A stretch of 64,000 nucleotides of DNA from Streptomyces marispadix. GTDB taxonomy: Bacteria; Actinomycetota; Actinomycetes; Streptomycetales; Streptomycetaceae. This document shows positions 1 to 64,000 of the stretch, one piece after another. The stretch covers positions 6,376,001 through 6,440,000 of the forward strand of contig NZ_JAKWJU010000002.1 of NCBI RefSeq assembly GCF_022524345.1, read 5' to 3'. The notes under the pieces were generated by a model. The model worked only from the letters and a program-made list of their open reading frames with translations. It was not told the origin of the DNA and searched no databases. Position 1 is the stretch's first letter, and each line of letters opens with the position of its first letter. The translations under genes were made by a program, and so were the position numbers.

Positions 1-794
1 GCCACGAGGACGATCCTGGGCACGGCCGGAGACAACCGGGCGGCGTCCTCGGCCCGTTCGACGGACCCCATGAGCCGCGCCGCCGCCCCGCGCACCGACT
101 CGATACGCTCCAGCAGTTGTTCATCGGCGTTCATCTGCGCCACCGTCCGCGCCCTCGTTACGACGTCGAGGTCCGCGGCCAGAGCGAACACGAACGCGCT
201 GGCCGCGTCGACGACCGAGACCCGCAGCCGCCCCTCGGGAAGGTCGAGCACATCGAGTCCCCGGCCGGTGGGAAGCAGCCGGCCCGTGACCGAGCCAGCC
301 GGGTCCTGGTAATGCGTCGCGATCGGCGCTCCCGGCCGCGGCACCCCCGCTACGCGCTGCGTACCGTGGGTCCGTACGCGGCCGTTCTCGACCGGGACTT
401 CGGCCTCGACCCACACGTCGGTGTTGCGGTTGAAGAGGAGCACGCTGGTCACCGGCGAGACCGCGGGAACAAGGCCCTCGTCCACGGCGAACGCCGCCAC
501 CGCCGTCGTCAGGTTGCCGCAGTTCCCCGACCAGTCGACGGTGGGGGAGTCGACGCCGACCTGACCGAACCAGTAGCTCACGCCCGAATCCGGTCCGGGC
601 TCGACGATCATCACCTTGCTGGTACTCGAGTACGTACCGCCGAGCCCGTCGATCTGCATCGGGTCCGGACTGCCCATGAGGTCGAGGACCAGCGCGTCAC
701 GCCGCGGGCCCGGCGGCGGCACGTCGCGGGCGTGCAGGAACACGCCCTTGCTCGTACCGCCCCGCATCAGGACCGCGGGCACGCCCCCGCTCAC
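1..794 (-). CDS. PrpF-family isomerase/tautomerase, 3' end outside window
   Basis: Partial gene running off the left edge. Reading from a GTG at 794, the protein begins with the PrpF hallmark MRGGTSKG near residue 10 and has the second hallmark SGNCGN about residue 93, in the diaminopimelate-epimerase-like fold. Known members isomerise methylaconitate or tautomerise 4-oxalomesaconate, moving a double bond in a tricarboxylate. The GTG overlaps the stop of the upstream dehydrogenase gene by four bases (GTGA), so the two are translationally coupled. The substrate cannot be told from sequence; a gallate/protocatechuate or methylcitrate-like role are both possible. The catalytic Cys of SGNCGN is present. 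Confidence 0.85.
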   Translation of the reverse strand, partial: MSGGVPAVLMRGGTSKGVFLHARDVPPPGPRRDALVLDLMGSPDPMQIDGLGGTYSSTSKVMIVEPGPDSGVSYWFGQVGVDSPTVDWSGNCGNLTTAVAAFAVDEGLVPAVSPVTSVLLFNRNTDVWVEAEVPVENGRVRTHGTQRVAGVPRPGAPIATHYQDPAGSVTGRLLPTGRGLDVLDLPEGRLRVSVVDAASAFVFALAADLDVVTRARTVAQMNADEQLLERIESVRGAAARLMGSVERAEDAARLSPAVPRIVLV

Positions 795-1705
795 GACGTC
801 TCCGATCGCTGGTCGAGCAACCGGACGACCGCGGTGTGGTAGTTGTCGCCGAGTCCATGCTCACAGAGGCGGCCGAGCAATGAGTGCGCCAACGTGGCTG
901 CCGGAAGGGCGACACCGAGTTCGGAAGCCAGATCCAGCGTGTAGCCGACGTCTTTTCGCATGTACGACGCGGGGAACACCCCTGTGGGGTGCTCATCGGG
1001 CAGCAGCGCGGAACGCCCGTGGTTCTCGAGTACGAAGCTGGCGGCCGAGCCGCCTCCGAGTACGTCGAAGAGGACCTCGTCGGAGACGAGACCGCTGCGC
1101 CGGGCGAGAGTGACCGCTTCCGCCAGCGCGACGACGGTCTCGAACACCACTGTGTTGTTGAGCAGTTTGAGCAGTGCCCCGGCCCCCGCGGGACCGCAGT
1201 GGGTGATCTCCGTGCCCATCATGCGCAGGAAGGGCTCCGCGCTCGCATAGTTCTCGGCGGTGCCGCCCGCCATGATCGCCAGCGTTCCGTCGGCGGCAGC
1301 GCGCCGCGTACGGGCGACCGGTGCGTCCAGGAAGCCCACGCCCCGCTCGGCCAGGCGCCGATGAGCCTCGCGTGCGACCCCGACGGGTGTGGTCGAAAGG
1401 TCTACGACCAGGGTCCCCGGGCGGGCGCCGGCGAGGACGCCCCCGTCGTCATAGAGGACCGACGCGACCTCGTCGCCTCCGGGCAGCGAGAGGAACACCA
1501 GGTCCGCTTTCGCCGCCACGTCTCCTGCCGACGTAGCGGCGACGGCACCCGAGGCGACCAGCGAAGCGGCGTTGCCCGGCCGAGCGTCGAACACGGTCAG
1601 CGGCAGATCGCTCTTCCGCGACACGTTCAGGCACTGCCTGGACCCCATCACCCCGAGGCCGATGAAGCCCAGGCGGTCGATCGTTGCCGAATCCGCGCTT
1701 GTCAT
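791..1705 (-). CDS. 3-hydroxyisobutyrate dehydrogenase-family NAD(P) oxidoreductase
   Basis: A 304-residue beta-hydroxyacid dehydrogenase. The N-terminal dinucleotide site reads GFIGLGVMG, the substrate motif is DAPVARTRRAAADGTL (the usual SGG after DAPV is replaced by ART), and the catalytic lysine lies in GALLKLLNN. The start at 1705 is chosen because MTSADS is preceded by GGGAGG at proper spacing; an upstream in-frame extension lacks homology. It oxidises a 3-hydroxy acid or reduces a semialdehyde (family knowledge); the altered substrate loop suggests a substrate other than hydroxyisobutyrate. Co-transcribed with the PrpF-like gene downstream, so the pair probably acts on one small carboxylic acid. 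Confidence 0.85.
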   Translation of the reverse strand: MTSADSATIDRLGFIGLGVMGSRQCLNVSRKSDLPLTVFDARPGNAASLVASGAVAATSAGDVAAKADLVFLSLPGGDEVASVLYDDGGVLAGARPGTLVVDLSTTPVGVAREAHRRLAERGVGFLDAPVARTRRAAADGTLAIMAGGTAENYASAEPFLRMMGTEITHCGPAGAGALLKLLNNTVVFETVVALAEAVTLARRSGLVSDEVLFDVLGGGSAASFVLENHGRSALLPDEHPTGVFPASYMRKDVGYTLDLASELGVALPAATLAHSLLGRLCEHGLGDNYHTAVVRLLDQRSETS

Positions 1706-2426
1706 TCCGGGACCTCCCTGTGATCGGCGAGGCGTCGTCGTCGATGAGCGGGCGCTGATCGCCCGGCCAGGCATCGGTGTTCCGCCGATCGTTGACGAGA
1801 CCGTAAGCCTGATGACAGTCGTCTGTCGACAGGCGACAGGGAACTTTCTTTCGCTTGGTCCGATTTCGACGCCGCGTGACGGGCCGAGGACTCCGGGCAG
1901 CGGACGCGCGGCCGATGTCCGCCCAGGGCGTTGTCGAGTGAGCTGGCGCGCTTTGTCTCGCGGTCCCTCGTTCGGCTCGGCCGGGCATGCGGAGCCCGCC
2001 CCGGGGGCATCGCCGCCGCCCCAACTCGCCGAAGCTCTGGGTCCGTTCGCCTATCGGGTTTCGATGGCTGCTCCTGGCGGTGTCTCAGACGGCCCTGGCA
2101 GAACTACCGACGGCGCGTGTCATCGCGGGCACTTCGACCTCGGCGGCCTGTCCCGAACCGGGAGCCATCCCCAACTCATTGCCGATAGCGGCGTACTCCC
2201 GCTCATGACGGATGCAAGTGCTATGTCACGGTTCGGTTCGTCCTGCAACCATTCGAAGTTCCCGCATGTCGCAAGTTGGTACATGAGTCAACCAACTTGA
2301 TGCCGTGGGAGCTTCCTTGTCGTTCTGCTTCAATCCGTCACTTTTCCGGCCTCGGCCCTCGCAGCCCTGTGGGCCTCTCGCGGCGATCCGACTCTTCATC
2401 ATCAACAGCCCGGCGAAAGGCCGCTC
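1706..2426. other. 720-bp gene-poor stretch with a nested palindrome
   Basis: No convincing coding sequence on either strand. About 110-130 bases upstream of the dehydrogenase start lies a nested symmetrical sequence at 1814-1839: GACAG, TCGT, then CTGTCGACAG (perfect 10-bp palindrome at 1823-1832), then GCGACAG. It is placed like an operator for the minus-strand operon. The rest, up to the PLD gene, shows nothing recognisable. Confidence 0.4.
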
Positions 2427-3731
2427 ATGAAGCGAACGATCACGTTGATCACCGCGCTGGTCGTCACCATGCTGGCGCCGACACCGGCGCATGCCGCGGT
2501 CAAGAGGGCCAAGCCCCCGCTCAGTTGCGAGTCCCGGACGTTCACTTCCAGCCCCGGCCCGCGCTTCAACGACCCGGAGGACCCCGCCGCCCAGATGAAG
2601 ATCATGGGCCCGATCATCGAGTCGATCAACAGCGCAAGCTGCGGGCAGACCATCCGCGTCGCCATGTACTCGATCAGCAGCGCACACCCGGGCCCGGAGT
2701 TCGCCGCAGCCCTGATCGCCGCGCACCAGCGCGGCGTCATCGTCAAGGCGCTGATGGACGCTCACAGCGACAACTCGGTCTGGCAGTCGCTGGTCGACGA
2801 GTTGGGCAACGACCCGCGGGCCTCCAGCTTCGCCGCCATGTGCCCGGGCGGCTGCCTGACGCACTACGCCGGCTCCTCCCTGCACGCGAAGTACTACATG
2901 CTCAGCGGCGGGAGCGACGCGAACAGGACGGTGACCGTCAGCAGCGCCAACCCCACCTCGGCCCAGGCCAGCACGGCGTGGAACAGCAGCGCCACAGTCA
3001 AGGGCAACGTCGCCCTGTACAACTCCTACGTCGGCTACTTCGGCGCCATGGCCAAGGGAGCGCTCAACGGCACGGGCCCGCTGGCGCCCGACTACTACAG
3101 TTCGGCCGCCGCCACCGCCGCCAGGAAGCTGTCCCCGCCCTCCTACCAGTGGCCCAAGGCACGCTCCAAGAGCGACACTTGGGTCGACTTCCTGAACAAC
3201 GTCAAGGCGCTTACCACGATCAACATCGCCATGTTCCAGTGGACCGCTCACGGGCAGCCGGGCGACCGGAACTATCTGGAGCTGCCGAAGAAGCTGGCGG
3301 GCCTGGCACGTACCGGTGTCAAGATCCACATTCTGATCACCGCCGGAATGGTCGACGACAGCGTGCAGGACTACCTGAGGAACCGGCCGAACATCGCCGT
3401 GCACGACACCACCCGCGACACCGACGTCAACGGCTACGCCCGGCACTACACCCACGACAAGTACATGATGGTCAGCGGCACTTACGCGGGTACCGCCAAC
3501 TCCAAGCTCGTGTTCGTCGGTTCCTCGAACTGGACGAGCAACGGCGTCTGGCACAACGACGAGTCGGACCTGAAGCTCGTCGGCCGCTCCGCCTACGACA
3601 CGTTCATGACGGACTGGCAGGACCAGTACGCCCGCTGCTGCGGGACCGCGGGGCGCCAGTCGATCGCCGAGGACCGCGCCGAGAACACGGCGCGAGAGAT
3701 TCCGATCGACCCGAGCCAGGCCCGGGAATAG
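2427..3731 (+). CDS. Secreted phospholipase D-like protein
   Basis: A 434-residue protein with a Sec signal peptide (residues 1-23, cleavage after AHA). It has two PLD-superfamily half-sites: HAKYYMLS followed by SSANPTS in the first half and HDKYMMVS followed by GSSNWTSNG in the second. Each HxK box is present but the Asp normally found four residues after the Lys is Ser, as in several actinobacterial PLD-like exoproteins. Members hydrolyse phosphodiester bonds through a phospho-histidine intermediate; whether this one acts on lipid, nucleic acid or another diester is unknown. Monocistronic, with a hairpin just downstream. Confidence 0.85.
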   Translation: MKRTITLITALVVTMLAPTPAHAAVKRAKPPLSCESRTFTSSPGPRFNDPEDPAAQMKIMGPIIESINSASCGQTIRVAMYSISSAHPGPEFAAALIAAHQRGVIVKALMDAHSDNSVWQSLVDELGNDPRASSFAAMCPGGCLTHYAGSSLHAKYYMLSGGSDANRTVTVSSANPTSAQASTAWNSSATVKGNVALYNSYVGYFGAMAKGALNGTGPLAPDYYSSAAATAARKLSPPSYQWPKARSKSDTWVDFLNNVKALTTINIAMFQWTAHGQPGDRNYLELPKKLAGLARTGVKIHILITAGMVDDSVQDYLRNRPNIAVHDTTRDTDVNGYARHYTHDKYMMVSGTYAGTANSKLVFVGSSNWTSNGVWHNDESDLKLVGRSAYDTFMTDWQDQYARCCGTAGRQSIAEDRAENTAREIPIDPSQARE

Positions 3732-3771
3732 GCATCGTCGGCCGAACGCCTCCACGCCCGCCGGCGTGCCG

Positions 3772-3793
3772 CTCCCCGGAGCCTTTCCGGGAG
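3772..3793. terminator. Short hairpin between convergent genes
   Basis: CTCCCCGGA and TCCGGGAG pair with one bulged base around a 5-nt loop, between the ends of the PLD gene and the convergent hydrolase-like gene. Likely a bidirectional terminator; no U-tract. Confidence 0.4.
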
Positions 3794-3831
3794 ACCTGAA
3801 CCGGGGCTTCCGGGCACGTGACTTCCGTCGA

Positions 3832-4806
3832 TCAGCGCGGGCAGACCGGCGGACCGCCCAGTTCGCCGATGAGACGCCGGTACGTTTCGAAGGCCGGCTT
3901 GGGGGTGTAGTCGTCGCGCAGCAGACCGAAGCGGTGGAAGAGGCCCTCGGCGGTGCTGTCGGCGTCTCGCAGGGCGAAGAACGAGTATCCGTCGATGTTC
4001 AGGTCGTCGGAGAGGGCGGCCACGGTCCGCACGACGGTCTCGAGGACCGTGGCCTGCTGCTGTTCACTGCGGCCCGGACCGGTGGGCCAGCCGTTCTCGC
4101 AGATACGGATCGCGACGCTGCCGGTGATGCCTGCCTTCGGCAGGTCCGTGCGCCGGAACATGGTGAGGACCGCAGTGACCGCTTCCGCCAACTGCTCAGT
4201 GGCGATGGGACGGAACACGTCCGGGAAGAAGTCCAGGCCGACGTAGTCCAGGCTCTGCCGGAAGCGGTCGTCGGCCAGGGCGCCTAGCTCGGACCAGAAG
4301 GTGTCGTCCGGATCGAAGGTCGGCACCGCGTTGAAGCCGACCGCCAGGCTGTGGCCCAGGGCCAGGGCCTCCTGCTTGGCCGCGACGACTCCTTCGACGA
4401 GCGCGTTCAGAACGTTGGGAGTGCTGCCGTCGACCACGGGAAGGTCGGCATTGGGCTCTTCGCAGATCTGGACGGATGCCAGCCGCGGCCCACCGGCGCG
4501 AACGGCCTCGCGGACGAACCCCGGCCACCCCTCCAACTCGCCGGACGGCTCACGGAATTGCAGTACGAGATCCAGCTTTCTGCCCCGTTGCGCATACGTC
4601 GCGGGATCGGTGGGCGTGGGCGGTTCCAGCGGTGTCACAGTGGGGGCGAAAGACTGATAGGCGCGCACCCGCAGGGTGGCTGCGTCGCCTTGGAGGGCGT
4701 CGAGCGCCTCGGTGATGCGGTCCGGCACATCCGGGCGGACCGGGTGGACGATGCCCTTGTCGTCGCCCAGAAGCCCACCGGGATAGATGCCGAAGTGCAG
4801 AGCCAT
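3832..4806 (-). CDS. TIM-barrel glycosidase-like protein, function unknown
   Basis: A 324-residue cytoplasmic protein. The sequence CEEPNAD near residue 115 resembles the NEP acid/base motif after strand 4 of clan-A glycosidases and ICENGWPTG near residue 235 resembles the nucleophile motif after strand 7, so a (beta/alpha)8 glycosidase-like fold is inferred; no signal peptide. ATG at 4806 has GAGGTGAG before it. Divergent from a TetR gene with only 61 bp between them and an inverted repeat in that gap, so it is the probable target of that repressor. The substrate is not predictable. Confidence 0.6.
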   Translation of the reverse strand: MALHFGIYPGGLLGDDKGIVHPVRPDVPDRITEALDALQGDAATLRVRAYQSFAPTVTPLEPPTPTDPATYAQRGRKLDLVLQFREPSGELEGWPGFVREAVRAGGPRLASVQICEEPNADLPVVDGSTPNVLNALVEGVVAAKQEALALGHSLAVGFNAVPTFDPDDTFWSELGALADDRFRQSLDYVGLDFFPDVFRPIATEQLAEAVTAVLTMFRRTDLPKAGITGSVAIRICENGWPTGPGRSEQQQATVLETVVRTVAALSDDLNIDGYSFFALRDADSTAEGLFHRFGLLRDDYTPKPAFETYRRLIGELGGPPVCPR

Positions 4807-4829
4807 GCGTACTCACCTCGGAAATCTTG

Positions 4830-4855
4830 GTGTCACTGCAAAATTGTGGCGACAC
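4830..4855. promoter_or_regulatory. Probable TetR operator in divergent promoter
   Basis: GTGTC and GACAC form the ends of a 26-bp interrupted inverted repeat (16-nt AT-rich middle) centred between the hydrolase-like gene and the TetR gene. Position and symmetry fit autoregulation plus control of the neighbour; this is inference. Confidence 0.5.
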
Positions 4856-4867
4856 TATCATCTGGGC

Positions 4868-5533
4868 ATGGGCCTTCGAGAGATCAAGAAGCAGCAGACC
4901 CGCACGGCGATCGCCGACGCCGCCCTGCCTCTCTTCCTGGAGCACGGCTTCGACCAGGTCACGGTCGCCGCGGTGGCACAACGCGCAGGCGTCTCCACCA
5001 ACACCGTCTTCAACTACTTCGTCACCAAGGAAGACCTCCTCTTCGACCGTCAGGCAGAAGTAGAGGGCCATCTCGCCACGTTGGTGCGAAACCGTGCTCC
5101 CGGCGCCTGCCCAGTGGAGACCATCCGCGACGACCTGCTGACCGCCTTGCGGCACGAAGACCCCGCCCTCGGGCTCCACTCCGACGCGCCCCGGTTCTGG
5201 CAGGTCATCCACGACAGTGCCGCGCTGCGCGCACGCGAACGCGAGATCAGCGAACGCGCCGAGGCCATGCTGGCGACCGCCCTGGCCGAACACCCGCCGA
5301 CCGCCTGGCAGAACCAGGGCGACTCCCCGATGCTGACGCTTCTCGCAGGGGCCGTCGCCGGCACACACCGGGCCGCCTTGCGTGAACTGCAACGACGGAT
5401 CTTGTCAGGCGAGCCGCCCGCCGACGCCCGCGACACCGTCGCCACGGCGGCAGGCCAGGCATTCAACGTGCTGTGCTCCGGACTCCACACCGCCGCCGGC
5501 CAGGCATCGCAGGAGCCAGGACGCCCTCGATAA
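4868..5533 (+). CDS. TetR-family transcriptional regulator
   Basis: A 221-residue regulator. The N-terminal HTH runs over about residues 10-55 (TRTAIADAALPLF...VTVAAVAQRAGVSTNTVFNYF). The start at 4868 (MGLREIKK) is preferred over an upstream in-frame ATG because the HTH begins immediately after and the upstream extension would run through the operator. The variable C-terminal ligand domain gives no ligand clue. Divergently transcribed from the glycosidase-like gene, which it probably represses together with itself. Confidence 0.88.
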   Translation: MGLREIKKQQTRTAIADAALPLFLEHGFDQVTVAAVAQRAGVSTNTVFNYFVTKEDLLFDRQAEVEGHLATLVRNRAPGACPVETIRDDLLTALRHEDPALGLHSDAPRFWQVIHDSAALRAREREISERAEAMLATALAEHPPTAWQNQGDSPMLTLLAGAVAGTHRAALRELQRRILSGEPPADARDTVATAAGQAFNVLCSGLHTAAGQASQEPGRPR

Positions 5534-5645
5534 CCTCACGGCCCGGCCAGGGCCTTCAGGCAGTTCCAGTCAGGTTCCAATAGGCATCGAAGTCGGGCGG
5601 GACGCGGCGAGGACGAACCCTGCTGGCGTTCCCGTTGTGCCCCCG

Positions 5646-5855
5646 CTACTCGCCGCCGTCGCAGACGCTCAGCTCGCCGTGTCTGGAGAACAGGCCGGGA
5701 AGGTCCCTCGGCCGGTCGCGAAGCTCGGCGTCGAGGAAGCCGATCGTCAGCTCGTTGATGATGCGGTTGCCTTCGGTACGCCCGAGGCTGCCGACCAGCG
5801 ACGGCACCGGCGGCATCCACAGGGGCGCGTCGGTGAAGGTCTTCAGAGCGCGCGG
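5646..5855 (-). pseudogene. Remnant C-terminus of an alpha/beta hydrolase
   Basis: On the minus strand a frame ending in TAG at 5646 encodes about 68 residues with protein-like composition (segments TEGNRIINELTIGFLDAEL and HGELSVCDGGE). This looks like the C-terminal end of a PAF-acetylhydrolase/lipase-like alpha/beta hydrolase. No start codon, nucleophile elbow or upstream domain is in frame, and upstream sequence drops into another frame. Read as a decayed gene fragment; assignment is tentative. Confidence 0.4.
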
Positions 5856-5888
5856 CCTCGACGGCCGCCCGGGATAGGGGTGTTGTGG

Positions 5889-5924
5889 TGGTCGCCCAGT
5901 GGTCGCCCAGTGCCTGGGCGACCA
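5889..5924. terminator. TGGTCGCCCA repeats forming a hairpin
   Basis: TGGTCGCCCA occurs directly repeated at 5889-5898 and 5900-5909, followed by its exact inverse complement at 5915-5924 after a 5-nt loop. The stem lies about 115 bp beyond the stop of the response-regulator gene on the minus strand and probably terminates that operon. Confidence 0.45.
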
Positions 5925-6037
5925 AGGGTGATGGGCTTTCGGGGGCGCTTTGAGGTGCTTTCAGGAAGTGCCGGCACGGACGCGGCCGGCACGGGCACCG
6001 GACTCGATCGCCTGGCTGATACCTGCCGCAGCGGCCC

Positions 6038-6700
6038 TCATTCGGGGTGGATGAGCCGTGTCTCGTACGCGAAGACCACGGCCTGCACCCGGTCGCGCAG
6101 CTCCAACTTCGTCAGAATCCGGTTGAGATGGGTTTTGACGGTGGCCTCGGCGAGGTGGAGCGCGGCGGCGATCTCGGCGTTCGACAGGCCGCGGGCTACC
6201 TCGATGAGCACTTCGCGCTCGCGTGCCGTGAGCCTCTCCAGCCGGTCGTCCTCCACCGTGCCGCCGTCGGCGGGCAGTTGGTGGGCGAAGTTCTCCAGCA
6301 GACGGCGGGTGATCCGCGGGGAGACGACCGCGTCCCCCGCGGCGACGCTGCGGATCGCCGCGAGCAGCTCTTCGGGCAGCGCGTTCTTCAACAGGAAGCC
6401 CGATGCCCCGGACTTGAGCCCCGCGAAGGCGTGTTCGTCGAGGTCGAAGGTGGTGAGGATGAGCACCCGGGTCTGCCGGCAGTCCCGCGTGATGCGTGCG
6501 GTCGCCTCGATTCCGTCGGTGCCGGGCATGCGTACGTCCATCAGCACGACATCGGGGTTCGACTGCCGTGCCAGGCGCACGGCTTCGGCGCCGTCACCGG
6601 CCTCGCCGACCGGTTCCATGTCCGGCTGTGCCTCCAGCACCATGGTGAAGGCCATGCGCAGCAGCGGTTCGTCGTCGGCGAGCAGGACGCGGATCGTCAC
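6038..6700 (-). CDS. NarL/LuxR-type response regulator
   Basis: A 220-residue two-component regulator. Receiver domain residues 1-120 with acidic pocket ADDE (8-11), phospho-acceptor Asp55 in VLMDVRMPG and conserved Lys in FLLKNA; C-terminal LuxR-type HTH (about 150-215, LTAREREVLIEVARGLSNAEIA). The start is a GTG at 6700 that overlaps the kinase stop (GTGA), which gives the family's canonical N-terminus TIRVLLADDE. Last gene of a four-gene operon ABC ATPase-permease-kinase-regulator; such sets usually sense and export envelope-active compounds. Confidence 0.95.
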   Translation of the reverse strand: MTIRVLLADDEPLLRMAFTMVLEAQPDMEPVGEAGDGAEAVRLARQSNPDVVLMDVRMPGTDGIEATARITRDCRQTRVLILTTFDLDEHAFAGLKSGASGFLLKNALPEELLAAIRSVAAGDAVVSPRITRRLLENFAHQLPADGGTVEDDRLERLTAREREVLIEVARGLSNAEIAAALHLAEATVKTHLNRILTKLELRDRVQAVVFAYETRLIHPE

Positions 6701-7923
6701 GCGGTACCGTCTCCCGCCGTGCCGAGGCCGAGCCGCGCCGACACCCGCCAGCCGCCGCCGTGCGGAAGAGGGCCCGCCTCCAGCGTCGCCCCGTACGCGG
6801 CCGCGCGCTCCCGCATGCCGGGGATTCCGTGCCCGGACGGTGAGCCGCCCGCCTGCGCGGTGCGGCCGGCGTCCGCCCCGTCGTCGGTGACCTCGACGGC
6901 GACCGCCTCGGCGGAGCACCGCACCCGGACTTCGGCGCGAGTGCCCACCGGGGTGTGCTTGAGGGCGTTGGTCAACGCCTCCTGCACCAGGCGGTAGACG
7001 GTCAGTTGGGCGGCGGCGGAGACGGGAGTGGGATCGCCCGTCTGATCGAGGCGGGTCGGCAGTCCGGCCGCCCGCACCTGATCGGCGAGAGACTCCAACT
7101 GCGCGATGCCGGGCATCGGATGGCGCAGCGCGTCAGGTTCTTCCGCCCGCAGCACTCCGAGGAACCGCCGCATGTCGGTGAGGGCCTGCCGTCCCGTACC
7201 GGAGATCTGCCGCATGGCGGCGGTCGTCGTATCGGGTGAGCGGAACTGGGCGAAGACCGCGCCGTCGGCGAGTGCGACCATCACGGACAGGTTGTGGCTG
7301 ACGATGTCGTGCATCTCGCGGGCGATACGGGCCCGTTCGTCCGCGACCGCGAGCCGGGCCCGCTGGTCGCGTTCACGCTCCAGACGTACGGCCCGGTCCT
7401 CCACGGACGCGAGGTGGGCACGCCGTGTCCGCACGTTCGTACCGATGACGGCGGCGGCGACGGCCATGGCGGTCAGGCTGACGATGTCGCCGACGACTCT
7501 GCCCTCGGGCGCCCAGCTCAGGGAGTTCAACACGATGCCCGCTTCGAGAACGGCAGCGGCCAGCAACGTGCGGCGCCGGTCGCAGTACGCGGCCACCGTG
7601 TAGAGAGCGATCAACAGCGCGACGTCAGCCGCGAGTTGAACGTCGGCGAGCCACTGGGCGAACGCCGCGGCGGCCACCGCGGCGAACACGGCCAGCGGCG
7701 CCCGCCGACGCCACACCAGGGGCACCAGCAGCCCCGCCTGGAGGGCCAGGAACCACGGATGGTCGCTCAGGTCGTCGCGGATGAAGACGCAGGTCGGGAC
7801 GGAGACCACGGCGACCAGCAGCGCGTCCACCGCCGTCGGCGACAGCCGGGTACGTTCCCGCAGCAGCCGGAGACCACCGGTCAGGGCGGCCCGCGACCGT
7901 ACGGGGGGTGCTGCGACCGTCAT
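6697..7923 (-). CDS. Membrane sensor histidine kinase (NarL-partner type)
   Basis: A 408-residue kinase. Hydrophobic N-terminal half (about residues 32-165, roughly five membrane segments), then a HisKA_3 dimerisation domain with phospho-acceptor His205 in REMHDIVSHN and an HATPase domain (LVQEALTNALKHT, GHGIPGMRERAA). It autophosphorylates and passes phosphate to the response regulator encoded downstream. ATG at 7923 shares one base with the permease stop (TGATG). The very short extracellular loops suggest intramembrane sensing. Confidence 0.95.
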   Translation of the reverse strand: MTVAAPPVRSRAALTGGLRLLRERTRLSPTAVDALLVAVVSVPTCVFIRDDLSDHPWFLALQAGLLVPLVWRRRAPLAVFAAVAAAAFAQWLADVQLAADVALLIALYTVAAYCDRRRTLLAAAVLEAGIVLNSLSWAPEGRVVGDIVSLTAMAVAAAVIGTNVRTRRAHLASVEDRAVRLERERDQRARLAVADERARIAREMHDIVSHNLSVMVALADGAVFAQFRSPDTTTAAMRQISGTGRQALTDMRRFLGVLRAEEPDALRHPMPGIAQLESLADQVRAAGLPTRLDQTGDPTPVSAAAQLTVYRLVQEALTNALKHTPVGTRAEVRVRCSAEAVAVEVTDDGADAGRTAQAGGSPSGHGIPGMRERAAAYGATLEAGPLPHGGGWRVSARLGLGTAGDGTA

Positions 7924-8747
7924 CACGCGTCCCGCCGCTTCAGCGTCACGGCGGCTGCGGCGAGCGCCACGGCCGCGTACAGGCACAAGACCGCGAAGCC
8001 GGTCCACGGGGCCAGCGAACCGGGCCCGGGATGGAGGACGGTGACAGCGCGTCCGGCGTTGTTCGGCAGGTACTCGCCGATGGTCTCGGCCCAGTGGGCC
8101 GGGAGAGTCTTGACGACTTCCGGCACGACCAGCAGCAGACCGAAGACGGTGGTCGTGCCGCCCGCCGTGTTGCGGATCAGCGCGCCGATGCCGACGCTCA
8201 GCAGCCCCAGCATCGTCAGATACAGACCGTTGCCGAGGACGACACGGGTGACGCCGGGATCGGCCAGCGAGGTCCCGATGCCCGTGGGTTTCAGCAGGTC
8301 CTGGCTGACCACGAAAGCCGCCAGGGACGCGGCGGTCATCAGGACCCACACCACCGTTCCGTACACGGCGGCCTTGGCCCACAGGACCGGAAGACGGCGC
8401 GGCACGGCGGAGAGCGTGGCACGGATCATGCCGGTCGAGTACTCGCCCGTGATCACGAGAACACCCAGTACGCCTATTGCGAGTTGGGCCAGGTAGTAGC
8501 CGACCAGGCTCAGTGCGGCCGGTTCGTAGGCCGCCCGCTCGGCCGCGGTCAGATCCGGCCAGCGGTCGGCGGTGACTTCCGCGAAGAGAGGTCCCAGCCC
8601 GACCATCGCGATCGTCGCGGCGACCAGAGTGAAGAAGGTCGAGCGCACGGTGCGGAGTTTGACCCACTCGGAGATCAGAACCCGGGCCTGGGTGACATGG
8701 CCGTGCGCGGACCGGGGACGGGGGAGGGCATCGGTGCCGGTGCTCAT
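7923..8747 (-). CDS. ABC-2 type transporter permease
   Basis: A 274-residue membrane protein with a soluble N-terminus followed by six predicted hydrophobic segments, in the style of bacterial ABC-2/DrrB-like permeases (VKLRTVRSTFF before the first helix is typical). It pairs with the ATPase encoded immediately upstream, whose stop overlaps its ATG (ATGA). Probable export of a toxic or signalling compound under control of the following two-component system; the substrate is unknown. Confidence 0.9.
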   Translation of the reverse strand: MSTGTDALPRPRSAHGHVTQARVLISEWVKLRTVRSTFFTLVAATIAMVGLGPLFAEVTADRWPDLTAAERAAYEPAALSLVGYYLAQLAIGVLGVLVITGEYSTGMIRATLSAVPRRLPVLWAKAAVYGTVVWVLMTAASLAAFVVSQDLLKPTGIGTSLADPGVTRVVLGNGLYLTMLGLLSVGIGALIRNTAGGTTTVFGLLLVVPEVVKTLPAHWAETIGEYLPNNAGRAVTVLHPGPGSLAPWTGFAVLCLYAAVALAAAAVTLKRRDA

Positions 8748-9700
8748 GCCGCACTCCCTTCGCCGCCGGTCCGGCCTGTCGCGCCGACGGTGACCGGCCT
8801 GGCGGTCGCGTACTCGACGGCATCGCGGGTGAGTTCCATGAACGCCTCCTCCAACGAAGCCTGCCGCGGGGTCAGTTCGCAGAGCGCGATCCCGTTGTCG
8901 GCGGCGATCCGGCCGATCCGCTCGCCGCTCAGGCCGGTTATCTCCAGTGCTCCGCGGGCGTACGAGGTCACGGTCACCTGTGGACCTGCCAGCAAAGTAC
9001 GCAGCCGGTCCGTCTCGTCGGTGCGTACGTGCACCGAATTGCGCGCCGCGTTCCGCGTGAACTCGTCGACCGAGGTGTCCGCGATCAGCCGCCCGCGCCC
9101 GACCACGATGAGGTGCTCGGCGGTCAGCGCCATCTCGCTCATCAGGTGCGAGGAGACCAGAACGGTGCGGCCTTCGGCTGCCAGCCCCTTGAGGAGGTTG
9201 CGGATCCAGAGGATGCCCTCGGGATCGAGGCCGTTCACCGGCTCGTCGAGGACGAGGGTGGCGGGGTCGCCGAGCAGGGCGCTCGCGATGCCGAGCCGCT
9301 GGCCCATGCCCAGCGAGAAGCCGCCGGCTCGTCTGCGGGCCACCCCCCGCAGACCGACGATGTCGATCACCTCCTCCACCCGGCTACGGGGTATGCCCGT
9401 GGTGGCCGCCAGAGAGAGCAGATGATGGAACGCGGAACGGCCGGTGTGGACCGAGCGCGCCTCCAGCATCGCGCCGACCTCGTGCAGCGGTGCGCGGTGC
9501 GCGGCGTAGCGCTTTCCGTTGACCGTGACGTGACCTGCGGTCGGGGCGTCCAGGCCCAGGATCATCCGCATCGTGGTGGACTTCCCGGCGCCGTTCGGCC
9601 CGAGGAATCCGGTGACGGCGCCGGGCCGTACGGTGAAGCTGAGATCCGCGACGGCGGTCTTGTCTCCGTAGCGCTTGGTGAGCGCGTGAGCTTCGATCAT
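8744..9700 (-). CDS. ABC transporter ATP-binding protein (DrrA-like)
   Basis: A 318-residue ATPase. Walker A GPNGAGKST, signature FSLGMGQRLGIASALL and Walker B TLVLDEPVNGLDPEG are all intact, with an H-loop in VSSHLMSEM. The start MIEAHALTKRYG at 9700 gives the usual length; longer in-frame starts upstream lack homology. First gene of the ABC/two-component operon. The C-terminal region after residue 230 matches the extra domain seen in export ATPases of this class. Confidence 0.95.
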   Translation of the reverse strand: MIEAHALTKRYGDKTAVADLSFTVRPGAVTGFLGPNGAGKSTTMRMILGLDAPTAGHVTVNGKRYAAHRAPLHEVGAMLEARSVHTGRSAFHHLLSLAATTGIPRSRVEEVIDIVGLRGVARRRAGGFSLGMGQRLGIASALLGDPATLVLDEPVNGLDPEGILWIRNLLKGLAAEGRTVLVSSHLMSEMALTAEHLIVVGRGRLIADTSVDEFTRNAARNSVHVRTDETDRLRTLLAGPQVTVTSYARGALEITGLSGERIGRIAADNGIALCELTPRQASLEEAFMELTRDAVEYATARPVTVGATGRTGGEGSAA

Positions 9701-9924
9701 TGAGATTCCTCGTCGGGGGCGGGAGTTGGATGACTCCCAAGCTAGATTTCGCGGCCCGGCGAGCGCGTGAGCCCACAGGCTGGACTCCCCGGCGAAGAAC
9801 TGCATCCACGGGTGGAGCCCTGCTACGCCTTGAGGCTGGTCGTGAGGGAGAGCGGTCCGCCCATTGCTCCGCCGACTACTGCCCGGCAGCTCTCGCCGTG
9901 GGTGCCTGGGAGTCCGTTGCCGTT

Positions 9925-9944
9925 CCACTATGGCTATAGTAGTA
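9925..9944. promoter_or_regulatory. Operator-like site upstream of FAD monooxygenase
   Basis: CCACTATGGCTATAGTAGTA contains the inverted repeat ACTAT-GGCT-ATAGT and lies 75 bp before the monooxygenase start. A close relative (CCACTA, 5 nt, ATAGTA, C/G, TA) occurs at 12216-12235 in front of the TetR gene. A further TAGTGG at 9951-9956 extends the symmetry. Inferred binding site for the TetR protein of 11563-12192. Confidence 0.6.
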
Positions 9945-10018
9945 GCACCGTAGTGGTTTCCCTGAGATCTTCAGGGCAGCGGCATCGTGAGAGATCGCAC
10001 CGGGAGCGAGGACATGGC

Positions 10019-11516
10019 ATGAGTGAGCGGCGAGTGATCGTGGTGGGCGCCGGGCCGACGGGCCTGGCCCTCGCGGCCGAACTGGCGCTGGCGGGAGTCC
10101 GCTGCACCGTGCTGGAGAAGCGAGGCGCGGCGCCGAACATCACCCGTGCGTTCGGAGTGAGCGCACGGACGTTGGAGCAACTGGACGCGCGCGGGCTCGC
10201 CGACGAAGTGATCTCAAAAGGCAACAAGGTGCCCAGGGCGCAGGTCAACGTAGACGTGTCCATCGACTTCACGCGGCTGGACAGCCGTTACAACTTCATG
10301 TTGATCGTGCCTCAGAGCGGCACTGAAGCGGTGCTGGAACGCAGGTGCCACGAGCTCGGTGTGGAGGTCCAGCGGGGGGCCGAGGTGACCGGCATCGACC
10401 AGGACGACGACGGTGTCGATGTCCGGATCGGCGGTCCGGGAGGCGCCAGGACGGAACGCGCCGCGTACGTGGTGGGTTGCGACGGTGCGCACAGCGCGGT
10501 CCGGGACCGGCTCGGGGCGCGGTTCGTCGGCGAACAGTACGACGTCCACTTGGCCCTCGCCGACGTCCGTCTCTCCAGTCCACCCGACGAGTTCGTCTTC
10601 GGCCGCACGAACGAGGCCGGAATCCAGTTGCTCATCCCGTTCGGCGACGGCTACCACCGCTCCATCTCGTTCCTGCACGGAGCGGCATCCACAGATCAGC
10701 CGCTCACGCTGGACGAGGTCCGTGAGGCGACTCGGCAGATCGCGGGAACCGACTACGGAATGACCGACATGCGGTGGGCCGCGCGGTTTCACAGCGAGCG
10801 CCGGCAAGCCGAGCACTACAGGTTCGGCCGGGTCCTGCTCGCCGGGGACGCCGCTCACGTCCATTCCCCGGCGGGGGCGCAGGGCATGAACACCGGGATC
10901 GGCGACGCCATGAATCTCGGCTGGAAACTCGCCGCCACGCTGCGGGGGACAGCGCCGTCGTGGCTCCTGGACACTTACGAGTCCGAACGCCATCCGGTCG
11001 GAAGCCAGGTACTGAAGATCACCGACCGCATGTTCCGGCTCGTCATGGTGAAGTCGAAGCTCGCCCAGAGGCTCGCACGGGCCGGGATGCGGACGGCCCT
11101 CGGCATCGAGGCGGTACAGCGGGTGCCGCGCTCGTTCCTGTCCGGGATCGGCTTCTCGTACGCTCCGCACGCTCCCCAGGGAGACAAGCCGCACAAGCTG
11201 GTCGGCAGGCGTGCACCGGAGACGGTGGTGCAAGGCACACGGCTGGCGGAGGCTCTACGCTCCGGGCGGTTCGTGTTGATCGACCACACCCACTCCGGCG
11301 CCGCCGCCGAGGTCGCAAAGGCCCACTACGGCGACCGTGTCGACACGCTCGCAGGAGGACCCGAGAGGGGGCGACGGGGCCGCGCGGCCGCGGGTGCTCC
11401 TGGTCCGCCCGGACGGTTACATCGCGTGGGCCAGGGACGACTCGTCCCCCGATCTGGCGGACTCCGTGAACGGGGCTCTTGCCGCGTGGTGCGGCACTCC
11501 GGCGGGCGCGACATGA
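10019..11516 (+). CDS. FAD-dependent aromatic monooxygenase, apparent frameshift
   Basis: PHBH/MhpA-class flavoprotein monooxygenase of about 499 residues: GAGPTGLALA at the N-terminus, middle motif GCDGAHSAVRDRLG and GDAAHVHSPAGAQGMN for the flavin. The main frame loses homology near 11350-11385; the plus-one frame then supplies the normal thioredoxin-like C-terminal motif VLLVRPDGYIAWA and a TGA at 11514. One extra base in the G-rich run around 11365-11380 explains this; it is either a real mutation or an assembly indel. It hydroxylates a polyketide or other phenolic substrate with NAD(P)H (family knowledge). Convergent with its likely repressor. Confidence 0.8.
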
Positions 11517-11562
11517 CGCTCGGACGCGCGTCCGTCTTCGAGGCAGAGGGCTGGGGCCGCCC

Positions 11563-12192
11563 TCAACCGCGGCGCTGCTTGGGCTTTCGGCGTACGGGAG
11601 TGACGCCCGGCGAGTCCGTCTCCAGGACCAACTCGAGCATGGCGCGGGTGATTTCGCCGGGACTCCGCCCTCCCATCGTCTGCGGCATCACCAGGGAAGT
11701 GAACAGCACACCGTTGTAGAAGGCGTTGAGCAGCTCGACATCCTGACGTGACGGCTCGTCGCCGCCGTTGATATGTGCCTCTTGGGTGAGCTTCATGGAT
11801 TCGTCGGTGATACGGGCGAACTCTCGCCGCAGTTCGGGTCTGCGAGTGCTCTCCAGCGACAGCTCGAACATCGTGAGATAGCGCCCGGGAAACCGGCTGA
11901 GAGCCTGATCGACGACGCTGCTCAGAAGCTCGATCGTGTTCGTCTTTCCCGGCTCCCGAGTGTGTTGCGCGCGCACTTCCTCGATCAACGCGAAGTGAAG
12001 TTCGACGATCCGCCGAGCGGTCGCACCGAGCAGCGCCTCCCGTGAGCGGAAGTAGTTGGACGTCGTCCCCCGCGGCACTCCGGCCTCTTCGTCCACCGCG
12101 CGGTGCGAGAGACCGTGCAGGCCGTCGCGTTGAACGATTTCGACGGCGGCGTCGGTGATGTCGTCACGTCGCTGCTGGTTGCTCGGTGGCAC
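11563..12192 (-). CDS. TetR-family transcriptional regulator
   Basis: A 209-residue TetR protein with HTH at about residues 8-55 (LSHRAVDEEAGVPRGTTSNYF). It starts at a GTG with GGAGGATCACC ahead. Its own promoter region carries CCACTACCGCGATAGTACTA, shared with the promoter of the convergent monooxygenase, so it probably controls both. The basic C-terminal tail (RRKPKQRRG) is unusual for the family. Confidence 0.9.
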   Translation of the reverse strand: MPPSNQQRRDDITDAAVEIVQRDGLHGLSHRAVDEEAGVPRGTTSNYFRSREALLGATARRIVELHFALIEEVRAQHTREPGKTNTIELLSSVVDQALSRFPGRYLTMFELSLESTRRPELRREFARITDESMKLTQEAHINGGDEPSRQDVELLNAFYNGVLFTSLVMPQTMGGRSPGEITRAMLELVLETDSPGVTPVRRKPKQRRG

Positions 12193-12215
12193 GCGGTGAT
12201 CCTCCGGGTCTCAAT

Positions 12216-12235
12216 CCACTACCGCGATAGTACTA
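12216..12235. promoter_or_regulatory. Operator-like site at TetR promoter
   Basis: CCACTACCGCGATAGTACTA, 24 bp upstream of the GTG start of the TetR gene, matches the site at 9925-9944 at most positions and has ACTA/TAGT symmetry. Suggests autoregulation. Confidence 0.6.
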
Positions 12236-12383
12236 CGGCTGCATCTTGGAGCCGCGAGAGCCGAGCGGTCCCGCAAGCGATGTCAGACGACGCGAGCGTG
12301 GCTCCCGGCATTTCACCGAACTCGGCGCCGTACGTGTTCAGTTCGGTCAGACAGCGCCCGCAGCGACGACGGTCATATCGCCG

Positions 12384-12992
12384 TCAGTCGCCTCGCCACA
12401 CGTTGTCGAAGGCCGCTTGCTCGATTGCACGCCGTTGCCGCATGGCCTCCAGTTCCCTCACCGCGTCATGGGCCGCGGCGAGGACGATCTCCACCGCGTC
12501 GTCGGCCCCGGTCGGTGCGTCCCGGGTCTCCGCGCCGCCGATCCCGGCAGCCGTCGCGAGTGCGGAGAACACCGGCTCCTTGGATGCCCAGCGCTCCCTC
12601 GCCCGGCGCCGGTCGAGAGAGTCGGTCAGCGTCAGCCGTCCGGTTCGGAAAGGTGCCCAGCGGCGACGTTGCCGCGTGAGAAGTTTTTCCGCCTCAAGAG
12701 ACGCCAGATAGGTCGAGGCCAGGCCGTTGCCCCGGCGCCACAGCCAGTCGGCGACCGACTCGTACGGTGCCTTTCGCACGATCGACGCCGCAGCCTCGTC
12801 CAGCAGGTGATCGGATGGGGCCGTCCCCTGGTCGCCCGGCATGACCTGGGCGCCGTCCAGCCTGATGGTCCCCGCGGCCAATAGGTCGATCAACTCGGCT
12901 CCCGCCAGCGCGAGCGACAGGTCGCCTTGCTCCAGAGGGCGACCGGGTGCCACGTCCACGGCGATGATCATCAGGTCGCGGGGTGTGGTCAT
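12384..12992 (-). CDS. GPP34-family protein
   Basis: A 202-residue protein of the GPP34 (GOLPH3/Vps74-like) family, common in Streptomyces. Seen: start TPRDLMIIAVD, central LDEAAASIVRK and tryptophan-containing VADWLWRRG, then LEAEKLLTRQRRR, the order typical of the fold. Eukaryotic relatives bind phosphoinositides; the bacterial role is unknown. ATG at 12992 is preceded by GGGAG. Stands alone between a TetR gene and the catabolic island. Confidence 0.85.
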   Translation of the reverse strand: MTTPRDLMIIAVDVAPGRPLEQGDLSLALAGAELIDLLAAGTIRLDGAQVMPGDQGTAPSDHLLDEAAASIVRKAPYESVADWLWRRGNGLASTYLASLEAEKLLTRQRRRWAPFRTGRLTLTDSLDRRRARERWASKEPVFSALATAAGIGGAETRDAPTGADDAVEIVLAAAHDAVRELEAMRQRRAIEQAAFDNVWRGD

Positions 12993-13385
12993 AGCGGCTC
13001 CCTGCCAGGGACGGTCGGCAAGCGTGCCCGCAGGTTCACCAAGCCGATCGCGCAGCGCTTCCAGTCCGGTTCGCCGTCCAGCTCTTCCTCCGCCGTGCGG
13101 CCGTCGAGAGCTGCATGCCTCGTCTGCGCTCCCGTCTCGCTCGCACGTCCACGATGGCACGGCCGTACGTGCTTCGCTCACTGCGCCGATCCGAGTGGCA
13201 TCCGGATCACGAGCCGGTCTGTCGCTGGTCGGGCCAGTTGACCGGAGGCCCTCCGCACACGAACTGCATTGCCTGGTCCGAGGGCGATGCTCCCGGAGCA
13301 CGGAACATCGCCTTGCCGAAATCCCATGACTGCATGAGGCAATGTGCTCATCCCCTTGACGGGTGGCTCGGTGCGCACTAGATAC
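12993..13385. other. Gene-poor stretch before the catabolic island
   Basis: About 390 bp with only composition-driven open frames and no ribosome binding sites in front of them. It marks the left border of the island; no repeat, tRNA or integrase remnant was seen. Confidence 0.4.
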
Positions 13386-13401
13386 TCCGTATGCGGAATA
13401 T
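13386..13401. promoter_or_regulatory. Island operator copy 1 (TCCGTATGCGGAATAT)
   Basis: Matches the island consensus TCCGTATACGGAATAT at 15 of 16 positions. It overlaps the first ATG (13391) of the tannase-family gene, so either the transcript is leaderless or translation starts further in. Confidence 0.7.
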
Positions 13402-15013
13402 ATCCGAGATCCGATCTCTCCTGACCCGTAGCGTCGGTCGGAGCTGTGCTGTCATCTCAGTGACGCTCGCGTTGTCTCTCCTCGTGGTGGCGCCCGTCAG
13501 AGCCGACGGGGAAACGTCGCGAGCTACTGCGGAAGGGGGCGGCATCGCACCCGTGCTGGCGTGCGAGGAGCTGGTGTCCGAGTTCAGCCTTCCCAGCGGC
13601 GACGTGAGCGTCGTCAGCGCGGTCCCTGTTCAGGAAGGCGACCCGGAGGCTCATTGCCTGGTTCGCGGCACGGTCGAGCCCGCCGTCGACTTCGAGCTCA
13701 AGCTCCCGCTGCGCGGCTACCACGGCCGGTACTTGCAGTACGGGTGCGGCGGTTTCTGCGGCGGCGTCGAATCCCCGGTCCTGAAGGGCTGTGCAGCCGA
13801 AGACGGAGGAGCGGCCGTGGCCGCCACCGACGACGGGCACCGGGCGCCATCGCTGGACGGAAGCTGGGCAGCGAACGACCGTGCGGCGCGTGACGACTAC
13901 TTCTACCGCGCCCCGCACGTCGTCGCGCAGGCCGGCAAGCGGCTCATCGAGAGGTTCTACGGCGACCGCCCCCGGCATTCGTACTTCACCGGATGTTCGA
14001 ACGGCGGCCGCGAGGCGCTGATCCTCGCGCAGCGCTATCCGTCGGACTTCGACGGGATCGTCGCGGGCGCTCCGACAAGTCACCTCGGGCCGCTCTCGAT
14101 CTACACCGCCTGGCTGGTCCGCACGAACAGCGGGCCGCACGCGTTGCGCCCCGACCAGATCCCGGCCCTGCATCAGGCCGTGCTGGACGCCTGCGACGGG
14201 CTCGACGGACTGGTCGACGGGTCGTTGGAGGATCCGCGCGACTGCCGGTTCGACCCCGCGGACGCGGGCTTCTCGGCCGGACAGTCCCGCCTGATCCGGA
14301 AGCTGTACCGGGGACCACGCGACGAGCAAGGCCGGCGTCTCTATCCCGGTGGGCAGCCGTACGGATCCGAGTCGAACTGGGTCCCGTGGCTTGCCGCTCC
14401 GCCCGACTTCGGACCCACGGTCGCCGAGCGGCTGGCTGACGGCCTCCTGAAGTACACGATGTACCCGATCGGTTCGCCGGCGTCGTCAGTGGCCGACGTT
14501 CCCTTCACGGCCCGGGAGGTCCGCCGGATCAGCGTCGAGGGCAGGAAGACGCACGCCATGAACCTCGATCTCTCGCGGTTCCGCGCCGCAGGCGGAAAGC
14601 TCATCCTGTGGCACGGCTGGGCGGACCAGGGCATCCCTCCGACGACGACCGTCGACTACTACCGTCGTCTCGGGAGTCCCAAGGCCTGGGCGCGGCTGTT
14701 CATGGTGCCGTCGGTCGGGCATTGCAGCGGAGGCGACACCTTGAACACGTTCGACGCCTACCCGGCAGTCGTGGACTGGGTCGAGCGGGGTGACGCGCCC
14801 CGCGTGGTCATCGCCGAGCGACGGTCCCCGACGGGCGCGGTGGAACGAACCCGGCCGGTGTTCCAGTACCCGTACCGGGCTCGGTACGACGGCACGGGCG
14901 ACGTCGACGATGCAGCGAACTTCCGCCCCGTGAGCCCGGGCGTCGATCACCGGGACCGCATCGACTGGGTGGGGGAGTACCTGCACCGCATCCCGGGGCC
15001 CAGCGTGCCGTAG
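13391..15013 (+). CDS. Secreted tannase/feruloyl esterase-family hydrolase
   Basis: A 540-residue exoenzyme with a long signal peptide (hydrophobic core about 20-36, cleavage near RADG). The tannase-family CS-D-HC motif is complete: Cys202-Ser203 in GCSNGGRE, Asp415 in HGWADQG and His444-Cys445 in VGHCSGG. Family members hydrolyse aromatic esters (tannins, feruloyl or chlorogenate esters, MHET). No Shine-Dalgarno precedes 13391 and an operator copy covers that ATG; an in-frame GTG at 13460 is a less attractive alternative because it shortens the signal peptide. Likely supplies aromatic acid to the importer encoded in the same island. Confidence 0.88.
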   Translation: MRNISEIRSLLTRSVGRSCAVISVTLALSLLVVAPVRADGETSRATAEGGGIAPVLACEELVSEFSLPSGDVSVVSAVPVQEGDPEAHCLVRGTVEPAVDFELKLPLRGYHGRYLQYGCGGFCGGVESPVLKGCAAEDGGAAVAATDDGHRAPSLDGSWAANDRAARDDYFYRAPHVVAQAGKRLIERFYGDRPRHSYFTGCSNGGREALILAQRYPSDFDGIVAGAPTSHLGPLSIYTAWLVRTNSGPHALRPDQIPALHQAVLDACDGLDGLVDGSLEDPRDCRFDPADAGFSAGQSRLIRKLYRGPRDEQGRRLYPGGQPYGSESNWVPWLAAPPDFGPTVAERLADGLLKYTMYPIGSPASSVADVPFTAREVRRISVEGRKTHAMNLDLSRFRAAGGKLILWHGWADQGIPPTTTVDYYRRLGSPKAWARLFMVPSVGHCSGGDTLNTFDAYPAVVDWVERGDAPRVVIAERRSPTGAVERTRPVFQYPYRARYDGTGDVDDAANFRPVSPGVDHRDRIDWVGEYLHRIPGPSVP

Positions 15014-15034
15014 TCCGCAGGACCGCAGCACGCA

Positions 15035-15072
15035 CTTCTGCCTCCGGCCGCGCACGCGGCCGGAGGCAGAAG
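15035..15072. terminator. Strong bidirectional terminator
   Basis: Perfect stem of 17 bp (CTTCTGCCTCCGGCCGC with its complement) around a 4-nt loop, between the ends of the tannase-family gene and the convergent dioxygenase gene. Confidence 0.85.
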
Positions 15073-15125
15073 TCGCTGAGGAGTTCTCGATTCGGTGAGG
15101 AGGTCTTGTTCCGGGCCCGCGTCGG

Positions 15126-15984
15126 TCAGCGCATCGCTGCCGGCATATCGGAGTGCCCCATTGTTCGGGCCGTCCCCGCGGCCACACGCGCGGCACCCAG
15201 GTCGAGTCGTCGACCCGCAGAACCTCGCAGGTGTACTCGACGATGTGCTGGTCGGGGTCGAAGAAGTACGAGAAGAGGTTGTTTCCCGGACCGTGCCGGC
15301 CTGGGCCCCACACCCGCGAGATGCCGGCGTCTCCCAGCACCTTCACCCCGTTCGCCAACGCCGTCCAGTCCTCGACCGTGAAGGCGGTGTGATGCATGGA
15401 CGGTGCCGGGTTCTCGGACCGGATGAGCGCGAGCGAATGATGGTTGGCGTTGCAGCGCATGAAGGCCATGAGGTTCTCGGTCTCGTCGGAGAGACGGAAA
15501 CCGAGGACGTTCTCGTAGAACTCCCTGCTGGCGTCGTAGTCGGGGACCCTGAGCACGACGTGGTCCAGCCCCAGGGGCTTCACATCGCGGGTGCCGTATC
15601 CGTCCGTCCGCACCTCGAGGTCGGTGACCAGCTCGACGAGCACCCCTCCCGGGTCTCGGAACCGCAGTGCCGCTCCGACGCCGGGTTCGAGGTCGCGGGT
15701 GGGCGGTATCTCGACCGGAAGCCCGCGCATGCCGAGTGCGTCCTCGGCTCGTCTGAGATCGTCGGCGCTCTCGACGACGAACGCGATGTGGTCGAGATCC
15801 GGTGCGCCCTCACTGAGCACGACGGCGTGGCTGTCGGGCGAGTTCGCCCGGAAGTACCGCGGCCCTCGTGCTCCTCGGTGAGATCGAGGCCCCACCGGTC
15901 GGCGTAGAACTCGCTGGACCGATCGACGTCGCCGACCCGGAGCCCGACGTGCGCGAGCCGGACGACGTTGACCGAGGTGTTCAC
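15126..15984 (-). CDS. Extradiol (VOC) ring-cleavage dioxygenase, two apparent frameshifts
   Basis: Two-domain catechol 2,3-dioxygenase-like protein of about 285 residues. The N-terminus (VVRLAHVGLRVGDVDRS) starts at a GTG at 15984 in one frame; from about 15860 the homology continues in another frame (GPRYFRANSPDSHAVVL) through the C-terminal domain with Fe(II) ligands His in GLDHVVLRV, His in MHHTAF and Glu in HIVEYT. Near 15145 a second shift is needed to reach the natural end WGTP-DMPAAMR and TGA. Both shifts look like lost or gained single bases. Expected role: meta-cleavage of a catechol made by the dioxygenase/dehydrogenase pair. The start overlaps the ferredoxin stop (GTGA). Confidence 0.8.
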
Positions 15985-16223
15985 GGCAACTCCCGTCGGG
16001 TGGTGGACGCTGCGCTCTCATCCGTCGCGGCGGCCACGATGGCAAGGGCCGCAGCGGGGCATTCGGCGACAGCGTGCTCGACCTTCGGGCGGTCGCCGTC
16101 GGCGATCTCGTGCTGGAGCACCTTGACCGAGCCGTCGCTGCCGATGTCGAAGTACGCCGGGGCGGCGAACACGCAGTTTCCGTACCCGTCGCACGCCTCG
16201 ACGCTGGCAGAAATGAAGCTCAT
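15981..16223 (-). CDS. Small [3Fe-4S]/[4Fe-4S]-type ferredoxin
   Basis: An 80-residue ferredoxin with cluster ligands in ACDGYGNC and the distal CPAAAL, the three-cysteine pattern of [3Fe-4S] ferredoxins. In PAH-type dioxygenases of actinomycetes a ferredoxin of this class, not a Rieske ferredoxin, delivers electrons to the oxygenase. It is the only ferredoxin in the island and is therefore the likely partner of one or both ring-hydroxylating dioxygenases and of the reductase at 28340-29527. Translationally coupled to the dioxygenase gene; an operator copy lies 24 bp upstream. Confidence 0.85.
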   Translation of the reverse strand: MSFISASVEACDGYGNCVFAAPAYFDIGSDGSVKVLQHEIADGDRPKVEHAVAECPAAALAIVAAATDESAASTTRRELP

Positions 16224-16246
16224 GGCTGACTCCCTCGCGACTGATG

Positions 16247-16260
16247 CGTATACGGAATAT
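16247..16260. promoter_or_regulatory. Island operator copy 2 (CGTATACGGAATAT)
   Basis: Identical to the last 14 positions of the consensus; 24 bp upstream of the ferredoxin start on the minus strand. Confidence 0.7.
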
Positions 16261-16452
16261 TGCAATCAGAGCCCTGCGGCGGGCGCCTGTCAAGCCTGCG
16301 GGGCGGCCCCAGGCCCGGTGCGGTGGATCGCCGTCGGTGCTCCGACGAGGCGGCGCCATCGGCAGTGACCTCGCAGGAACGCGCCGCTCGGCCCGAATCG
16401 GCGAATGAGGGGCCTTGGCCCCGCTGGCCCCGCTACCGGGTCAGGCGAATCG

Positions 16453-16482
16453 TTGACACTGGGATTTGGCTGTGCCTAGGAT
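16453..16482 (+). promoter_or_regulatory. Sigma70-type promoter of the dioxygenase operon
   Basis: TTGACA at 16453-16458 and TAGGAT at 16477-16482, separated by 18 nt. Predicted start near 16489, just ahead of operator copy 3, so a bound regulator would block initiation or early elongation. Confidence 0.6.
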
Positions 16483-16500
16483 CACAACGAGAAGAAATGA

Positions 16501-16514
16501 CGTATACGGACTAT
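16501..16514. promoter_or_regulatory. Island operator copy 3 (CGTATACGGACTAT)
   Basis: Differs from copy 2 at one position. Lies between the predicted transcription start and the GTG of the first aldehyde dehydrogenase gene. Confidence 0.7.
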
Positions 16515-16533
16515 CCATTCCTGGGAGGCTCCT

Positions 16534-18096
16534 GTGACGCGATCAACGGCGGATCCGGCGCACGCGTCCCTGAAGCCTGCCGGTGGCGGTCTTTCGGCCA
16601 ACGAGGCTCGGGCACGCGAGCTGCTGAACCGCGACTGGCGCCTGCTGGTCGGGGGAGAACTCCGCTGCGCCCAGAGCGGGGCCGCCTTCCCGGTGACCAG
16701 TCCGTACACCGAGGAACGGATCGCGCTGGTGCCGGACGGAGGGCAGGCCGACGCAGACGCAGCGGTGGCCTGTGCGAAGGAGGCGTTCACGGCCTGGTCG
16801 GCGCGGACGGCGGCCGACCGCGCCGACCTGGTCCTGCGCCTCGCCGATGCCGTGGAGCGCCGGGCCGGCGATCTGGCCCTGCTCGACGCCGTCGACGGCG
16901 GTGCGCCGATCGCCGTGATGGCTGACGATGTGGCGTTCGCCGTCCAGACGCTGCGGTACTTCGCGGGGCTCGCCCTCGAACTGAAGGGCACCACAACGCC
17001 GGCCAGTGAAAATCTCCACTTCACGGAGCGCCAGCCGTACGGCGTGGTGGCGAAGATCATCCCCTTCAACCACCCAGCGCTCTTCGCGATCAGTAAGGTC
17101 GCCGCGCCTCTCGTGGCCGGCAACAGCGTCGTGCTCAAACCGGCAGAGGCGACTCCGCTGTCGGCACTCCTGTTCGGCGAGATCTGCCGCGGCGTCCTCC
17201 CGGCAGGCCTCGTCAACGTGGTCGTCGGCGACGGCCCACTCGTGCCGGACGCTCTCGTACGGCACCGGGACGTGCACCGCATCGGGTTCACCGGAAGCGA
17301 GGCCACCGGGCGAGCGATCCAGCGGGCGGCAGCGGAGGTGGCGGTCAAGCAGGTCACGCTTGAGCTGGGCGGCAAGAACGCCCTGATCGCGTTCCCGGAC
17401 GCCGACCCGGAAGAGGTCGCCGAGGGTGCTGTCCGGGGCATGAACTTCACATGGTCGGGCCAGTCCTGCGGATCCACTTCACGTCTGCTCGTGCACTCCG
17501 CCATCGCTGACGACGTGCTCCGGCGGATCGCGGAGCTCCTCGCTGACCGCGTGTACGAGTCGCCACTGTCGCCCACCGCGGTCCAGGGCACCATCGTGAA
17601 CCGCTCGCAGTACCGACGGATCTTGGACTTCATAGAAGCGGCCGTCGCGGAAGGCGCCGAGATCGCCGCCGGCGGCGGACCCCCCGGTGGCGACGTGCCG
17701 GGCCTGTTCATCGAGCCGACGGTGCTCGACCAGGTCCGGCGGGATCACCGGGTGGCGAATGAAGAGGTCTTCGGTCCGGTGCTGTCGGTGATCCGCTGGA
17801 CCGACGAGCAGGAGGCCATCGAGATCGCCAACGGCGTCCGGTACGGGCTGACGGGCAGCGTGTACACGAACGACATCCGCCGGGCTCACCGCGTGACGCG
17901 GGCACTCGAGACCGGCTACGTGTGGATCAACGGGTCGGGTCGGCACTTCATGGGGGTGCCCTTCGGCGGGTGGAAGAACTCGGGCACGGGCCATGAGGAA
18001 GCGCTGGAGGAGCTGTTGAGCTACTCGCGGCTCAAGTCCGTGAACGTGATGCTGCACGCCACCGGCACCGATACGGAGAGGGCGAAGAACTCATGA
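16534..18096 (+). CDS. Aldehyde dehydrogenase
   Basis: A 520-residue NAD(P)-dependent aldehyde dehydrogenase; Rossmann site FTGSEATG, general-base Glu in LELGGKN and catalytic Cys in SGQSCGS. GTG start with GGGAGG seven bases ahead. It oxidises an aldehyde to the acid; in this context most plausibly the aromatic aldehyde released by the hydratase-aldolase of the island, as salicylaldehyde dehydrogenases do in naphthalene pathways. First gene of a nine-gene operon; its stop overlaps the dioxygenase alpha start (ATGA). Confidence 0.92.
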   Translation: MTRSTADPAHASLKPAGGGLSANEARARELLNRDWRLLVGGELRCAQSGAAFPVTSPYTEERIALVPDGGQADADAAVACAKEAFTAWSARTAADRADLVLRLADAVERRAGDLALLDAVDGGAPIAVMADDVAFAVQTLRYFAGLALELKGTTTPASENLHFTERQPYGVVAKIIPFNHPALFAISKVAAPLVAGNSVVLKPAEATPLSALLFGEICRGVLPAGLVNVVVGDGPLVPDALVRHRDVHRIGFTGSEATGRAIQRAAAEVAVKQVTLELGGKNALIAFPDADPEEVAEGAVRGMNFTWSGQSCGSTSRLLVHSAIADDVLRRIAELLADRVYESPLSPTAVQGTIVNRSQYRRILDFIEAAVAEGAEIAAGGGPPGGDVPGLFIEPTVLDQVRRDHRVANEEVFGPVLSVIRWTDEQEAIEIANGVRYGLTGSVYTNDIRRAHRVTRALETGYVWINGSGRHFMGVPFGGWKNSGTGHEEALEELLSYSRLKSVNVMLHATGTDTERAKNS

Positions 18097-19436
18097 GCAC
18101 ACCGATCTCTCCGCGTGCCTTGGAACTGCTCGAGGACATGCGCGACAACTTCGAGCAGGGCCTGGTCCCGCTCTCCGTCTACAACGACCCCGAGCTGAGC
18201 GAAGTCGAGCTCGACCGCGTGTTCAACCGCAACTGGGTGTTCCTCGCCCACGAGTCCGAGATCCCCGAGCCTGGCGACTACGTCCTGCGGACGATCGGTG
18301 AGGATCCGTGGATCGTCGTGCGTGACGAGAGCGGCACGATCCGGGTCCTGCTCGACAGCTGCCGCCACCGGGGCGCCCAAGTATGCCGAGCGGACAAGGG
18401 CAACGCGTCCCACTTCCGCTGCCCCTACCACGGATGGACATACAAGAACTCCGGCGACCTCGCCGGTGTGCCTCACCGCGTCGAGTCCTACCGAGAGCTC
18501 GATCTCAAGCAGTGGGGCCTCGTCAGGGCTCCTCATGTCGACACTCACCGCGGGCTGGTCTTCGCCTGCCTGGCCGCTGACGCTCCGGAGCTGAGCGACT
18601 ACCTCGGCGGCATCGCCTGGTACCTGGACGTACACCTGGCACTGACCGAGTTCGAGGTGCTGGGTGACCCTCACCGCTGGGTGGTGGGAGCCAACTGGAA
18701 GATCGGTGCGGAGAACTTCGCCGGCGACAGCTATCACACGGAGTCGGTCCATCGCTCGGTCGTCGAGGTGAGCCTGTTCCCCAGCATCCTCCTCAAACAC
18801 GGGGTCGCGGCACAGGGGAAGCGGCACATCAGCGGGCTGGGCGGCCACGCCGCGAACCTCAATCACGACGTGGGCGCCCCGGAGGAAGCACAGTTCTGGG
18901 GCTACCCCTCCGAAGTCACCGAGCAGTTCGACGCCGAGGGGATGGACCCCGACCAGTACGAGCTCGCCAAGTGGAGCAAGCTCAGCACCGGCACCGTCTT
19001 CCCCAACCTCTCCTACCTCTGCTCCGCCTTCGTGGACGCGCCCGGCAGGCCGGCGGGCACCGTGCTGATGCTGCGGCAGTGGCAACCGCGCGGCCCCGCG
19101 GCCATGGAGCTGTGGAGCTGGATCCTGGTTCCGAAGGGCGCGAGCGACGAGTACAAGGAACGCGTCGCACGGGTCGCCACGGCGTCGTTCAGTCCCTCCG
19201 GGAACTTCGAGGAGGACGACACGGCGATCTGGTCGACGATCGCCCGCACTGCCGGAAGCCGCTACGCGCGCAGCAGGAACCTGAAGCTGAACTACCAGAT
19301 GGGGATGCCGGGCATGGCGGAGATCGAGCGGGACGAGAACTGGCGTGGCCCCGGGGTGGCCCTGATGTCGGACCTGGAGGACGGCGGGCAGCGCACCGTA
19401 CAGCGGCGCTGGATCGAGGAGATGCTCCGCCCATGA
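18093..19436 (+). CDS. Ring-hydroxylating dioxygenase alpha subunit (PAH-like)
   Basis: A 447-residue Rieske non-haem iron oxygenase. Rieske cluster ligands: CRH near residue 91 and CPYH near residue 111. The mononuclear iron site is NFAGDSYHTESVH (Asp bridge plus two His), with the third carboxylate in the FEEDD stretch near residue 370. The GDSYHTESVH spelling is that of the naphthalene/PAH and biphenyl groups. With the beta subunit it adds both atoms of O2 to an aromatic ring to give a cis-dihydrodiol. It needs electrons from a reductase and a ferredoxin, which are encoded elsewhere in the island. Confidence 0.93.
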   Translation: MSTPISPRALELLEDMRDNFEQGLVPLSVYNDPELSEVELDRVFNRNWVFLAHESEIPEPGDYVLRTIGEDPWIVVRDESGTIRVLLDSCRHRGAQVCRADKGNASHFRCPYHGWTYKNSGDLAGVPHRVESYRELDLKQWGLVRAPHVDTHRGLVFACLAADAPELSDYLGGIAWYLDVHLALTEFEVLGDPHRWVVGANWKIGAENFAGDSYHTESVHRSVVEVSLFPSILLKHGVAAQGKRHISGLGGHAANLNHDVGAPEEAQFWGYPSEVTEQFDAEGMDPDQYELAKWSKLSTGTVFPNLSYLCSAFVDAPGRPAGTVLMLRQWQPRGPAAMELWSWILVPKGASDEYKERVARVATASFSPSGNFEEDDTAIWSTIARTAGSRYARSRNLKLNYQMGMPGMAEIERDENWRGPGVALMSDLEDGGQRTVQRRWIEEMLRP

Positions 19437-19484
19437 CCTGCGCAGACGCCGCCGTACGCTCGCCGAGGCAGGAAGGAGCGGGCT

Positions 19485-20000
19485 GTGAATGACGTGCCCC
19501 TCCAGTGGGAGGCCCGTCAGCACGCGATGGACTTCCTCCATCTCGAGGCTGACCTTCTCGACCGTCGTCGGCTCCCCGAGTGGCTGGAGCTGCTTCACGC
19601 GGACCTCGACTACCGAATCCCCGTGCGCACGACTCGTGAGCGTTCCGCGACGACGACATTCAGCGCTGCGGCCTTCCACATGATCGAGGACCGCTCCACG
19701 TGTCAGGCGAGGGTCGACAGATTCGCCTCCGAGTTCGCCTGGGCGGAAGACCCGCCGTCGCGTACGCGCCGGTTCGTCTCCAACGTCCAGGCCCTCTACG
19801 CCGACGACGCCCGCGACACCATCGACGTGCGGAGCAACCTGCTCGTCTTCCGCGCACGCGGCGAAGACGCGGCGATCCACCTGAGCGGCGAGCGACAGGA
19901 CGTGCTCAGCCGCGGCCCGCAGGGCTGGCAGCTTCGTAGCCGCACGGTCCTGCTCGACCACACGTCGCTGCCCACCTTGAACCTCGCGATCTTTCTCTGA
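19485..20000 (+). CDS. Ring-hydroxylating dioxygenase beta subunit
   Basis: A 171-residue small subunit with the cone fold of the family (LEADLLDRRRLPEWLELLHADLDYRIPV, split here as LLDRRRLPEWLELL and DLDYRIPV; ending LPTLNLAIFL). It has no cofactor and stabilises the alpha3beta3 hexamer. GTG start after GGAAGGAG, 48 nt from the alpha stop. Its stop overlaps the start of the next small gene (TGATG). Confidence 0.92.
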   Translation: MNDVPLQWEARQHAMDFLHLEADLLDRRRLPEWLELLHADLDYRIPVRTTRERSATTTFSAAAFHMIEDRSTCQARVDRFASEFAWAEDPPSRTRRFVSNVQALYADDARDTIDVRSNLLVFRARGEDAAIHLSGERQDVLSRGPQGWQLRSRTVLLDHTSLPTLNLAIFL

Positions 20001-20281
20001 TGAACCCGGACGAGAGCGAAGACGAGCGTCACGAGGGCGAGCGTCACGAGGGCGAGCAGGACATCGTCATCGCCAACGAGTTCGCCTACGTCGTCGTCCG
20101 AAAGGTCTCCACCCGGAACGGCGACCGTCTGGAGATCGTCTCGCCGCGTCTGCACTACTCGATCCGGCTCGACGCCCTGATCCTCGAAAGCCTGACCTGG
20201 CAGCGGCCGGATGCGCTTTCCACATTCCTGGAGGACCCCCACGGTCCCACCGAAGGCCACCACACCACCGAAGGAACCTGA
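20000..20281 (+). CDS. Small dioxygenase-associated protein of unknown function (copy A)
   Basis: A 93-residue protein of no family I can name. The acidic N-terminus holds a two-unit tandem repeat (ERHEG, from a 15-bp DNA repeat at about 20023-20052). Residues 31-72 align without gaps to the 60-residue protein at 31450-31632 that follows the other beta subunit: shared EFA, V, NG-RL-I, I-LD-L and ES-T positions, about 16 identities over 41. Two paralogues at the same place in two divergent dioxygenase operons indicate a dedicated accessory, perhaps for assembly or electron transfer. Coupled to the beta stop (TGATG). Confidence 0.75.
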   Translation: MNPDESEDERHEGERHEGEQDIVIANEFAYVVVRKVSTRNGDRLEIVSPRLHYSIRLDALILESLTWQRPDALSTFLEDPHGPTEGHHTTEGT

Positions 20282-20286
20282 TCGAC

Positions 20287-21057
20287 ATGAGCGAGACCAT
20301 TTCCCTGGACGGCTCCGTCGCCGTCGTCACCGGTGGTGCTGTCGGCATCGGCGCCGTGTACGTCGAAGGCATGGCGCGTGCCGGAGCGTCGGTGCTGGCG
20401 ACCGACATCGACGACGAGGCGGCGATAGCGCTCGCCGGCCGCCTGCGGGCCGACGGCCTCCGGGTCGAGAGCATGCGGATGGACGTGACCGACCCCGCGC
20501 AGATCGACAAGGCGTTCCGCTTCGCGGACAGGACGTTCGGCGGCGTCGACATCCTCGTGAACAACGCCGCTCTCTTCACGACCCTGCTGCCCATGCGCCC
20601 GTTCACCGAGATCGAGTCCGAGGAATGGGCGCACGTCATGAAGGTGAACGTGGAGGCCCCGTTCCTCTGTGCCAAGGCGGCCCTGCCGTATCTCCGGCGG
20701 TCCGGCCGCGGGCGCATCATCAACATCTCCTCCACGACGGCCCTGACGGGGGCACCGACCCTGCTGCACTACATCACCTCGAAGGGAGCGGTGATCGCCC
20801 TGACCCGCGCCCTCGCCCGCGAGGTCGGCGGCGACGCGATCACGGTGAACAACATCGCCCCCGGCCTCACTTCCAGCCCGACCGCGCTGTCCACCGTCGA
20901 CGCGGAGCGTTTCGACGCCGCCGCTGCCACCCGTGCGCTGAAGCGGCACCAGCAGCCTGAAGACCTGGTCGGAACCCTGTTGTTCCTCGCCTCGGAGGCA
21001 TCTTCGTTCGTCACGGGCCAGACCCACGTCGTGGACGGCGGCGCTTTCCTCCAGTAG
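20287..21057 (+). CDS. SDR dehydrogenase, probable cis-dihydrodiol dehydrogenase
   Basis: A 256-residue classical short-chain dehydrogenase: TGGAVGIG cofactor motif, NNAA, catalytic Ser in ISSTT, YITSK active-site Tyr/Lys and C-terminal VDGGAFLQ. Located five bases after the small protein gene in the dioxygenase operon, so the expected reaction is NAD-dependent rearomatisation of the cis-dihydrodiol to a catechol. The family alone does not define the substrate. Confidence 0.88.
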   Translation: MSETISLDGSVAVVTGGAVGIGAVYVEGMARAGASVLATDIDDEAAIALAGRLRADGLRVESMRMDVTDPAQIDKAFRFADRTFGGVDILVNNAALFTTLLPMRPFTEIESEEWAHVMKVNVEAPFLCAKAALPYLRRSGRGRIINISSTTALTGAPTLLHYITSKGAVIALTRALAREVGGDAITVNNIAPGLTSSPTALSTVDAERFDAAAATRALKRHQQPEDLVGTLLFLASEASSFVTGQTHVVDGGAFLQ

Positions 21058-21117
21058 CCGCCCCCCAACTCCTCACGTTCACCCCCACCTTCGTCTCGCA
21101 AGGAAGGTCATCGCCGC

Positions 21118-22593
21118 ATGCCCAGTTCAGCGACCCCGCATCCGGCTGTAGAAGTCGGCAGCTTCGCCGGTCACAGATCCCTCGGGGGCGAGCGCTACGC
21201 GATCCACGACCCCGGTCGTCCGGACGTCGTCGTCGGGTACGCCCTGGCCGCGTCGGCTGCCGAGGCCGACGAGGCGGTCTCCGCCGCCGTCCGCGTCGCC
21301 CCGCAATGGGCTGCGACGCCCCTGGACGAGCGCATCGAACTGCTTCGGTCGGCCACGCAGCAGCTCATCGAGGCCTCGCAGTCGAACGGATGGGACGAGG
21401 TGCTGACGTCGGAGCAGGGCAAGATCCGCACCGAGAGCACCGGTGAAGTCCTTCGCTCCACCCGCCTCTTCGAGATCTTCGCCGAGCAGGCGGATGCGGC
21501 GCTGCGTACCGAGGTGCTCGAAGACGAGCGCGGCCGACGCGAGATCGACTATCCGGCAGTCGGCCCCGTAGCAGCCATAACTCCCTGGAACTGGCCCGTC
21601 CTCCTGAGCTTCAACAAGATCCTCCCGGCGCTGCTCGCCGGGAATCCGGTCGTCCTCAAGCCGGCACCGAACACGCCCCTGACCGTCACGGCCATGGCTG
21701 CCGTGCTGGCCCGCGCCCTGCCCGACGGTGTGCTCGGCGTACTGGTGGGCGGAGGCGACGTCGGCGCTGCGCTCGTATCGCACGCCGATATCCGCAAGGT
21801 GGTCTTCACCGGAAGCATCGCCAACGGCCGGCGGGTCTACGCCGCTGCCGCCGACGGAATCCGCAGCGTCACCCTCGAACTGGGGGGAAACGACCCCGCA
21901 ATCGTGCTCGAGGACGCCGACCTCGATGAGGACCAAGTGTCCCGGATCGCGGCCTCCGCCTTCATCACCAGCGGCCAGCTGTGCTGGGCGATCAAGCGGA
22001 TCTACGTCCACGAGCGTCGAATAGACGAGTTCGTCGACGCATTCAAGGCGACGACGGCATCGATCCGCGTCGGCCACGGGGCGGACCCCGAGGCGACGCT
22101 GGGCCCGCTCAACAATGCCTCGCAGCTCGAACACGTCACCCGGGTCATGACGGAAGCCGTCGGCGGCGGCGCCCGGGCAACCGCGCTGGGATCGGTGCTT
22201 CCCAGCGGAGGCCCGGACACCGGAGGCCACTTCCTCCAGCCGCAGCTCGTGTCGGGGGCGGATGAGCGGTCGGAGTTGGTGCGCGCCGAGCAGTTCGGCC
22301 CCGTGGTGCCGGTGCTCGCATTCCGGACGACCGACGAGGTCGTGGCCCGTGCCAACGACACCAGCTACGGATTGTGTGCATCGGTGTGGTCGGCGGACCG
22401 CGACCACGGCTTCGACGTCGGTCGCCGCCTAGAGGCCGGGCAGGTCTTCGTGAACGCCCACGCGGGTCCCGCGTTCGACTACGCCGCCGGTATCGGCGGC
22501 GTCAAGCAGAGCGGTGTGGGCCGCGCCTTCGGCACCGCGGGCCTGCGCTCCTACACCGAGCCGCGCGTGCTCTCGGACCGGATCCTCCGGTGA
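21118..22593 (+). CDS. Aldehyde dehydrogenase (second copy)
   Basis: A 491-residue aldehyde dehydrogenase distinct from the one at 16534. FTGSIANG cofactor site, Glu in LELGGND and catalytic Cys in SGQLCWAIKR. Residues PWNWP and KPAPNTPL are typical of the family. Two different aldehyde dehydrogenases in one operon suggest two aldehyde steps (for instance aromatic aldehyde and a ring-cleavage semialdehyde). ATG at 21118 follows AAGGAAGG. Confidence 0.9.
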   Translation: MPSSATPHPAVEVGSFAGHRSLGGERYAIHDPGRPDVVVGYALAASAAEADEAVSAAVRVAPQWAATPLDERIELLRSATQQLIEASQSNGWDEVLTSEQGKIRTESTGEVLRSTRLFEIFAEQADAALRTEVLEDERGRREIDYPAVGPVAAITPWNWPVLLSFNKILPALLAGNPVVLKPAPNTPLTVTAMAAVLARALPDGVLGVLVGGGDVGAALVSHADIRKVVFTGSIANGRRVYAAAADGIRSVTLELGGNDPAIVLEDADLDEDQVSRIAASAFITSGQLCWAIKRIYVHERRIDEFVDAFKATTASIRVGHGADPEATLGPLNNASQLEHVTRVMTEAVGGGARATALGSVLPSGGPDTGGHFLQPQLVSGADERSELVRAEQFGPVVPVLAFRTTDEVVARANDTSYGLCASVWSADRDHGFDVGRRLEAGQVFVNAHAGPAFDYAAGIGGVKQSGVGRAFGTAGLRSYTEPRVLSDRILR

Positions 22594-22624
22594 GCGCCGT
22601 GGCCGCGGGCGAGGAGAACGCCCC

Positions 22625-25363
22625 ATGACGCAGGCACTGCTCGGCGGACTGGCGACCGGCTCCGTCTACGCCCTGCTGGGACTCGGGATCGTCCTGGTCT
22701 TCTCCGTCTCCCGGAACGTGAACCTCGCTCAGGGCGAGTTCTACGTGTACGGCGCGCTCATCGCGAGCACCCTGGTCGGGCTCGGGCTGCCGATCCTGGT
22801 CGCCGCCGTGATCGCCGTTGTGGCCGTCGCCGTGATCGCCGCGGTCCTCCAAGTCGTGGTGGTCGCGCGGATGGAGTCCGCGCCGCACGCGACCCAACTG
22901 CTCGGCAGCATCGGCATCGCGCTGATGATGGCCGGCGTCGCACGCATGCTCTGGGACACCGACGAGCGAAGCCTGCCCGGCCTCTTCGACCGCGACGAGC
23001 CCTTCGACATATGGGGCCTGTCGATCACCCCGCAGACGATCGTTCTCTTCACGGCGCTCGCGGTGACCTGCGCGCTCCTGTGGTTCCTGCTGACCAGGAC
23101 GATGCTCGGTGCGCAGATGAGCGCCGTGGCCGCCCTGTCTTCGCGGGCCGGTCTGCTCGGCATCCGTACGAACTCGGTGGCGAGGCTGACCTACGCGGTC
23201 GCCGGGGGAGTGGGTGCGCTCGCCGGCATCGTCGTCACGCCGCTGGTGTTCGTCTCCTACCACGCCGGGCTCGGACTGACCATCTCCGGCTTCATCGCCG
23301 CCGCGTTCGGCGGACTGCGCTCGGTCCGCGGCGCTGTCGCCGGCGGGCTGCTGCTCGGAGTGCTGGAGGCCACGGCGGTGCACGTCGGGCAGTCCACGAT
23401 GAAGACGCCGCTCGCACTTGCGCTACTGATCGTCGTGCTCCTCGTCAGGTCGGAGTCGGAGGCTTCAGGGCGCCGCTGGCGGACGTTGAGGCTGTGGAGG
23501 GCTCGTCGTACTGCCGTTCCGCGTCTGCACGCCGTCGCCGGTCGGGCACGTCCACTGGCGTCCGCCGGGCGCAGAGGCCGGTTCGCGGCGCTGGCCGTCA
23601 TCGCGGCCTTCGGTCTCGCCGGACCCCATCTGCTCGCTCCTTACTGGCTCTCCGTCTGGACGTTCGTCGGTGTGCTCGTCGTGGTGGGGGTGGGACTCGA
23701 CCTGCTCCTGGGTTACACGGGGCAACTCTCCCTAGGCCAGACGACCTTCATGGGGGCTTCGGCGTACCTGGTCGCCCTGGCCGCGAAGTGGTGGGACGCG
23801 AGCCCCTTGCTCGCCGTGGCTGTCGCGATGGCGGGCAGCGTGGCCATGGCGGGGCTGGTCGGCGCCGTCGTACTGCGGCTTCGTGGTTACTTCTTCACGC
23901 TGGCGACGCTCGCCGTGGCCATGGGCCTGGAAGCCTTGGCCGACGGCTTGCCGGAACAGCTGGGCGGCCCGTCCGGCCTGCCGGTCCTGACGACGCTGGG
24001 CATCGGCCCCTTCGCTCTCGACACTCCGGAGAAGCTGTTCGCCGCGACGTGGCTCACGGCCGCTCTCGGCATGGCGATCGCGGCCAGGCTGGTGCGAAGC
24101 CGCTTCGGCTACGCGATGCGGACCGTCGGCCACGACGAGGCGCTCGCAGCGGCTGTCGGCGCCTCCCCGTTCTCGATCAAGCTACGGGTGTTCTGCCTGT
24201 CAGCCGCCTACGCCGCAGCGGCCGGGGTCTTGACCGCGCACTCCTACCTCTCCGTCTCGCCCTCGGTGCTCGGCTTCCTCGGCGGGATCGACGCGATCCT
24301 CGGACTGCTGCTCGGGGGTCTGGGGACGGTGTTCGGCGCGGCCCTCGGCATCCCCTTGGTGCGGCTGCTGCCCGAGGCCGGTGAGAGCGTCGCGTCGTAT
24401 CAGCTCGTCATCCAGGGTTTCGCGATCGTCGCGATCGTTCTGCTCATGCCCCGAGGACTGATGGGCGGTCTGCGATCCGTCCTCCAGTCCTTGCGGCGAC
24501 GCGGCGACGCCGACGCCACGCCACAGTCCCCTGAGGCCGCAGCCCCTGGCCACCTATCCGTAAGTGCCGCAGCCGCCCCGGCGGAGGTGCCCGCGCGAGA
24601 TCCGCGGACCGAGCCCCGACTGAGGCTCACGGCCAGTGGTGTCGAGGTGAGGTTCGGAGGAATCGTGGCCCTCTCGGGGGTCGACCTCGAAGTCGCCCCA
24701 GGCTTGATCACCGGACTGATCGGGCCGAACGGCGCGGGCAAGAGCACCTTGCTCGCCGTCCTGGCCGGCAGCCGCCGGCCGACCTCCGGCACCGTACGGC
24801 TCGGCGAACGTGACCTCACGGGCATCGGCGCCGGCACCTGCGCGCGGCTCGGCATCGCCCGGGCGTTCCAGCTCCCCAGAATCCCGCCCCATATGACGGT
24901 GCTGGAGGTGGCGATGCTGGGCACGTTCCGCCGCGGTCGCGGCGGCATCCTGCGGTCATGGTGGCGAGGGCAGCGTGAGCTCGCCGCGATGGAAGCGACG
25001 GCCTGCGAACAGCTCCGCCGGGTCGGGATCGCCCACCTGGCCCGGGCCGAGGCGAGCACGCTGTCGACCAGCGACCAGAAGCTGCTCGAGGTTGCGCGCG
25101 CCCTGGCGTCGGCACCCGAGGTGCTCTTGCTGGACGAACCGGCCGGCGGCCTGTTCGAGGACGACCTCCCGCGCCTGGCACAGCTCCTGAGGGGGCTGGC
25201 CGAGGAGGGTCTGGCAGTCGTGCTCGTCGAGCACGACATGAGCCTTGTCATGGAGGTGTCCGACCGCATCGTCGTCCTCAACGAGGGATGCGTCATCGCG
25301 GACGGCCCGGCGGACGTCGTCCGCCTCTCACCGGAGGTGATCGATGCCTACCTCGGAGTCTGA
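22625..25363 (+). CDS. Branched-chain-type ABC importer, LivH-LivM-LivG triple fusion
   Basis: One 912-residue chain joins three transporter subunits that are normally separate: LivH-like permease (about residues 1-280), Arg-rich linker, LivM-like permease (about 319-620), Ala/Pro-rich linker, and LivG-like ATPase (about 665-912). Walker A GPNGAGKST is near residue 700 and Walker B VLLLDEP near 832, with H-loop VLVEHDMS. The signature region reads TLSTSDQKLLEVARAL, not the usual LAYGQQ/LSGGQ, so the ABC signature is degenerate. No stop or frameshift separates the parts. With LivF and the lipoprotein it should import an aromatic or other organic acid. Confidence 0.9.
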   Translation: MTQALLGGLATGSVYALLGLGIVLVFSVSRNVNLAQGEFYVYGALIASTLVGLGLPILVAAVIAVVAVAVIAAVLQVVVVARMESAPHATQLLGSIGIALMMAGVARMLWDTDERSLPGLFDRDEPFDIWGLSITPQTIVLFTALAVTCALLWFLLTRTMLGAQMSAVAALSSRAGLLGIRTNSVARLTYAVAGGVGALAGIVVTPLVFVSYHAGLGLTISGFIAAAFGGLRSVRGAVAGGLLLGVLEATAVHVGQSTMKTPLALALLIVVLLVRSESEASGRRWRTLRLWRARRTAVPRLHAVAGRARPLASAGRRGRFAALAVIAAFGLAGPHLLAPYWLSVWTFVGVLVVVGVGLDLLLGYTGQLSLGQTTFMGASAYLVALAAKWWDASPLLAVAVAMAGSVAMAGLVGAVVLRLRGYFFTLATLAVAMGLEALADGLPEQLGGPSGLPVLTTLGIGPFALDTPEKLFAATWLTAALGMAIAARLVRSRFGYAMRTVGHDEALAAAVGASPFSIKLRVFCLSAAYAAAAGVLTAHSYLSVSPSVLGFLGGIDAILGLLLGGLGTVFGAALGIPLVRLLPEAGESVASYQLVIQGFAIVAIVLLMPRGLMGGLRSVLQSLRRRGDADATPQSPEAAAPGHLSVSAAAAPAEVPARDPRTEPRLRLTASGVEVRFGGIVALSGVDLEVAPGLITGLIGPNGAGKSTLLAVLAGSRRPTSGTVRLGERDLTGIGAGTCARLGIARAFQLPRIPPHMTVLEVAMLGTFRRGRGGILRSWWRGQRELAAMEATACEQLRRVGIAHLARAEASTLSTSDQKLLEVARALASAPEVLLLDEPAGGLFEDDLPRLAQLLRGLAEEGLAVVLVEHDMSLVMEVSDRIVVLNEGCVIADGPADVVRLSPEVIDAYLGV

Positions 25364-26099
25364 ACTCGCCCTCGAACTCGTCGACGTGACCGCCGGCTAC
25401 GGCCGACTGCGTGTCGTGCACGGAGTGGACCTCCAGATTCGCCGTGGTGAATGCGTTGCCCTGCTGGGCGCCAACGGCGTGGGCAAGACCACGCTGCTGC
25501 GCGCGGTCGTGGGCATGGCGACCCTGAGCAGCGGCACGGTACGCCTCCACGGCCGGGACGTCAGCCGATGGCCGACGCACGAGATCGCTCGCGCAGGCGT
25601 GGCCGTCGTCCCCGAAGGCCGAGCGCTGATCCCGGAGCTCTCGGTCAGGGACAACCTCCTGCTGGGCACCACGGTTTGGAACAGACGCTTCCGCTCGCAG
25701 GCGGTGGACGACGCGCTGGAGCAGATCTACCGAGAGTTCCCGATCCTCAAGGAGCGTCGCCTCCAGACCGCCGGCCGGATGTCCGGCGGCCAGCAGCAGA
25801 TGCTCGCCATCGGGCGCGCCCTGATCGCTCGCCCTGACGTGCTGATCCTGGACGAGCCGTCACTCGGTCTCGCGCCGCGAGTGGTGTCCGAGGTCTTCGA
25901 CCGGCTGCACGCGGTCAGCGCTACCGGTGTGACCGTGCTCGTCGCCGAGCAGAACGCGCGCGCGGCCATGCGCGTGGCCGGCCGCTCCTTCGTCCTCACT
26001 GGGGGCCGGATCGCCCCAGGCCCCGAACCCGGCACCGACCTGTCCGACGACTTGTCGGCCGTCTACCTCGGTTACGACCGAGACCGTCCTCCGGGCTGA
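25344..26099 (+). CDS. LivF-type ABC ATPase
   Basis: A 251-residue ATPase with intact Walker A GANGVGKTT, signature RMSGGQQQML and Walker B LILDEPSLGL. Its ATG lies 20 bases inside the end of the fusion gene. LivF-type subunits pair with LivG-type ones; here this copy has the canonical signature that the fused domain lacks, so the importer may have one canonical and one degenerate ATP site. Confidence 0.93.
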   Translation: MPTSESELALELVDVTAGYGRLRVVHGVDLQIRRGECVALLGANGVGKTTLLRAVVGMATLSSGTVRLHGRDVSRWPTHEIARAGVAVVPEGRALIPELSVRDNLLLGTTVWNRRFRSQAVDDALEQIYREFPILKERRLQTAGRMSGGQQQMLAIGRALIARPDVLILDEPSLGLAPRVVSEVFDRLHAVSATGVTVLVAEQNARAAMRVAGRSFVLTGGRIAPGPEPGTDLSDDLSAVYLGYDRDRPPG

Positions 26100-26114
26100 C
26101 AGAAGGGAAGAACC

Positions 26115-27266
26115 GTGAAGAGAACACACGTCAGACATGCCGCGGCGGGGGTGACCTGCCTGATCCTCGTGGCTGGAGCGTCTGCCTGCGCGGACGACAA
26201 ACGAAGTGGCGGCGACGGCCCACGCGTCGGCGTCATACTCTCCCGCTCAGGGCCGGCTGCCGCCCTGGGCGAAGACATCGAGGCCGCCCTGGACGCCTTC
26301 AAGGAGATCGATCCGACGACTGCGGACCTCGACATCGAGTACGTCACCTGCGATGACAAGTCGACACCCGAAGGGGCGTCGGCCTGCGCCAGGAAGTTCG
26401 CCCAAGAGGACCCGGTCGACATGATCTTCGGCCCCGTCATCGGCGCGATCCACGCCAAGGCGGCACCCATCCTGCGGACGGGTCCGCCCTCGATCACGCC
26501 GTCGCCGTACGTGGTGCCGTCTCCCGACAGCCCCATCTTCTCGGTCTACGGCAGCGCCGCCGACATGAACCACACGATCGTGCAGCACGCGGCCGACCGT
26601 GACTACGAGCGGATGGCGTTGCTCGCCACGACGGACCAGACCGGCACCATCGCCGTCGAGAACATCGAGAAGTCGGCTGAGAAGCTCGGGGTGAAGGTAG
26701 CCGTCGAACGGTTCGCCGCCGAGGACGTCGATGCGACAGCACAGCTCAACAGACTCCTCGACACCGACCCGGACTACGTGTACGTCGCGGCGTCGGGAGC
26801 TGCCGCGGGTGTGGCGTTGAAAGGGCTGAAGCAGCTCGACGCCGATCTCCCCACAGCACTCGCCGGTTCCAACACCTCGGCGGACTTCTTCGCCGCGGCC
26901 TCGAAGGCCCTTCCCTCGGAGACGCTGTTCGCCGTGACGCCGTCGTGGCTGCCGGACGACCTCGACGACGCCGAACGTGCCGACCAGGTTCGCGAGTTCC
27001 AGCGGGCGTTCGAGAAGGCGGCGGACGCACCGCCGAGCTTCGTAGTACAGAGCGTCTACGACTCGTTCCAGGTGATCGCTCAGGCGCTGGACAAGGCCGG
27101 GACCGAACGCGACGACATCGTCGGCTACATGGAAGGCCTTGACGAGTCCCAGGGCCTGAACTGGACGATCTCGTTCTCCGAGAGCCGGCACAACGTCTCG
27201 ACGCTCGGCAACTGGACGATGGCCCGCTATGACCCGGCTGCAAAGCAGTGGAGTCTCGCCGACTGA
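26115..27266 (+). CDS. Periplasmic-type binding lipoprotein of the Liv-like importer
   Basis: A 383-residue type I substrate-binding protein. The signal peptide ends in AGASAC, a plausible though not classical lipobox, so it should be anchored outside the membrane. Two-lobed fold with VGVILSRSGPAAALG at the N-terminus as in Leu/Ile/Val and aromatic-acid binding proteins. GTG start after GAAGGGAAG. Last gene of the operon, followed by a strong terminator. Ligand inferred, from context only, to be an aromatic acid. Confidence 0.9.
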   Translation: MKRTHVRHAAAGVTCLILVAGASACADDKRSGGDGPRVGVILSRSGPAAALGEDIEAALDAFKEIDPTTADLDIEYVTCDDKSTPEGASACARKFAQEDPVDMIFGPVIGAIHAKAAPILRTGPPSITPSPYVVPSPDSPIFSVYGSAADMNHTIVQHAADRDYERMALLATTDQTGTIAVENIEKSAEKLGVKVAVERFAAEDVDATAQLNRLLDTDPDYVYVAASGAAAGVALKGLKQLDADLPTALAGSNTSADFFAAASKALPSETLFAVTPSWLPDDLDDAERADQVREFQRAFEKAADAPPSFVVQSVYDSFQVIAQALDKAGTERDDIVGYMEGLDESQGLNWTISFSESRHNVSTLGNWTMARYDPAAKQWSLAD

Positions 27267-27279
27267 ACCAAGGAGCGCC

Positions 27280-27311
27280 CTGTCCGGCCGGCCGTCGAGC
27301 CGGCCGGACAG
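27280..27311. terminator. Terminator of the nine-gene operon
   Basis: Perfect 13-bp stem (CTGTCCGGCCGGC and complement) with a 6-nt loop, between the convergent binding-protein and hydratase-aldolase genes. Confidence 0.85.
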
Positions 27312-27365
27312 CGCGTGAGAGACCCGGCCACTGGTCCTGTCCGCCCCGGACTTCGTGTCAGACGC

Positions 27366-28343
27366 TCAGCCGAATTGGTCGACGAGGGTGCGCCACCGGC
27401 GCGCCGACTCCAAGGCCACCGCTGCGATCTCGTCGGGCACGTGCGAGTACGGCGGACGGATGGGGCCGCTGCGGCAGTAGCCGGCGGCGTTGATCCGGGT
27501 CCGCTCTAGCTGCACGTTGTAGGACGCGAACAGCTCGTCTTCCTTCGCCAGTTCGATGAACGGCTCCGCTGCCCACAGGATTCGCGAGCTGACCTCGTCG
27601 AGCGAGGCTTCGTCGCCCGCCGCCAACGCGTCGCGCAGCGCCAGGCACGGTTGCGGCCCCATGGCCGCGGCGGTCGCCCAGAACGCGGTCGTCTCCTCCG
27701 CGCCGATGGCACGGAACTGCGTGACGACCATGTCGCTCGGCAGGAAGTTGACCCGGTGCCGGGTCACGCGCCGGTTCTCGGACAGGGCGCCTGGGCGGGA
27801 GCACTTGGCCGCCACGACCGTCGGAGCCGAGGCCGCCACGCCCTGCCAGAAGCCGGTGGCGTCGGCGAACGGGAAGCGGAACGCGCGTTGGTTCGCGTAG
27901 ACCATGACCGCCAGGTCAGGGAAGTAGTGGGAGACCTGCGCGAAGTAGTCGACGGCGGCGCGCTCGGTCAGCGGTTGCCACATGGGCAGTCCCAACAGGG
28001 TGCCGTCGACGCCGGCGCGACGCAGGACGTCCATACGGGCATATGTGTCGTAGGCGCCGGTGGTCGTGGCACCGACGAAGAGGGGGACGCGGCCGTCGAC
28101 CGTTTCGGCGAGGCACCGCACCAGGGACTCGTACTCGCCCGCGGGCAGGGTGGGGCACTCACCGGTCGTGCCCAGGGCGATCACGCCGTCGACTCCGTCC
28201 GCCAGCAGGGCCTCCACCGTCCGCGAGGTCTCGGCGAGATCCACCGTGGCGTCCGCGTCCCAGCGGTGTGCTTCCGGGAGGGCAGGGGTGGGGATGATCG
28301 CGAGCAGGCCCGTGAGGTCGCCGGCCGATACGGCGGGCGTCAT
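27366..28343 (-). CDS. DapA-fold hydratase-aldolase (aromatic pathway type)
   Basis: A 325-residue class I aldolase-fold protein. The N-terminal IIPTPALPEAHRWDADATVDL pattern (short form PTPALPEAHRWDAD), GTTGECPTL and GLPMWQPL match the trans-o-hydroxybenzylidenepyruvate/trans-2'-carboxybenzalpyruvate hydratase-aldolases better than dihydrodipicolinate synthase; the Schiff-base Lys is in VAAKCS. These enzymes hydrate and cleave the extradiol product to pyruvate and an aromatic aldehyde. The ATG overlaps the reductase stop (ATGA). Fits between the extradiol dioxygenase and the aldehyde dehydrogenases. Confidence 0.82.
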   Translation of the reverse strand: MTPAVSAGDLTGLLAIIPTPALPEAHRWDADATVDLAETSRTVEALLADGVDGVIALGTTGECPTLPAGEYESLVRCLAETVDGRVPLFVGATTTGAYDTYARMDVLRRAGVDGTLLGLPMWQPLTERAAVDYFAQVSHYFPDLAVMVYANQRAFRFPFADATGFWQGVAASAPTVVAAKCSRPGALSENRRVTRHRVNFLPSDMVVTQFRAIGAEETTAFWATAAAMGPQPCLALRDALAAGDEASLDEVSSRILWAAEPFIELAKEDELFASYNVQLERTRINAAGYCRSGPIRPPYSHVPDEIAAVALESARRWRTLVDQFG

Positions 28344-29527
28344 GCGCCGATCGTCTCGTGCTCGGCGACAAGCTGCCGTCGGCGGGCGATGAACTCCCGG
28401 TTCATGCCCATGCCGACCACGCCGGTCAGCCGCCCGTCCGTCAGGTGCCGGGTGACGAACCTGGGGGAGGCGGGATTCCCTTCCCAACGACGCTCGGCCG
28501 AGTCGCTGAGCTCGCCGGCCGTCTGGAATCGGAGGCCGTACTGGTCGGACCAGACGTAGGGAACCGGGACGTAGGGGAGGGCGCCGTCGGGACCGTTCAA
28601 CAGGTTGGCGGCGGCGCGGCGGGCCTGCTCGGTGGCGTTGGTCCAGTGCTCATGACGGATAAGGCGGCCGGATCGCGTGTCGTACCAGCGCGCGACGTCG
28701 CCGGCGGCGACCACGCGCGGAGCCGCGAAGCACCCGCTGTCGCACACCACGCCGTCGTCCAGACGAAGTCCCGACCCCGCCAGCCACTCGACGGCAGGCG
28801 TGGCGCCGATCCCCACCACGACCGCGTCTGCGACGAGTGTGGAACCGTCCGTGAGGTGCACCGACTCGACCCGGCCGGAACCGCGGACCCCGCTGACTCC
28901 CACCCCCAGCCGGAACTCCACGCCGTGTTCGCGGTGCAGGGCCTGCATCGTCTCCCCGGCCCGGCGGTCGGCGACCCGGGCGAGCAGCCGGTCGGCCGCT
29001 TCGACGACTGTGACGTGGACGCCCAAGGACCGCGCCGCAGCAGCTACCTCGAGCCCGATGAAGCCGCCACCGATGATGACCAGTCGCCCGCCGTCGCGCC
29101 GGAGGAGGGACCGCCGCAGGTCGGCTGCGTCATCGAGGGTCCGGAGCACGGTGACGCCGGCGAGCGCCTCGACCGGCAGCGTCCGCGCAGTGGCCCCCGT
29201 CGCGACGACGAGGCCGTCGAATGCGACTTCGCCGCCGTCGGCGAGGTCCAGCCGCCCCGCCTGGAGATCGGCGCCCGCGGCAGCCGTACCCAGGCGCAGG
29301 TCGACTCCGAGATCGTCATAGTGACTTCGGGGACGCAGCGGAAGGCGGTCGGCGGACCAGTCGCCCGTGAGGTACTGCTTGGAGAGCGGTGGCCGGTCGT
29401 AGGGAAGATGGCGCTCCGCGCCGACCAGGACGATGTCTCCGTCGAAGCCCTCCGCACGCAACGACTCTGTGGCGCGCACGCCGGCGAGCGAGGCTCCGAC
29501 GACGACGACACGACGTATGGCTTCCAC
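28340..29527 (-). CDS. FAD-dependent ferredoxin reductase
   Basis: A 395-residue reductase of the dioxygenase/P450 type: GASLAGVRATESLR for FAD, YDRPPLSKQYL, GGGFIGLEVAA for NAD(P)H and the second FAD motif VVAAGDVARW. It passes electrons from NAD(P)H to the island's ferredoxin. It is the only such reductase in the window, so both dioxygenases probably depend on it. Operator copy 4 lies about 60 bp upstream, shared with the divergent class II aldolase gene. Confidence 0.93.
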   Translation of the reverse strand: MEAIRRVVVVGASLAGVRATESLRAEGFDGDIVLVGAERHLPYDRPPLSKQYLTGDWSADRLPLRPRSHYDDLGVDLRLGTAAAGADLQAGRLDLADGGEVAFDGLVVATGATARTLPVEALAGVTVLRTLDDAADLRRSLLRRDGGRLVIIGGGFIGLEVAAAARSLGVHVTVVEAADRLLARVADRRAGETMQALHREHGVEFRLGVGVSGVRGSGRVESVHLTDGSTLVADAVVVGIGATPAVEWLAGSGLRLDDGVVCDSGCFAAPRVVAAGDVARWYDTRSGRLIRHEHWTNATEQARRAAANLLNGPDGALPYVPVPYVWSDQYGLRFQTAGELSDSAERRWEGNPASPRFVTRHLTDGRLTGVVGMGMNREFIARRRQLVAEHETIGA

Positions 29528-29582
29528 GACGTCCCTTCACGGCACTTGACCTGACCTGAGCTGACTGCGACTCTACCCGGAA

Positions 29583-29599
29583 ATCCTCCGTATGCATAC
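29583..29599. promoter_or_regulatory. Island operator copy 4 (ATCCTCCGTATGCATAC)
   Basis: Variant of the island motif in the TCCTCCGTATACGTT form, between the divergent reductase and class II aldolase genes; probably serves both. Confidence 0.6.
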
Positions 29600-29619
29600 T
29601 AATTTGCAAAGGCGTCGCG

Positions 29620-30312
29620 ATGACTGACGAGGTCGACCAGCTCGTGGAGGGCTATCACGCACTCGGTAACGCCGGTCACGGCGACCTGGTGTGGGGACAC
29701 GTCGCGTTGCGAGACGCCTCCACCGGCGGTTTCTGGATGAAGGCCGCCGGATGGGGCTTCGACGAGGTCACCCGAGATCGCCTGGTCCTGTTGTCGAGCG
29801 ACGGATCGATGCTGGCCGGAACAGGGCCACGCCACGTCGAGTGGCCGATCCATGCGGAGATCCTCCGGGTACGTCCCGAGGTGTCGGCCGTGGTCCACAC
29901 GCACGCCGGCGCGGCCGTCGTATTCGCCTCCCTCGCGACGCCGCTCAGGGCGATCTCCCACGATGGCGTCCCCTTCGCGGCGCCGGACGTGCCGCGCTTC
30001 ACCGAGACGGCAGACCTGATCCGCAGCGCCGAGCTCGGAGCGGCGCTCGCCGCGACCCTCGGGGATGCGAACGGGGTGCTCATCCCCGGGCACGGGCTGG
30101 TGACGGCTGCGGCGACGCTCGCGGAGGCGGCCATGTACGCCGTGCTCCTGGACCGGGCGTGCGCGCATCAGCTTCGGGCGCTCCAGGCGGGCGGCCCCCG
30201 GCTGTGGAGCGATGCCTCGGAGGTGGCGGCGAAACAATCGATGTGGACACCGGCGAGCCTCGCGTCGGGCTTCGACTATCTGGTGCGACGCGCACACGAG
30301 AGCCGCCGGTGA
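29620..30312 (+). CDS. Class II aldolase/adducin-family protein
   Basis: A 230-residue protein with the metal-binding HTHAG motif near residue 90 and GHGLV near residue 152, plus HAEI. Class II aldolase-fold enzymes in aromatic clusters include aldolases and the decarboxylases of p-cumate/phthalate-type meta-cleavage products (CmtD-like); which applies here cannot be settled from sequence. Sole plus-strand gene in this part, with operator copy 4 at 30 bp upstream. Convergent with the second dioxygenase operon. Confidence 0.8.
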   Translation: MTDEVDQLVEGYHALGNAGHGDLVWGHVALRDASTGGFWMKAAGWGFDEVTRDRLVLLSSDGSMLAGTGPRHVEWPIHAEILRVRPEVSAVVHTHAGAAVVFASLATPLRAISHDGVPFAAPDVPRFTETADLIRSAELGAALAATLGDANGVLIPGHGLVTAAATLAEAAMYAVLLDRACAHQLRALQAGGPRLWSDASEVAAKQSMWTPASLASGFDYLVRRAHESRR

Positions 30313-30331
30313 GTGCTGCCGATCGCCCTCG

Positions 30332-30643
30332 CTAGGGGTCGGCCGGGTCCGGGATCTCCATCACGACACCGGCGCGCTCGGCGAGGTAGGGTGTCACCGC
30401 CGTACGGATCGTCTCCCAGTGGCGCTCGTCCTCGCGGAAGGCCAGGTAGTCGTCGACCGTGGCGAAGTCCGCCGTGTAGCCGAAGTCGTAGTTGTCCGGG
30501 CGGACGCGCAGATCCTCGCCCACGCACATGTCCTCGATCTGTGAGAACTCCGCGCGTAGGGCCAGCAGCGCCGCTGCCATCTTGGGTACGGCGTCCGCCG
30601 GAGCGTCCGGCGACAGCCGCACCAGCACGATCTGGCGGATCAC
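30332..30643 (-). CDS. Dabb (stress-responsive alpha/beta barrel) protein
   Basis: A 103-residue dimeric alpha/beta barrel-type protein (IRQIVLVRLSPDAP at the start, DFGYTADFATVDDY in the middle). Dabb proteins range from structural to catalytic (for example cyclases and small oxygenases). GTG start overlaps the SDR stop (GTGA). Last gene of the second dioxygenase operon; role unknown, possibly handling an unstable intermediate. Confidence 0.8.
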   Translation of the reverse strand: MIRQIVLVRLSPDAPADAVPKMAAALLALRAEFSQIEDMCVGEDLRVRPDNYDFGYTADFATVDDYLAFREDERHWETIRTAVTPYLAERAGVVMEIPDPADP

Positions 30644-31422
30644 GGGGCCGAGCCGCCGGGAGGCCGGATCCCGTAACCGAGCACCCCGCCGTTGACCGCC
30701 AAGGTCTCACCCGTCACGAACGAGGCCTGGTCCGACAGCAGGAACGCCACCGCGGCCACGGCCTCCTCCGCCCGGGCGAGGCGTCCGAGGGGGATGTGGT
30801 CGATGATCGCCTGCCGCTCGGGGTCCCGGACCGCGGAACCCTTGTCTCCGGGTTCGCGCTCGATGGCCGTGGGCGACATGGCGTTGACCGTGACCCCGTG
30901 AGGAGCGAGTTCGACGGCCATGGTGCGCGTCAGGTGCACGACGCCTGCCTTCGCTGCGTGGTAATGCGGGCCCTGCCATGGCACGTAGCCGAAGGCCGCC
31001 TGCGACGCGATGTTGACGATGCGTCCGAACCGCCGCTCGACCATGTGGGGAGCCGCGGCGCGCGAGCACAGGAAGGTCGTGGTGAGTGTCAGCCGGAGGA
31101 TGCGTTCCCACTCTTCGGGATCGGTCTCCCAGAAGGGCCCGACGTGGCGCACGTACGAGGCCACGTTGTTGACGAGCCAGTCGATGCGGCCTTCCCGGGC
31201 GACGACGTGTCCGACGAGTTCGTCGACCGACGCGGCCGACGATACGTCGCCGGTGAGTGCGCTCGCCTCACCGCCCGCCTCCTCGATCTCGGAGACGGTG
31301 CGCGCGGCCAGGTCGCCGTCGATGTCGTTGACGAACACCCGGGCGCCGCCGTCCGCCAGGGAGCGGGCGATGCTCGCACCCAGCCCGCGCCCGGCGCCGG
31401 TCACCACGGCGACCTTCCGCAC
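30640..31422 (-). CDS. SDR dehydrogenase (second operon)
   Basis: A 260-residue classical SDR: TGAGRGLG, NNVA, ISA-type serine region IASQAA and active-site YHAAK. By position after a ring-hydroxylating dioxygenase it should oxidise the cis-diol (or cis-diol carboxylate, with loss of CO2 when the substrate is a benzoate) to a catechol. Sequence is well diverged from the SDR at 20287, in line with a different substrate for the second dioxygenase. Confidence 0.88.
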   Translation of the reverse strand: MRKVAVVTGAGRGLGASIARSLADGGARVFVNDIDGDLAARTVSEIEEAGGEASALTGDVSSAASVDELVGHVVAREGRIDWLVNNVASYVRHVGPFWETDPEEWERILRLTLTTTFLCSRAAAPHMVERRFGRIVNIASQAAFGYVPWQGPHYHAAKAGVVHLTRTMAVELAPHGVTVNAMSPTAIEREPGDKGSAVRDPERQAIIDHIPLGRLARAEEAVAAVAFLLSDQASFVTGETLAVNGGVLGYGIRPPGGSAP

Positions 31423-31449
31423 GAAATCACCTTCCTCACTGGCCGGCAG

Positions 31450-31632
31450 TCAGTCGACGGGGGGCGGGACGAAGTCCTGAAACACGTCGCCCATCCGCGT
31501 AATGCTCTCGACCTCGAGTGGGTCCAGCAGGATCTCCCGGCCGCTGTTGAGATCGCGGATCAGCAATCGTGGGCCGTTCGCCGACCGGTCGATCAGCAGT
31601 TCAACGCACGCGAACTCGCTCCGCAGGTGCAC
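31450..31632 (-). CDS. Small dioxygenase-associated protein of unknown function (copy B)
   Basis: A 60-residue protein following the beta subunit gene by 13 bases. Residues 6-46 align gap-free with the 93-residue protein of the first operon (EFA, NG-RL-I, I-LD-L, ES-T). It lacks the acidic N-terminal extension of copy A. No cysteine pair or histidine pattern for metal binding is shared, so an electron carrier is unlikely; a structural or assembly role is inferred. Confidence 0.72.
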   Translation of the reverse strand: MHLRSEFACVELLIDRSANGPRLLIRDLNSGREILLDPLEVESITRMGDVFQDFVPPPVD

Positions 31633-31645
31633 GGCTGCCCCTTGC

Positions 31646-32137
31646 CTAGATGATGATCGAGACGTTGAACAGAGGCAGCACGCTGTTCTGCAACAACGCC
31701 GTACGGGCCGCGACCTTCCAACCGTCGGGGGCGGGGCTCAAGCGGTGGCGGTACTGGCCGACGAAGGACCGCTCCTGACCCTTGCGGATCTCGTGGACAA
31801 GGAAGTTCGAGGTCACGAGTACGTCGTCCTCGGCCCCGGCGACACGGACGTTGGAGATCAGCCGACGGGTGGTCGAGCGGGGGATCTGAGCGTGAGCGGG
31901 CCCGGTGACGAGCCTCCAGACCCGCTCCTCCAGCCGTACGCGGTCGTCGTTGATCAACGCTGCCCGGACAGGGGCGGGCGAGTCGTCGATGCCGTCCGGG
32001 ACGTGATAGGTGGCGTCGTCGGTGAACAGGTCGAGCCAGTCGTGCAATCGCCACTGATCCAGCAGCTCGGCCTCGTGGTACAGCCAGTCCTCGGCGTCGC
32101 CGCGGCTGAAGGTGCTGGGGGATTCCGGCATGCTCAT
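31646..32137 (-). CDS. Ring-hydroxylating dioxygenase beta subunit (second)
   Basis: A 163-residue small subunit (WLYHEAELLDQWRLHDWLDL, central DDRVRLEERVWRL, end VLPLFNVSIII). The start MSMPES at 32137 overlaps the alpha stop (ATGA), which also fits family length. No cofactor expected. Confidence 0.92.
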   Translation of the reverse strand: MSMPESPSTFSRGDAEDWLYHEAELLDQWRLHDWLDLFTDDATYHVPDGIDDSPAPVRAALINDDRVRLEERVWRLVTGPAHAQIPRSTTRRLISNVRVAGAEDDVLVTSNFLVHEIRKGQERSFVGQYRHRLSPAPDGWKVAARTALLQNSVLPLFNVSIII

Positions 32138-33378
32138 GCCCCGCCCCCTTGGTCGCTTCCCACCAGGCGGGCGTACTCGGCGTACATGCCTCGTTGATGG
32201 ATCTCGTCCGTCGGCGAACCACGGCGGACGCCGTCGCCGAGGTCTTGGCAGTCGTGCGCGCCCCGGTTGAGCAGCAGCCACGGTGTCGACATGGCTTGCA
32301 GCCCCTCGGTCACCGCCGAGAACACCTCGTAGTCGTCGGGCGTGCCGAATCCCGTCGGCGGATAGAACCCCTCGTGCTCGGCCATCCGTTTCCGGTTCAG
32401 CGCCTCTGGAGCGTCCGTGAGCAAGTAGGGGTACATCATCACCTCGGTCTCGTCGACCGAGACCGGCTGGACCACCCGGATCTGGTGGCCGATGAGGAAG
32501 AGGTTCGGAAAGACGAACACGTTCATGTGCGCGAGGATCTCCAGGAGGCGCTCGGAGCCGTGCTTCGCCTCGAGCGCACTCGTGTACTCGGGGAACTGCT
32601 CTCGAAGCACGTCGATGGCCCGCGGGTCCGCGCGCCGGGCGAGCACCGCATGACCGCGTGGGAACGTCTCGGTCCAGCCCTGGTCTTCGCCGTGGGACCC
32701 GAACTTCAGCTCCACCTCCTCGGCCCGGGACATGATGCCGATGTAGGTCTCGTGGACGAACGCGGTGTGGTAGCCGTCGACGCCGTTCTCCATCTGGAGC
32801 TTCCAGTTACCCGGGTACCGGTGCCTGCTGACACCGGCCGACAAATCGATCTCGCCGGAGAGTGAGAAGTCGAGCGTGGCATCGACGTAGTCGCGCACCG
32901 GCCCCAGGTATTCGACGAGAGGCTCGATGCCGTCGTCGAAGCAGGCGAAGACCAGTCCTCGATAGCTCTCCACCCGCGGAACGTTCACGAGGCCCAGTCC
33001 GCCGAGGTCGAAGTCCCTGGGGTAGCGGCTTCGCTTCGGAACTCCCATGAGGTCGCCGTTGTTGCGGTACGTCCAGGCGTGGTACGGGCACCTGAAGAAC
33101 TTGCCGTTCCCCTTCTCTTCGCGGCAGACGAGGGAGCCCCGGTGCAGGCACCGGTTGACGAGCACGCGCACGGCCTCGTCCTCGCCGCGCACCAGGATGA
33201 CCGGTTCGCTGCCGATCTTCGCCCGCTTGTAGTCGCCTACGTTGCGCACCTCGGACTCGTGCCCGACGTATACCCAGGCACGTCGAAAGAGGGTGCGCAT
33301 CTCTTCGTCGTAGATCGCTGGGTCGGTGTAGAGACGTCGGTGCACCCGGTCGGGGAGCAACAGCTCATCTAGGTTCAC
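32134..33378 (-). CDS. Ring-hydroxylating dioxygenase alpha subunit (benzoate group-like)
   Basis: A 414-residue oxygenase subunit. Rieske ligands CLHRG and CPYHAW; iron site ENGVDGYHTAFVH. The NWKLQMENGVDGYH spelling resembles the benzoate/toluate/anthranilate group, unlike the PAH-like subunit at 18093. The GTG at 33378 (VNLDELLLP) is chosen since GGAGG precedes it; an in-frame start upstream adds a Cys-containing segment without homology. Heads a five-gene minus-strand operon (alpha, beta, small protein, SDR, Dabb). Confidence 0.9.
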   Translation of the reverse strand: MNLDELLLPDRVHRRLYTDPAIYDEEMRTLFRRAWVYVGHESEVRNVGDYKRAKIGSEPVILVRGEDEAVRVLVNRCLHRGSLVCREEKGNGKFFRCPYHAWTYRNNGDLMGVPKRSRYPRDFDLGGLGLVNVPRVESYRGLVFACFDDGIEPLVEYLGPVRDYVDATLDFSLSGEIDLSAGVSRHRYPGNWKLQMENGVDGYHTAFVHETYIGIMSRAEEVELKFGSHGEDQGWTETFPRGHAVLARRADPRAIDVLREQFPEYTSALEAKHGSERLLEILAHMNVFVFPNLFLIGHQIRVVQPVSVDETEVMMYPYLLTDAPEALNRKRMAEHEGFYPPTGFGTPDDYEVFSAVTEGLQAMSTPWLLLNRGAHDCQDLGDGVRRGSPTDEIHQRGMYAEYARLVGSDQGGGA

Positions 33379-33502
33379 AGCACCTCCGGGGCATTCGTCG
33401 AGACCCGGGCAGACACCCGCTCGCATGGCGGGCCCCGGCAGAGCACGTGCGTCGGTGAGCTCGCCGATGTGAACACCGTAGTCGCGCCACCGAGCAAACT
33501 CG

Positions 33503-33519
33503 AACGTATACGGAGGAAC
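33503..33519. promoter_or_regulatory. Island operator copy 5
   Basis: Reads TTCCTCCGTATACGTTC on the minus strand, the same extended form as copies 4 and 6. Lies in the divergent gap between the second dioxygenase operon and the MarR gene. Confidence 0.65.
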
Positions 33520-33582
33520 CTAGAGTCAGGGAAGAGCCCGTGTCAATGGCAGCATGCGGCCGCCGCTGCCGCGCGAGTTAGT

Positions 33583-33614
33583 ATCCGTACGTACGCAGAG
33601 GACGTACGCAGAGG
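33583..33614. promoter_or_regulatory. Variant operator with direct repeat at MarR promoter
   Basis: TATCCGTACGTACG resembles the island motif with ACGT in the centre, and CGTACGCAGAGGA is repeated twice in tandem up to 33615. About 40-65 bp upstream of the MarR start; a plausible autoregulatory site. Confidence 0.45.
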
Positions 33615-33649
33615 AACCGGGATCGGCCGATCGTGATGAGGAGTCGGGG

Positions 33650-34579
33650 ATGGGGAAGTCCGGCCGCGGGGCAGAAGTGACGTCCGTGCGGACGGGCGCC
33701 GAAATGCTCGCCCTCGACGAGGCTCCGGGTCATCTGGTGAGAAGAGCGCAACAGCGTCACGCGGTCCTCTGGGCGCACGAGTTCGGCCAGGACCTGGACA
33801 TCACGGGGCCTCAGTACGCGTTGCTGTGCGCCGTTGCGGCCGCCGACGGTCTCGACCAGGGCACCGCGGGGGAGCGCGCCTCGCTCGACAAGTCGAGCAC
33901 GGCCGACGTCGTGGCCCGGCTCGTGGGCAACGGCTGGCTACGGGTCTCACCGGACGTGCACGATCGGCGCCGTAAGGCCTTGTCGATCACCCCGCTGGCC
34001 CGCACCGCCCTCGAAGTCGTCACTCCCCGCGTCGCCGAGGTGCAGACGCGGCTCATGCGCAACATCCCTGTCGGCGACCGGCCCGCCTTCCTGGACGCGC
34101 TGCGCGTCGTGGCCTACGCGGGCCAGGTGCCGGAGGCCGACGCGGGAGCCGGACCGTTCCATTCGCTTCGCGATACACCGGGACACCTGCTGCGCAGGGC
34201 GCAACAAGTGCACACCGTGCTGTGGGGGGAGGAGGTCGGTCCGGTGCCCACCGCGCCGCAGTACGCCGTTCTCAGCGGGTTGTGGTCGCATCCGGCCGGA
34301 ATAGATCAGGGCACCGCGGGCGAGTTGGCGTCCCTGGACAAGTCGAGCATCGCCGACATCGCGCGACGTCTGGTCAACCGCGGCTGGGTCAGCCGGGAGC
34401 GAGACGACGCCGACAGCCGGCGCTGGGTTCTCCGGCTCACGAATCCGCTCCGAGAGGACTTCACCAAGTACACCCCCGCGGTTCGCCGCGTCCAGCAGCG
34501 CATGTTGGCGCCCCTGGAAGGCGCGCAGCAGAAGCAGGCGTTCATCGAGGGTTGCCGCGCCCTGGGATACGCCGACTGA
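33650..34579 (+). CDS. Double-domain (single-chain) MarR regulator
   Basis: A 309-residue protein made of two MarR winged-helix repeats, residues about 25-158 and 176-309. The repeats share APGHLVRRAQQ/TPGHLLRRAQQ, QYALL/QYAVL, DQGTAGE-ASLDKSS and the recognition-helix region ADVVARLVGNGW/ADIARRLVNRGW. MarR proteins normally work as homodimers, so this looks like a covalent pseudo-dimer. Start at 33650 has GAGGAG seven bases ahead. It is the only regulator in the island and the best candidate for binding the TCCGTATACGGA operators. Confidence 0.88.
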   Translation: MGKSGRGAEVTSVRTGAEMLALDEAPGHLVRRAQQRHAVLWAHEFGQDLDITGPQYALLCAVAAADGLDQGTAGERASLDKSSTADVVARLVGNGWLRVSPDVHDRRRKALSITPLARTALEVVTPRVAEVQTRLMRNIPVGDRPAFLDALRVVAYAGQVPEADAGAGPFHSLRDTPGHLLRRAQQVHTVLWGEEVGPVPTAPQYAVLSGLWSHPAGIDQGTAGELASLDKSSIADIARRLVNRGWVSRERDDADSRRWVLRLTNPLREDFTKYTPAVRRVQQRMLAPLEGAQQKQAFIEGCRALGYAD

Positions 34580-34959
34580 GCCTCAAGTCACCGATTCCTC
34601 AAGGGACGTGTCCCCAAGGGACGTGTCGCGTCTGTGGGTGGGGGGCATTGAGCGCTGGCCGTCGGTTGCGGCGACCGCAAGGGCGAGCAGCCGAGGAGCA
34701 GCCGAAGCATCACGGCATCGAGTTGGCGGGCGTGGCCGACAGCCGGTCGACCCGGCAGGTAGCGCGTTGACGTCCTCGATGCGGCCCCCGCCCGCCGACG
34801 GCGAGCGGATCAGAGTGAGGCACTTGTGATCCGGGGGCCAGGGGCAGTGCGGCGCACGCAGCAACGGCCCGAGCCTCCCTGGCTCGGCGTGACCGGACCA
34901 GCGGCCTGCCCGGCGTCGGATACGGCGCTGTCGTCACCGCCCATCACCAACCACCCGTA

Positions 34960-34975
34960 ATCCTCCGCATACGTT
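34960..34975. promoter_or_regulatory. Island operator copy 6 (ATCCTCCGCATACGTT)
   Basis: Extended form of the island motif with one central change (GCATAC), about 120 bp upstream of the gentisate dioxygenase start. Confidence 0.6.
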
Positions 34976-35061
34976 GTGATCCTCGACGCGCCCCGCCAAG
35001 GAAGCGATGCGCGGTGATAGTTGACCGATTCAAGACCGAGAACCTACGATCAACGAAATGG

Positions 35062-35077
35062 TCCGTATACAGAATAT
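35062..35077. promoter_or_regulatory. Island operator copy 7 (TCCGTATACAGAATAT)
   Basis: Matches the consensus at 15 of 16 positions and ends 14 bp before the gentisate dioxygenase ATG, overlapping the expected transcription start. Confidence 0.7.
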
Positions 35078-35091
35078 CGAGGTGATCGTGG

Positions 35092-36165
35092 ATGTCGACT
35101 CGTCGGTTCAGGGCGGACGACCGAGCCCTGGATGTCTTGTACGACCGGCTGTCGGTCACGGACCTGCAACCCCTGTGGGAGCTGACGGGCCTGCTGACAC
35201 CTGAGCCGGTCGTCGGCGCCGTGCCCTACCGGTGGCCGGGGGAGGAGCTTCGGGCACTCGGCGAAGCCTCCGGCGAACTCGTCCCGGTCGAACGCGGAGG
35301 AGACCGCCGGGTGTTGGCCTGCTGCAACCCCGGCCTCGACGGCGCCCCGTACGCCGTCCCCACGCTCTGGGCAGCGGTGCAGTACCTCCGCGCAGGGGAA
35401 GTCGCGCCGGCCCACCGCCACACCCCGGCCGCGCTGCGATTCGTCACCCAGGGCCAGGGAGTGTGGACCCTCGTCGACGGCGACCCGGTCCACATGAGCA
35501 AGGGGGACTTGGTCCTCACGCCGAGCTGGACGTTCCACGAGCACCACAACCCGTCCTCGGAGGCGATGACTTGGATGGACGTGCTCGATCTTCCGATCGT
35601 CGCCGCGCTCGGCGCCGTCTTCTTCGAGGATGGGCCGACGGACGTGGCCTCGACCGCCACGGCTGCGCAGTCGACGTCCGAGAGCTGGTACGGCGGGGGG
35701 CCCGGCCTCGTTCCGGTGGCAGGGCCTTCGGCCCCGGGGACGAGGTCCCCGCTCTTGGCCTATCGCTGGGCCGACACCGACCGCGCGCTGGCGGCGCAGC
35801 TCCAGGCAAGCGGCCGCGGTGTGGCCGTCATCCGGTTCGCAGACCCGGTCCGCGGCGGAGACGTGATGCCCACGTTGCGATGTGAGATGCACCGGGTGGA
35901 GTCCGGCCGCCGTACCGACCGGACACGGCAGACCGGTGGAAGGGTCGCCTGCGTGCTGCACGGCACCGGGTCCGTCGCAATCGGCGGCGAGACGTTCGAC
36001 GTCGGGCCGGGCGACATCCTGGCGATCCCCTCGTGGTCTGCCTGGGACGTGCGGGCCGAGACCGAGCTGGATCTGTTCAGCACGAGCGACGCGCCGGTGC
36101 TCGAGGCACTGGGGCTGATGCGTCGCGACACCGTGGCGGTGCCGGGGCCGGTGGCCGTCCCGTGA
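35092..36165 (+). CDS. Gentisate 1,2-dioxygenase
   Basis: A 357-residue bicupin. The first cupin holds the Fe(II) ligands in HRHTPAALRF; the second cupin (GGRVACVLHGTGSVAIG, VGPGDILAIPSW) is degenerate for metal, as in the family. The N-terminal WELTGLLTPEP matches gentisate dioxygenases. It opens the gentisate ring between the carboxyl and hydroxyl carbons to maleylpyruvate. ATG after GAGGTGATC; stop overlaps the start of the hydroxylase gene. Confidence 0.88.
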   Translation: MSTRRFRADDRALDVLYDRLSVTDLQPLWELTGLLTPEPVVGAVPYRWPGEELRALGEASGELVPVERGGDRRVLACCNPGLDGAPYAVPTLWAAVQYLRAGEVAPAHRHTPAALRFVTQGQGVWTLVDGDPVHMSKGDLVLTPSWTFHEHHNPSSEAMTWMDVLDLPIVAALGAVFFEDGPTDVASTATAAQSTSESWYGGGPGLVPVAGPSAPGTRSPLLAYRWADTDRALAAQLQASGRGVAVIRFADPVRGGDVMPTLRCEMHRVESGRRTDRTRQTGGRVACVLHGTGSVAIGGETFDVGPGDILAIPSWSAWDVRAETELDLFSTSDAPVLEALGLMRRDTVAVPGPVAVP

Positions 36166-37357
36166 GCGCCATGCACCGGACCCTGGTCGTGGGGGGCGGC
36201 ATCGGAGGGCTTGCCACCGCTTTGGGGATCGCCCGCTCCGGGAGACAGGTGCATGTCCTCGAGAGAGCCGACGCCCTCGTCGAGATCGGTGCCGGCCTCC
36301 AAGTCGGGCCGAACGCGAGCCGCGCGCTGGACGAGCTGGGAATCCTCGACGACATCCGGCCGCGTGCCGTCTTTCCCCGGCGCGGCGTCATGCGGGATGC
36401 GAGGTCCGGCAAGGTGCTGACCACCCTCGACCTGAGCAGCTTCGACCATCGTTACGGCTACCCCTACATCGTCTTGCACCGAGGGGATCTGCTAGAGGCA
36501 CTGGTCCGGCATTGCGCGGCGAACGACCTGGTCACCGTCGAGACGGGACGCCACGTGACCTCGGCGACCGTCAGTCCGGGCCAGGCCCGCGTCAAGTGCG
36601 CGGACGGTGCGGAGTACGAGACTTCCGCCCTGATCGCGGCCGACGGCCTCCATTCCACGTTGCGGAAGCACGTGATCCAGGACGACGTCGTACCGAGCGG
36701 CTATGCGGCGTACCGGGGGACGCTCCCGATCGACGAGGTGCCCACGGAGATCGACGACGACGCGGTGGTGCTGTGGGTGGCACCGGGGCTTCACCTCATG
36801 CAATACCCGGTACGCGGGGGAGCGGTCTACAACCAGGTGGCGGTCGTGAGGACGGACCTCGCCGCGGAGAGCCTCGACGCCGCCTTCGCCGAAACCTGCC
36901 CCCAGGTGCGTACCGCGGTCGCGGCCATCGGGCGAGACCGGAGCTGGCCCATGTTCGACAGGACTCCCGCGTCGACCTGGATCCGCGGGTGCCTGCTGCT
37001 CGTCGGCGACGCCGCGCACCCGATGCTGCAATACCTCGGCCAGGGCGCTTGCCAGGCGCTTGAGGACGCCGTCGAGCTGGAGCGCCAGTTCCGGGCCCAC
37101 CACGCCGACGTCGGGGAAGCGTTCGCGGCGTTCCAGCGGGCACGCATGCCGCGGACGCACCGATGCCAGACGAGTGCCCGACCGTGGGGGAGCTCTGGCA
37201 CACCGACGACCCGCTGACCGTGGCGATCCGCAACCGGTACTTCGCGCTGCGGCGAGCCGATGACCTGTCAGAGCTCGACTGGCTCTACGCACGAGCGGAT
37301 GCCCAAGCCGACCGACCCCGCGAGGAGGACCGCCGTGCGATACATCAGCTTCCGTGA
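36162..37357 (+). CDS. FAD hydroxylase, 3-hydroxybenzoate 6-hydroxylase-like, one apparent frameshift
   Basis: About 398 residues. GGGIGGLATALGIAR for FAD, GAGLQVGPNASR, DGLHSTLRK, GYAAYRGT, and GDAAHPMLQYLGQGACQALED are the order and spelling of 3-hydroxybenzoate 6-hydroxylases, which make gentisate. Near 37185 the frame slips: TGGGGGAGCTCTGG gives nonsense in frame one, but one more G restores WGELWHTDDP and the family's C-terminus LDWLYA. Read as a homopolymer indel. GTG at 36162 overlaps the upstream stop (GTGA); ATG at 36171 is the alternative. Confidence 0.85.
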
Positions 37358-38252
37358 CGCCCACGGCGCGATGAGAGTCGGCGCGATCGCCGGTGACGAC
37401 CCCACGGTGGTCCTCGACTTGACCGCAGGTGTTCCGAAAGGGCCGCACGGACCGATGCGCCGGCTCATCGAGGCCGCGACCGCCGGTGCCTGGACGGCCG
37501 AGGAGGCTCTGCGTACGGCGACCGGGCTGCCACGTGCCGACGTCGTGCCCGTCGCTCCCGTACCGGAACCTTCGAAGATCGTTGCTGCGCCGGTCAACTA
37601 CCGGAACCACCAGGCAGAGATGAGCTCCGACAGCCAGATCGACGCACTCGGCGTCTTCCTGAAGGCGCCCTCATCGGCGACCGGCCACGAGTCCGTCGTA
37701 CGCCTTCCGTATACCGACCGCCGGTTCGACCAGGAAGGCGAGTTCGCTGTAGTGATCGGCCGCCCAGCTCGACACGTGCGCGCTGCCGACGCTCTCCAGC
37801 ACGTCTTCGGCTTCACGTCGTTGCTCGACATGACGATGCGCGGCGGTGAGGACCGCTCGGTCCGCAAGTCGTTCGATACGTTCACGCCGATGGGGCCGAC
37901 TCTGGTCACGCCCGACGAAGTACAGACGGTCGACGAGTTGGAGCTCAAGCTCTGGGTCAACGGCACGCTGCGCCAGAGAGCCGATCTTGCCGACCTGATC
38001 TGGGACGTGCCGCGACTGATCGCCTACGCATCGTCCGTGATGACGCTCCTGCCCGGCGACGTCGTGACGACGGGCACCCCGGAGGGGGTGGGTGCGGTGC
38101 GGGACGGCGATCGGATCGAGTTGGAGATCACCGGCTTGGACCGGCTCGCGGTGGGGGTGTCGAGCGAGGGCGCGGTTCCCTGTCCCACCCTCGGGGCCGG
38201 TCGCGGGCCGCGGCCCCCGTCGGAACTCACTCCGGTCCGACCGCGCACATGA
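37335..38252 (+). CDS. FAH-family hydrolase, probable fumarylpyruvate/maleylpyruvate hydrolase
   Basis: A 305-residue fumarylacetoacetate hydrolase-family protein: KIVAAPVNYRNH, metal site in DQEGEFAVVIG, DMTMRG and the C-terminal GDVVTTGTPEGVG. In gentisate pathways these split fumaryl- or maleylpyruvate into fumarate/maleate and pyruvate. GTG start at 37335 after GAGGAGGAC, 23 bases inside the end of the hydroxylase gene. No maleylpyruvate isomerase gene is found nearby. Confidence 0.88.
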   Translation: MRYISFRDAHGAMRVGAIAGDDPTVVLDLTAGVPKGPHGPMRRLIEAATAGAWTAEEALRTATGLPRADVVPVAPVPEPSKIVAAPVNYRNHQAEMSSDSQIDALGVFLKAPSSATGHESVVRLPYTDRRFDQEGEFAVVIGRPARHVRAADALQHVFGFTSLLDMTMRGGEDRSVRKSFDTFTPMGPTLVTPDEVQTVDELELKLWVNGTLRQRADLADLIWDVPRLIAYASSVMTLLPGDVVTTGTPEGVGAVRDGDRIELEITGLDRLAVGVSSEGAVPCPTLGAGRGPRPPSELTPVRPRT

Positions 38253-38351
38253 TTCGCGGCTCCTGCGCGCTCACCTTGTAGAGGGGGCACTCCAAACCCG
38301 TCGCGGCTGCCGCACTACCCGCGGCAGACGGGTCGGGGCGGAAGGGATGAC

Positions 38352-38392
38352 GCGCCTCGGTGGCTCAGCATGACGCCGGACCACCGAGGCGC
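38352..38392. terminator. Bidirectional terminator at the right edge of the island
   Basis: Perfect 12-bp stem (GCGCCTCGGTGG and complement) with a 17-nt loop, followed by CCCTTTAA. Separates the gentisate module from the convergent amidase gene. Just beyond, ACAGAGTTGACGCG is repeated twice (38400-38413, 38417-38430). Confidence 0.8.
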
Positions 38393-38446
38393 CCCTTTAA
38401 CAGAGTTGACGCGTCTGACAGAGTTGACGCGCCTCCCGTCGCGCGA

Positions 38447-40162
38447 TCAGTTGTTCACGTATCCCATGTACTTGTCCCAGTCCCAGTTCGGACCGGGGTC
38501 CGTGTGGTCGTTACCGGGAACCTCGCTGTGGCCGACGATGTGCTCACGGTCCTTCGGGATGCCGTACTTGTCTGCCAGGCTCCGCGTCAGTGCGGCCGAG
38601 GAGCGGTACATCTCCTCGGTGAACGACGACGGGTCGTCGACGAAGCCCTCGTGCTCGATGCCGATCGCCGTGGCGTTGCCGTTGCCCACGTGATAGGCGG
38701 TGTCGCCGTCGTCGACCATCTGGGTCACCTTGCCGTCCGAGGAACGCACCACGTAGTGGGCGCTGACCTGGGAGTCCGGGTTCTTGAACCAGTTGATCGT
38801 GCTGTCGTAACTGCCCTGCGTGACGTGGACGACGATCTGTGAGATCTCCCCGTTCCGGCCGGGAGTGAAGTTCGCCGGGTCGGCCGGGTCCCATTCGGGC
38901 GCCGGAGCTTGGGCGGGCGGCGGGGCCGGGGCGGGCGGCGGAGCCGGGGCTTCGGGCGGCGGCGGGGCTGAGGCTTCGGCCGGTGCGGGTGCCGGTGCCG
39001 GGGCTTCGGCGGGCGGCGGAACCGGTGCGGGAGCCGGAGCATCGGCCGGGGGCGGGGCCGGGGCGTCGGCGGGAGCCGGACCGTTGGCCGGAGCGGGAGC
39101 GGGAGCAGGGGCCGGGGCATCTGGGAGGCCGTCGGCGGCGTGCCGTTCCGGTTCCTCGACAGGTGCGGGAGCCGGACCGTTGGCCGGGGCCGGAGCGGGA
39201 GCCGGGGCATCTGGGAGGCCGTCGGCGGCGTGCCGTTCCGGTTCCTCGACAGGTGCGGGAGCCGGGGCGTCCGGGAGGCCGTCGGCGGCGTGCCGCTCCG
39301 GTTCCGCAACTGGTCCCGGAGCCGGACCATCGGGCCCCGGACCAGGAGCCGGGCCGGGAGCCGGACCCAAGCCCTGACCATTGGACGGAGCCGGTCCGGG
39401 AGCCGGACCGGAACCCTGACCACTCGCTGGACTACCCGTGGGCGGACCATCGGCCGGGCCCGCATCGGGACCGTGATCCGGACCGGGTGCTGGGCCAGGA
39501 GCAGGGCCGGGGTCCGGCGCATTGGGCGGGCCCGCATCGGGACCGTGATCCGGGCCAGGAGCAGGACCCGAACCAGGACCCTGACCCGGACCATCGGCCG
39601 GACCCGCAGCCGGGCCGGGGGCCGGACCCGATCCAGGCCCCGCATCCGGGCCCGCAGCGGGACCACCGGCCGGACCCGCAGCAGGACCACCCGATCCTGG
39701 ACCATCGGCCGGACCAGGAGCAGGGCCGGGGGCCGGACCCGAATCAGGCCCCGCATCCGGACCCGCAGCAGGACCACCCGACCCCGGACCATCGGCCGGA
39801 CCGGAGGCTGGACCCGCAGCAGGGCCGGGGGCCGGACCCGATCCAGGCCCCGCATCCGGACCGGGAGCAGGACCACCGGGTGCCGGACCATCGGCCGGAC
39901 CCGCAGCCGGACCCGCAGCCGGACCACCGGCCGGGCCGGAGTCCGGACCCGCATCCGGACCGGAGTTCGGACCCGCATCCGGACCGGGATCAGGAGCGCT
40001 CGTACTCGAGTCGGGCCCCGGCCCGGTGTCCGCGGCCGCCGACCCGGCGGCCATGATGCTCGCTGCGAAGGCACCCGCTATGAGAACACCGCTGCGCTTT
40101 CCGATGGATCTGGAGATTTCGCGATGCCAAGTCACTGTTTTACGACGGTGACGTCCCGCCAT
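38447..40162 (-). CDS. N-acetylmuramoyl-L-alanine amidase with long repeat region
   Basis: A 571-residue exported wall enzyme. Residues 1-45 form a basic signal peptide ending in SAAADT. Residues 46-425 are low complexity: first GPDAGP/GPAAGP-type hexamers rich in Gly-Pro-Asp, then three VEEPERHAADGLPDAPAP units, then PAPAPP. The C-terminal amidase_2 domain has zinc ligands in IVVHVTQG and PGNDHTDPGPNW and IGIEHEG. It cuts the amide between MurNAc and L-Ala. The start at 40162 has GAGAGGAAG ahead. The repeat probably spans the wall. Confidence 0.88.
   Translation of the reverse strand: MAGRHRRKTVTWHREISRSIGKRSGVLIAGAFAASIMAAGSAAADTGPGPDSSTSAPDPGPDAGPNSGPDAGPDSGPAGGPAAGPAAGPADGPAPGGPAPGPDAGPGSGPAPGPAAGPASGPADGPGSGGPAAGPDAGPDSGPAPGPAPGPADGPGSGGPAAGPAGGPAAGPDAGPGSGPAPGPAAGPADGPGQGPGSGPAPGPDHGPDAGPPNAPDPGPAPGPAPGPDHGPDAGPADGPPTGSPASGQGSGPAPGPAPSNGQGLGPAPGPAPGPGPDGPAPGPVAEPERHAADGLPDAPAPAPVEEPERHAADGLPDAPAPAPAPANGPAPAPVEEPERHAADGLPDAPAPAPAPAPANGPAPADAPAPPPADAPAPAPVPPPAEAPAPAPAPAEASAPPPPEAPAPPPAPAPPPAQAPAPEWDPADPANFTPGRNGEISQIVVHVTQGSYDSTINWFKNPDSQVSAHYVVRSSDGKVTQMVDDGDTAYHVGNGNATAIGIEHEGFVDDPSSFTEEMYRSSAALTRSLADKYGIPKDREHIVGHSEVPGNDHTDPGPNWDWDKYMGYVNN
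38886..40020. repeat. Low-complexity Gly/Pro/Ala coding repeats
   Basis: Tandem imperfect 6-bp-multiple units in the amidase gene (for example GGACCCGCAGCAGG-like blocks) that encode GP-x-A/D-GP repeats; three near-identical 60-90 bp blocks lie at about 39115-39300. Prone to slippage and recombination. Confidence 0.7.
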
Positions 40163-40433
40163 TCGTCTTCCTCTCTTCTGCCGGCGTCCAGCGCCGGTTG
40201 TGGGGTTTGTCGCGCTAATTGGTCTGATGAGCCGCGCACAGTCGCGTCGCTGACCCGCCGCGGAATCGCGGCCCGGCCGCCCGGTCCAGGAGCCACTGCG
40301 CGGCGTCTCCCAGGCCACCGGGCACGACTGGCTCCACGGCGGTGTGCTGGGATCGGTCCCCCGAACTCCTCCCGGTGCCGGGCTTGTTCAATCGGTGCTC
40401 CCTTCTGGTCGGAGACCCGGCGCTGACCGCCGG

Positions 40434-41480
40434 TCAGTGCACGAAGCGGCGGAGCCGCTCCGGCGACAGCGAGTCGCCGGTGCGTACGCACCAGGCGACG
40501 TGGCTGTCGGAGACGGTGAACTGCGGGACGGGTTGGGCGCATTCGTCGACCGCCAGGGGACAGCGGGTGCGGAACACGCAGCCGGACGGCGGATCGAGTG
40601 GGCTGGGCGGGTCGCCGCCGAGCAGGATTCGCTCACGGCCCTTCTCCGTGGCCGGGTCCGTGTCGGGCACCGCGGACATGAGCGCCTGCGTGTACGGATG
40701 CGCCGGGCGGGCGTAGAGGTCGTCAGTGCCGCCGGTCTCCATGAGGCGGCCGAGGTACATCACGACGACGCGGTGGCTCATGTGCTCGACGGCGGCGAGG
40801 TCGTGGGAGACGAACAGGTAGGTGAGCCCGAGTTCGCCCTGCAACTCCCGTAGCAGGTTCATGATCTGCGCCTGGACCGAGACGTCGAGGGAGGCGGTCG
40901 ATTCGTCCAGGACGATCAGGTCCGGATTCGCCGCCAGGGCGCGTGCGATGCTCACGCGCTGGCGCTGACCGCCGGAGAGTTCGTGCGGGTACCGGGCGGC
41001 GGTCTGATGTACGAGCCCTACGAGATCGAGGAGTTCGGCCACTCTGCGGTTGCGTTCCGCGCGTCCGGAAAGCATCCGGTGCACGTCCATGGGCTCCCGC
41101 ACGGTCGCACCGGCGGTGCGCCTCGGGTCGAGTGAGGCGTACGGGTCCTGGAAGACCATCGCGATCCGCCGTCGCAGCTCGCGCGAAGCGGCGCCGCGCG
41201 CTGCCAGTACGTCCTGGCCGTCGAGGTGAACCGTTCCCGACGTGGCCGGGACGAGACGGGTCAGCGCGTTGCCTATCGTCGACTTGCCGGACCCCGACTC
41301 ACCTACCAGACCCAGCGTCTGACCACGGTCGACGGCGAAGGACACGTCCTCGACCGCGTGCACCCACGAGCGGTGACGGCCCTGCCTCGGGCCCGGGAAC
41401 CGTACGCACAGGTTCCGCACGTCCAGCAGCGGTACGGACTCTGTGTCCGGGGCCGTGCCCGGACCTGCTGCGCTCTTCAC
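40434..41480 (-). CDS. Oligopeptide ABC ATPase, DppF/OppF type
   Basis: A 348-residue ATPase: Walker A GESGSGKST, signature LSGGQRQRVSIARAL, Walker B LIVLDESTASLD (Ser for the usual Pro after DE), and the C-terminal CVFRTRCPLAVDEC cysteine cluster typical of oligopeptide/dipeptide ATPases. GTG start at 41480 overlaps the previous stop (GTGA). Last gene of a five-gene importer operon. Confidence 0.93.
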   Translation of the reverse strand: MKSAAGPGTAPDTESVPLLDVRNLCVRFPGPRQGRHRSWVHAVEDVSFAVDRGQTLGLVGESGSGKSTIGNALTRLVPATSGTVHLDGQDVLAARGAASRELRRRIAMVFQDPYASLDPRRTAGATVREPMDVHRMLSGRAERNRRVAELLDLVGLVHQTAARYPHELSGGQRQRVSIARALAANPDLIVLDESTASLDVSVQAQIMNLLRELQGELGLTYLFVSHDLAAVEHMSHRVVVMYLGRLMETGGTDDLYARPAHPYTQALMSAVPDTDPATEKGRERILLGGDPPSPLDPPSGCVFRTRCPLAVDECAQPVPQFTVSDSHVAWCVRTGDSLSPERLRRFVH

Positions 41481-42448
41481 TTGTCCTCCGGGCAGAACGT
41501 GCGGGCGTAGTGGCGCCGCCCGACCTCCAGGAGATCCGGGATCTGGGTCGCACACCGCGGATCTCCCTGCACGGGGCAACGGTCGAAGAAGACACAGCCG
41601 GGCGGCAGCGCGCGGGGGTCGGGGGGCGTACCCGGGATGGCGGTGAGCTGGTCGCGTCGTCGGCCGAGGACCGGACGCGCTCCCAACAGGCCGCGTGTGT
41701 AGGGATGTACGGGCGCGCTGTGCAGGGTCTCGACGGGGGCCTGCTCGACCACCTGTCCGCCGTACATCACTACGACGTCGTCGGCGAGCCCGCCCACCAC
41801 AGCGAGGTCGTGGCTGATCCAGACCACCGCCATGCCCGTGCGCTCCTGCCGTACGCGCACGAGGTCCAGGATCTGCGCCTGCGTCGTGACGTCGAGTGCC
41901 GTCGTCGGCTCGTCCGCCACGAGGACGTCCGGTCCGCAGGACAGCGCGATCGCGATCATCACCCGCTGTCGCATCCCGCCGGACAACTGGTGCGGGTAGG
42001 CGTCCAGTCGGCGGTCGGGGTCGGGGATGCCGACCGTGTCGAGGAGTTCACGCGCACGGTCGCGGGCGGCCCGCCGGGTGGCGCCGAGATGTTCCTCGAT
42101 GCCTTCGGTGATCTGCCGTTCGATCGTGAGCAGCGGGTTGAGCGACGTCATCGGGTCCTGGAAGACGAATCCGAGCCGCCGTCCCCGTATGCCTTCGAGT
42201 TCACGCCGGGACAGCGTCAGCAGGTCCCGGCCGCCGAGGAGAGCGCTGCCGGTGACGGTCGCCGGCGGTGGGACGAGCCCTGCCGAGGCGAGCACCGTCA
42301 TCGACTTCCCCGAGCCGGACTCGCCGACCACGCCGAGCGTCTGTCCCGCTTCGACGGACCACGACACTCCTCGTACGACCCTGGCCGCCCGCCTGCCGCG
42401 GCCGAGGACGACGCCGAGGTCTCGCACGGCGAATCCGGGCGCCTTCAT
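41477..42448 (-). CDS. Oligopeptide ABC ATPase, DppD/OppD type
   Basis: A 323-residue ATPase: Walker A GESGSGKSM, signature LSGGMRQRVMIAIAL, Walker B VLVADEPTTALD and C-terminal CVFFDRCPVQGDPRC. The ATG overlaps the permease stop (ATGA). Works as a heterodimer with the DppF-type protein. Confidence 0.93.
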   Translation of the reverse strand: MKAPGFAVRDLGVVLGRGRRAARVVRGVSWSVEAGQTLGVVGESGSGKSMTVLASAGLVPPPATVTGSALLGGRDLLTLSRRELEGIRGRRLGFVFQDPMTSLNPLLTIERQITEGIEEHLGATRRAARDRARELLDTVGIPDPDRRLDAYPHQLSGGMRQRVMIAIALSCGPDVLVADEPTTALDVTTQAQILDLVRVRQERTGMAVVWISHDLAVVGGLADDVVVMYGGQVVEQAPVETLHSAPVHPYTRGLLGARPVLGRRRDQLTAIPGTPPDPRALPPGCVFFDRCPVQGDPRCATQIPDLLEVGRRHYARTFCPEDK

Positions 42449-43308
42449 CGGCCCCTCCCGGACTCCATCGCGGAACGCCGGCGGGGGTCCAGGACGTCCC
42501 GCAGCCCGTCTCCCACGAGATTGAACGCGAGCACCGTGACGAAGATGGCGAGCCCCGGGAAGACGCTCATCCACCAGGCGTCGGTGAAGCCCTTGCCGTC
42601 GAAGAGCATCCGCCCCCAGGACGGTTGCGGCGGCTGCACGCCGAGTCCGAGGAACGACAGCGCCGCCTCCGAGAGGATCGCGAACGCCAGGCTGAGCGAG
42701 GTCTGGACGATGACCGGCGCCGAGACGTTGGGCAGTACGTGGGTGCGAATGATGCGCAGCGGCCCTGCGCCGATGCCGGCGGCGGCCTTCACATACGGCT
42801 CCTCGCGCAGCGCCAGCGTGCTGGCGCGGGTGACGCGGGCGAAGACCGGTACGTACACCACGCCGATCGCGATCGTCGCGGTGGTGACGCCGGGCCCGAG
42901 CACGGCGACGATCGCGATGGCCAGAAGCATGATCGGGAACGCGAAGACCACATCGACGACCCGCATGATCACGGTGTCGGCCCATCCCCGGAAATAGCCG
43001 GCGAGGAGACCGAGGACCACCCCGGCGACCAGCGCGATGCTCACGCTGATCAGACTGACCTGCAAGGAGACCCTCGCGGCTAGCACGACCCGGCTCAGGA
43101 CGTCGCGTCCCAGGTCGTCGGTGCCGAACCAGTGCTCCAGGCTCGGTGGTTGGAGGGCGCGGGTGACGTCGACGGCGTTCGGGCCGTACGGCGCGAGCTG
43201 CGGGCCCAGGAAGGCCAGAACGACGAGCAGCGCCACGACGGCGAGCCCGGCCGCGGACACGGGGCGTCGCAGCAGATGACTCCACACGGAGAACGGACGG
43301 GCGCTCAT
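42445..43308 (-). CDS. Oligopeptide ABC permease, DppC type
   Basis: A 287-residue permease with about six membrane segments; HWFGTDDLGRDVLSRV after the first segment and EAALSFLGLGVQPPQPSWG near the coupling helix are the DppC hallmarks. The start overlaps the DppB-type stop. Confidence 0.93.
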   Translation of the reverse strand: MSARPFSVWSHLLRRPVSAAGLAVVALLVVLAFLGPQLAPYGPNAVDVTRALQPPSLEHWFGTDDLGRDVLSRVVLAARVSLQVSLISVSIALVAGVVLGLLAGYFRGWADTVIMRVVDVVFAFPIMLLAIAIVAVLGPGVTTATIAIGVVYVPVFARVTRASTLALREEPYVKAAAGIGAGPLRIIRTHVLPNVSAPVIVQTSLSLAFAILSEAALSFLGLGVQPPQPSWGRMLFDGKGFTDAWWMSVFPGLAIFVTVLAFNLVGDGLRDVLDPRRRSAMESGRGR

Positions 43309-44252
43309 CGGATCGATATCCTCGGGTCGATTCGCGCGTACAGCAGGTCCACGGCCATGCTGACGAGCAGGAACAACGCCGCGACCAGCAGCACCGCCCC
43401 CTGCACGACGGGATAGTCCCGTGCCGAGACGGCGTCGAACGTCAGCCGCCCCAACCCCGGCCAGGCGAAGACCACTTCGATGACGATGACCCCGCCCATC
43501 AGGATCGCCGCCTGGACGCCGATCACGGTGATGACGGGGACCATCGCGTTGCGGACCACATGACGGCGCCGCACGGTGCGGTGCCGCAGTCCCTTGGCGC
43601 GGGCGGTGCGTGCGTGTTCGGACCCGAGCGATTCGAGTACGGCGCTGCGGACGAAGCGGGTGATGATCGCCCCGGAGACCAGGCCCACTGCCGTCGCGGG
43701 CATGACCACCCTGGACAGCCAGCCGAGGGGGTCCTCGGTCAGCGGCACGTAACCGGAGGGCGGCAGCCATCCCAGCGTGCTGGAGAACAGCAGGATGAAC
43801 AGGATGCCCAGCCAGAAGTCCGGTACGGAGACCCCGAATTGGCTCACGACGCGCACGATCGTGTCGCTGATCCTGCCCTGGTGCGTCGCCGCGTAGACGC
43901 CGAGGGGAAAGGCGATCCCCACGGCGATGACCATGGCCGCGAAGGCCAGGGAGAGCGTCGCCGGAAGGCGTTCGAGCAGCACGAGCGTGACCGGTTCCCC
44001 CGTGCGGAAGCTCACTCCCAGATCACCGGTGAGGGCGCTGCCCACGTAGTGGAAGTACTGGCTGATCAGCGGCCGGTCGAGTCCCGACGCGGTACGCAGC
44101 GCCTGGTAGGACTCCGGTGTGTACTGCGTGCCCAGAGCGACCCGCACCGGGTCGCCCGGCACGAGATGCATCAGCGTGAAGACGACGACCGTAACGCCCA
44201 GCAGGACGACCGCGGCGTGCCCGGTGCGGGCCAGCGTGAAGCGCAGCATCAT
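43305..44252 (-). CDS. Oligopeptide ABC permease, DppB type
   Basis: A 315-residue permease with HLVPGDPVRVALG near residue 30 and about six membrane segments; EEA-like coupling region HARTARAKGLR. Overlaps both neighbours by four bases, so the operon is tightly coupled. Confidence 0.93.
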   Translation of the reverse strand: MMLRFTLARTGHAAVVLLGVTVVVFTLMHLVPGDPVRVALGTQYTPESYQALRTASGLDRPLISQYFHYVGSALTGDLGVSFRTGEPVTLVLLERLPATLSLAFAAMVIAVGIAFPLGVYAATHQGRISDTIVRVVSQFGVSVPDFWLGILFILLFSSTLGWLPPSGYVPLTEDPLGWLSRVVMPATAVGLVSGAIITRFVRSAVLESLGSEHARTARAKGLRHRTVRRRHVVRNAMVPVITVIGVQAAILMGGVIVIEVVFAWPGLGRLTFDAVSARDYPVVQGAVLLVAALFLLVSMAVDLLYARIDPRISIR

Positions 44253-45766
44253 TCGGCCAGCCTCACGTCACGGAAGCGGACGGCACCGTCGCTGCGGACC
44301 TTGTATCCCTTCAACTGCGGTGCCCACACCTGCACGATGTCGGGGTTGTAGAGGTAGATGTAGCTCGCGTCGTCGGCGATCTGCCGGGCGGCCTGCGCGT
44401 AACGGACCTTGCGGGCCTTCCTGTCGGACTCCTTCTGGCCCGCTTCCAGCAGCCTGTCGACCTTGGGGCTCGAGTACTTCTGGAAGTTGAAGTTCCCCTT
44501 GGAGTGGTGCTGGGCGTAGTAGAAGTCCTCGGCGTCGAGATTGCCGAGCCAGCCGAGCATCAGCATGTCGTATTCGCCCTTGCCCTGCTTGTCCAGCCAG
44601 GTGGCGAAGTCGACCTCGCGGGGCTTGACGGTGATCCCGATCTTCCCGAGCTGGGACGCGATCACCTGGCCCGCGACGACGGTCTCGGGGTACTCCTTGG
44701 TCACCAGCATGTCGATCTTCAGGTCGCGTACGCCGGCGGACTTGAGCAGCCTGGCCGCACGGCGCGGGTTGTGCGAGTAGGGCGAGTACGCCGTGTACCA
44801 GGGGTTGGTCCTCGGTATGGCCAGCTGGTTGACCGTCGCGTTGCCGTACTGCGTGGCCTGGACTATGGCCTTGCGGTCGATGCCGTAGGCGATGGCCCGT
44901 CTGACCCGCGGATCGTCGAACGGACGGCGGTCCTGGTTGGTCGTCAGGTACCAGTAGTCGTTGCCCACGGCCGTGTCGAGCCTGAGGTCCTGGTTCTGCG
45001 AGACCCTCTCGACCTGCTGCGGCGGGATGTTGTCCGTCCAGTTGATCTCGCCGGCCTCCAGGTCCGCGACGGCCGTCGTGGGCTCGGGGATGAACCGGAA
45101 GGTCAGCGACGGGATCTTCGGAGCGCCGCCCCACCAGTGCGGGTTCGCCTTCAGCCGGACCGACTCGCCCGGGTTGTAGTCGTCGAAGGAGAAGGGCCCG
45201 GTGCCGACCGGGTGCGTCTTGATCTTCCCGCTCTCGACGTTCCTCTTGTTGACGATGGCGAGCCCCTTGTGACCGCCGATCCTGGACAGCAGGTTGTACA
45301 TGGGCTTGTCGAGCTTGAGTACGACGGTCGAATCGTCCGGAGCCGAGATGTCCTTGACGCCGTCGAACCGCCAGGCGTTCCCCAGCTTCTTGTCGATGAT
45401 GCGTCGGTAGGAGTAGACGACGTCGTCGGCGCCGAAGTCGGAGCCGTCGTGCCACGTGACGCCCTCGCGGAGGGTGAACGTCCACGTGAGCCGGTCCTTG
45501 CTGACCTTCCAGCGCTCGGCCAGCGCCGGTCTCATGTCGAGGTTCCGGTCCGGCTCGACCAGGGTGTCGAAGGTGTTCTCCAGCACCTGGAAGGAGAAGT
45601 ACGCCGAGGTGCGGTGCGGGTCGAGCTGGTCGGGCTCACCTGCGATCGCGGCCACCACCCCCGAGCCGTCCTTGCTCAGGCCCGGGTCCACTCCAGTGCC
45701 GGGCGAGCACGCACCGAGCAGGGCCGATACGAGTGCGGCGCCTGCCCATCGGCTCAGCCGTCTCAC
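44249..45766 (-). CDS. Oligopeptide-binding lipoprotein, DppA type
   Basis: A 505-residue SBP family 5 lipoprotein. The start is taken as GTG at 45766 (VRRLSRWAG) since GGGGGAG lies seven bases ahead and the signal peptide then ends in the lipobox LLGAC; an upstream ATG would add 23 residues across the promoter palindrome. Family motif QLDPHRTSAYFS and the long two-lobe body follow. Captures peptides or similar ligands for the permease. Heads the operon and faces the DUF1028 gene. Confidence 0.92.
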   Translation of the reverse strand: MRRLSRWAGAALVSALLGACSPGTGVDPGLSKDGSGVVAAIAGEPDQLDPHRTSAYFSFQVLENTFDTLVEPDRNLDMRPALAERWKVSKDRLTWTFTLREGVTWHDGSDFGADDVVYSYRRIIDKKLGNAWRFDGVKDISAPDDSTVVLKLDKPMYNLLSRIGGHKGLAIVNKRNVESGKIKTHPVGTGPFSFDDYNPGESVRLKANPHWWGGAPKIPSLTFRFIPEPTTAVADLEAGEINWTDNIPPQQVERVSQNQDLRLDTAVGNDYWYLTTNQDRRPFDDPRVRRAIAYGIDRKAIVQATQYGNATVNQLAIPRTNPWYTAYSPYSHNPRRAARLLKSAGVRDLKIDMLVTKEYPETVVAGQVIASQLGKIGITVKPREVDFATWLDKQGKGEYDMLMLGWLGNLDAEDFYYAQHHSKGNFNFQKYSSPKVDRLLEAGQKESDRKARKVRYAQAARQIADDASYIYLYNPDIVQVWAPQLKGYKVRSDGAVRFRDVRLAE

Positions 45767-45810
45767 GTCTTGACTCCCCCGCTTCGGTCGACTGGTCGTC
45801 GGCACCCTGT

Positions 45811-45823
45811 CATCATTATGATG
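45811..45823. promoter_or_regulatory. AT-rich palindrome between dppA-like and DUF1028 genes
   Basis: CATCATTATGATG is a perfect 13-bp palindrome, with a related TCATTAT 8 bp further on (45832). Its AT content is striking in this genome and it lies 45 bp upstream of the binding-protein start. Probable operator of the nearby XRE-cupin regulator. Confidence 0.5.
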
Positions 45824-45953
45824 AAGGTGCGTCATTATTGCGAAGCACGGCGGGCACGTTACGAACCCCGGCGAGCGAGGTCAAGACGCTGCCCATAACA
45901 CGTGACCCGGAGATGACACGGGGGCTGCGGCCCGGCCGTTCAGAGAGGAAGAC

Positions 45954-46604
45954 GTGACCTATTCCCTGGTGGTACGGGACGATGACGGAAGCTTCGGCGT
46001 CGTCACCGCGTCGAAGTCCCTCGCCGTAGGAGCCTCCGTACCCGCCCTGGCCGCGGACGCCGGCGCCCTCGTGACGCAGGCCCACACGAACACGACGTTC
46101 GCCGAGCGTGGGATCACGCATCTGCGTGCCGGGTTCGACGCGGCTCAGACGGTCGAGCGCCTGATCTCCTCCGACCCGGGACGTTCACTGCGGCAGCTCG
46201 CGGTGCTCGGTCCGGCGGGCGACGCCGCCGCGTGGACCGGCCCCGACTGCACGAGCACCGCCGGACATCTTCTCGGTCCCGGATGCGTGGCCGCCGGCAA
46301 CTGCCTCGCCGGAACGCCGGTTCTCAGCGCCCTGCGGGACACCTTCCTGGCCTCGGTCGGCGCGCTGCCCCACCGCCTGATCGCGGCACTCGCCGGCGGC
46401 GAGGAAGCCGGTGGGGACCGCCGCGGCAGGCAGAGCGCCGCACTGCGCGTTGTCGGCCCGGCCGACGACGGCAGCCTCCGCAGCCCGGCCCGCGTGGACC
46501 TGCGAGTGGACGATCACGAGGACCCGGTCGGCGAGTTGCGCCGCCTCCTCGCGCTGCACGATGTCTTCACAGGCGCGGCGGACCCGTCCGGAGGTGGCCG
46601 CTGA
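45954..46604 (+). CDS. DUF1028 family protein
   Basis: A 216-residue DUF1028 protein (SLVVRDDDGSFGVVTASK, VGASVPALAADAGALVTQA), which has an Ntn-hydrolase-like fold and often sits beside peptide or amino-acid importers; catalytic function is not established. GTG start after GAGAGGAAG. Divergent from the oligopeptide importer and convergent with the XRE-cupin gene, so the three likely form one functional set for a peptide-like substrate. Confidence 0.85.
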   Translation: MTYSLVVRDDDGSFGVVTASKSLAVGASVPALAADAGALVTQAHTNTTFAERGITHLRAGFDAAQTVERLISSDPGRSLRQLAVLGPAGDAAAWTGPDCTSTAGHLLGPGCVAAGNCLAGTPVLSALRDTFLASVGALPHRLIAALAGGEEAGGDRRGRQSAALRVVGPADDGSLRSPARVDLRVDDHEDPVGELRRLLALHDVFTGAADPSGGGR

Positions 46605-46691
46605 AGGCGGTGCCGCCCCCCGGGTGGTCCACCGCGAGATCCCGAACTCGGGCTGCCGTACGGCCTGTTCGGTGCGGCGCTGGTGAACGAC

Positions 46692-46709
46692 CCGCCCGTG
46701 ACGGGGCGG
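46692..46709. terminator. Short GC hairpin between convergent genes
   Basis: CCGCCC pairs with GGGCGG around a 6-nt loop, immediately beyond the stop of the XRE-cupin gene and 88 bp beyond the DUF1028 stop. Confidence 0.4.
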
Positions 46710-47357
46710 TCAGAAGGCGAGGGGAGTGACCGCTCCGAGCACCACAGTGGTCTCCGTTCCGGGGTTGGCCCACCAGTGGGCGGCTGTGCAGTCGTACGTG
46801 ATCGTGTCGCCCTGCGACAGGTCGACGACCTCCTGGCCGATGCTCACCCTGAGCCGCCCCGACAGCACGACGACGCACTCCTGACCCAGGTGGCGATAGG
46901 AATGTCCCTCATTGCTGAACCCCGGAGGCACCTCGCTCCGGATCACTTGCAGACGCCCGCCCGACGGGGTCAGCAGCTCGCGCAGCACCTGCGAGTCGCG
47001 GGTGTCGTCGCTCGGCGCCGGCAGCCGGGGCCCGTGACCGGCGCGGACGACATGGTGCTCGCGCTCGGCCGCTCCCTGGAGCAACTGCACCAGCGGGATG
47101 CTGAGTGCGGTGGCCAGGCGCTGCATCGTCTGGAGGGAGGGATTGCCCTGACCGCGTTCGAGCTGGCTCAGCGCGCCCGTGCTCACGCCCGCGCGGGACG
47201 CGAGCGCTTCGACGGTCATGCCCATGAGGCGCCGCGTCGACCGGACGGTCTTCCCGATGGTGGCGAGTTCGCCGTCACGGTCTCCGGCGGGAACGTCCCG
47301 GGATTCCGCGAACTCCCCTGCTGAACCGTCGGGTTCCCCGGCGGGTTTCCTCGGCAT
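46710..47357 (-). CDS. XRE-family regulator with C-terminal cupin
   Basis: A 215-residue regulator: disordered acidic N-terminus, XRE HTH at about residues 38-92 (MTVEALASRAGVSTGALSQLERG), then a cupin domain (EVPPGFSNEGHSYRHLGQE, DTITYDC) that probably senses a small molecule. Regulators of this architecture often control adjacent transport or catabolic genes; here the oligopeptide importer and DUF1028 gene. Confidence 0.9.
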   Translation of the reverse strand: MPRKPAGEPDGSAGEFAESRDVPAGDRDGELATIGKTVRSTRRLMGMTVEALASRAGVSTGALSQLERGQGNPSLQTMQRLATALSIPLVQLLQGAAEREHHVVRAGHGPRLPAPSDDTRDSQVLRELLTPSGGRLQVIRSEVPPGFSNEGHSYRHLGQECVVVLSGRLRVSIGQEVVDLSQGDTITYDCTAAHWWANPGTETTVVLGAVTPLAF

Positions 47358-47793
47358 CCCTCACCCTTCGGTACACCGCTGCGGTCGGACGCCCTCATGA
47401 GCGCCCCAGAATTCTATGCGTCCACGGCAGCGCACCCGGAGTACCGGCCGCCCACGTCCGACGTCCTTCCCTTTCATGCGCGGCCTGGCTTCGCATCCGA
47501 CTCCAGCAGGTCTTGAAGTACGTACGCCCGCAACCGAGTTGAAACGCCGCCAGCTGAGACGACGTCCGAATCCCGCGCAACAAGCACAAGAACCTCGCGT
47601 ATCCCTTTCGCGTGCGGACCCAGACAGAGCCGCAAGGCTGGTGGTTCCAGGGACCATCAAGGGCGAGAGCGCCCGATCGTCGCGTTGCACCCCGATCGAG
47701 TCCGCGCTGTCGAAGGGCCGCATACTCGGTGTTCGTCGCGGTGCCGTGAAGCGGTGACCGGTGCCCAGGGCGGATACGGAGGCGTAGGGAGAA
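47358..47793. other. Gene-free stretch
   Basis: About 435 bp between divergent XRE-cupin and APC permease genes. Open frames in it have no ribosome binding site or recognisable motif. No palindrome of note. Confidence 0.4.
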
Positions 47794-49776
47794 ATGGCAG
47801 ACACGAACGGCCCGGCCGTGCCGGAAGCGGTGGACAGCCCCGCTCTTCGGCCCCAGCCGACCGGAGGCCTGGCCGGCTGGCTGCTGCGCCACCGGGTGCA
47901 GCCGGTCGGGCCGGCGACCGGTGAGGGGCATACGGAATCCCACGCCTGGTGGAAGGTGATGTGTCTGACCGGGGTGGACTACTTCTCCAGCCTGGCGTAT
48001 GTACCGGCGATCGCGGCACTCGCGGCCGGGGCGGTCTCCCCGCTGGCGACGTTGCTGATCGTGATCTTGACCCTGGCGGGGATGCTGCCGATGTATCGGC
48101 GCGTATCCCGCGAAAGTCCCCACGGAGCCGGGTCGGTGGCGATGCTGGAGGATCTGCTGCCGTTCTGGTGGGGCAAGCTGTTCGTGCTGGCCCTGCTCGG
48201 CTTCGTGGCCACGTCGTGGATCATCACGATCACCCTGTCCGCGGCGGACGCCTCGGTGCACATGACGGAAAACCCCTACTTGCCCCATGCCCTGCACGGT
48301 CATGAGGTCGCCATCACCGTGGCGTTGCTGCTGGTACTCGGCGGGGTGTTCCTGCTCGGCTTCAGTGAAGCGGTGAGTGTGGCCATCCCGCTGGTCGCGA
48401 TCTTCCTGGTGCTCAACGCGGTGACGGTCGCGGTCGGACTGGTGGAGGTGTTCACCACGCCGGGAGCCTGGTCCGCGTGGACGGACGCCCTGATCGAGGG
48501 CGGGGGCGGACTCGGTGATCTGGCCGGGCCGGCGCTCCTGGCGTTTCCGCTGCTGGTGCTCGGCCTGTCCGGCTTCGAGACCGGGGTGAGCATGATGCCG
48601 CTCGTGTCCGCCGACGGTTCCGATGACGAGCAGCGGCTGCACTCGCGTATCCGCAACACCCGCAGGCTGCTGACCACTGCCGCGCTCATCATGAGCGTCT
48701 ACCTGCTGTGCGCGAGCTTCGTGACCACCGTCCTCATTCCCCACAAGGAATTCGAGCCTGGCGGTGCGGCCAACGGCCGTGCCCTGGCGTGGCTGGCACA
48801 CGAGCACGTCGGGGAGGCGTTCGGCACCGTCTACGACATCAGCACCATCTTGATCCTCTGGTTCGCGGGCGCGTCGGCGATGGCGGGGCTGGTGAACATC
48901 GTCCCGCGCTATCTGCCCGACTACGGCATGGCCCCTGAATGGGGCCGCGCGGTGCGGCCCGTCGTGATCGTCTACACCGCCCTCTGCGTCTTCATCACGA
49001 TCGGGTTCGACGCCGATGTCGATGCCCAGGCCGGCGCCTACGCCACCGGCATCCTGGCCATGATGGTCTCCGGTGCGTTCGCCGTCACCGTTTCGGTCTT
49101 CCGCAGTCGCCGGCGCGCGGCCGCCACCGGCTTCGGGCTACTCACCGTGGTGCTTCTCTACGCGCTGCTCGCGAACATCGTCGACAAGCCCGACGGCATC
49201 GCCATCTCCGGCCTGTTCATCCTTGGCATCGTCACCGTGTCGCTGATCTCCCGGGTCTCTCGCACCACCGAACTGCGGGCCGACCGCATCGTCTTCGACC
49301 CGGCCGCCCGTCGGTTCATCACCGACACCCTCGCCCACGACAACGCCATCAACATCATCGCCAACCAGCGTCAGGCCGGAGACCAGGCTGAGTACTCCGC
49401 CAAGGAACGCGAGCAGCGCCTCGACAATCCGGTCCCCGGCCCGGCCGACGTGCTGTTCCTGGAGATCGACGTCGTCGACCCGTCCGACTTCAGCGAATCC
49501 CTCACCGTGTACGGCGTCGACGTCGAGGGTTACCGGATCCTGCGAGCCGAGGCCCCGGCGGCCCCGAACGCCATCGCCGCGATCCTGCTCGCCCTGCGCG
49601 ACGCCACGGGTGTTCAGCCGCACTGCTACTTCTCGTGGGCCGAAGGCAGCCCTCTCCGGCACATGTTCCGCTACTTCCTGCTGGGCCGCGGTGACACGGC
49701 TCCGGTCACACGCGAGATCATCCGCAGCAACGAGCCCGACCCGGAACGTCGCCCCGGCATTCACGTCGGCGGCTGA
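47794..49776 (+). CDS. APC-superfamily permease with C-terminal soluble domain
   Basis: A 660-residue membrane protein. About twelve hydrophobic segments span residues 60-490, starting with [20 protein letters not shown] (first half [10 protein letters not shown]), followed by a roughly 160-residue cytoplasmic domain ([36 protein letters not shown]). Such APC permeases carry amino acids or amines by proton coupling; the substrate is not predictable. ATG after GGGAGAA. Followed by a hairpin. Confidence 0.85.
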
Positions 49777-49781
49777 CCTCG

Positions 49782-49799
49782 CGGCCCCGCCGGGGGCCG
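49782..49799. terminator. Hairpin after the APC permease gene
   Basis: CGGCCCC and GGGGCCG pair over a 4-nt loop, six bases after the stop. Probable terminator. Confidence 0.55.
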
Positions 49800-49988
49800 T
49801 GCCTTGACCGGGCGAGCCCACCGACAGGCCGGATGCCGATGGACCGGTGCATGCAGTCGGTGTTTCTCGATCAACTGAAGAACCGCGTCCCTTGTAGCAC
49901 CGGCGAGCGGTCGCGGCGCCGGGGGAGGGGCAGTTGACGCGGGCACCACCGGGCGCAGCCCGTGGACCCAGACGCGTACCGTGGCTGT

Positions 49989-52190
49989 ATGTGTGTGAAT
50001 TCCACGGCCCATTCTGCTACTTCAGGAACGGACACGCATTGCCCGTACTGCGCTTTGCAATGCGGCATGGCGTTAATACCCTTGCCGGACAGTAACGGGA
50101 CCCACACTGCTACGCGAGCCGGTGTGGAGGTCGCGGAGCGCCCCTCGTTCCCTGTGAACCGGGGCGCGCTGTGCGGAAAGGGCCGTACGGCGCCTGCGGT
50201 TCTCGCCCCGCAGGCGCGCCTCACCCAGCCGCTCGTGCGGCGCCGCTCATCCGGCGAGTTGGAACCCGCCTCGTGGGAGGAGGCGCTCGACCTGGTCGCC
50301 ACAGCCCTCGACCGGACACGCATCACGCACGGTCCAGATGCTGTGAGCGTCTTCGGCGGGGGCGGGCTGACGAACGAAAAGGCCTACGCCTTAGGCAAGT
50401 TCGCCCGGCTGGTGCTCGGCACCTCCCAGATCGACTACAACGGCCGCTTCTGCATGTCCTCGGCCGCCGCAGCCGGGACCAGGGCCTTCGGCGTCGACAG
50501 GGGGCTGCCGTTCCCGCTGTCGGACGTGGCACGTACGGGCTGTCTCATCCTCGTCGGCTCGAACCTGGCGGAGACGATGCCGCCCGCGATGCGGTATCTG
50601 AAGGAGCTGCGCGATGGCGGAGGCACCCTGATCGTCGTCGATCCACGGCGCACTCGGACCGCGAAGCAGGCCACCCTCCACCTCGCCCCGCGGCCCGGCA
50701 CCGACCTGGCACTGGCGCTGGGCCTCCTCCACCTCGTCATCGCCGAGGGCAGGCTGGACCAGGACTTCATCGACTCGCGGACCACCGGCTGGACGGAGGC
50801 CCACAGCGCCGCCATGACGTACCGGCCGGAATCGGTGGAGCGCATCACCGGAGTCTCCGAGCCCGAACTGCGCGAGGCCGTACGGCTCTTCTGCGAACCG
50901 GAGCACTCCATGGTGCTCACGGCACGCGGTCCGGAGCAGCAGTCGAACGGCACCGACGCGGTCAGCGCCTGGATCAACCTGTGCCTGGCGACGGGGCGTG
51001 CCGGACGGCCGCTGTCCGGCTACGGCTGCCTGACGGGCCAGGGCAACGGGCAGGGCGGACGTGAACACGGCCAGAAGGCAGACCAGTTGCCCGGATACCG
51101 AAAACTGGACGATCCCCGTGCGCGAGCTCACGTGGCACGGGTGTGGGGCGTGGACGCGGAGGTTCTGCCGGGCCCGGGGCGCAGCGCGTACGAACTGTTG
51201 GACGCGCTCGGCGGCGACATCCGCGCGCTGCTGCTGATGGGCTCGAACCCGGTCGTCTCCGGCCCGCGCGCCGCGCATGTCGAACAGCGGCTGCGCGCAC
51301 TCGACTTCCTCGCCGTGTGCGATGTGGTTCTCTCCGAATCGGCGCAGCATGCGGACGTGGTGCTCCCCGTAGCGCAGTGGGCCGAGGAGACCGGCACGAC
51401 GACCAATCTGGAAGGCCGTGTGCTGCTGCGCCGCAAGGCGGCCGATCCGCCGGCAGGTGTACGTACGGATCTCGACGTGCTCAACGGGCTCGCGGCACGG
51501 CTGGGCTGGGAGCGGAGTTTCCCCACCGACGCGGAAGAGGTCTTCGACGAGCTGGGCCGCGCCTCGGCGGGCGGCCCCGCCGACTACTCGGGCATCACCT
51601 ACGCGCGCATCGCGGCGGAAGACGGTGTGTTCTGGCCCTGCCCGGAAGGGGGTGCGGAGCTGGCGGAGACGGCGGGGGGCGCGGAGACCGGGGCGCACGC
51701 GGCCGGAACTCCCCGGCTCTTCCTCGACCGCTTCGCCACGCCGGACGGCAGGGCACGCTTCGTCGCGGTGACGCACCGTCCCAACGCCGAGGAGCCGGAT
51801 GCCGATTACCCGTTGCGGCTGACGACCGGCCGTGTGCAGGCCCAGTACCAGTCGGGCGCACAGACACGCCGCGTCGACGCCCTCAACAGGGCCGCCCCCG
51901 GCCCCTTCGTCGAGCTGCACCCCCGCTTGGCCCTGCGGCTGGGCGCCGAAAGCGGCGACAGGCTCGCGATCGTCTCAAGGCGGGGACGTGCGGTGGCACC
52001 GGCACGCATCACGCGAGGCATCCGTCCGGACACCGTCTTCATGCCGTTCCACTGGTACGGCGAGGGCCGCGCGAACACGCTCACCAACCCCGCGCTCGAC
52101 CCGACGTCACGGATGCCGGAGTTCAAGACATGCGCGGTACGCATCGAACTGGCCGCGCCCGTATCGCAGGAACGCGACCGCAAGCGCTGA
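49989..52190 (+). CDS. Molybdopterin oxidoreductase, assimilatory nitrate reductase-like
   Basis: A 733-residue Mo-bisMGD enzyme. [4Fe-4S] ligands CPYCALQC near residue 18 and the fourth in RGALCGKG; GGGGLTNEKAYALGKFAR, NGRFCMSSA (Cys candidate for Mo), GQGNGQGGREHGQKADQLPGYR and the C-terminal molydopterin_binding domain (LTTGRVQAQYQSGAQTRR) fit assimilatory nitrate reductases of the NasA/NarB group. Two TTA leucine codons (50073, 50391) imply dependence on the bldA tRNA if this is a Streptomyces. Start uncertain: ATG 49989 or GTG 49962, neither with a good RBS. Confidence 0.85.
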   Translation: MCVNSTAHSATSGTDTHCPYCALQCGMALIPLPDSNGTHTATRAGVEVAERPSFPVNRGALCGKGRTAPAVLAPQARLTQPLVRRRSSGELEPASWEEALDLVATALDRTRITHGPDAVSVFGGGGLTNEKAYALGKFARLVLGTSQIDYNGRFCMSSAAAAGTRAFGVDRGLPFPLSDVARTGCLILVGSNLAETMPPAMRYLKELRDGGGTLIVVDPRRTRTAKQATLHLAPRPGTDLALALGLLHLVIAEGRLDQDFIDSRTTGWTEAHSAAMTYRPESVERITGVSEPELREAVRLFCEPEHSMVLTARGPEQQSNGTDAVSAWINLCLATGRAGRPLSGYGCLTGQGNGQGGREHGQKADQLPGYRKLDDPRARAHVARVWGVDAEVLPGPGRSAYELLDALGGDIRALLLMGSNPVVSGPRAAHVEQRLRALDFLAVCDVVLSESAQHADVVLPVAQWAEETGTTTNLEGRVLLRRKAADPPAGVRTDLDVLNGLAARLGWERSFPTDAEEVFDELGRASAGGPADYSGITYARIAAEDGVFWPCPEGGAELAETAGGAETGAHAAGTPRLFLDRFATPDGRARFVAVTHRPNAEEPDADYPLRLTTGRVQAQYQSGAQTRRVDALNRAAPGPFVELHPRLALRLGAESGDRLAIVSRRGRAVAPARITRGIRPDTVFMPFHWYGEGRANTLTNPALDPTSRMPEFKTCAVRIELAAPVSQERDRKR

Positions 52191-52403
52191 GTAATGCGAC
52201 CGGCCTGGGCGATGACTCGTCGGAACAGTCACGCGGAGGCAGTGCTCACGGAGTGCACATGGAATTCCTACCGGCCCACCGGCAGTGCGCGTGGGCGGAT
52301 GTGTCTCTCGAACTCGTCGCCTGAATACTCCCGTTCCCGTCGTGAGCACGGCAACCACGCTTGCTTGAGCAACATGGTGTAAGGCGAAATCAGCCCGGCA
52401 GGG

Positions 52404-53282
52404 TCAGAAGCTTTTCGCGGTGTCTGCGACTTCCTTGAGGATTTTCCGCTCAGAGCCGGTGGGGAGCATCACCACGACGCGATCGACGCCGGCCGCCTCG
52501 TAGTCGTCGAGTCGATCGAGGTGGGCGAGGAACACATTGATCTCCATGCGCCCACGGCCGAGTGCGGCGGCGCGCTCCTGCAACTCGGAGACCCGCGCCC
52601 CGAAGTAGCCCATGTCGTCATGGTGGCCGGGCATCCATCCGTCGCCGAAGGCCAGCACCCGGTCCAGCACAGTGGGGCCGTCCCCTCCGACGAACACCTT
52701 CGGCCTCGGCTTCTGAAGCGGTTTCGGCCAGGAGTGGATGGGGTCGAACCGCACGAACTCGCCGTGGTACTCCGCCTCGTCGTTCGTCCAGATCTGCTGC
52801 ATCGCCGCCATCCGCTCCGCTATCAGCCTCATCCGGGTACGGGGATCGGTGCCGTGGTTGCGTATCTCCTCGCGGTTCCACCCCGAGCCGGCACCGACCC
52901 CGAGCAGCAGCCGCCCCTGTGACAACTGGTCGAGTGTGGCGATCTCCTTTGCCAGCAGGATGGGATCGCGTTGCACGACAAGGCAGATCCCGGTGCCGAG
53001 TCGCAGGGTCGAGGTGACCGCGGCCATCGAGGCCAGAGTCAGGAGCTGGTCGCGGTTGCGGTAGTAGTCGCGGGGCATGTCGTTCGTCGATTGCACGAAC
53101 TCTTCGCGCTGCCCCAGTTTGACGTTCTCGTCCCCGGTGGCGTAGGTGACCCGGCGGGCCACCGGCACGTGGCTGTGGTCGGGCAGGAAGACCGACTCGA
53201 TGCCGAGCCCCTCGGCCTCGCGGGCGATCTCCAGTGGGTCGAGACCCTCATCCGAGTTCATGGAGAACACACCGAACTTCAT
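52404..53282 (-). CDS. LLM-class (F420-dependent type) oxidoreductase
   Basis: A 292-residue luciferase-like (beta/alpha)8 protein: KFGVFSMNSDEG start, LRLGTGICLV, GVGAGSGWNREE and PKVFVGGDG, all typical of F420-dependent LLM oxidoreductases. ATG at 53282 follows a GAGGTAG. Substrate unknown. Separated from the upstream AhpD-like gene by a strong hairpin, so probably transcribed on its own. Confidence 0.88.
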   Translation of the reverse strand: MKFGVFSMNSDEGLDPLEIAREAEGLGIESVFLPDHSHVPVARRVTYATGDENVKLGQREEFVQSTNDMPRDYYRNRDQLLTLASMAAVTSTLRLGTGICLVVQRDPILLAKEIATLDQLSQGRLLLGVGAGSGWNREEIRNHGTDPRTRMRLIAERMAAMQQIWTNDEAEYHGEFVRFDPIHSWPKPLQKPRPKVFVGGDGPTVLDRVLAFGDGWMPGHHDDMGYFGARVSELQERAAALGRGRMEINVFLAHLDRLDDYEAAGVDRVVVMLPTGSERKILKEVADTAKSF

Positions 53283-53316
53283 TGTCCCTACCTCTCGTTG
53301 CGGACGTCGAGTCCGG

Positions 53317-53390
53317 CCCCGGGCCCGGGGTGGTTGCCCGGACCGGATGCTCACCGCTCAGGACACGGATCAACCACCCCGGGCCCGGGG
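53317..53390. terminator. Perfect 20-bp inverted repeat
   Basis: CCCCGGGCCCGGGGTGGTTG at 53317-53336 has its exact reverse complement at 53371-53390; each arm also holds the self-palindrome CCCCGGGCCCGGGG. Lies between two minus-strand genes and most simply terminates the upstream one. Confidence 0.6.
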
Positions 53391-53435
53391 GCGGTTGCTG
53401 TGCGACGGCCTCCCCGGGCCCGGCCAGGCCCTCGG

Positions 53436-53924
53436 CTATGTGGTGGGGTCGAGCTGGCCGACCTGGTAGTCGCCGGCCGGCTGCTGTGAGATGACGTTGA
53501 TTCGGTTGACGGCGTTCATGAAGGCGATCAGGGACACCAGGGCTGCGAGTTGCTCCTCGTCGTAGTGCTTGGCTGCGTTTGCCCAGACCTCATCGGTGAC
53601 ACCACCGGCCGCGTCGGCGATGCGCGTTCCCTCTTCGGCAAGCTCCAGGGCGGCCCGTTCTGCGTCGGTGAACACCATGGCCTCCCGCCAGGCCCCGACC
53701 AGGTGGAGGCGCAACTCGGACTCTCCCGCGTGCGCGGCCTCCTTGGTGTGCATGTCGATACAGGTGCCGCAGCCGTTGATCTGACTGGTACGGAGGGACA
53801 CCAGCTCCCGCGTCGTGACCGGCAGCGGCGAGTCCGCGAAGAACACCTTGCTTGCCGCGAAGACGTACTTCAGGAACTTGGCCGAGAACGGGTTCTCGAA
53901 GAGGTTGTAACGAGCAGCAGTCAT
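53436..53924 (-). CDS. AhpD/carboxymuconolactone decarboxylase-family protein
   Basis: A 162-residue CMD-family protein with the redox motif CGTCIDMHTKEA (CxxC plus His), as in AhpD-like peroxidases. ATG at 53924 with AAAGGAG six bases ahead. Proteins of this group are the usual target genes of ECF41 sigma factors; one is encoded 9 kb away at 62584-63516. Confidence 0.88.
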   Translation of the reverse strand: MTAARYNLFENPFSAKFLKYVFAASKVFFADSPLPVTTRELVSLRTSQINGCGTCIDMHTKEAAHAGESELRLHLVGAWREAMVFTDAERAALELAEEGTRIADAAGGVTDEVWANAAKHYDEEQLAALVSLIAFMNAVNRINVISQQPAGDYQVGQLDPTT

Positions 53925-54201
53925 GGATGAACTCCTTTGTTCTGTCGTTGTCGGCGATTACGTCCCGATGACCGGTGCGACTGCGACGCGTCAGGAAAAC
54001 GCGGGCTCCTCACACCTGCCGCGTGAGCGATCAGCCACGGAACGAATGACTTCCGCTTCCGCCCCTTTGTGCTTGGTGCAGATCCGCAGCCGGTTTTCGG
54101 TCGTTCGGCTTGAGCAGAGGGGCGGTTGACCAATTGGCCGTGCCGTGCCGGACTCGGCAAGTGCGGTCGTCACTCCTGATGACTCGCCGGCCGGCCGGTC
54201 A

Positions 54202-55266
54202 TCATGCGACCTTCTCGGCGCTCACGACGGCCTGCACGGGGATGACGTCCGGTGGCAGATCCGCGGGGTCCTGGGTGATCGTCTCGGTGACCGCGAACCC
54301 GCATTCTTCGAGCCAGCGCCGGTAAGTCGACACTTTCTGCGGCCCACCCTGCCCGGTGGCGCAGCCGAGGAAGAATGTCGGGTAGTAGTCGACGGTGTAC
54401 GAGTCCTTGAGGTTCTCGGTGTACACGGGCACGAGGATGTGCACCTGTCCGCCGACGTTCAGTGCCTTGTTGACGCCGTGGAGGATCGTGAACACCTCGT
54501 CCCTGTCGAACATGTTCAGGAAGTGCTTGATCAGTACGACGTCGAATCCCCGGGGGATCTCCGTGAAGGCGTCACCGCCGATGAACGAGCAGTGCTCGGC
54601 GACACCGTGCGTCCGGAAGTTCTCCAGGCACTCCGCCTGTTTCTCGGGAAGGTCGAAGGTGGTCACCCGAAGTCCGGGCGACGCCTTCCGCTTGTACGTG
54701 TTGATCGCGCCGAGTCCGGTGTTGCCGGCGAGGTCGAGCACCTGCGCTCCGGACGGGATGTCGATGTTGTCGAAGAACCACGGATCGATTCGGGCGGTGA
54801 CGACGTCCATCAATGTCGACCAGGCCTCGCGCAAATCCCGGTGCTCACCGACGGCGCCGTACAGGTCCCCGTCGAATCCGTAGAACTCCTTGAGGCCGAC
54901 GACCGTGCCGGTCCGCACACTCTCGGTCAGGTAGAAGAGCTGCCGAAGTGTGGTGACCTTGATCAATTTCATGAACGCGAGCACGCGCTGGATGTCGGCT
55001 TCGGCGACGCCGCCGAGCGCGGCGAGGGTGTAGCCGCCGGTCGCTTCGTCGTGGGCGACGAAGTCCTCCTTGACCAGCAGATGCAGGAGTTGTTCGACCG
55101 CGTCCGGTTTGGCACCGGCCGCTTCACCGAGCTGCGCCGCGGTCATTCCGGGGGTTTCCCGTAGCGCGTCGATGATGCCCAGCTCGAAACAGGACAACAG
55201 GTTCATGAAGCGCGAGGGCCCCACCATGTATTCACGAAGTCGCGCGAGTGTGGCTTCCGGTGTCAT
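54202..55266 (-). CDS. Methyltransferase-like protein (tandem copy 1)
   Basis: A 354-residue protein with the layout of class I small-molecule O-methyltransferases: N-terminal winged-helix dimerisation domain (about 1-100), then a Rossmann domain. The SAM motif I reads VLDLAGNTGLG where the family has D-x-GGGxG. TFDLP (end of beta 2) and IGGDAFTEIP are in the expected order. The first 91 residues are identical to the neighbour at 55326. Either a methyltransferase with an unusual cofactor loop or a repurposed relative. Preceded by AAGGGG. Confidence 0.75.
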   Translation of the reverse strand: MTPEATLARLREYMVGPSRFMNLLSCFELGIIDALRETPGMTAAQLGEAAGAKPDAVEQLLHLLVKEDFVAHDEATGGYTLAALGGVAEADIQRVLAFMKLIKVTTLRQLFYLTESVRTGTVVGLKEFYGFDGDLYGAVGEHRDLREAWSTLMDVVTARIDPWFFDNIDIPSGAQVLDLAGNTGLGAINTYKRKASPGLRVTTFDLPEKQAECLENFRTHGVAEHCSFIGGDAFTEIPRGFDVVLIKHFLNMFDRDEVFTILHGVNKALNVGGQVHILVPVYTENLKDSYTVDYYPTFFLGCATGQGGPQKVSTYRRWLEECGFAVTETITQDPADLPPDVIPVQAVVSAEKVA

Positions 55267-55325
55267 GCACTAAACCCCTTAGAGTCGGTTGTCCCCGTCA
55301 CCGCGGCGCAGCAGCTCGAACCGAT

Positions 55326-56411
55326 CTACCCGGCAACGTCCGTGACCTTCTCCGCGGCCACGATCGCGTGTACGGGAATGGCGTCGGCAGGTATGTCGGC
55401 GGGGTCCTCGACTATCACGTTCGTGACCTCGAACCCGCACTCCTCGAGCCAGCTTCGGTAGGTCGACAACTTCTGTCCTCCGCCCTGTCCCATGGCACAT
55501 CCGATGAAAAAGGTCGGGTAGAACTCCACGCTGCTGCGGGTGTCCGTGTCGTCATCGTTCTCGGGATACAGCGGAATCAGGATGTTGACCTGTCCGCCGA
55601 CGTCCAGCGCCTTGTTCACGCCTCGGAAGATCTTGAACACGTCGGCTTTGTCCCACATGGCCAGGAAGTGCTTGATCAGTACGACGTCGAATCCCCGGGG
55701 GATCTCCGTGAAGACGTCACCGCCGATGAACGAGCAGTGCTCGGCCACACCGTGCGCGCGGAAGTTCTCCAGGGCTTCCTCTTCCCTCGCGGGAAGGTCG
55801 AAGGTGGTCACCCGAAGTCCGGGCGACGCCTTCTGCTTGTACGTGTGGACGGCGCCGAGTCCGGTGTTGCCGGCGAGGTCGAGCACCTGCGCTCCGGACG
55901 GGATGTCGATGTTCTCGAAGAACCAGGGATCAACGCGGACGGTCTCCATGTCCATCGCCGGTGCCCAGGCCTCGCGCAGGTCCTTGTGTTCGGCCAGGGC
56001 GGCGAACAGCGTGCCGTCGAATCCGTAGAACTCCTTGAGGCCGACGACCGTGCCGGTCCGAACGGTCTCGGTCAGGTAGAAGAGCTGCCGAAGCGTGGTG
56101 ACCTTGATCAGGTCGAACATGGCGAGCACGCGCTGGAGGTCGGCTTCGGCGACGCCGCCGAGCGCGGCGAGGGTGTAGCCGCCGGTCGCTTCGTCGTGGG
56201 CGACGAAGTCCTCCTTGACCAGCAGATGCAGGAGTTGTTCGACCGCGTCCGGTTTGGCACCGGCCGCTTCACCGAGCTGCGCCGCGGTCATTCCGGGGGT
56301 TTCCCGTAGCGCGTCGATGATGCCCAGCTCGAAACAGGACAACAGGTTCATGAAGCGCGAGGGCCCCACCATGTATTCACGAAGTCGCGCGAGCGTAGCT
56401 TCCGGTGTCAT
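55326..56411 (-). CDS. Methyltransferase-like protein (tandem copy 2)
   Basis: A 361-residue paralogue of the gene at 54202, with the same VLDLAGNTGLG motif. DNA of the first roughly 270 bases is almost identical between the two copies while the C-terminal third differs clearly, a mosaic expected from gene conversion or recent partial duplication. Starts at 56411 after GAGAGGATC. Order on the minus strand is copy 2 then copy 1 with 59 bases between, so they are probably one operon, perhaps linked to the naphthoquinone cluster further right. Confidence 0.75.
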   Translation of the reverse strand: MTPEATLARLREYMVGPSRFMNLLSCFELGIIDALRETPGMTAAQLGEAAGAKPDAVEQLLHLLVKEDFVAHDEATGGYTLAALGGVAEADLQRVLAMFDLIKVTTLRQLFYLTETVRTGTVVGLKEFYGFDGTLFAALAEHKDLREAWAPAMDMETVRVDPWFFENIDIPSGAQVLDLAGNTGLGAVHTYKQKASPGLRVTTFDLPAREEEALENFRAHGVAEHCSFIGGDVFTEIPRGFDVVLIKHFLAMWDKADVFKIFRGVNKALDVGGQVNILIPLYPENDDDTDTRSSVEFYPTFFIGCAMGQGGGQKLSTYRSWLEECGFEVTNVIVEDPADIPADAIPVHAIVAAEKVTDVAG

Positions 56412-56610
56412 CGCACCGATCCTCTCGATTGGCGATCTGATCTTCATTGCTCTGCCGGCACGCCGAGTTCACGACCTCGCCGGCCGGCGTTGTCAACTTG
56501 AGCCCATGGCTTGGAGATCCGGCGTCCTTGCGACCCCGGGAGACTTAACGTCGAGACCGAGGCGCGTGCCGACAAGGAATCGCCAGAGCGAATTTCGGTT
56601 CGGGAGTTCC

Positions 56611-56793
56611 CTACTTGGCCAACCGGTCGAAGGTGGCCGTGACATCTCTCGGATGGTAGTAGGTGCGCCCGGTGTGGGTGTAGCGGCGCCATCGGTACTT
56701 GTGGGCGTAGCGATAGATGCTGCCCTTGGGAATGTGCCAGACAGTGGCAATGTCATCGGCCGTCAGACCGGCCGTCAAGGTCTCACGGTTCAA
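56611..56793 (-). CDS. Small HTH (excisionase-like) DNA-binding protein
   Basis: A 60-residue protein with a MerR/excisionase-type HTH (LTADDIATVWHIPKGSIYRYA) and a C-terminal wing (TYYHPRDVTATFDRL). The TTG start at 56793 is supported by AAAGGAGAG five bases ahead and by a TTGA overlap with the upstream stop. Forms a pair with the zinc-ribbon protein; this pair is common in Streptomyces genomes, with no assigned function that I know. Confidence 0.7.
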   Translation of the reverse strand: MNRETLTAGLTADDIATVWHIPKGSIYRYAHKYRWRRYTHTGRTYYHPRDVTATFDRLAK

Positions 56794-57436
56794 GCCCGCT
56801 CTCCTTTCCTGACGCGTATCCGACGGGCAAGCCTTGCCCACCATGTCACCGGCCACGAATGGCAAGAGGAAAGGGTGCAGATGATCTCAGAGGGAGAGAG
56901 ATCATCGTGAGCGCGTATGTGAGCGAAGAGCTCACCTTCGCAGCCGCTTTCGGGACAGTCGCCGACCGGTACCCGCCGGACGCTCTTCGGATAGGCGAGG
57001 TCCCGTGCGTTGCGCGTGAGGTCCCGGATCTCCTCCGCCAGGTCGCCTGCTGCGGGGTGGCGGGTCAGCCACTGGACGTGCCGGTCCAGAAATCGCGCGA
57101 GCTTGGGAATTTCCCGGGTCGGGGGCTGTAGTCGTCGCTCGTCGGAAACGAGGCCCAGGCCCAGGATGCCAGGACTGTACGGATGGACGACCGCACCTCG
57201 GCGGCTGCGGGGTTCATCGAGTCGCTGGCGGCGCTTTTCTTGTGGGATTTCTTTATGACGCGCACTGCGTCCGGGCCGGCGCCCGTGTTGCAATCTGCGT
57301 ACAGAGCAGGCAGGTTCCGCAGTTCGTGCGTCAAACGGTCATGGCACGGCAGGCATAAGAACGTGCCGTCACAAGGCCTACCCGGACCGTCCCTCCCGCT
57401 CCGACAGGATCGGGTACGGCAAAACTCTCCTCCCAT
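56790..57436 (-). CDS. Zinc-ribbon-type protein, apparent frameshift
   Basis: Begins MGGEFCRTRSC with two cysteine pairs (C6/C11 and CLPC) and runs to VLASWAW near 57157, where homology-like sequence continues in another frame (SDERRLQPPTREIPKL, FLDRHVQWLTRHPAAGDLAEEI) to a TGA at 56790. The slip lies in a TGGGCC tandem duplication. Full length would be about 215 residues. Start at 57436 has AAAGGGG ahead. Function unknown; coupled with the HTH gene. Confidence 0.6.
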
Positions 57437-57943
57437 TCCATTCCCCTTTCCCGTGCTTCCCCGGTCTGTCCAGCGAGGATTTGCGCCGTGGCCTTCATGC
57501 TTCACGAGACGCAGACGGGATTGTGATCTGGCCCTTACAAAACGGCATGATGTGAGCGGGTGAAGGGAGACGTCAAGGGGCCTGCCGAAGCGCCACGGAG
57601 GCACGCGCGGCGCCGCGGGAGGCCGTTTTCGCAGGCTCGCCGGTCATCGACCTGAAAGGCCGTCACATCGTCCCAACGTCTTGTCGGCGACTTCTTCACT
57701 GCCGGGTTTCCACTCGTTCATCGGACTCGTTCGCGAGGGCGTGCGGGGTCTTGGCCCACTGCGAACACGCCCCGAGAGGCCGGCCCCCGGGCCGAGCTGC
57801 CGCCGGCTCCTCCCCGTCGCCACCAGCGTCCCGCACCCGTCCATCGCGGCAGCCGCGTCCGGAGGCCGCCCCTGCGCTGACCCCGCGAGTCAACTTCGTT
57901 TGCAGGGAACGTACTTGGAGCCCCGTGCGGCACTTCATCGACC

Positions 57944-57973
57944 TTGACAGCCGGTCGACGAAGAACCTATACA
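57944..57973 (+). promoter_or_regulatory. Near-consensus sigma70-type promoter
   Basis: TTGACA at 57944-57949 and TATACA at 57968-57973, spacer 18 nt. The predicted start near 57980 is 650 bp ahead of the PKS gene, leaving either a long leader or an independent short RNA. Confidence 0.6.
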
Positions 57974-57979
57974 TAAGAT

Positions 57980-58078
57980 CGCAGCCTTGAGTACGCCCTG
58001 GAGCCGCCCGCTCGGTTCTCGCTCCAGACCGCGACGCGCTCTGTGAGGCGCCGGCATGACGTGCCGGGGCGCCTCGTC
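57980..58078 (+). ncRNA. Candidate structured short RNA or leader
   Basis: Just after the promoter, CTGGAGC (57998-58004) pairs exactly with GCTCCAG (58021-58027), and GAGGCGCCGGCA (58045-58056) pairs with TGCCGGGGCGCCTC (58062-58075) with two bulged bases. The second stem could be a terminator, giving an RNA of about 95 nt. Confidence 0.35.
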
Positions 58079-58631
58079 GATCTGCTTCCTCGCTCCGATC
58101 CCTTCGCACCACCCCCTCGCCCCACGGGCGGCCTACAGCCACGGGTTCCCACGGGGCGTTCGCCGGTGAGCGGGCCTGGCATGGACGTCCGCGGGTGACA
58201 GGGCCGGGCGCGCCGCCGACCGGTTCGCCCGTTTCGGACGCCGACTCCGTCACGCCGAGGCTGTGTCTCTCTCCGCCCCGCCGCACCCGCATCGGTGTCA
58301 GGGCTCCCACTGGCTGTGCCCGCGCGGCGGTGCGCAGTGAACCGGCCGGGGAAGCAGACCAGTTGATCGCAAGTCCCCGCGAGGGGGCGGTAAGCCCGGC
58401 GGCCGGCCGCAGGTCTCTCCAGGTCGATGTGCCCACGGAGGTACGCGCGATTTCAGTACATGCCGCACGGCGAGCAGCCGCGACGGTCGGAGCCTGCTCG
58501 CCGTCCCGGCAGCCGGCACCTCGATCGGGCACCACGCCGGCGCCGGTCGATGGCACATGGTGAACGACGGGCTCGGGCTTCCTCCCGGCCCCGATTCCCA
58601 GACGGACCCGGAAGAAAGCGGAATTCCAGAC

Positions 58632-59747
58632 ATGCCTATTCTGTGCAAGCCGTCGGTGAGTGTTCCGGAACACGTCATCACTGTTGAGGAGACTTTGGAG
58701 TTCGCCGAGAAAGTACATGCCGGAAAGCCTCAACTCCCGCTGGCGCTCCGCCTGATCAAGAACACGGGAGTGCGGAAGCGGCACATCGTGCAGCCCATCG
58801 AGAAGACGCTCCTCCACCCGGGGCTGGAGGAACGCAACCGCGTCTACGAGATGGAGTCCAAGAAGAGGTGCCCTGAGGTCATCGAACGGGCACTGGAGAA
58901 CGCCGGTACGACGGTCCGGGACATCGACGCGATCATCTACGTGTCGTGCACCGGGTTCCTGATGCCGTCGCTGACCGCCTGGCTGATCAACACCATGGGC
59001 TTCCGGTACGACACCCGGCAGATACCCATCGCGCAGTTGGGGTGCGCGGCGGGCGGCGCGGCGATCAACCGGGCCCAGGAATTCTGCACGGTCTACCCGG
59101 AGAGCAACGTTCTGATCGTCTCCTGCGAGCTGTGCTCGCTGTGCTATCAGCCCGACGACGACGGTGTCGGATCGCTGTTGTCCGACGGCCTGTTCGGCGA
59201 CGCGGTCGCGGCGGCCGTGGTGCGGGGGCGCGGGGGCACCGGCGTGGCGCTGGAACGCAACGCCTCCCACCTCATTCCCCACACCGAGGACTGGATCTCC
59301 TACGCCGTGCGCTCCACCGGGTTCCATTTCCAGCTTGATCGCCGGGTGCCGGGGACGATGGAGCCCATCGCCCCCGTGATGCGCCAACTCGCCCTGGACC
59401 ACGGCTGGGACGTGGGCAACCTCGACTTCTACATCGTGCACGCCGGTGGCCCCCGCATCCTGGACGACCTCGGCAAATTCCTGGGCGCCGACCCGAAGAT
59501 GTTCCGCCACAGTTGGGCGACCCTCACCGAGTACGGAAACATCGCCAGCGCCGTCGTACTGGAAGCCCTCCGCAGGCTTTTCGAAGAAGATGCGCTGGTG
59601 CCGGGCGCCACGGGCGTGGTCGCGGGATTCGGTCCCGGCATCACCGCCGAGATGGCCGTGGGCCAATGGGCCGTCGACGCGGAGAGCCCCCCGGACTGGA
59701 TGCTGCACGGTGCGTCCGCACCGGCCCTTTCCCGAGCGTCCTCCTGA
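58632..59747 (+). CDS. rppA: Type III polyketide synthase, 1,3,6,8-tetrahydroxynaphthalene synthase
   Basis: A 371-residue chalcone-synthase-fold enzyme. Starting at 58632 (MPILCKPSV) the catalytic triad falls at Cys138 (QLGCAAGG), His270 (YIVHAGGP) and Asn303 (EYGNIAS), the numbering of characterised RppA proteins; long stretches such as NVLIVSCE, GDAV and GFHFQLD match. It condenses five malonyl-CoA units to tetrahydroxynaphthalene, which oxidises to flaviolin. Upstream in-frame residues from 58557 are not family-like. Heads a plus-strand operon with cupin, aminotransferase and methyltransferase. Confidence 0.93.
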   Translation: MPILCKPSVSVPEHVITVEETLEFAEKVHAGKPQLPLALRLIKNTGVRKRHIVQPIEKTLLHPGLEERNRVYEMESKKRCPEVIERALENAGTTVRDIDAIIYVSCTGFLMPSLTAWLINTMGFRYDTRQIPIAQLGCAAGGAAINRAQEFCTVYPESNVLIVSCELCSLCYQPDDDGVGSLLSDGLFGDAVAAAVVRGRGGTGVALERNASHLIPHTEDWISYAVRSTGFHFQLDRRVPGTMEPIAPVMRQLALDHGWDVGNLDFYIVHAGGPRILDDLGKFLGADPKMFRHSWATLTEYGNIASAVVLEALRRLFEEDALVPGATGVVAGFGPGITAEMAVGQWAVDAESPPDWMLHGASAPALSRASS

Positions 59748-59787
59748 AGGCGCTCCAACGACCCTCGACGACAAGGAAGTGCATCGT

Positions 59788-60315
59788 ATGAGCGGCCTCG
59801 TCATGCCCGCTGGTCACGGACGGAAGCTGATCACAAAGGCACAGGAGATCACCTTCAAGGTCACCGGGGCGGACGGCTCCGTCACGTCCTGCTTCGAGGT
59901 GATGGTTCCGCCCGGCTTCGACGTCGGGGCGCACGTTCACCACCACTCGCAGGAGTTCTTCTACGTACTGGAGGGAGAACTCGAACTTCTGGCGTTCGAG
60001 CCGACCGAGCGCACCGAGGACGGCTGGCACGACTGGGAGGCCGCCGACGGGACTCGTGCGGTGCGCGCGGGCCGCGGCAGCTGCATGTTCGTCCCGCCGA
60101 ACACCCCGCACGCGTTCAGGAACCGCAGCGACGAGCCCGCGGTCATGCTCTTCCAGAGCCACCCGGCGCCGGACCACGAGCACTACTTCGACGAGATCGC
60201 CGAGATCTTCTCGGCCTACCAGGAGGTCGACCCGGCAGCCGTCGAGAAGATGCGCGAACGATACGACGTCCAGCAGATCACGCCGCTCCGCTACGAGCCG
60301 CCGTCCGCCGCCTGA
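59788..60315 (+). CDS. Cupin oxygenase, quinone-forming (MomA-like)
   Basis: A 175-residue single cupin. Metal-type residues are in GAHVHHHSQEFFYVLEGE and the later PPNTPHAFRN. Cupin monooxygenases directly downstream of rppA (MomA family) turn tetrahydroxynaphthalene into flaviolin. Position 40 bases after rppA supports that role. ATG after AAGGAAG. Confidence 0.8.
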   Translation: MSGLVMPAGHGRKLITKAQEITFKVTGADGSVTSCFEVMVPPGFDVGAHVHHHSQEFFYVLEGELELLAFEPTERTEDGWHDWEAADGTRAVRAGRGSCMFVPPNTPHAFRNRSDEPAVMLFQSHPAPDHEHYFDEIAEIFSAYQEVDPAAVEKMRERYDVQQITPLRYEPPSAA

Positions 60316-60365
60316 ACCCCGTCGAGCAGCAGTCACAAGGCGTCGTGAAGGGTGACGGTGGAGAT

Positions 60366-61508
60366 ATGGGCATGATTCCCCTGGTTCAAGCGAGCTTGGG
60401 CGAGCAGGAACTGGAAGCGGTCTCAGAGGTGTTCGCCTCGGGCTGGTAAGCCGGTCAAGGCCCGAGGGGGAAGGCGCTGGAAGCCGAGCTGACAGCCCGG
60501 TACTCGGTAGGTGACGCGGTCGCGTTGAGCAACTGCGGCGCCGCCCTTCATCTGGCCCTGCTCGCGCTCGGGGTCCGGCCGGGCGACGAGGTGATCGTCG
60601 CCGACTACACGTTCCCGGCGCCGGCCCACGCGGTGGGCTACCTCGACGCCGTCCCGGTCTTCGCCGACGTGCGGGCCGACACCTGCACCGTGGACCCGCA
60701 GGCGGTGGCAGACCTGGTCGGGCCGCGCACCGTGGGCATCATCGCCGTGGACACGGTCGGCCTGCCCGCCGACTACGCGGAACTGCGGTCGATCGCGGAC
60801 CGCCACGGGCTGTTCGTCGTGGAGGACGCCGCATGCTCGGTCGGTGCGACCTACCAAGGGGGCCAGGCGGGTGCGCTGGCGCCCGTGGCCTGCCTGTCGT
60901 TCCACGGACGCAAGGGCGCGACCAGCGGTGAGGGCGGGGCCCTGTTGACGGCCGACCCGGCGCTCGGGGCGGACGCGCGACTGCGGTCGTCCTTCGGCAT
61001 CGGCAGCATCTTCGAGCAGTCGAAGGTCGTCGGGCTGCCGATCCCGGAGTTCACCGAGATCGGTTACAACTACAAGCTGTCCGACATCGCCGCCGCGATC
61101 CTCCAGGTGCAGATCAGCCGGATCGACGCGTTGCTGGAGCGCCGGCAGGCCGTAGCGGCGCGGTACGCGGAACTGCTGGCCGACGAGGAACTTCTGACGC
61201 TGCCGCACGTGCCGCAGGACCGCACCCACGCCTGGCAGTCCTACATGGTGACGCTGCACCCGGACGTCGACCGGGCGGCGGTCGCCGCCGACCTGCGGGC
61301 CCGGGGCGTCGGCTGCGGGCACGGTACCTGGGCCTCCCACCTCCAGCCCGTCTACGAGGCGAAGCAGCAGTGCCCGGTCTCGGCGGATCTCTTCGAACGC
61401 AACCTCGCCATCCCCATGCACGCAGAGCTGAGCGCGGACCAGGTGGAGCGAGTCGCGGAAGTCCTTCGCAGCGCGCTCAAGACCCACGTACGTCCACACA
61501 CGACCTGA
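60366..61508 (+). CDS. DegT/DnrJ/EryC1-type aminotransferase interrupted by an in-frame TAA
   Basis: PLP aminotransferase of about 380 residues. From ATG 60366 (after GGTGGAGAT) the frame gives IPLVQASLGEQELEAV...FASGW, then TAA at 60447, then continues in the same frame AGQGPRGKALEAEL and the full fold: YTFPAPA, EDAACSVG, and the PLP lysine in SFHGRKGATSGEGG. The family expects W-x-xGxG here, so one codon has become a stop. No good restart exists before a TTG at 60525, which would remove about 50 residues. Aminotransferases at this place aminate flaviolin at C-8 in meroterpenoid clusters. Confidence 0.75.
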
Positions 61509-61517
61509 GAGGGGCGC

Positions 61518-62516
61518 ATGACAGACAGCCAGCCGACGCCGGAGCGCATCATGCAGCTCATCAACGGCTATTGGACGACCGCCGTCGTCGGCGCCGCGGC
61601 GAAACACTCACTCTTCACCCACCTCGACGCCGGCGCCGACACGGCCGGTCGACTGGCCGAGCGGGCGGACATCTCGGAGCGGGGCGCACAGACCCTCCTC
61701 GACGGGCTCGTGAGCCTCGGCCTTGTGGAGCTGCACGACGGCGGCTACCGCAACACCCCCGAGGCATCGGCCTTCCTGGTCGAGGGCAGGCCGGCCGGCC
61801 TGACCAGCTTCGCGACACTGAAGCTGCCCCAGATGTGCGTCATGGCGGACCTGCCCGACGTCGTCGAAGCCGGAGGGCCGGTGACGGACCCGGCGGTGGA
61901 GGTGGCCGACAACCCGCACTGGACGGAGGTGGTCACGGCCATCGCCGCGCAGTCCGTGCCCGTGGCGAAGATCGCTGCCGAGACCCTGCGCCTGGCGGAG
62001 GCCGGGGACGTCTCGATCCTCGACGTGGGTGGTGGCTCCGGCATCTACTCGGCCATCTGGCTCGGGCTCAACCCGGCCGCCCGGGCGACCCAACTGGACT
62101 GGGGGCCGGTCAACACCGTCGCCCGCCGGCTGGTGGCCGAGCACGGCGTGGCCGACCGGTTCTCCTGCGTGGACGGCGACTTCCACACGACAGACTTCGG
62201 CACCGACACCTACGACGTCGCGGTGTACTCCCACATCGCCCACCAGGAAGGCCCGGAGGACAACATCGAGCTCTTCGGCAAGCTGCGGAGCGCCCTCAAG
62301 CCCGGCGGCACCCTGGTCGTCTGCGACTACGTCGTCGAGAACGACCGCAGCGGACCGCCCTTCCCGCTGATCTTCGCCACGGAGATGCTGATGAAGAGCA
62401 AGCAGGGGAGCACCTGGCGGCGGGCCGACTACCGGTCGTGGCTCACCAAGGCCGGTTTCGACGACGTCTCGTTCCAGTCGACGTCCGCGCCCGCCACCTT
62501 GATCTTCGCCCGATAA
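61518..62516 (+). CDS. SAM-dependent O-methyltransferase
   Basis: A 332-residue O-methyltransferase with N-terminal dimerisation winged helix (LFTHLDAGADTAGRLAERA) and canonical SAM motif I LDVGGGSGIYS, DWGPV and GDFHTTDFG. Active-site region HIAHQEGPEDN. Ten bases after the aminotransferase stop. Expected to methylate a hydroxyl of the naphthoquinone made by the upstream genes; a quinone C- or O-methylation cannot be told apart. Confidence 0.88.
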   Translation: MTDSQPTPERIMQLINGYWTTAVVGAAAKHSLFTHLDAGADTAGRLAERADISERGAQTLLDGLVSLGLVELHDGGYRNTPEASAFLVEGRPAGLTSFATLKLPQMCVMADLPDVVEAGGPVTDPAVEVADNPHWTEVVTAIAAQSVPVAKIAAETLRLAEAGDVSILDVGGGSGIYSAIWLGLNPAARATQLDWGPVNTVARRLVAEHGVADRFSCVDGDFHTTDFGTDTYDVAVYSHIAHQEGPEDNIELFGKLRSALKPGGTLVVCDYVVENDRSGPPFPLIFATEMLMKSKQGSTWRRADYRSWLTKAGFDDVSFQSTSAPATLIFAR

Positions 62517-62583
62517 GCAGCATCCGGCCGACACTTGAGGAGACTGATCGGGATCGACTGTCCCATCTGGACGGCGAACGTGG

Positions 62584-63516
62584 TCAGCCCGTCCAGGGGC
62601 GGAGCTTCTCGGGGTTCCGAACCGCCCAGACCCGCTTGACGCGGTCGCCCTCGACGTCGAACGCGAGGACCGCAGCGGTCACTCCCTCCTGCTGCAGGAC
62701 CAGGCCGGGCTGGCCGTTGACCGTACGCTCCAGCAGCTTCATGTCGGGTGTCCGCTCGGCGATGTCGACGAAGGCCCGTGCGACGTGCTCGCCTCCCTTG
62801 ATGGGGTGCAGCACGGCGCTCACGAGGCCGCCGCCGTCCGCGGTCGTCAGGGCCTCCGGATCGAGGAGGGCGATCAGGGCGTCTATGTCCTTGGCCTCCC
62901 AGGCCAGCTTGAACTCCCTGACCGTGTCGGTGCGTTGGGTCGTCGGCGTGGCGCGCGCCCGTGACGCGCGGATGCGGCGGCGGCCCGAGAAGGCCAGCTG
63001 GCGACAGGCATGCGGAGTACGGCCGACGATCTCCGCCACTTCGGCGAAGGAGTAGTGGAAGACGTCGTGCAGGACGAACGCCACGCGTTCGGCCGGGGTC
63101 ATCGACTCCAGCACGACGAGGAAGGCCATGTTGACCGACTCGTCCAGGGTGACCCTGTCGGCCGGATCACCGGTGTTCCCGGGCGACCGCCCGGTGGTCC
63201 ACTCCGCACGATCCGGCAGGGGCTCAGGTATCCACTCGCCCACGTAGTTCTCCCGCCGGACCCGCGCCGATCCGAGGTGGTCGAGGCACAGGCGGCTGGC
63301 GACCTTCATCAGCCAGCGGGCGGGCGACTCGATGGCCTTCTGCTGCTCGCGGGACAGGGCGTACCAGCGGACGTACGTCTCCTGCACGACGTCCTCGGCG
63401 TCGGTCAGGGAACCGAGGAACCGGTACCCGAGGTTGATCAGCCGGCGCCGCTCGCTCAGGATCGCGCTCAGGTCCGGGTCGAGCCGGCCGTCCGCCGGTT
63501 CGGACTGCGTGCTCAT
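62584..63516 (-). CDS. ECF41-type sigma factor with SnoaL-like C-terminus
   Basis: A 310-residue ECF sigma factor: region 2 (about 20-90, FLGSLTDAEDVVQETYVRW), region 4 (about 125-185, VFHYSFAEVAEIVGRTPHACRQL), and a C-terminal SnoaL_2-like domain with the ECF41 landmarks DGGG and NPEKL. In this family the C-terminal domain adjusts activity in place of an anti-sigma factor, and targets are usually CMD-type genes. Start at 63516 (MSTQSEP) is chosen as region 2 follows directly. Confidence 0.9.
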   Translation of the reverse strand: MSTQSEPADGRLDPDLSAILSERRRLINLGYRFLGSLTDAEDVVQETYVRWYALSREQQKAIESPARWLMKVASRLCLDHLGSARVRRENYVGEWIPEPLPDRAEWTTGRSPGNTGDPADRVTLDESVNMAFLVVLESMTPAERVAFVLHDVFHYSFAEVAEIVGRTPHACRQLAFSGRRRIRASRARATPTTQRTDTVREFKLAWEAKDIDALIALLDPEALTTADGGGLVSAVLHPIKGGEHVARAFVDIAERTPDMKLLERTVNGQPGLVLQQEGVTAAVLAFDVEGDRVKRVWAVRNPEKLRPWTG

Positions 63517-63591
63517 GGTGTGGCCAACTCGCTCTCTCGCTCCCGCCGTTGCCCGTTTTCGGCCGGACCTCGTACTCAGACGGACGTGACA

Positions 63592-63628
63592 CCTGAGATT
63601 ACGGACGGGCGGGCCGCCTGACATTACG
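63592..63628. promoter_or_regulatory. Direct repeats upstream of the sigma factor gene
   Basis: CCTGAGATTACG (63592-63603) and CCTGACATTACG (63617-63628), 25 bp apart. On the minus strand TGTCAC at about 63587-63592 resembles the ECF41 -35 element, so the repeats may belong to an autoregulated promoter. Confidence 0.4.
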
Positions 63629-63926
63629 AGGGCGTGCGTCGTCGTACTGGTGAGGGACCGCTTCCCGCCGTTCCTCTGCCTTCTGTGGCATACCCGATCA
63701 CCACGTGTCCAGTTCGGGACCGGAGCGGCTCACACCTGTCAGGGGTTCCCGTCCCCAGGGCTGAGCGTGGTCCTGTTCGCATGGCCGTGTTCGCGGCGTG
63801 AGGCCGCTTCGGCGGCCCGCCCCTCGCCGGCTGAACCGGGACGCCGGACGGGCTCGGCCGCCGCCCACCCGCACGGTGGGCCCGGCCGACACCAGCGGAC
63901 AAGAATCGTCGAAGAGGGAAACGACT

Positions 63927-64000
63927 ATGGAATCTGTGAACGTCTCCATCATCTACTACAGCTCCACGGGAACCGTGCACAGCCTGACGCAGGCGGCGGC
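63927..64000 (+). CDS. Flavodoxin-fold NAD(P)H:quinone oxidoreductase, truncated by window end
   Basis: The first 24 residues, VSIIYYSSTGTVHSLTQAA after the start, show the FMN phosphate-binding loop YSSTGTVH of WrbA-type quinone reductases. RBS GAGGGAA ahead of ATG 63927. The gene runs off the right edge. A quinone reductase fits beside naphthoquinone genes and an ECF41 sigma factor. Confidence 0.7.
   Translation, partial: MESVNVSIIYYSSTGTVHSLTQAA

Follow-up and report, generated by a model that had tools for sequence, protein, structure and literature searches.

The palindromic sites spread along a 21.7-kb aromatic island very probably serve as operators for a tandem MarR protein that the island itself encodes and that would act as a PcaV-type single-chain repressor of gentisate catabolism whose control has widened to further units. 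In this genome we infer those units to be a naphthalene-type upper pathway, an uptake system and a secreted esterase. The reading draws on computed features, namely the sites themselves, their confinement to the island, the promoter geometry, conservation together with the regulator and the residues of the ligand pocket.

Inspection of the window (the whole stretch of DNA that was analysed, 64,000 nt) gave a 24-bp palindrome, approximately AATTAGTMCGTATACGKACTAATT, as the full unit at all seven sites. The copies listed by the first-pass annotation were all found where it had placed them, and they score between 19 and 31 bits with a 24-bp matrix that includes these window sites. Its distinction of two sub-forms, one with AATAT and one with TCCTCC, did not survive, as both are imperfect arms of the one palindrome; a division into two operator classes was rejected because in relatives, too, both arms are variants of a single palindrome. 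The candidate operators, given without strand unless a promoter is specified, are as follows.

13380-13403, operator 1: covers the esterase -10 box, predicted start and ATG; TTGACG 13356-13361, 17 bp, TAGATA 13379-13384
16239-16262, operator 2: ferredoxin/extradiol unit (-); TTGACA 16293-16288, 17 bp, TCTGAT 16270-16265 (-)
16493-16516, operator 3: upper-pathway and uptake operon; TTGACA 16453-16458, 18 bp, TAGGAT 16477-16482
29581-29604, operator 4: between the divergent reductase and class II aldolase genes; TTGACC 29546-29551 (+)
33497-33520, operator 5: second Rieske operon (-); TTGACA 33546-33541, 17 or 18 bp, CTAGGT or TAGGTT (-)
33582-33605, weak variant site: 12.0 bits (matrix includes window sites); upstream of the regulator gene, beside a GTACGCAGAGGA repeat
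34958-34981, operator 6: 98 bp upstream of operator 7
35056-35079, operator 7: gentisate operon; TTGACC 35021-35026, 18 bp, TACGAT 35045-35050

The variant reported at 33583 in front of the regulator gene is present but weak beside the 19-31 bits of the seven sites, and autoregulation through it would appear weak here. GTATAC cores had been called rare; the whole window holds 6, with 4 inside the sites. The sites had also been said to lie only in promoter gaps, which has to be amended in that the copy at 13386 contains the esterase ATG (13391) and that at 34958 lacks a recognisable promoter. Genes, moreover, contain near-matches: the FAH gene has one at 37706 that differs from the 12-mer by a single mismatch, and the first of the aldehyde dehydrogenase genes has one at 16695 that scores 15.3 bits with the matrix including the window sites.

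The genome-wide scan that the first-pass annotation had proposed, for a motif equally frequent outside the island, was run with the strict pattern CGTATRCRGANKA. Over the 6.70 Mb of the genome this pattern matched at 8 places, and the island accounts for 6 of them (binomial P 3e-14), while the reversed control of the pattern matched once. The site at 29581 is missed by this pattern; the two matches outside the island comprise one in a long coding-like frame and one not clearly assigned. When CGTATACGGAATAT was searched with up to 2 mismatches, 5 of 6 rows lay in the island, covering 4 sites, and the 24-bp matrix at 17 bits or more found 7 places in the window against a mean of 0.02 in 60 Markov-resampled windows. 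A loose 12-mer search (up to 3 mismatches) discriminates hardly (33 matches, 17.8 expected). These counts support the sites as more than chance, and as one operator set concentrated in the island. By position they head about 24 genes in 7 units, plus the regulator. The earlier proposal, a single regulon of some 20 genes joining esterase, uptake and ring attack, withstands the refuting condition that had been set for it, with 6 of the 8 genome matches in the island.

13391-15013 (+): tannase/feruloyl-esterase family gene (Pfam Tannase); closest solved chains MHETase and feruloyl esterases; ATG inside operator
14486-16223 (-): ferredoxin (15981-16223) and extradiol dioxygenase-like frame (14486-16045); Pfam; NCBIfam HpaD-like, below cut-off
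16534-27266 (+): nine-gene upper-pathway/uptake operon
27366-29527 (-): hydratase-aldolase (NahE/PhdJ type) and ferredoxin reductase; Pfam; solved hydratase-aldolases including PhdJ
29620-30312 (+): class II aldolase/decarboxylase-like gene
30332-33426 (-): second Rieske alpha and beta, 60-aa frame, SDR and Dabb-domain protein; alpha start at 33426 or 33378
33650-34579 (+): tandem MarR regulator, two PcaV-like lobes, 309 aa
35092-38252 (+): gentisate dioxygenase-like, 3-hydroxybenzoate 6-monooxygenase-like and FAH-family genes; Pfam; NCBIfam below curated cut-offs

The nine-gene operon begins with an aldehyde dehydrogenase, Rieske alpha and beta subunits of the naphthalene-dioxygenase type, a 93-aa protein and an SDR, and continues with a second aldehyde dehydrogenase, a fused Liv-type permease-permease-ATPase, an ATPase and a binding protein. 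The site-headed genes include an ABC importer, two Rieske dioxygenases, the gentisate module and the esterase, whose translation, read by eye, starts with an N-terminal signal peptide. The reading frames of the extradiol and FAD-monooxygenase genes may be broken.

Among the 30 reading frames scanned, no regulator besides the tandem MarR was recognised. Pfam MarR and MarR_2 each match two stretches of this protein, and its two lobes, 44% identical, lie in one 309-aa chain for which a structure model was obtained with pLDDT 89 and pTM 0.86. Its closest solved relative, by sequence as well as by fold, is PcaV of Streptomyces coelicolor (PDB 4fht, 4g9y), the MarR repressor of the protocatechuate genes. 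Among 13 ligand contacts of PcaV, mapped by hand, 8 are identical in both lobes and 5 are changed. As both lobes carry almost the same recognition helix, symmetric sites are to be expected. Among 82 unique sites, 36 pair an ACG half with a CCG half where 29.3 would be expected (p 0.05), and in a thinned set of 42 sites 20 do so, with 16.0 expected (p 0.11); the idea of asymmetric operators read by two differing lobes was dropped, the half-site excess not being established. A search for relatives on plasmids gave no match at E 1e-30.

In order to follow the operator beyond this genome, a matrix built from the window sites alone was scanned over loci from other genomes; the regulator was the criterion for choosing these loci, so its presence there is built in and the test bears on the operator alone. 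Of 42 loci, 25 have the motif ahead of the tandem-MarR gene or the gentisate dioxygenase gene, where permuted matrices reach a mean of 0.3 and at most 7; the other 17 have it ahead of neither. Of three relatives from the same genus, two gave no site in these positions (L118, L119, L121; L120 has such sites). By gene, sites precede 18/26 gentisate dioxygenase genes and 21/39 tandem-MarR genes compared with 38/577 others, and 8 of 19 loci carry a site of at least 15 bits no farther than 350 bp from the regulator, compared with 0.06 on average for permuted matrices and 0.35 for other parts of the loci. With the whole-genome pattern, 37 genomes searched, one of which (G566) repeats another (G703), gave by hand count 45 unique places close to the tandem MarR and a further 18 in other locations, and 40 genomes without a tandem MarR gave 26. 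Other actinobacteria, too, have this regulator together with the site next to genes for gentisate degradation. That a matrix from the window recognises tandem-MarR and gentisate promoters in other genera upholds the earlier view of one operator for one regulon, and supports the sites as a predicted single operator defining that regulon.

It is very unlikely that the sites are read by some other regulator acting on the regulon alongside the tandem MarR, for instance a GntR protein or a single-lobe MarR such as L035 and L036, the two nearer relatives of the lobes in this genome. In favour of such a regulator, the tandem profile gives 124 and 111 bits to two of the genome's single-lobe MarR genes, and GTATAC cores are known for some GntR proteins too. 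However, the L035 gene adjoins a gene whose product reads as protocatechuate 3,4-dioxygenase-like and has a different palindrome in front of it, and the operator follows the tandem MarR across genomes, which argues against another regulator.

A TTGAC -35 box lies upstream of 6 of the 7 sites at transcription-start distance, mostly together with a TAnnnT-like box; promoter inspection gave no clear -10 box at operator 4 (29581), and no promoter of its own was recognised in the sequence adjoining operator 6. A TTGAC box occurs 38-52 bp before the operator centre in 39/107 gene-facing orientations, compared with 5/57 orientations not facing a gene and 63/3384 background segments. The sites are thus placed at the predicted start, as those of a blocking repressor would be. 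At the esterase gene the ATG lies inside the operator, and a leaderless message is therefore predicted. Transcription is expected to begin near 13391 (leaderless), 16258 (-), 16489, 33511 (-) and 35057. An element that stands at promoters and has an AT-rich core might instead be part of the promoter itself, as a start-site or -10 element, but this is scarcely credible, given that ordinary promoter boxes lie upstream, that the element is palindromic and that at 34958 it occurs without a promoter. Its strong matches, moreover, are confined to genomes with the tandem MarR, with 20 places at no more than 1 mismatch in 36 such genomes against 3 in 40 without (hand count).

Under the preferred reading, in which the tandem MarR reads these sites as operators, the protein would be a fusion of two PcaV-like subunits, and one chain probably folds as a covalent pseudodimer, a state we also infer in solution. 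Its two near-identical recognition helices would each take one half of the 24-bp palindrome. As long as no effector is bound, the repressor would cover the starts of the esterase, ferredoxin, upper-pathway/uptake, reductase/aldolase, second Rieske and gentisate promoters and so block RNA polymerase. A hydroxybenzoate-type acid (gentisate, 3-hydroxybenzoate or salicylate) would enter the PcaV-like pockets and cause release, and external ester cleavage, import, ring attack and gentisate cleavage would be switched on together.

More likely than not, though with less assurance than for the operators, such tandem proteins form an actinobacterial class of PcaV-type repressors that is as yet undescribed, each a single chain, with a conserved 24-bp palindrome of its own and a role as gentisate switch. 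In this genome the switch would have drawn in an upper pathway of naphthalene type, an importer and a secreted esterase, the esterase by way of an operator that also provides the start codon of a leaderless message. Among the papers listed, 20 of 35 in one search, none showed a tandem MarR or a MarR repressor of gentisate genes, and a search for the motif letters gave nothing relevant in the best 30 of 195. The proposal names a concrete regulator and operator candidate for gentisate catabolism in several actinobacterial groups, offers a likely function for proteins named only MarR or nicotinate regulator in databases, and would account for the linkage of the seven units with the regulator. If true, the regulator would also be a naturally occurring aromatic-acid sensor in a single chain whose operator is defined, of use for biosensors, and a system in which to ask what fusing a repressor dimer into one chain alters.

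Among known systems, the IclR-family protein GenR of Corynebacterium glutamicum controls gentisate and 3-hydroxybenzoate genes, according to PMC13118786 and PMC8222616. There it is described as triggering expression, and it differs from the tandem MarR in protein family and operator spacing. An IclR-type regulator of this kind, encoded elsewhere in the genome, could be imagined to read the sites, as the genome has 19 IclR-domain matches and the GenR motif ATTCC-N7(5)-GGAAT and the IclR group motif GTNCG-N5-6-CGNAC, as given in PMC8222616, resemble the palindrome. This is nevertheless very improbable: the family consensus here, GTNCG-N4-CGNAC, is spaced differently, the nearest IclR gene lies about 113 kb from the island with none encoded in the window, and BLAST with seven IclR proteins as queries found an IclR-like gene in 5 of 42 relative loci. 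In keeping with the MarR family, a palindromic operator stands near the target promoters, and within the window the copy ahead of the regulator gene itself is weak. SarS of Staphylococcus aureus (PDB 1p4x; Foldseek rank 11) likewise joins two MarR-like winged-helix halves in a single chain, according to PMC10715151, but shares 13% identity (rmsd 9.0 over 263 columns) and has another role with no aromatic-acid regulon. The next solved relatives, the MarR proteins HosA and BpsR (PDB 8aga, 6pcp), whose structure titles name 4-hydroxybenzoate and 6-hydroxynicotinate, have a single lobe per chain. PcaV, the closest solved relative, has a hydroxybenzoate pocket of which 8 of 13 contacts recur in both lobes, and a palindromic operator of similar design, judged from the probe in PMC6882365. 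The core of that probe agrees with the sites at 13382 and 35058 in 14/20 and 13/20 positions, and with those at 33499 and 34960 in 9/20, no better than shuffles. The operator centre, however, is CAGTGCCCTG in PcaV and CCGTATACGG in the island sites, and whereas PcaV is a homodimer with one lobe per chain directed at protocatechuate genes, the tandem MarR carries both lobes in one chain and would be directed at those for gentisate.

All seven copies of the palindromic motif that the first-pass annotation had assigned to promoters of the aromatic island were present where it had placed them. The motif as described, TCCGTATACGGAATAT, took in the palindrome centre plus one arm and fell short of the full unit, which, once the window sites were extended and relatives added, was a 24-bp palindrome, approximately AATTAGTMCGTATACGKACTAATT, whose core is GTATAC or GTGTAC and whose arms are TAGT/ACTA. 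A genome-wide motif scan, proposed with the original claim as its check, gave eight matches to the strict pattern CGTATRCRGANKA across the 6,695,159-base genome, six of which fell within the island (P = 3e-14 for this clustering, if placement anywhere in the genome is assumed), while the reversed control pattern matched once. The site at 29581 was missed by the strict pattern because its core is GCATAC, and a loose form of the motif was non-discriminating (33 matches vs 17.8 expected). The refined matrix was partly trained on the window, so that its scores there hold by construction; the matrices applied to other genomes were built from window sites only. The claim of one operator and one regulon was right in substance.

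A TTGAC element starting 38-52 bp before the operator centre was found in 39 of 107 gene-facing orientations, as against 5 of 57 orientations not facing a gene; among background upstream segments the figure was 63 of 3384. Counted by unique site, 42 of 82 had one at that distance in at least one orientation. The island promoters read as follows.

Promoters of the island (position, strand, elements)
13356, plus strand: TTGACG-17-TAGATA
16293, minus strand: TTGACA-17-TCTGAT
16453, plus strand: TTGACA-18-TAGGAT
29546, plus strand: TTGACC, without a clear -10 box
33546, minus strand: TTGACA-17/18-CTAGGT/TAGGTT
35021, plus strand: TTGACC-18-TACGAT

The operator lies after or overlaps the -10 box, and would therefore cover the transcription start. 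The esterase ATG at 13391 falls within the operator, its first base being the seventh beyond the -10 box, and the N-terminus MRNISEIRSLLTRSVGRSCAVISVTLALSLLVVAPVRADG reads by eye as a signal peptide. The predicted message is leaderless, and having to accommodate a start codon would explain why the core here reads GTATGC. An operator-like site (16695-16718, 15.3 bits) also lies some 200 bp downstream of operator 3, within the gene for the first aldehyde dehydrogenase, and a short direct repeat, GTACGCAGAGGA (33590-33616), directly upstream of the regulator gene overlaps the weak variant site. Paired sites 77-98 bp apart precede the gentisate dioxygenase gene in the window (34958/35056) and in the related loci L017 (10886/10965), L018 (10905/10995) and L021 (11614/11691); the upstream member of each pair is weaker, has no gene facing the other way and is possibly a second operator or looping site.

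The sole regulator among the 30 island reading frames in a Pfam scan was a protein of 309 aa that contains two MarR stretches, the lobes sharing 44% identity. AlphaFold modelling of the single chain (pLDDT 89, pTM 0.86) suggests a fixed pseudodimer. The protein is uncommon, occurring in 2 of 394 genomes of the class and 4 of 219 near relatives (own genome counted in both), 7 of 341 genomes of one family and 19 of 390 in the family of Pseudonocardia thermophila. A gentisate dioxygenase gene was present in 26 of 42 loci and was commonly followed by 3-hydroxybenzoate 6-hydroxylase-like and FAH genes, some genes being lost where loci are short.

In 8 of 19 loci of other genomes the 17-bp window matrix (at least 15 bits) found a site no more than 350 bp from the regulator match, against means of 0.06 for 300 permuted matrices and 0.35 for other places in the same loci (maximum 2 in each). 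With the 24-bp window matrix (12 bits, up to 300 bp upstream), sites preceded 18 of 26 gentisate dioxygenase genes, 21 of 39 tandem-MarR genes and 38 of 577 other genes, some of the last being operon heads in the same clusters on locus maps. Either gene had such a site in 25 of 42 loci, a set to which some genomes contribute two (200 permuted matrices averaged 0.3 loci and reached at most 7), and neither had one in the other 17.

As a whole-genome control, places matching TASTMCGTRTACGKASTA with up to two mismatches were merged over strands and counted by hand from match tables, "near" meaning near the tandem MarR or, for the window's own genome, within the island. The first 21 genomes with the regulator gave 23 places near and 10 elsewhere, and a second 16 gave 22 and 8, one genome (G566) repeating another (G703; 3 places); 40 genomes without it, taken from the top of the no-match lists and not at random, gave 26. 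At up to one mismatch, 17 of 20 places in the 36 distinct genomes with the regulator were near, and the 40 without it had three, which were identical in sequence and confined to a single genus. One distant place (G701), on a separate contig beside a class II aldolase gene and a few kilobases from gentisate genes, is as would be expected of a trans-acting regulon. Two genomes count against this reading: in G1195 all four matches lie away from its tandem MarR gene, and G1115 has the gene and no match genome-wide. TACTCCGTGTACGTCCTA is shared by G400, G402 and G403, genomes from a single genus that lack the regulator, and in two of them a similar site follows 33 bp further along; this sequence may serve a related regulator as operator.

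The closest matches of the regulon enzymes were naphthalene dioxygenase 2b1x for the first Rieske protein, hydratase-aldolases including PhdJ for the DHDPS-family enzyme, MHETase and feruloyl esterases for the esterase, and several Rieske oxygenases for the second Rieske protein, salicylate 5-hydroxylase being further down the list. The last operon resembles gentisate cleavage, with NCBIfam scores below curated cut-offs. The simplest reading of these likenesses is that the regulon would funnel a bicyclic or ester-linked aromatic to gentisate. The extradiol dioxygenase frame (14486-16045, minus strand) has no counterpart to the start of the family profile, matching from profile position 39 at residue 64, and stays open far beyond the domain, beneath the esterase gene; a frame break is suspected. 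In the region 36162-37357 (plus strand), the 3-hydroxybenzoate 6-monooxygenase-like protein has 351 aa vs mostly about 385-423 in relatives, and a small frame (37184-37357) overlaps the gene end; there may be a frame break or sequencing error. A single 912-aa protein (22625-25363) joins permease stretches to an ATP-binding domain of the branched-chain amino acid type of ABC importer, and CCCGCATCCGGA recurs at 39750, 39849, 39948 and 39972 (region 39750-39983), three copies 99 bp apart in tandem-repeat fashion.

MarR repressors with palindromic operators are already known; among the papers listed by our open-access literature searches, none showed a tandem single-chain form with a conserved palindrome and gentisate role. 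PcaV and HosA were the closest solved proteins. Among the 13 PcaV ligand contacts listed in PMC6882365, mapped by hand, eight recur unchanged in the two lobes and the other five do not; R15, which that paper ties to the repression mechanism, the upper contacts being tied to ligand hydroxyl groups, is kept in both lobes in all 20 aligned sequences. Given the contacts kept and changed and the retained R15, a hydroxybenzoate other than protocatechuate is a fair guess for the effector; which particular one could only be inferred. The PcaV probe core ATACTCAGTGCCCTGACTAT, as given in the same paper, agreed with the sites at 14 (13382), 13 (35058), 12 (29583), 11 (16495), 10 (16241) and 9 (33499 and 34960) of 20 positions, a likeness within chance for 33499 and 34960 and, against mirrored shuffles, also for 16241. 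The genome's own single-lobe PcaV-like gene (L035) adjoins what reads as a protocatechuate 3,4-dioxygenase-like gene, and the palindrome before it differs from the island operator.
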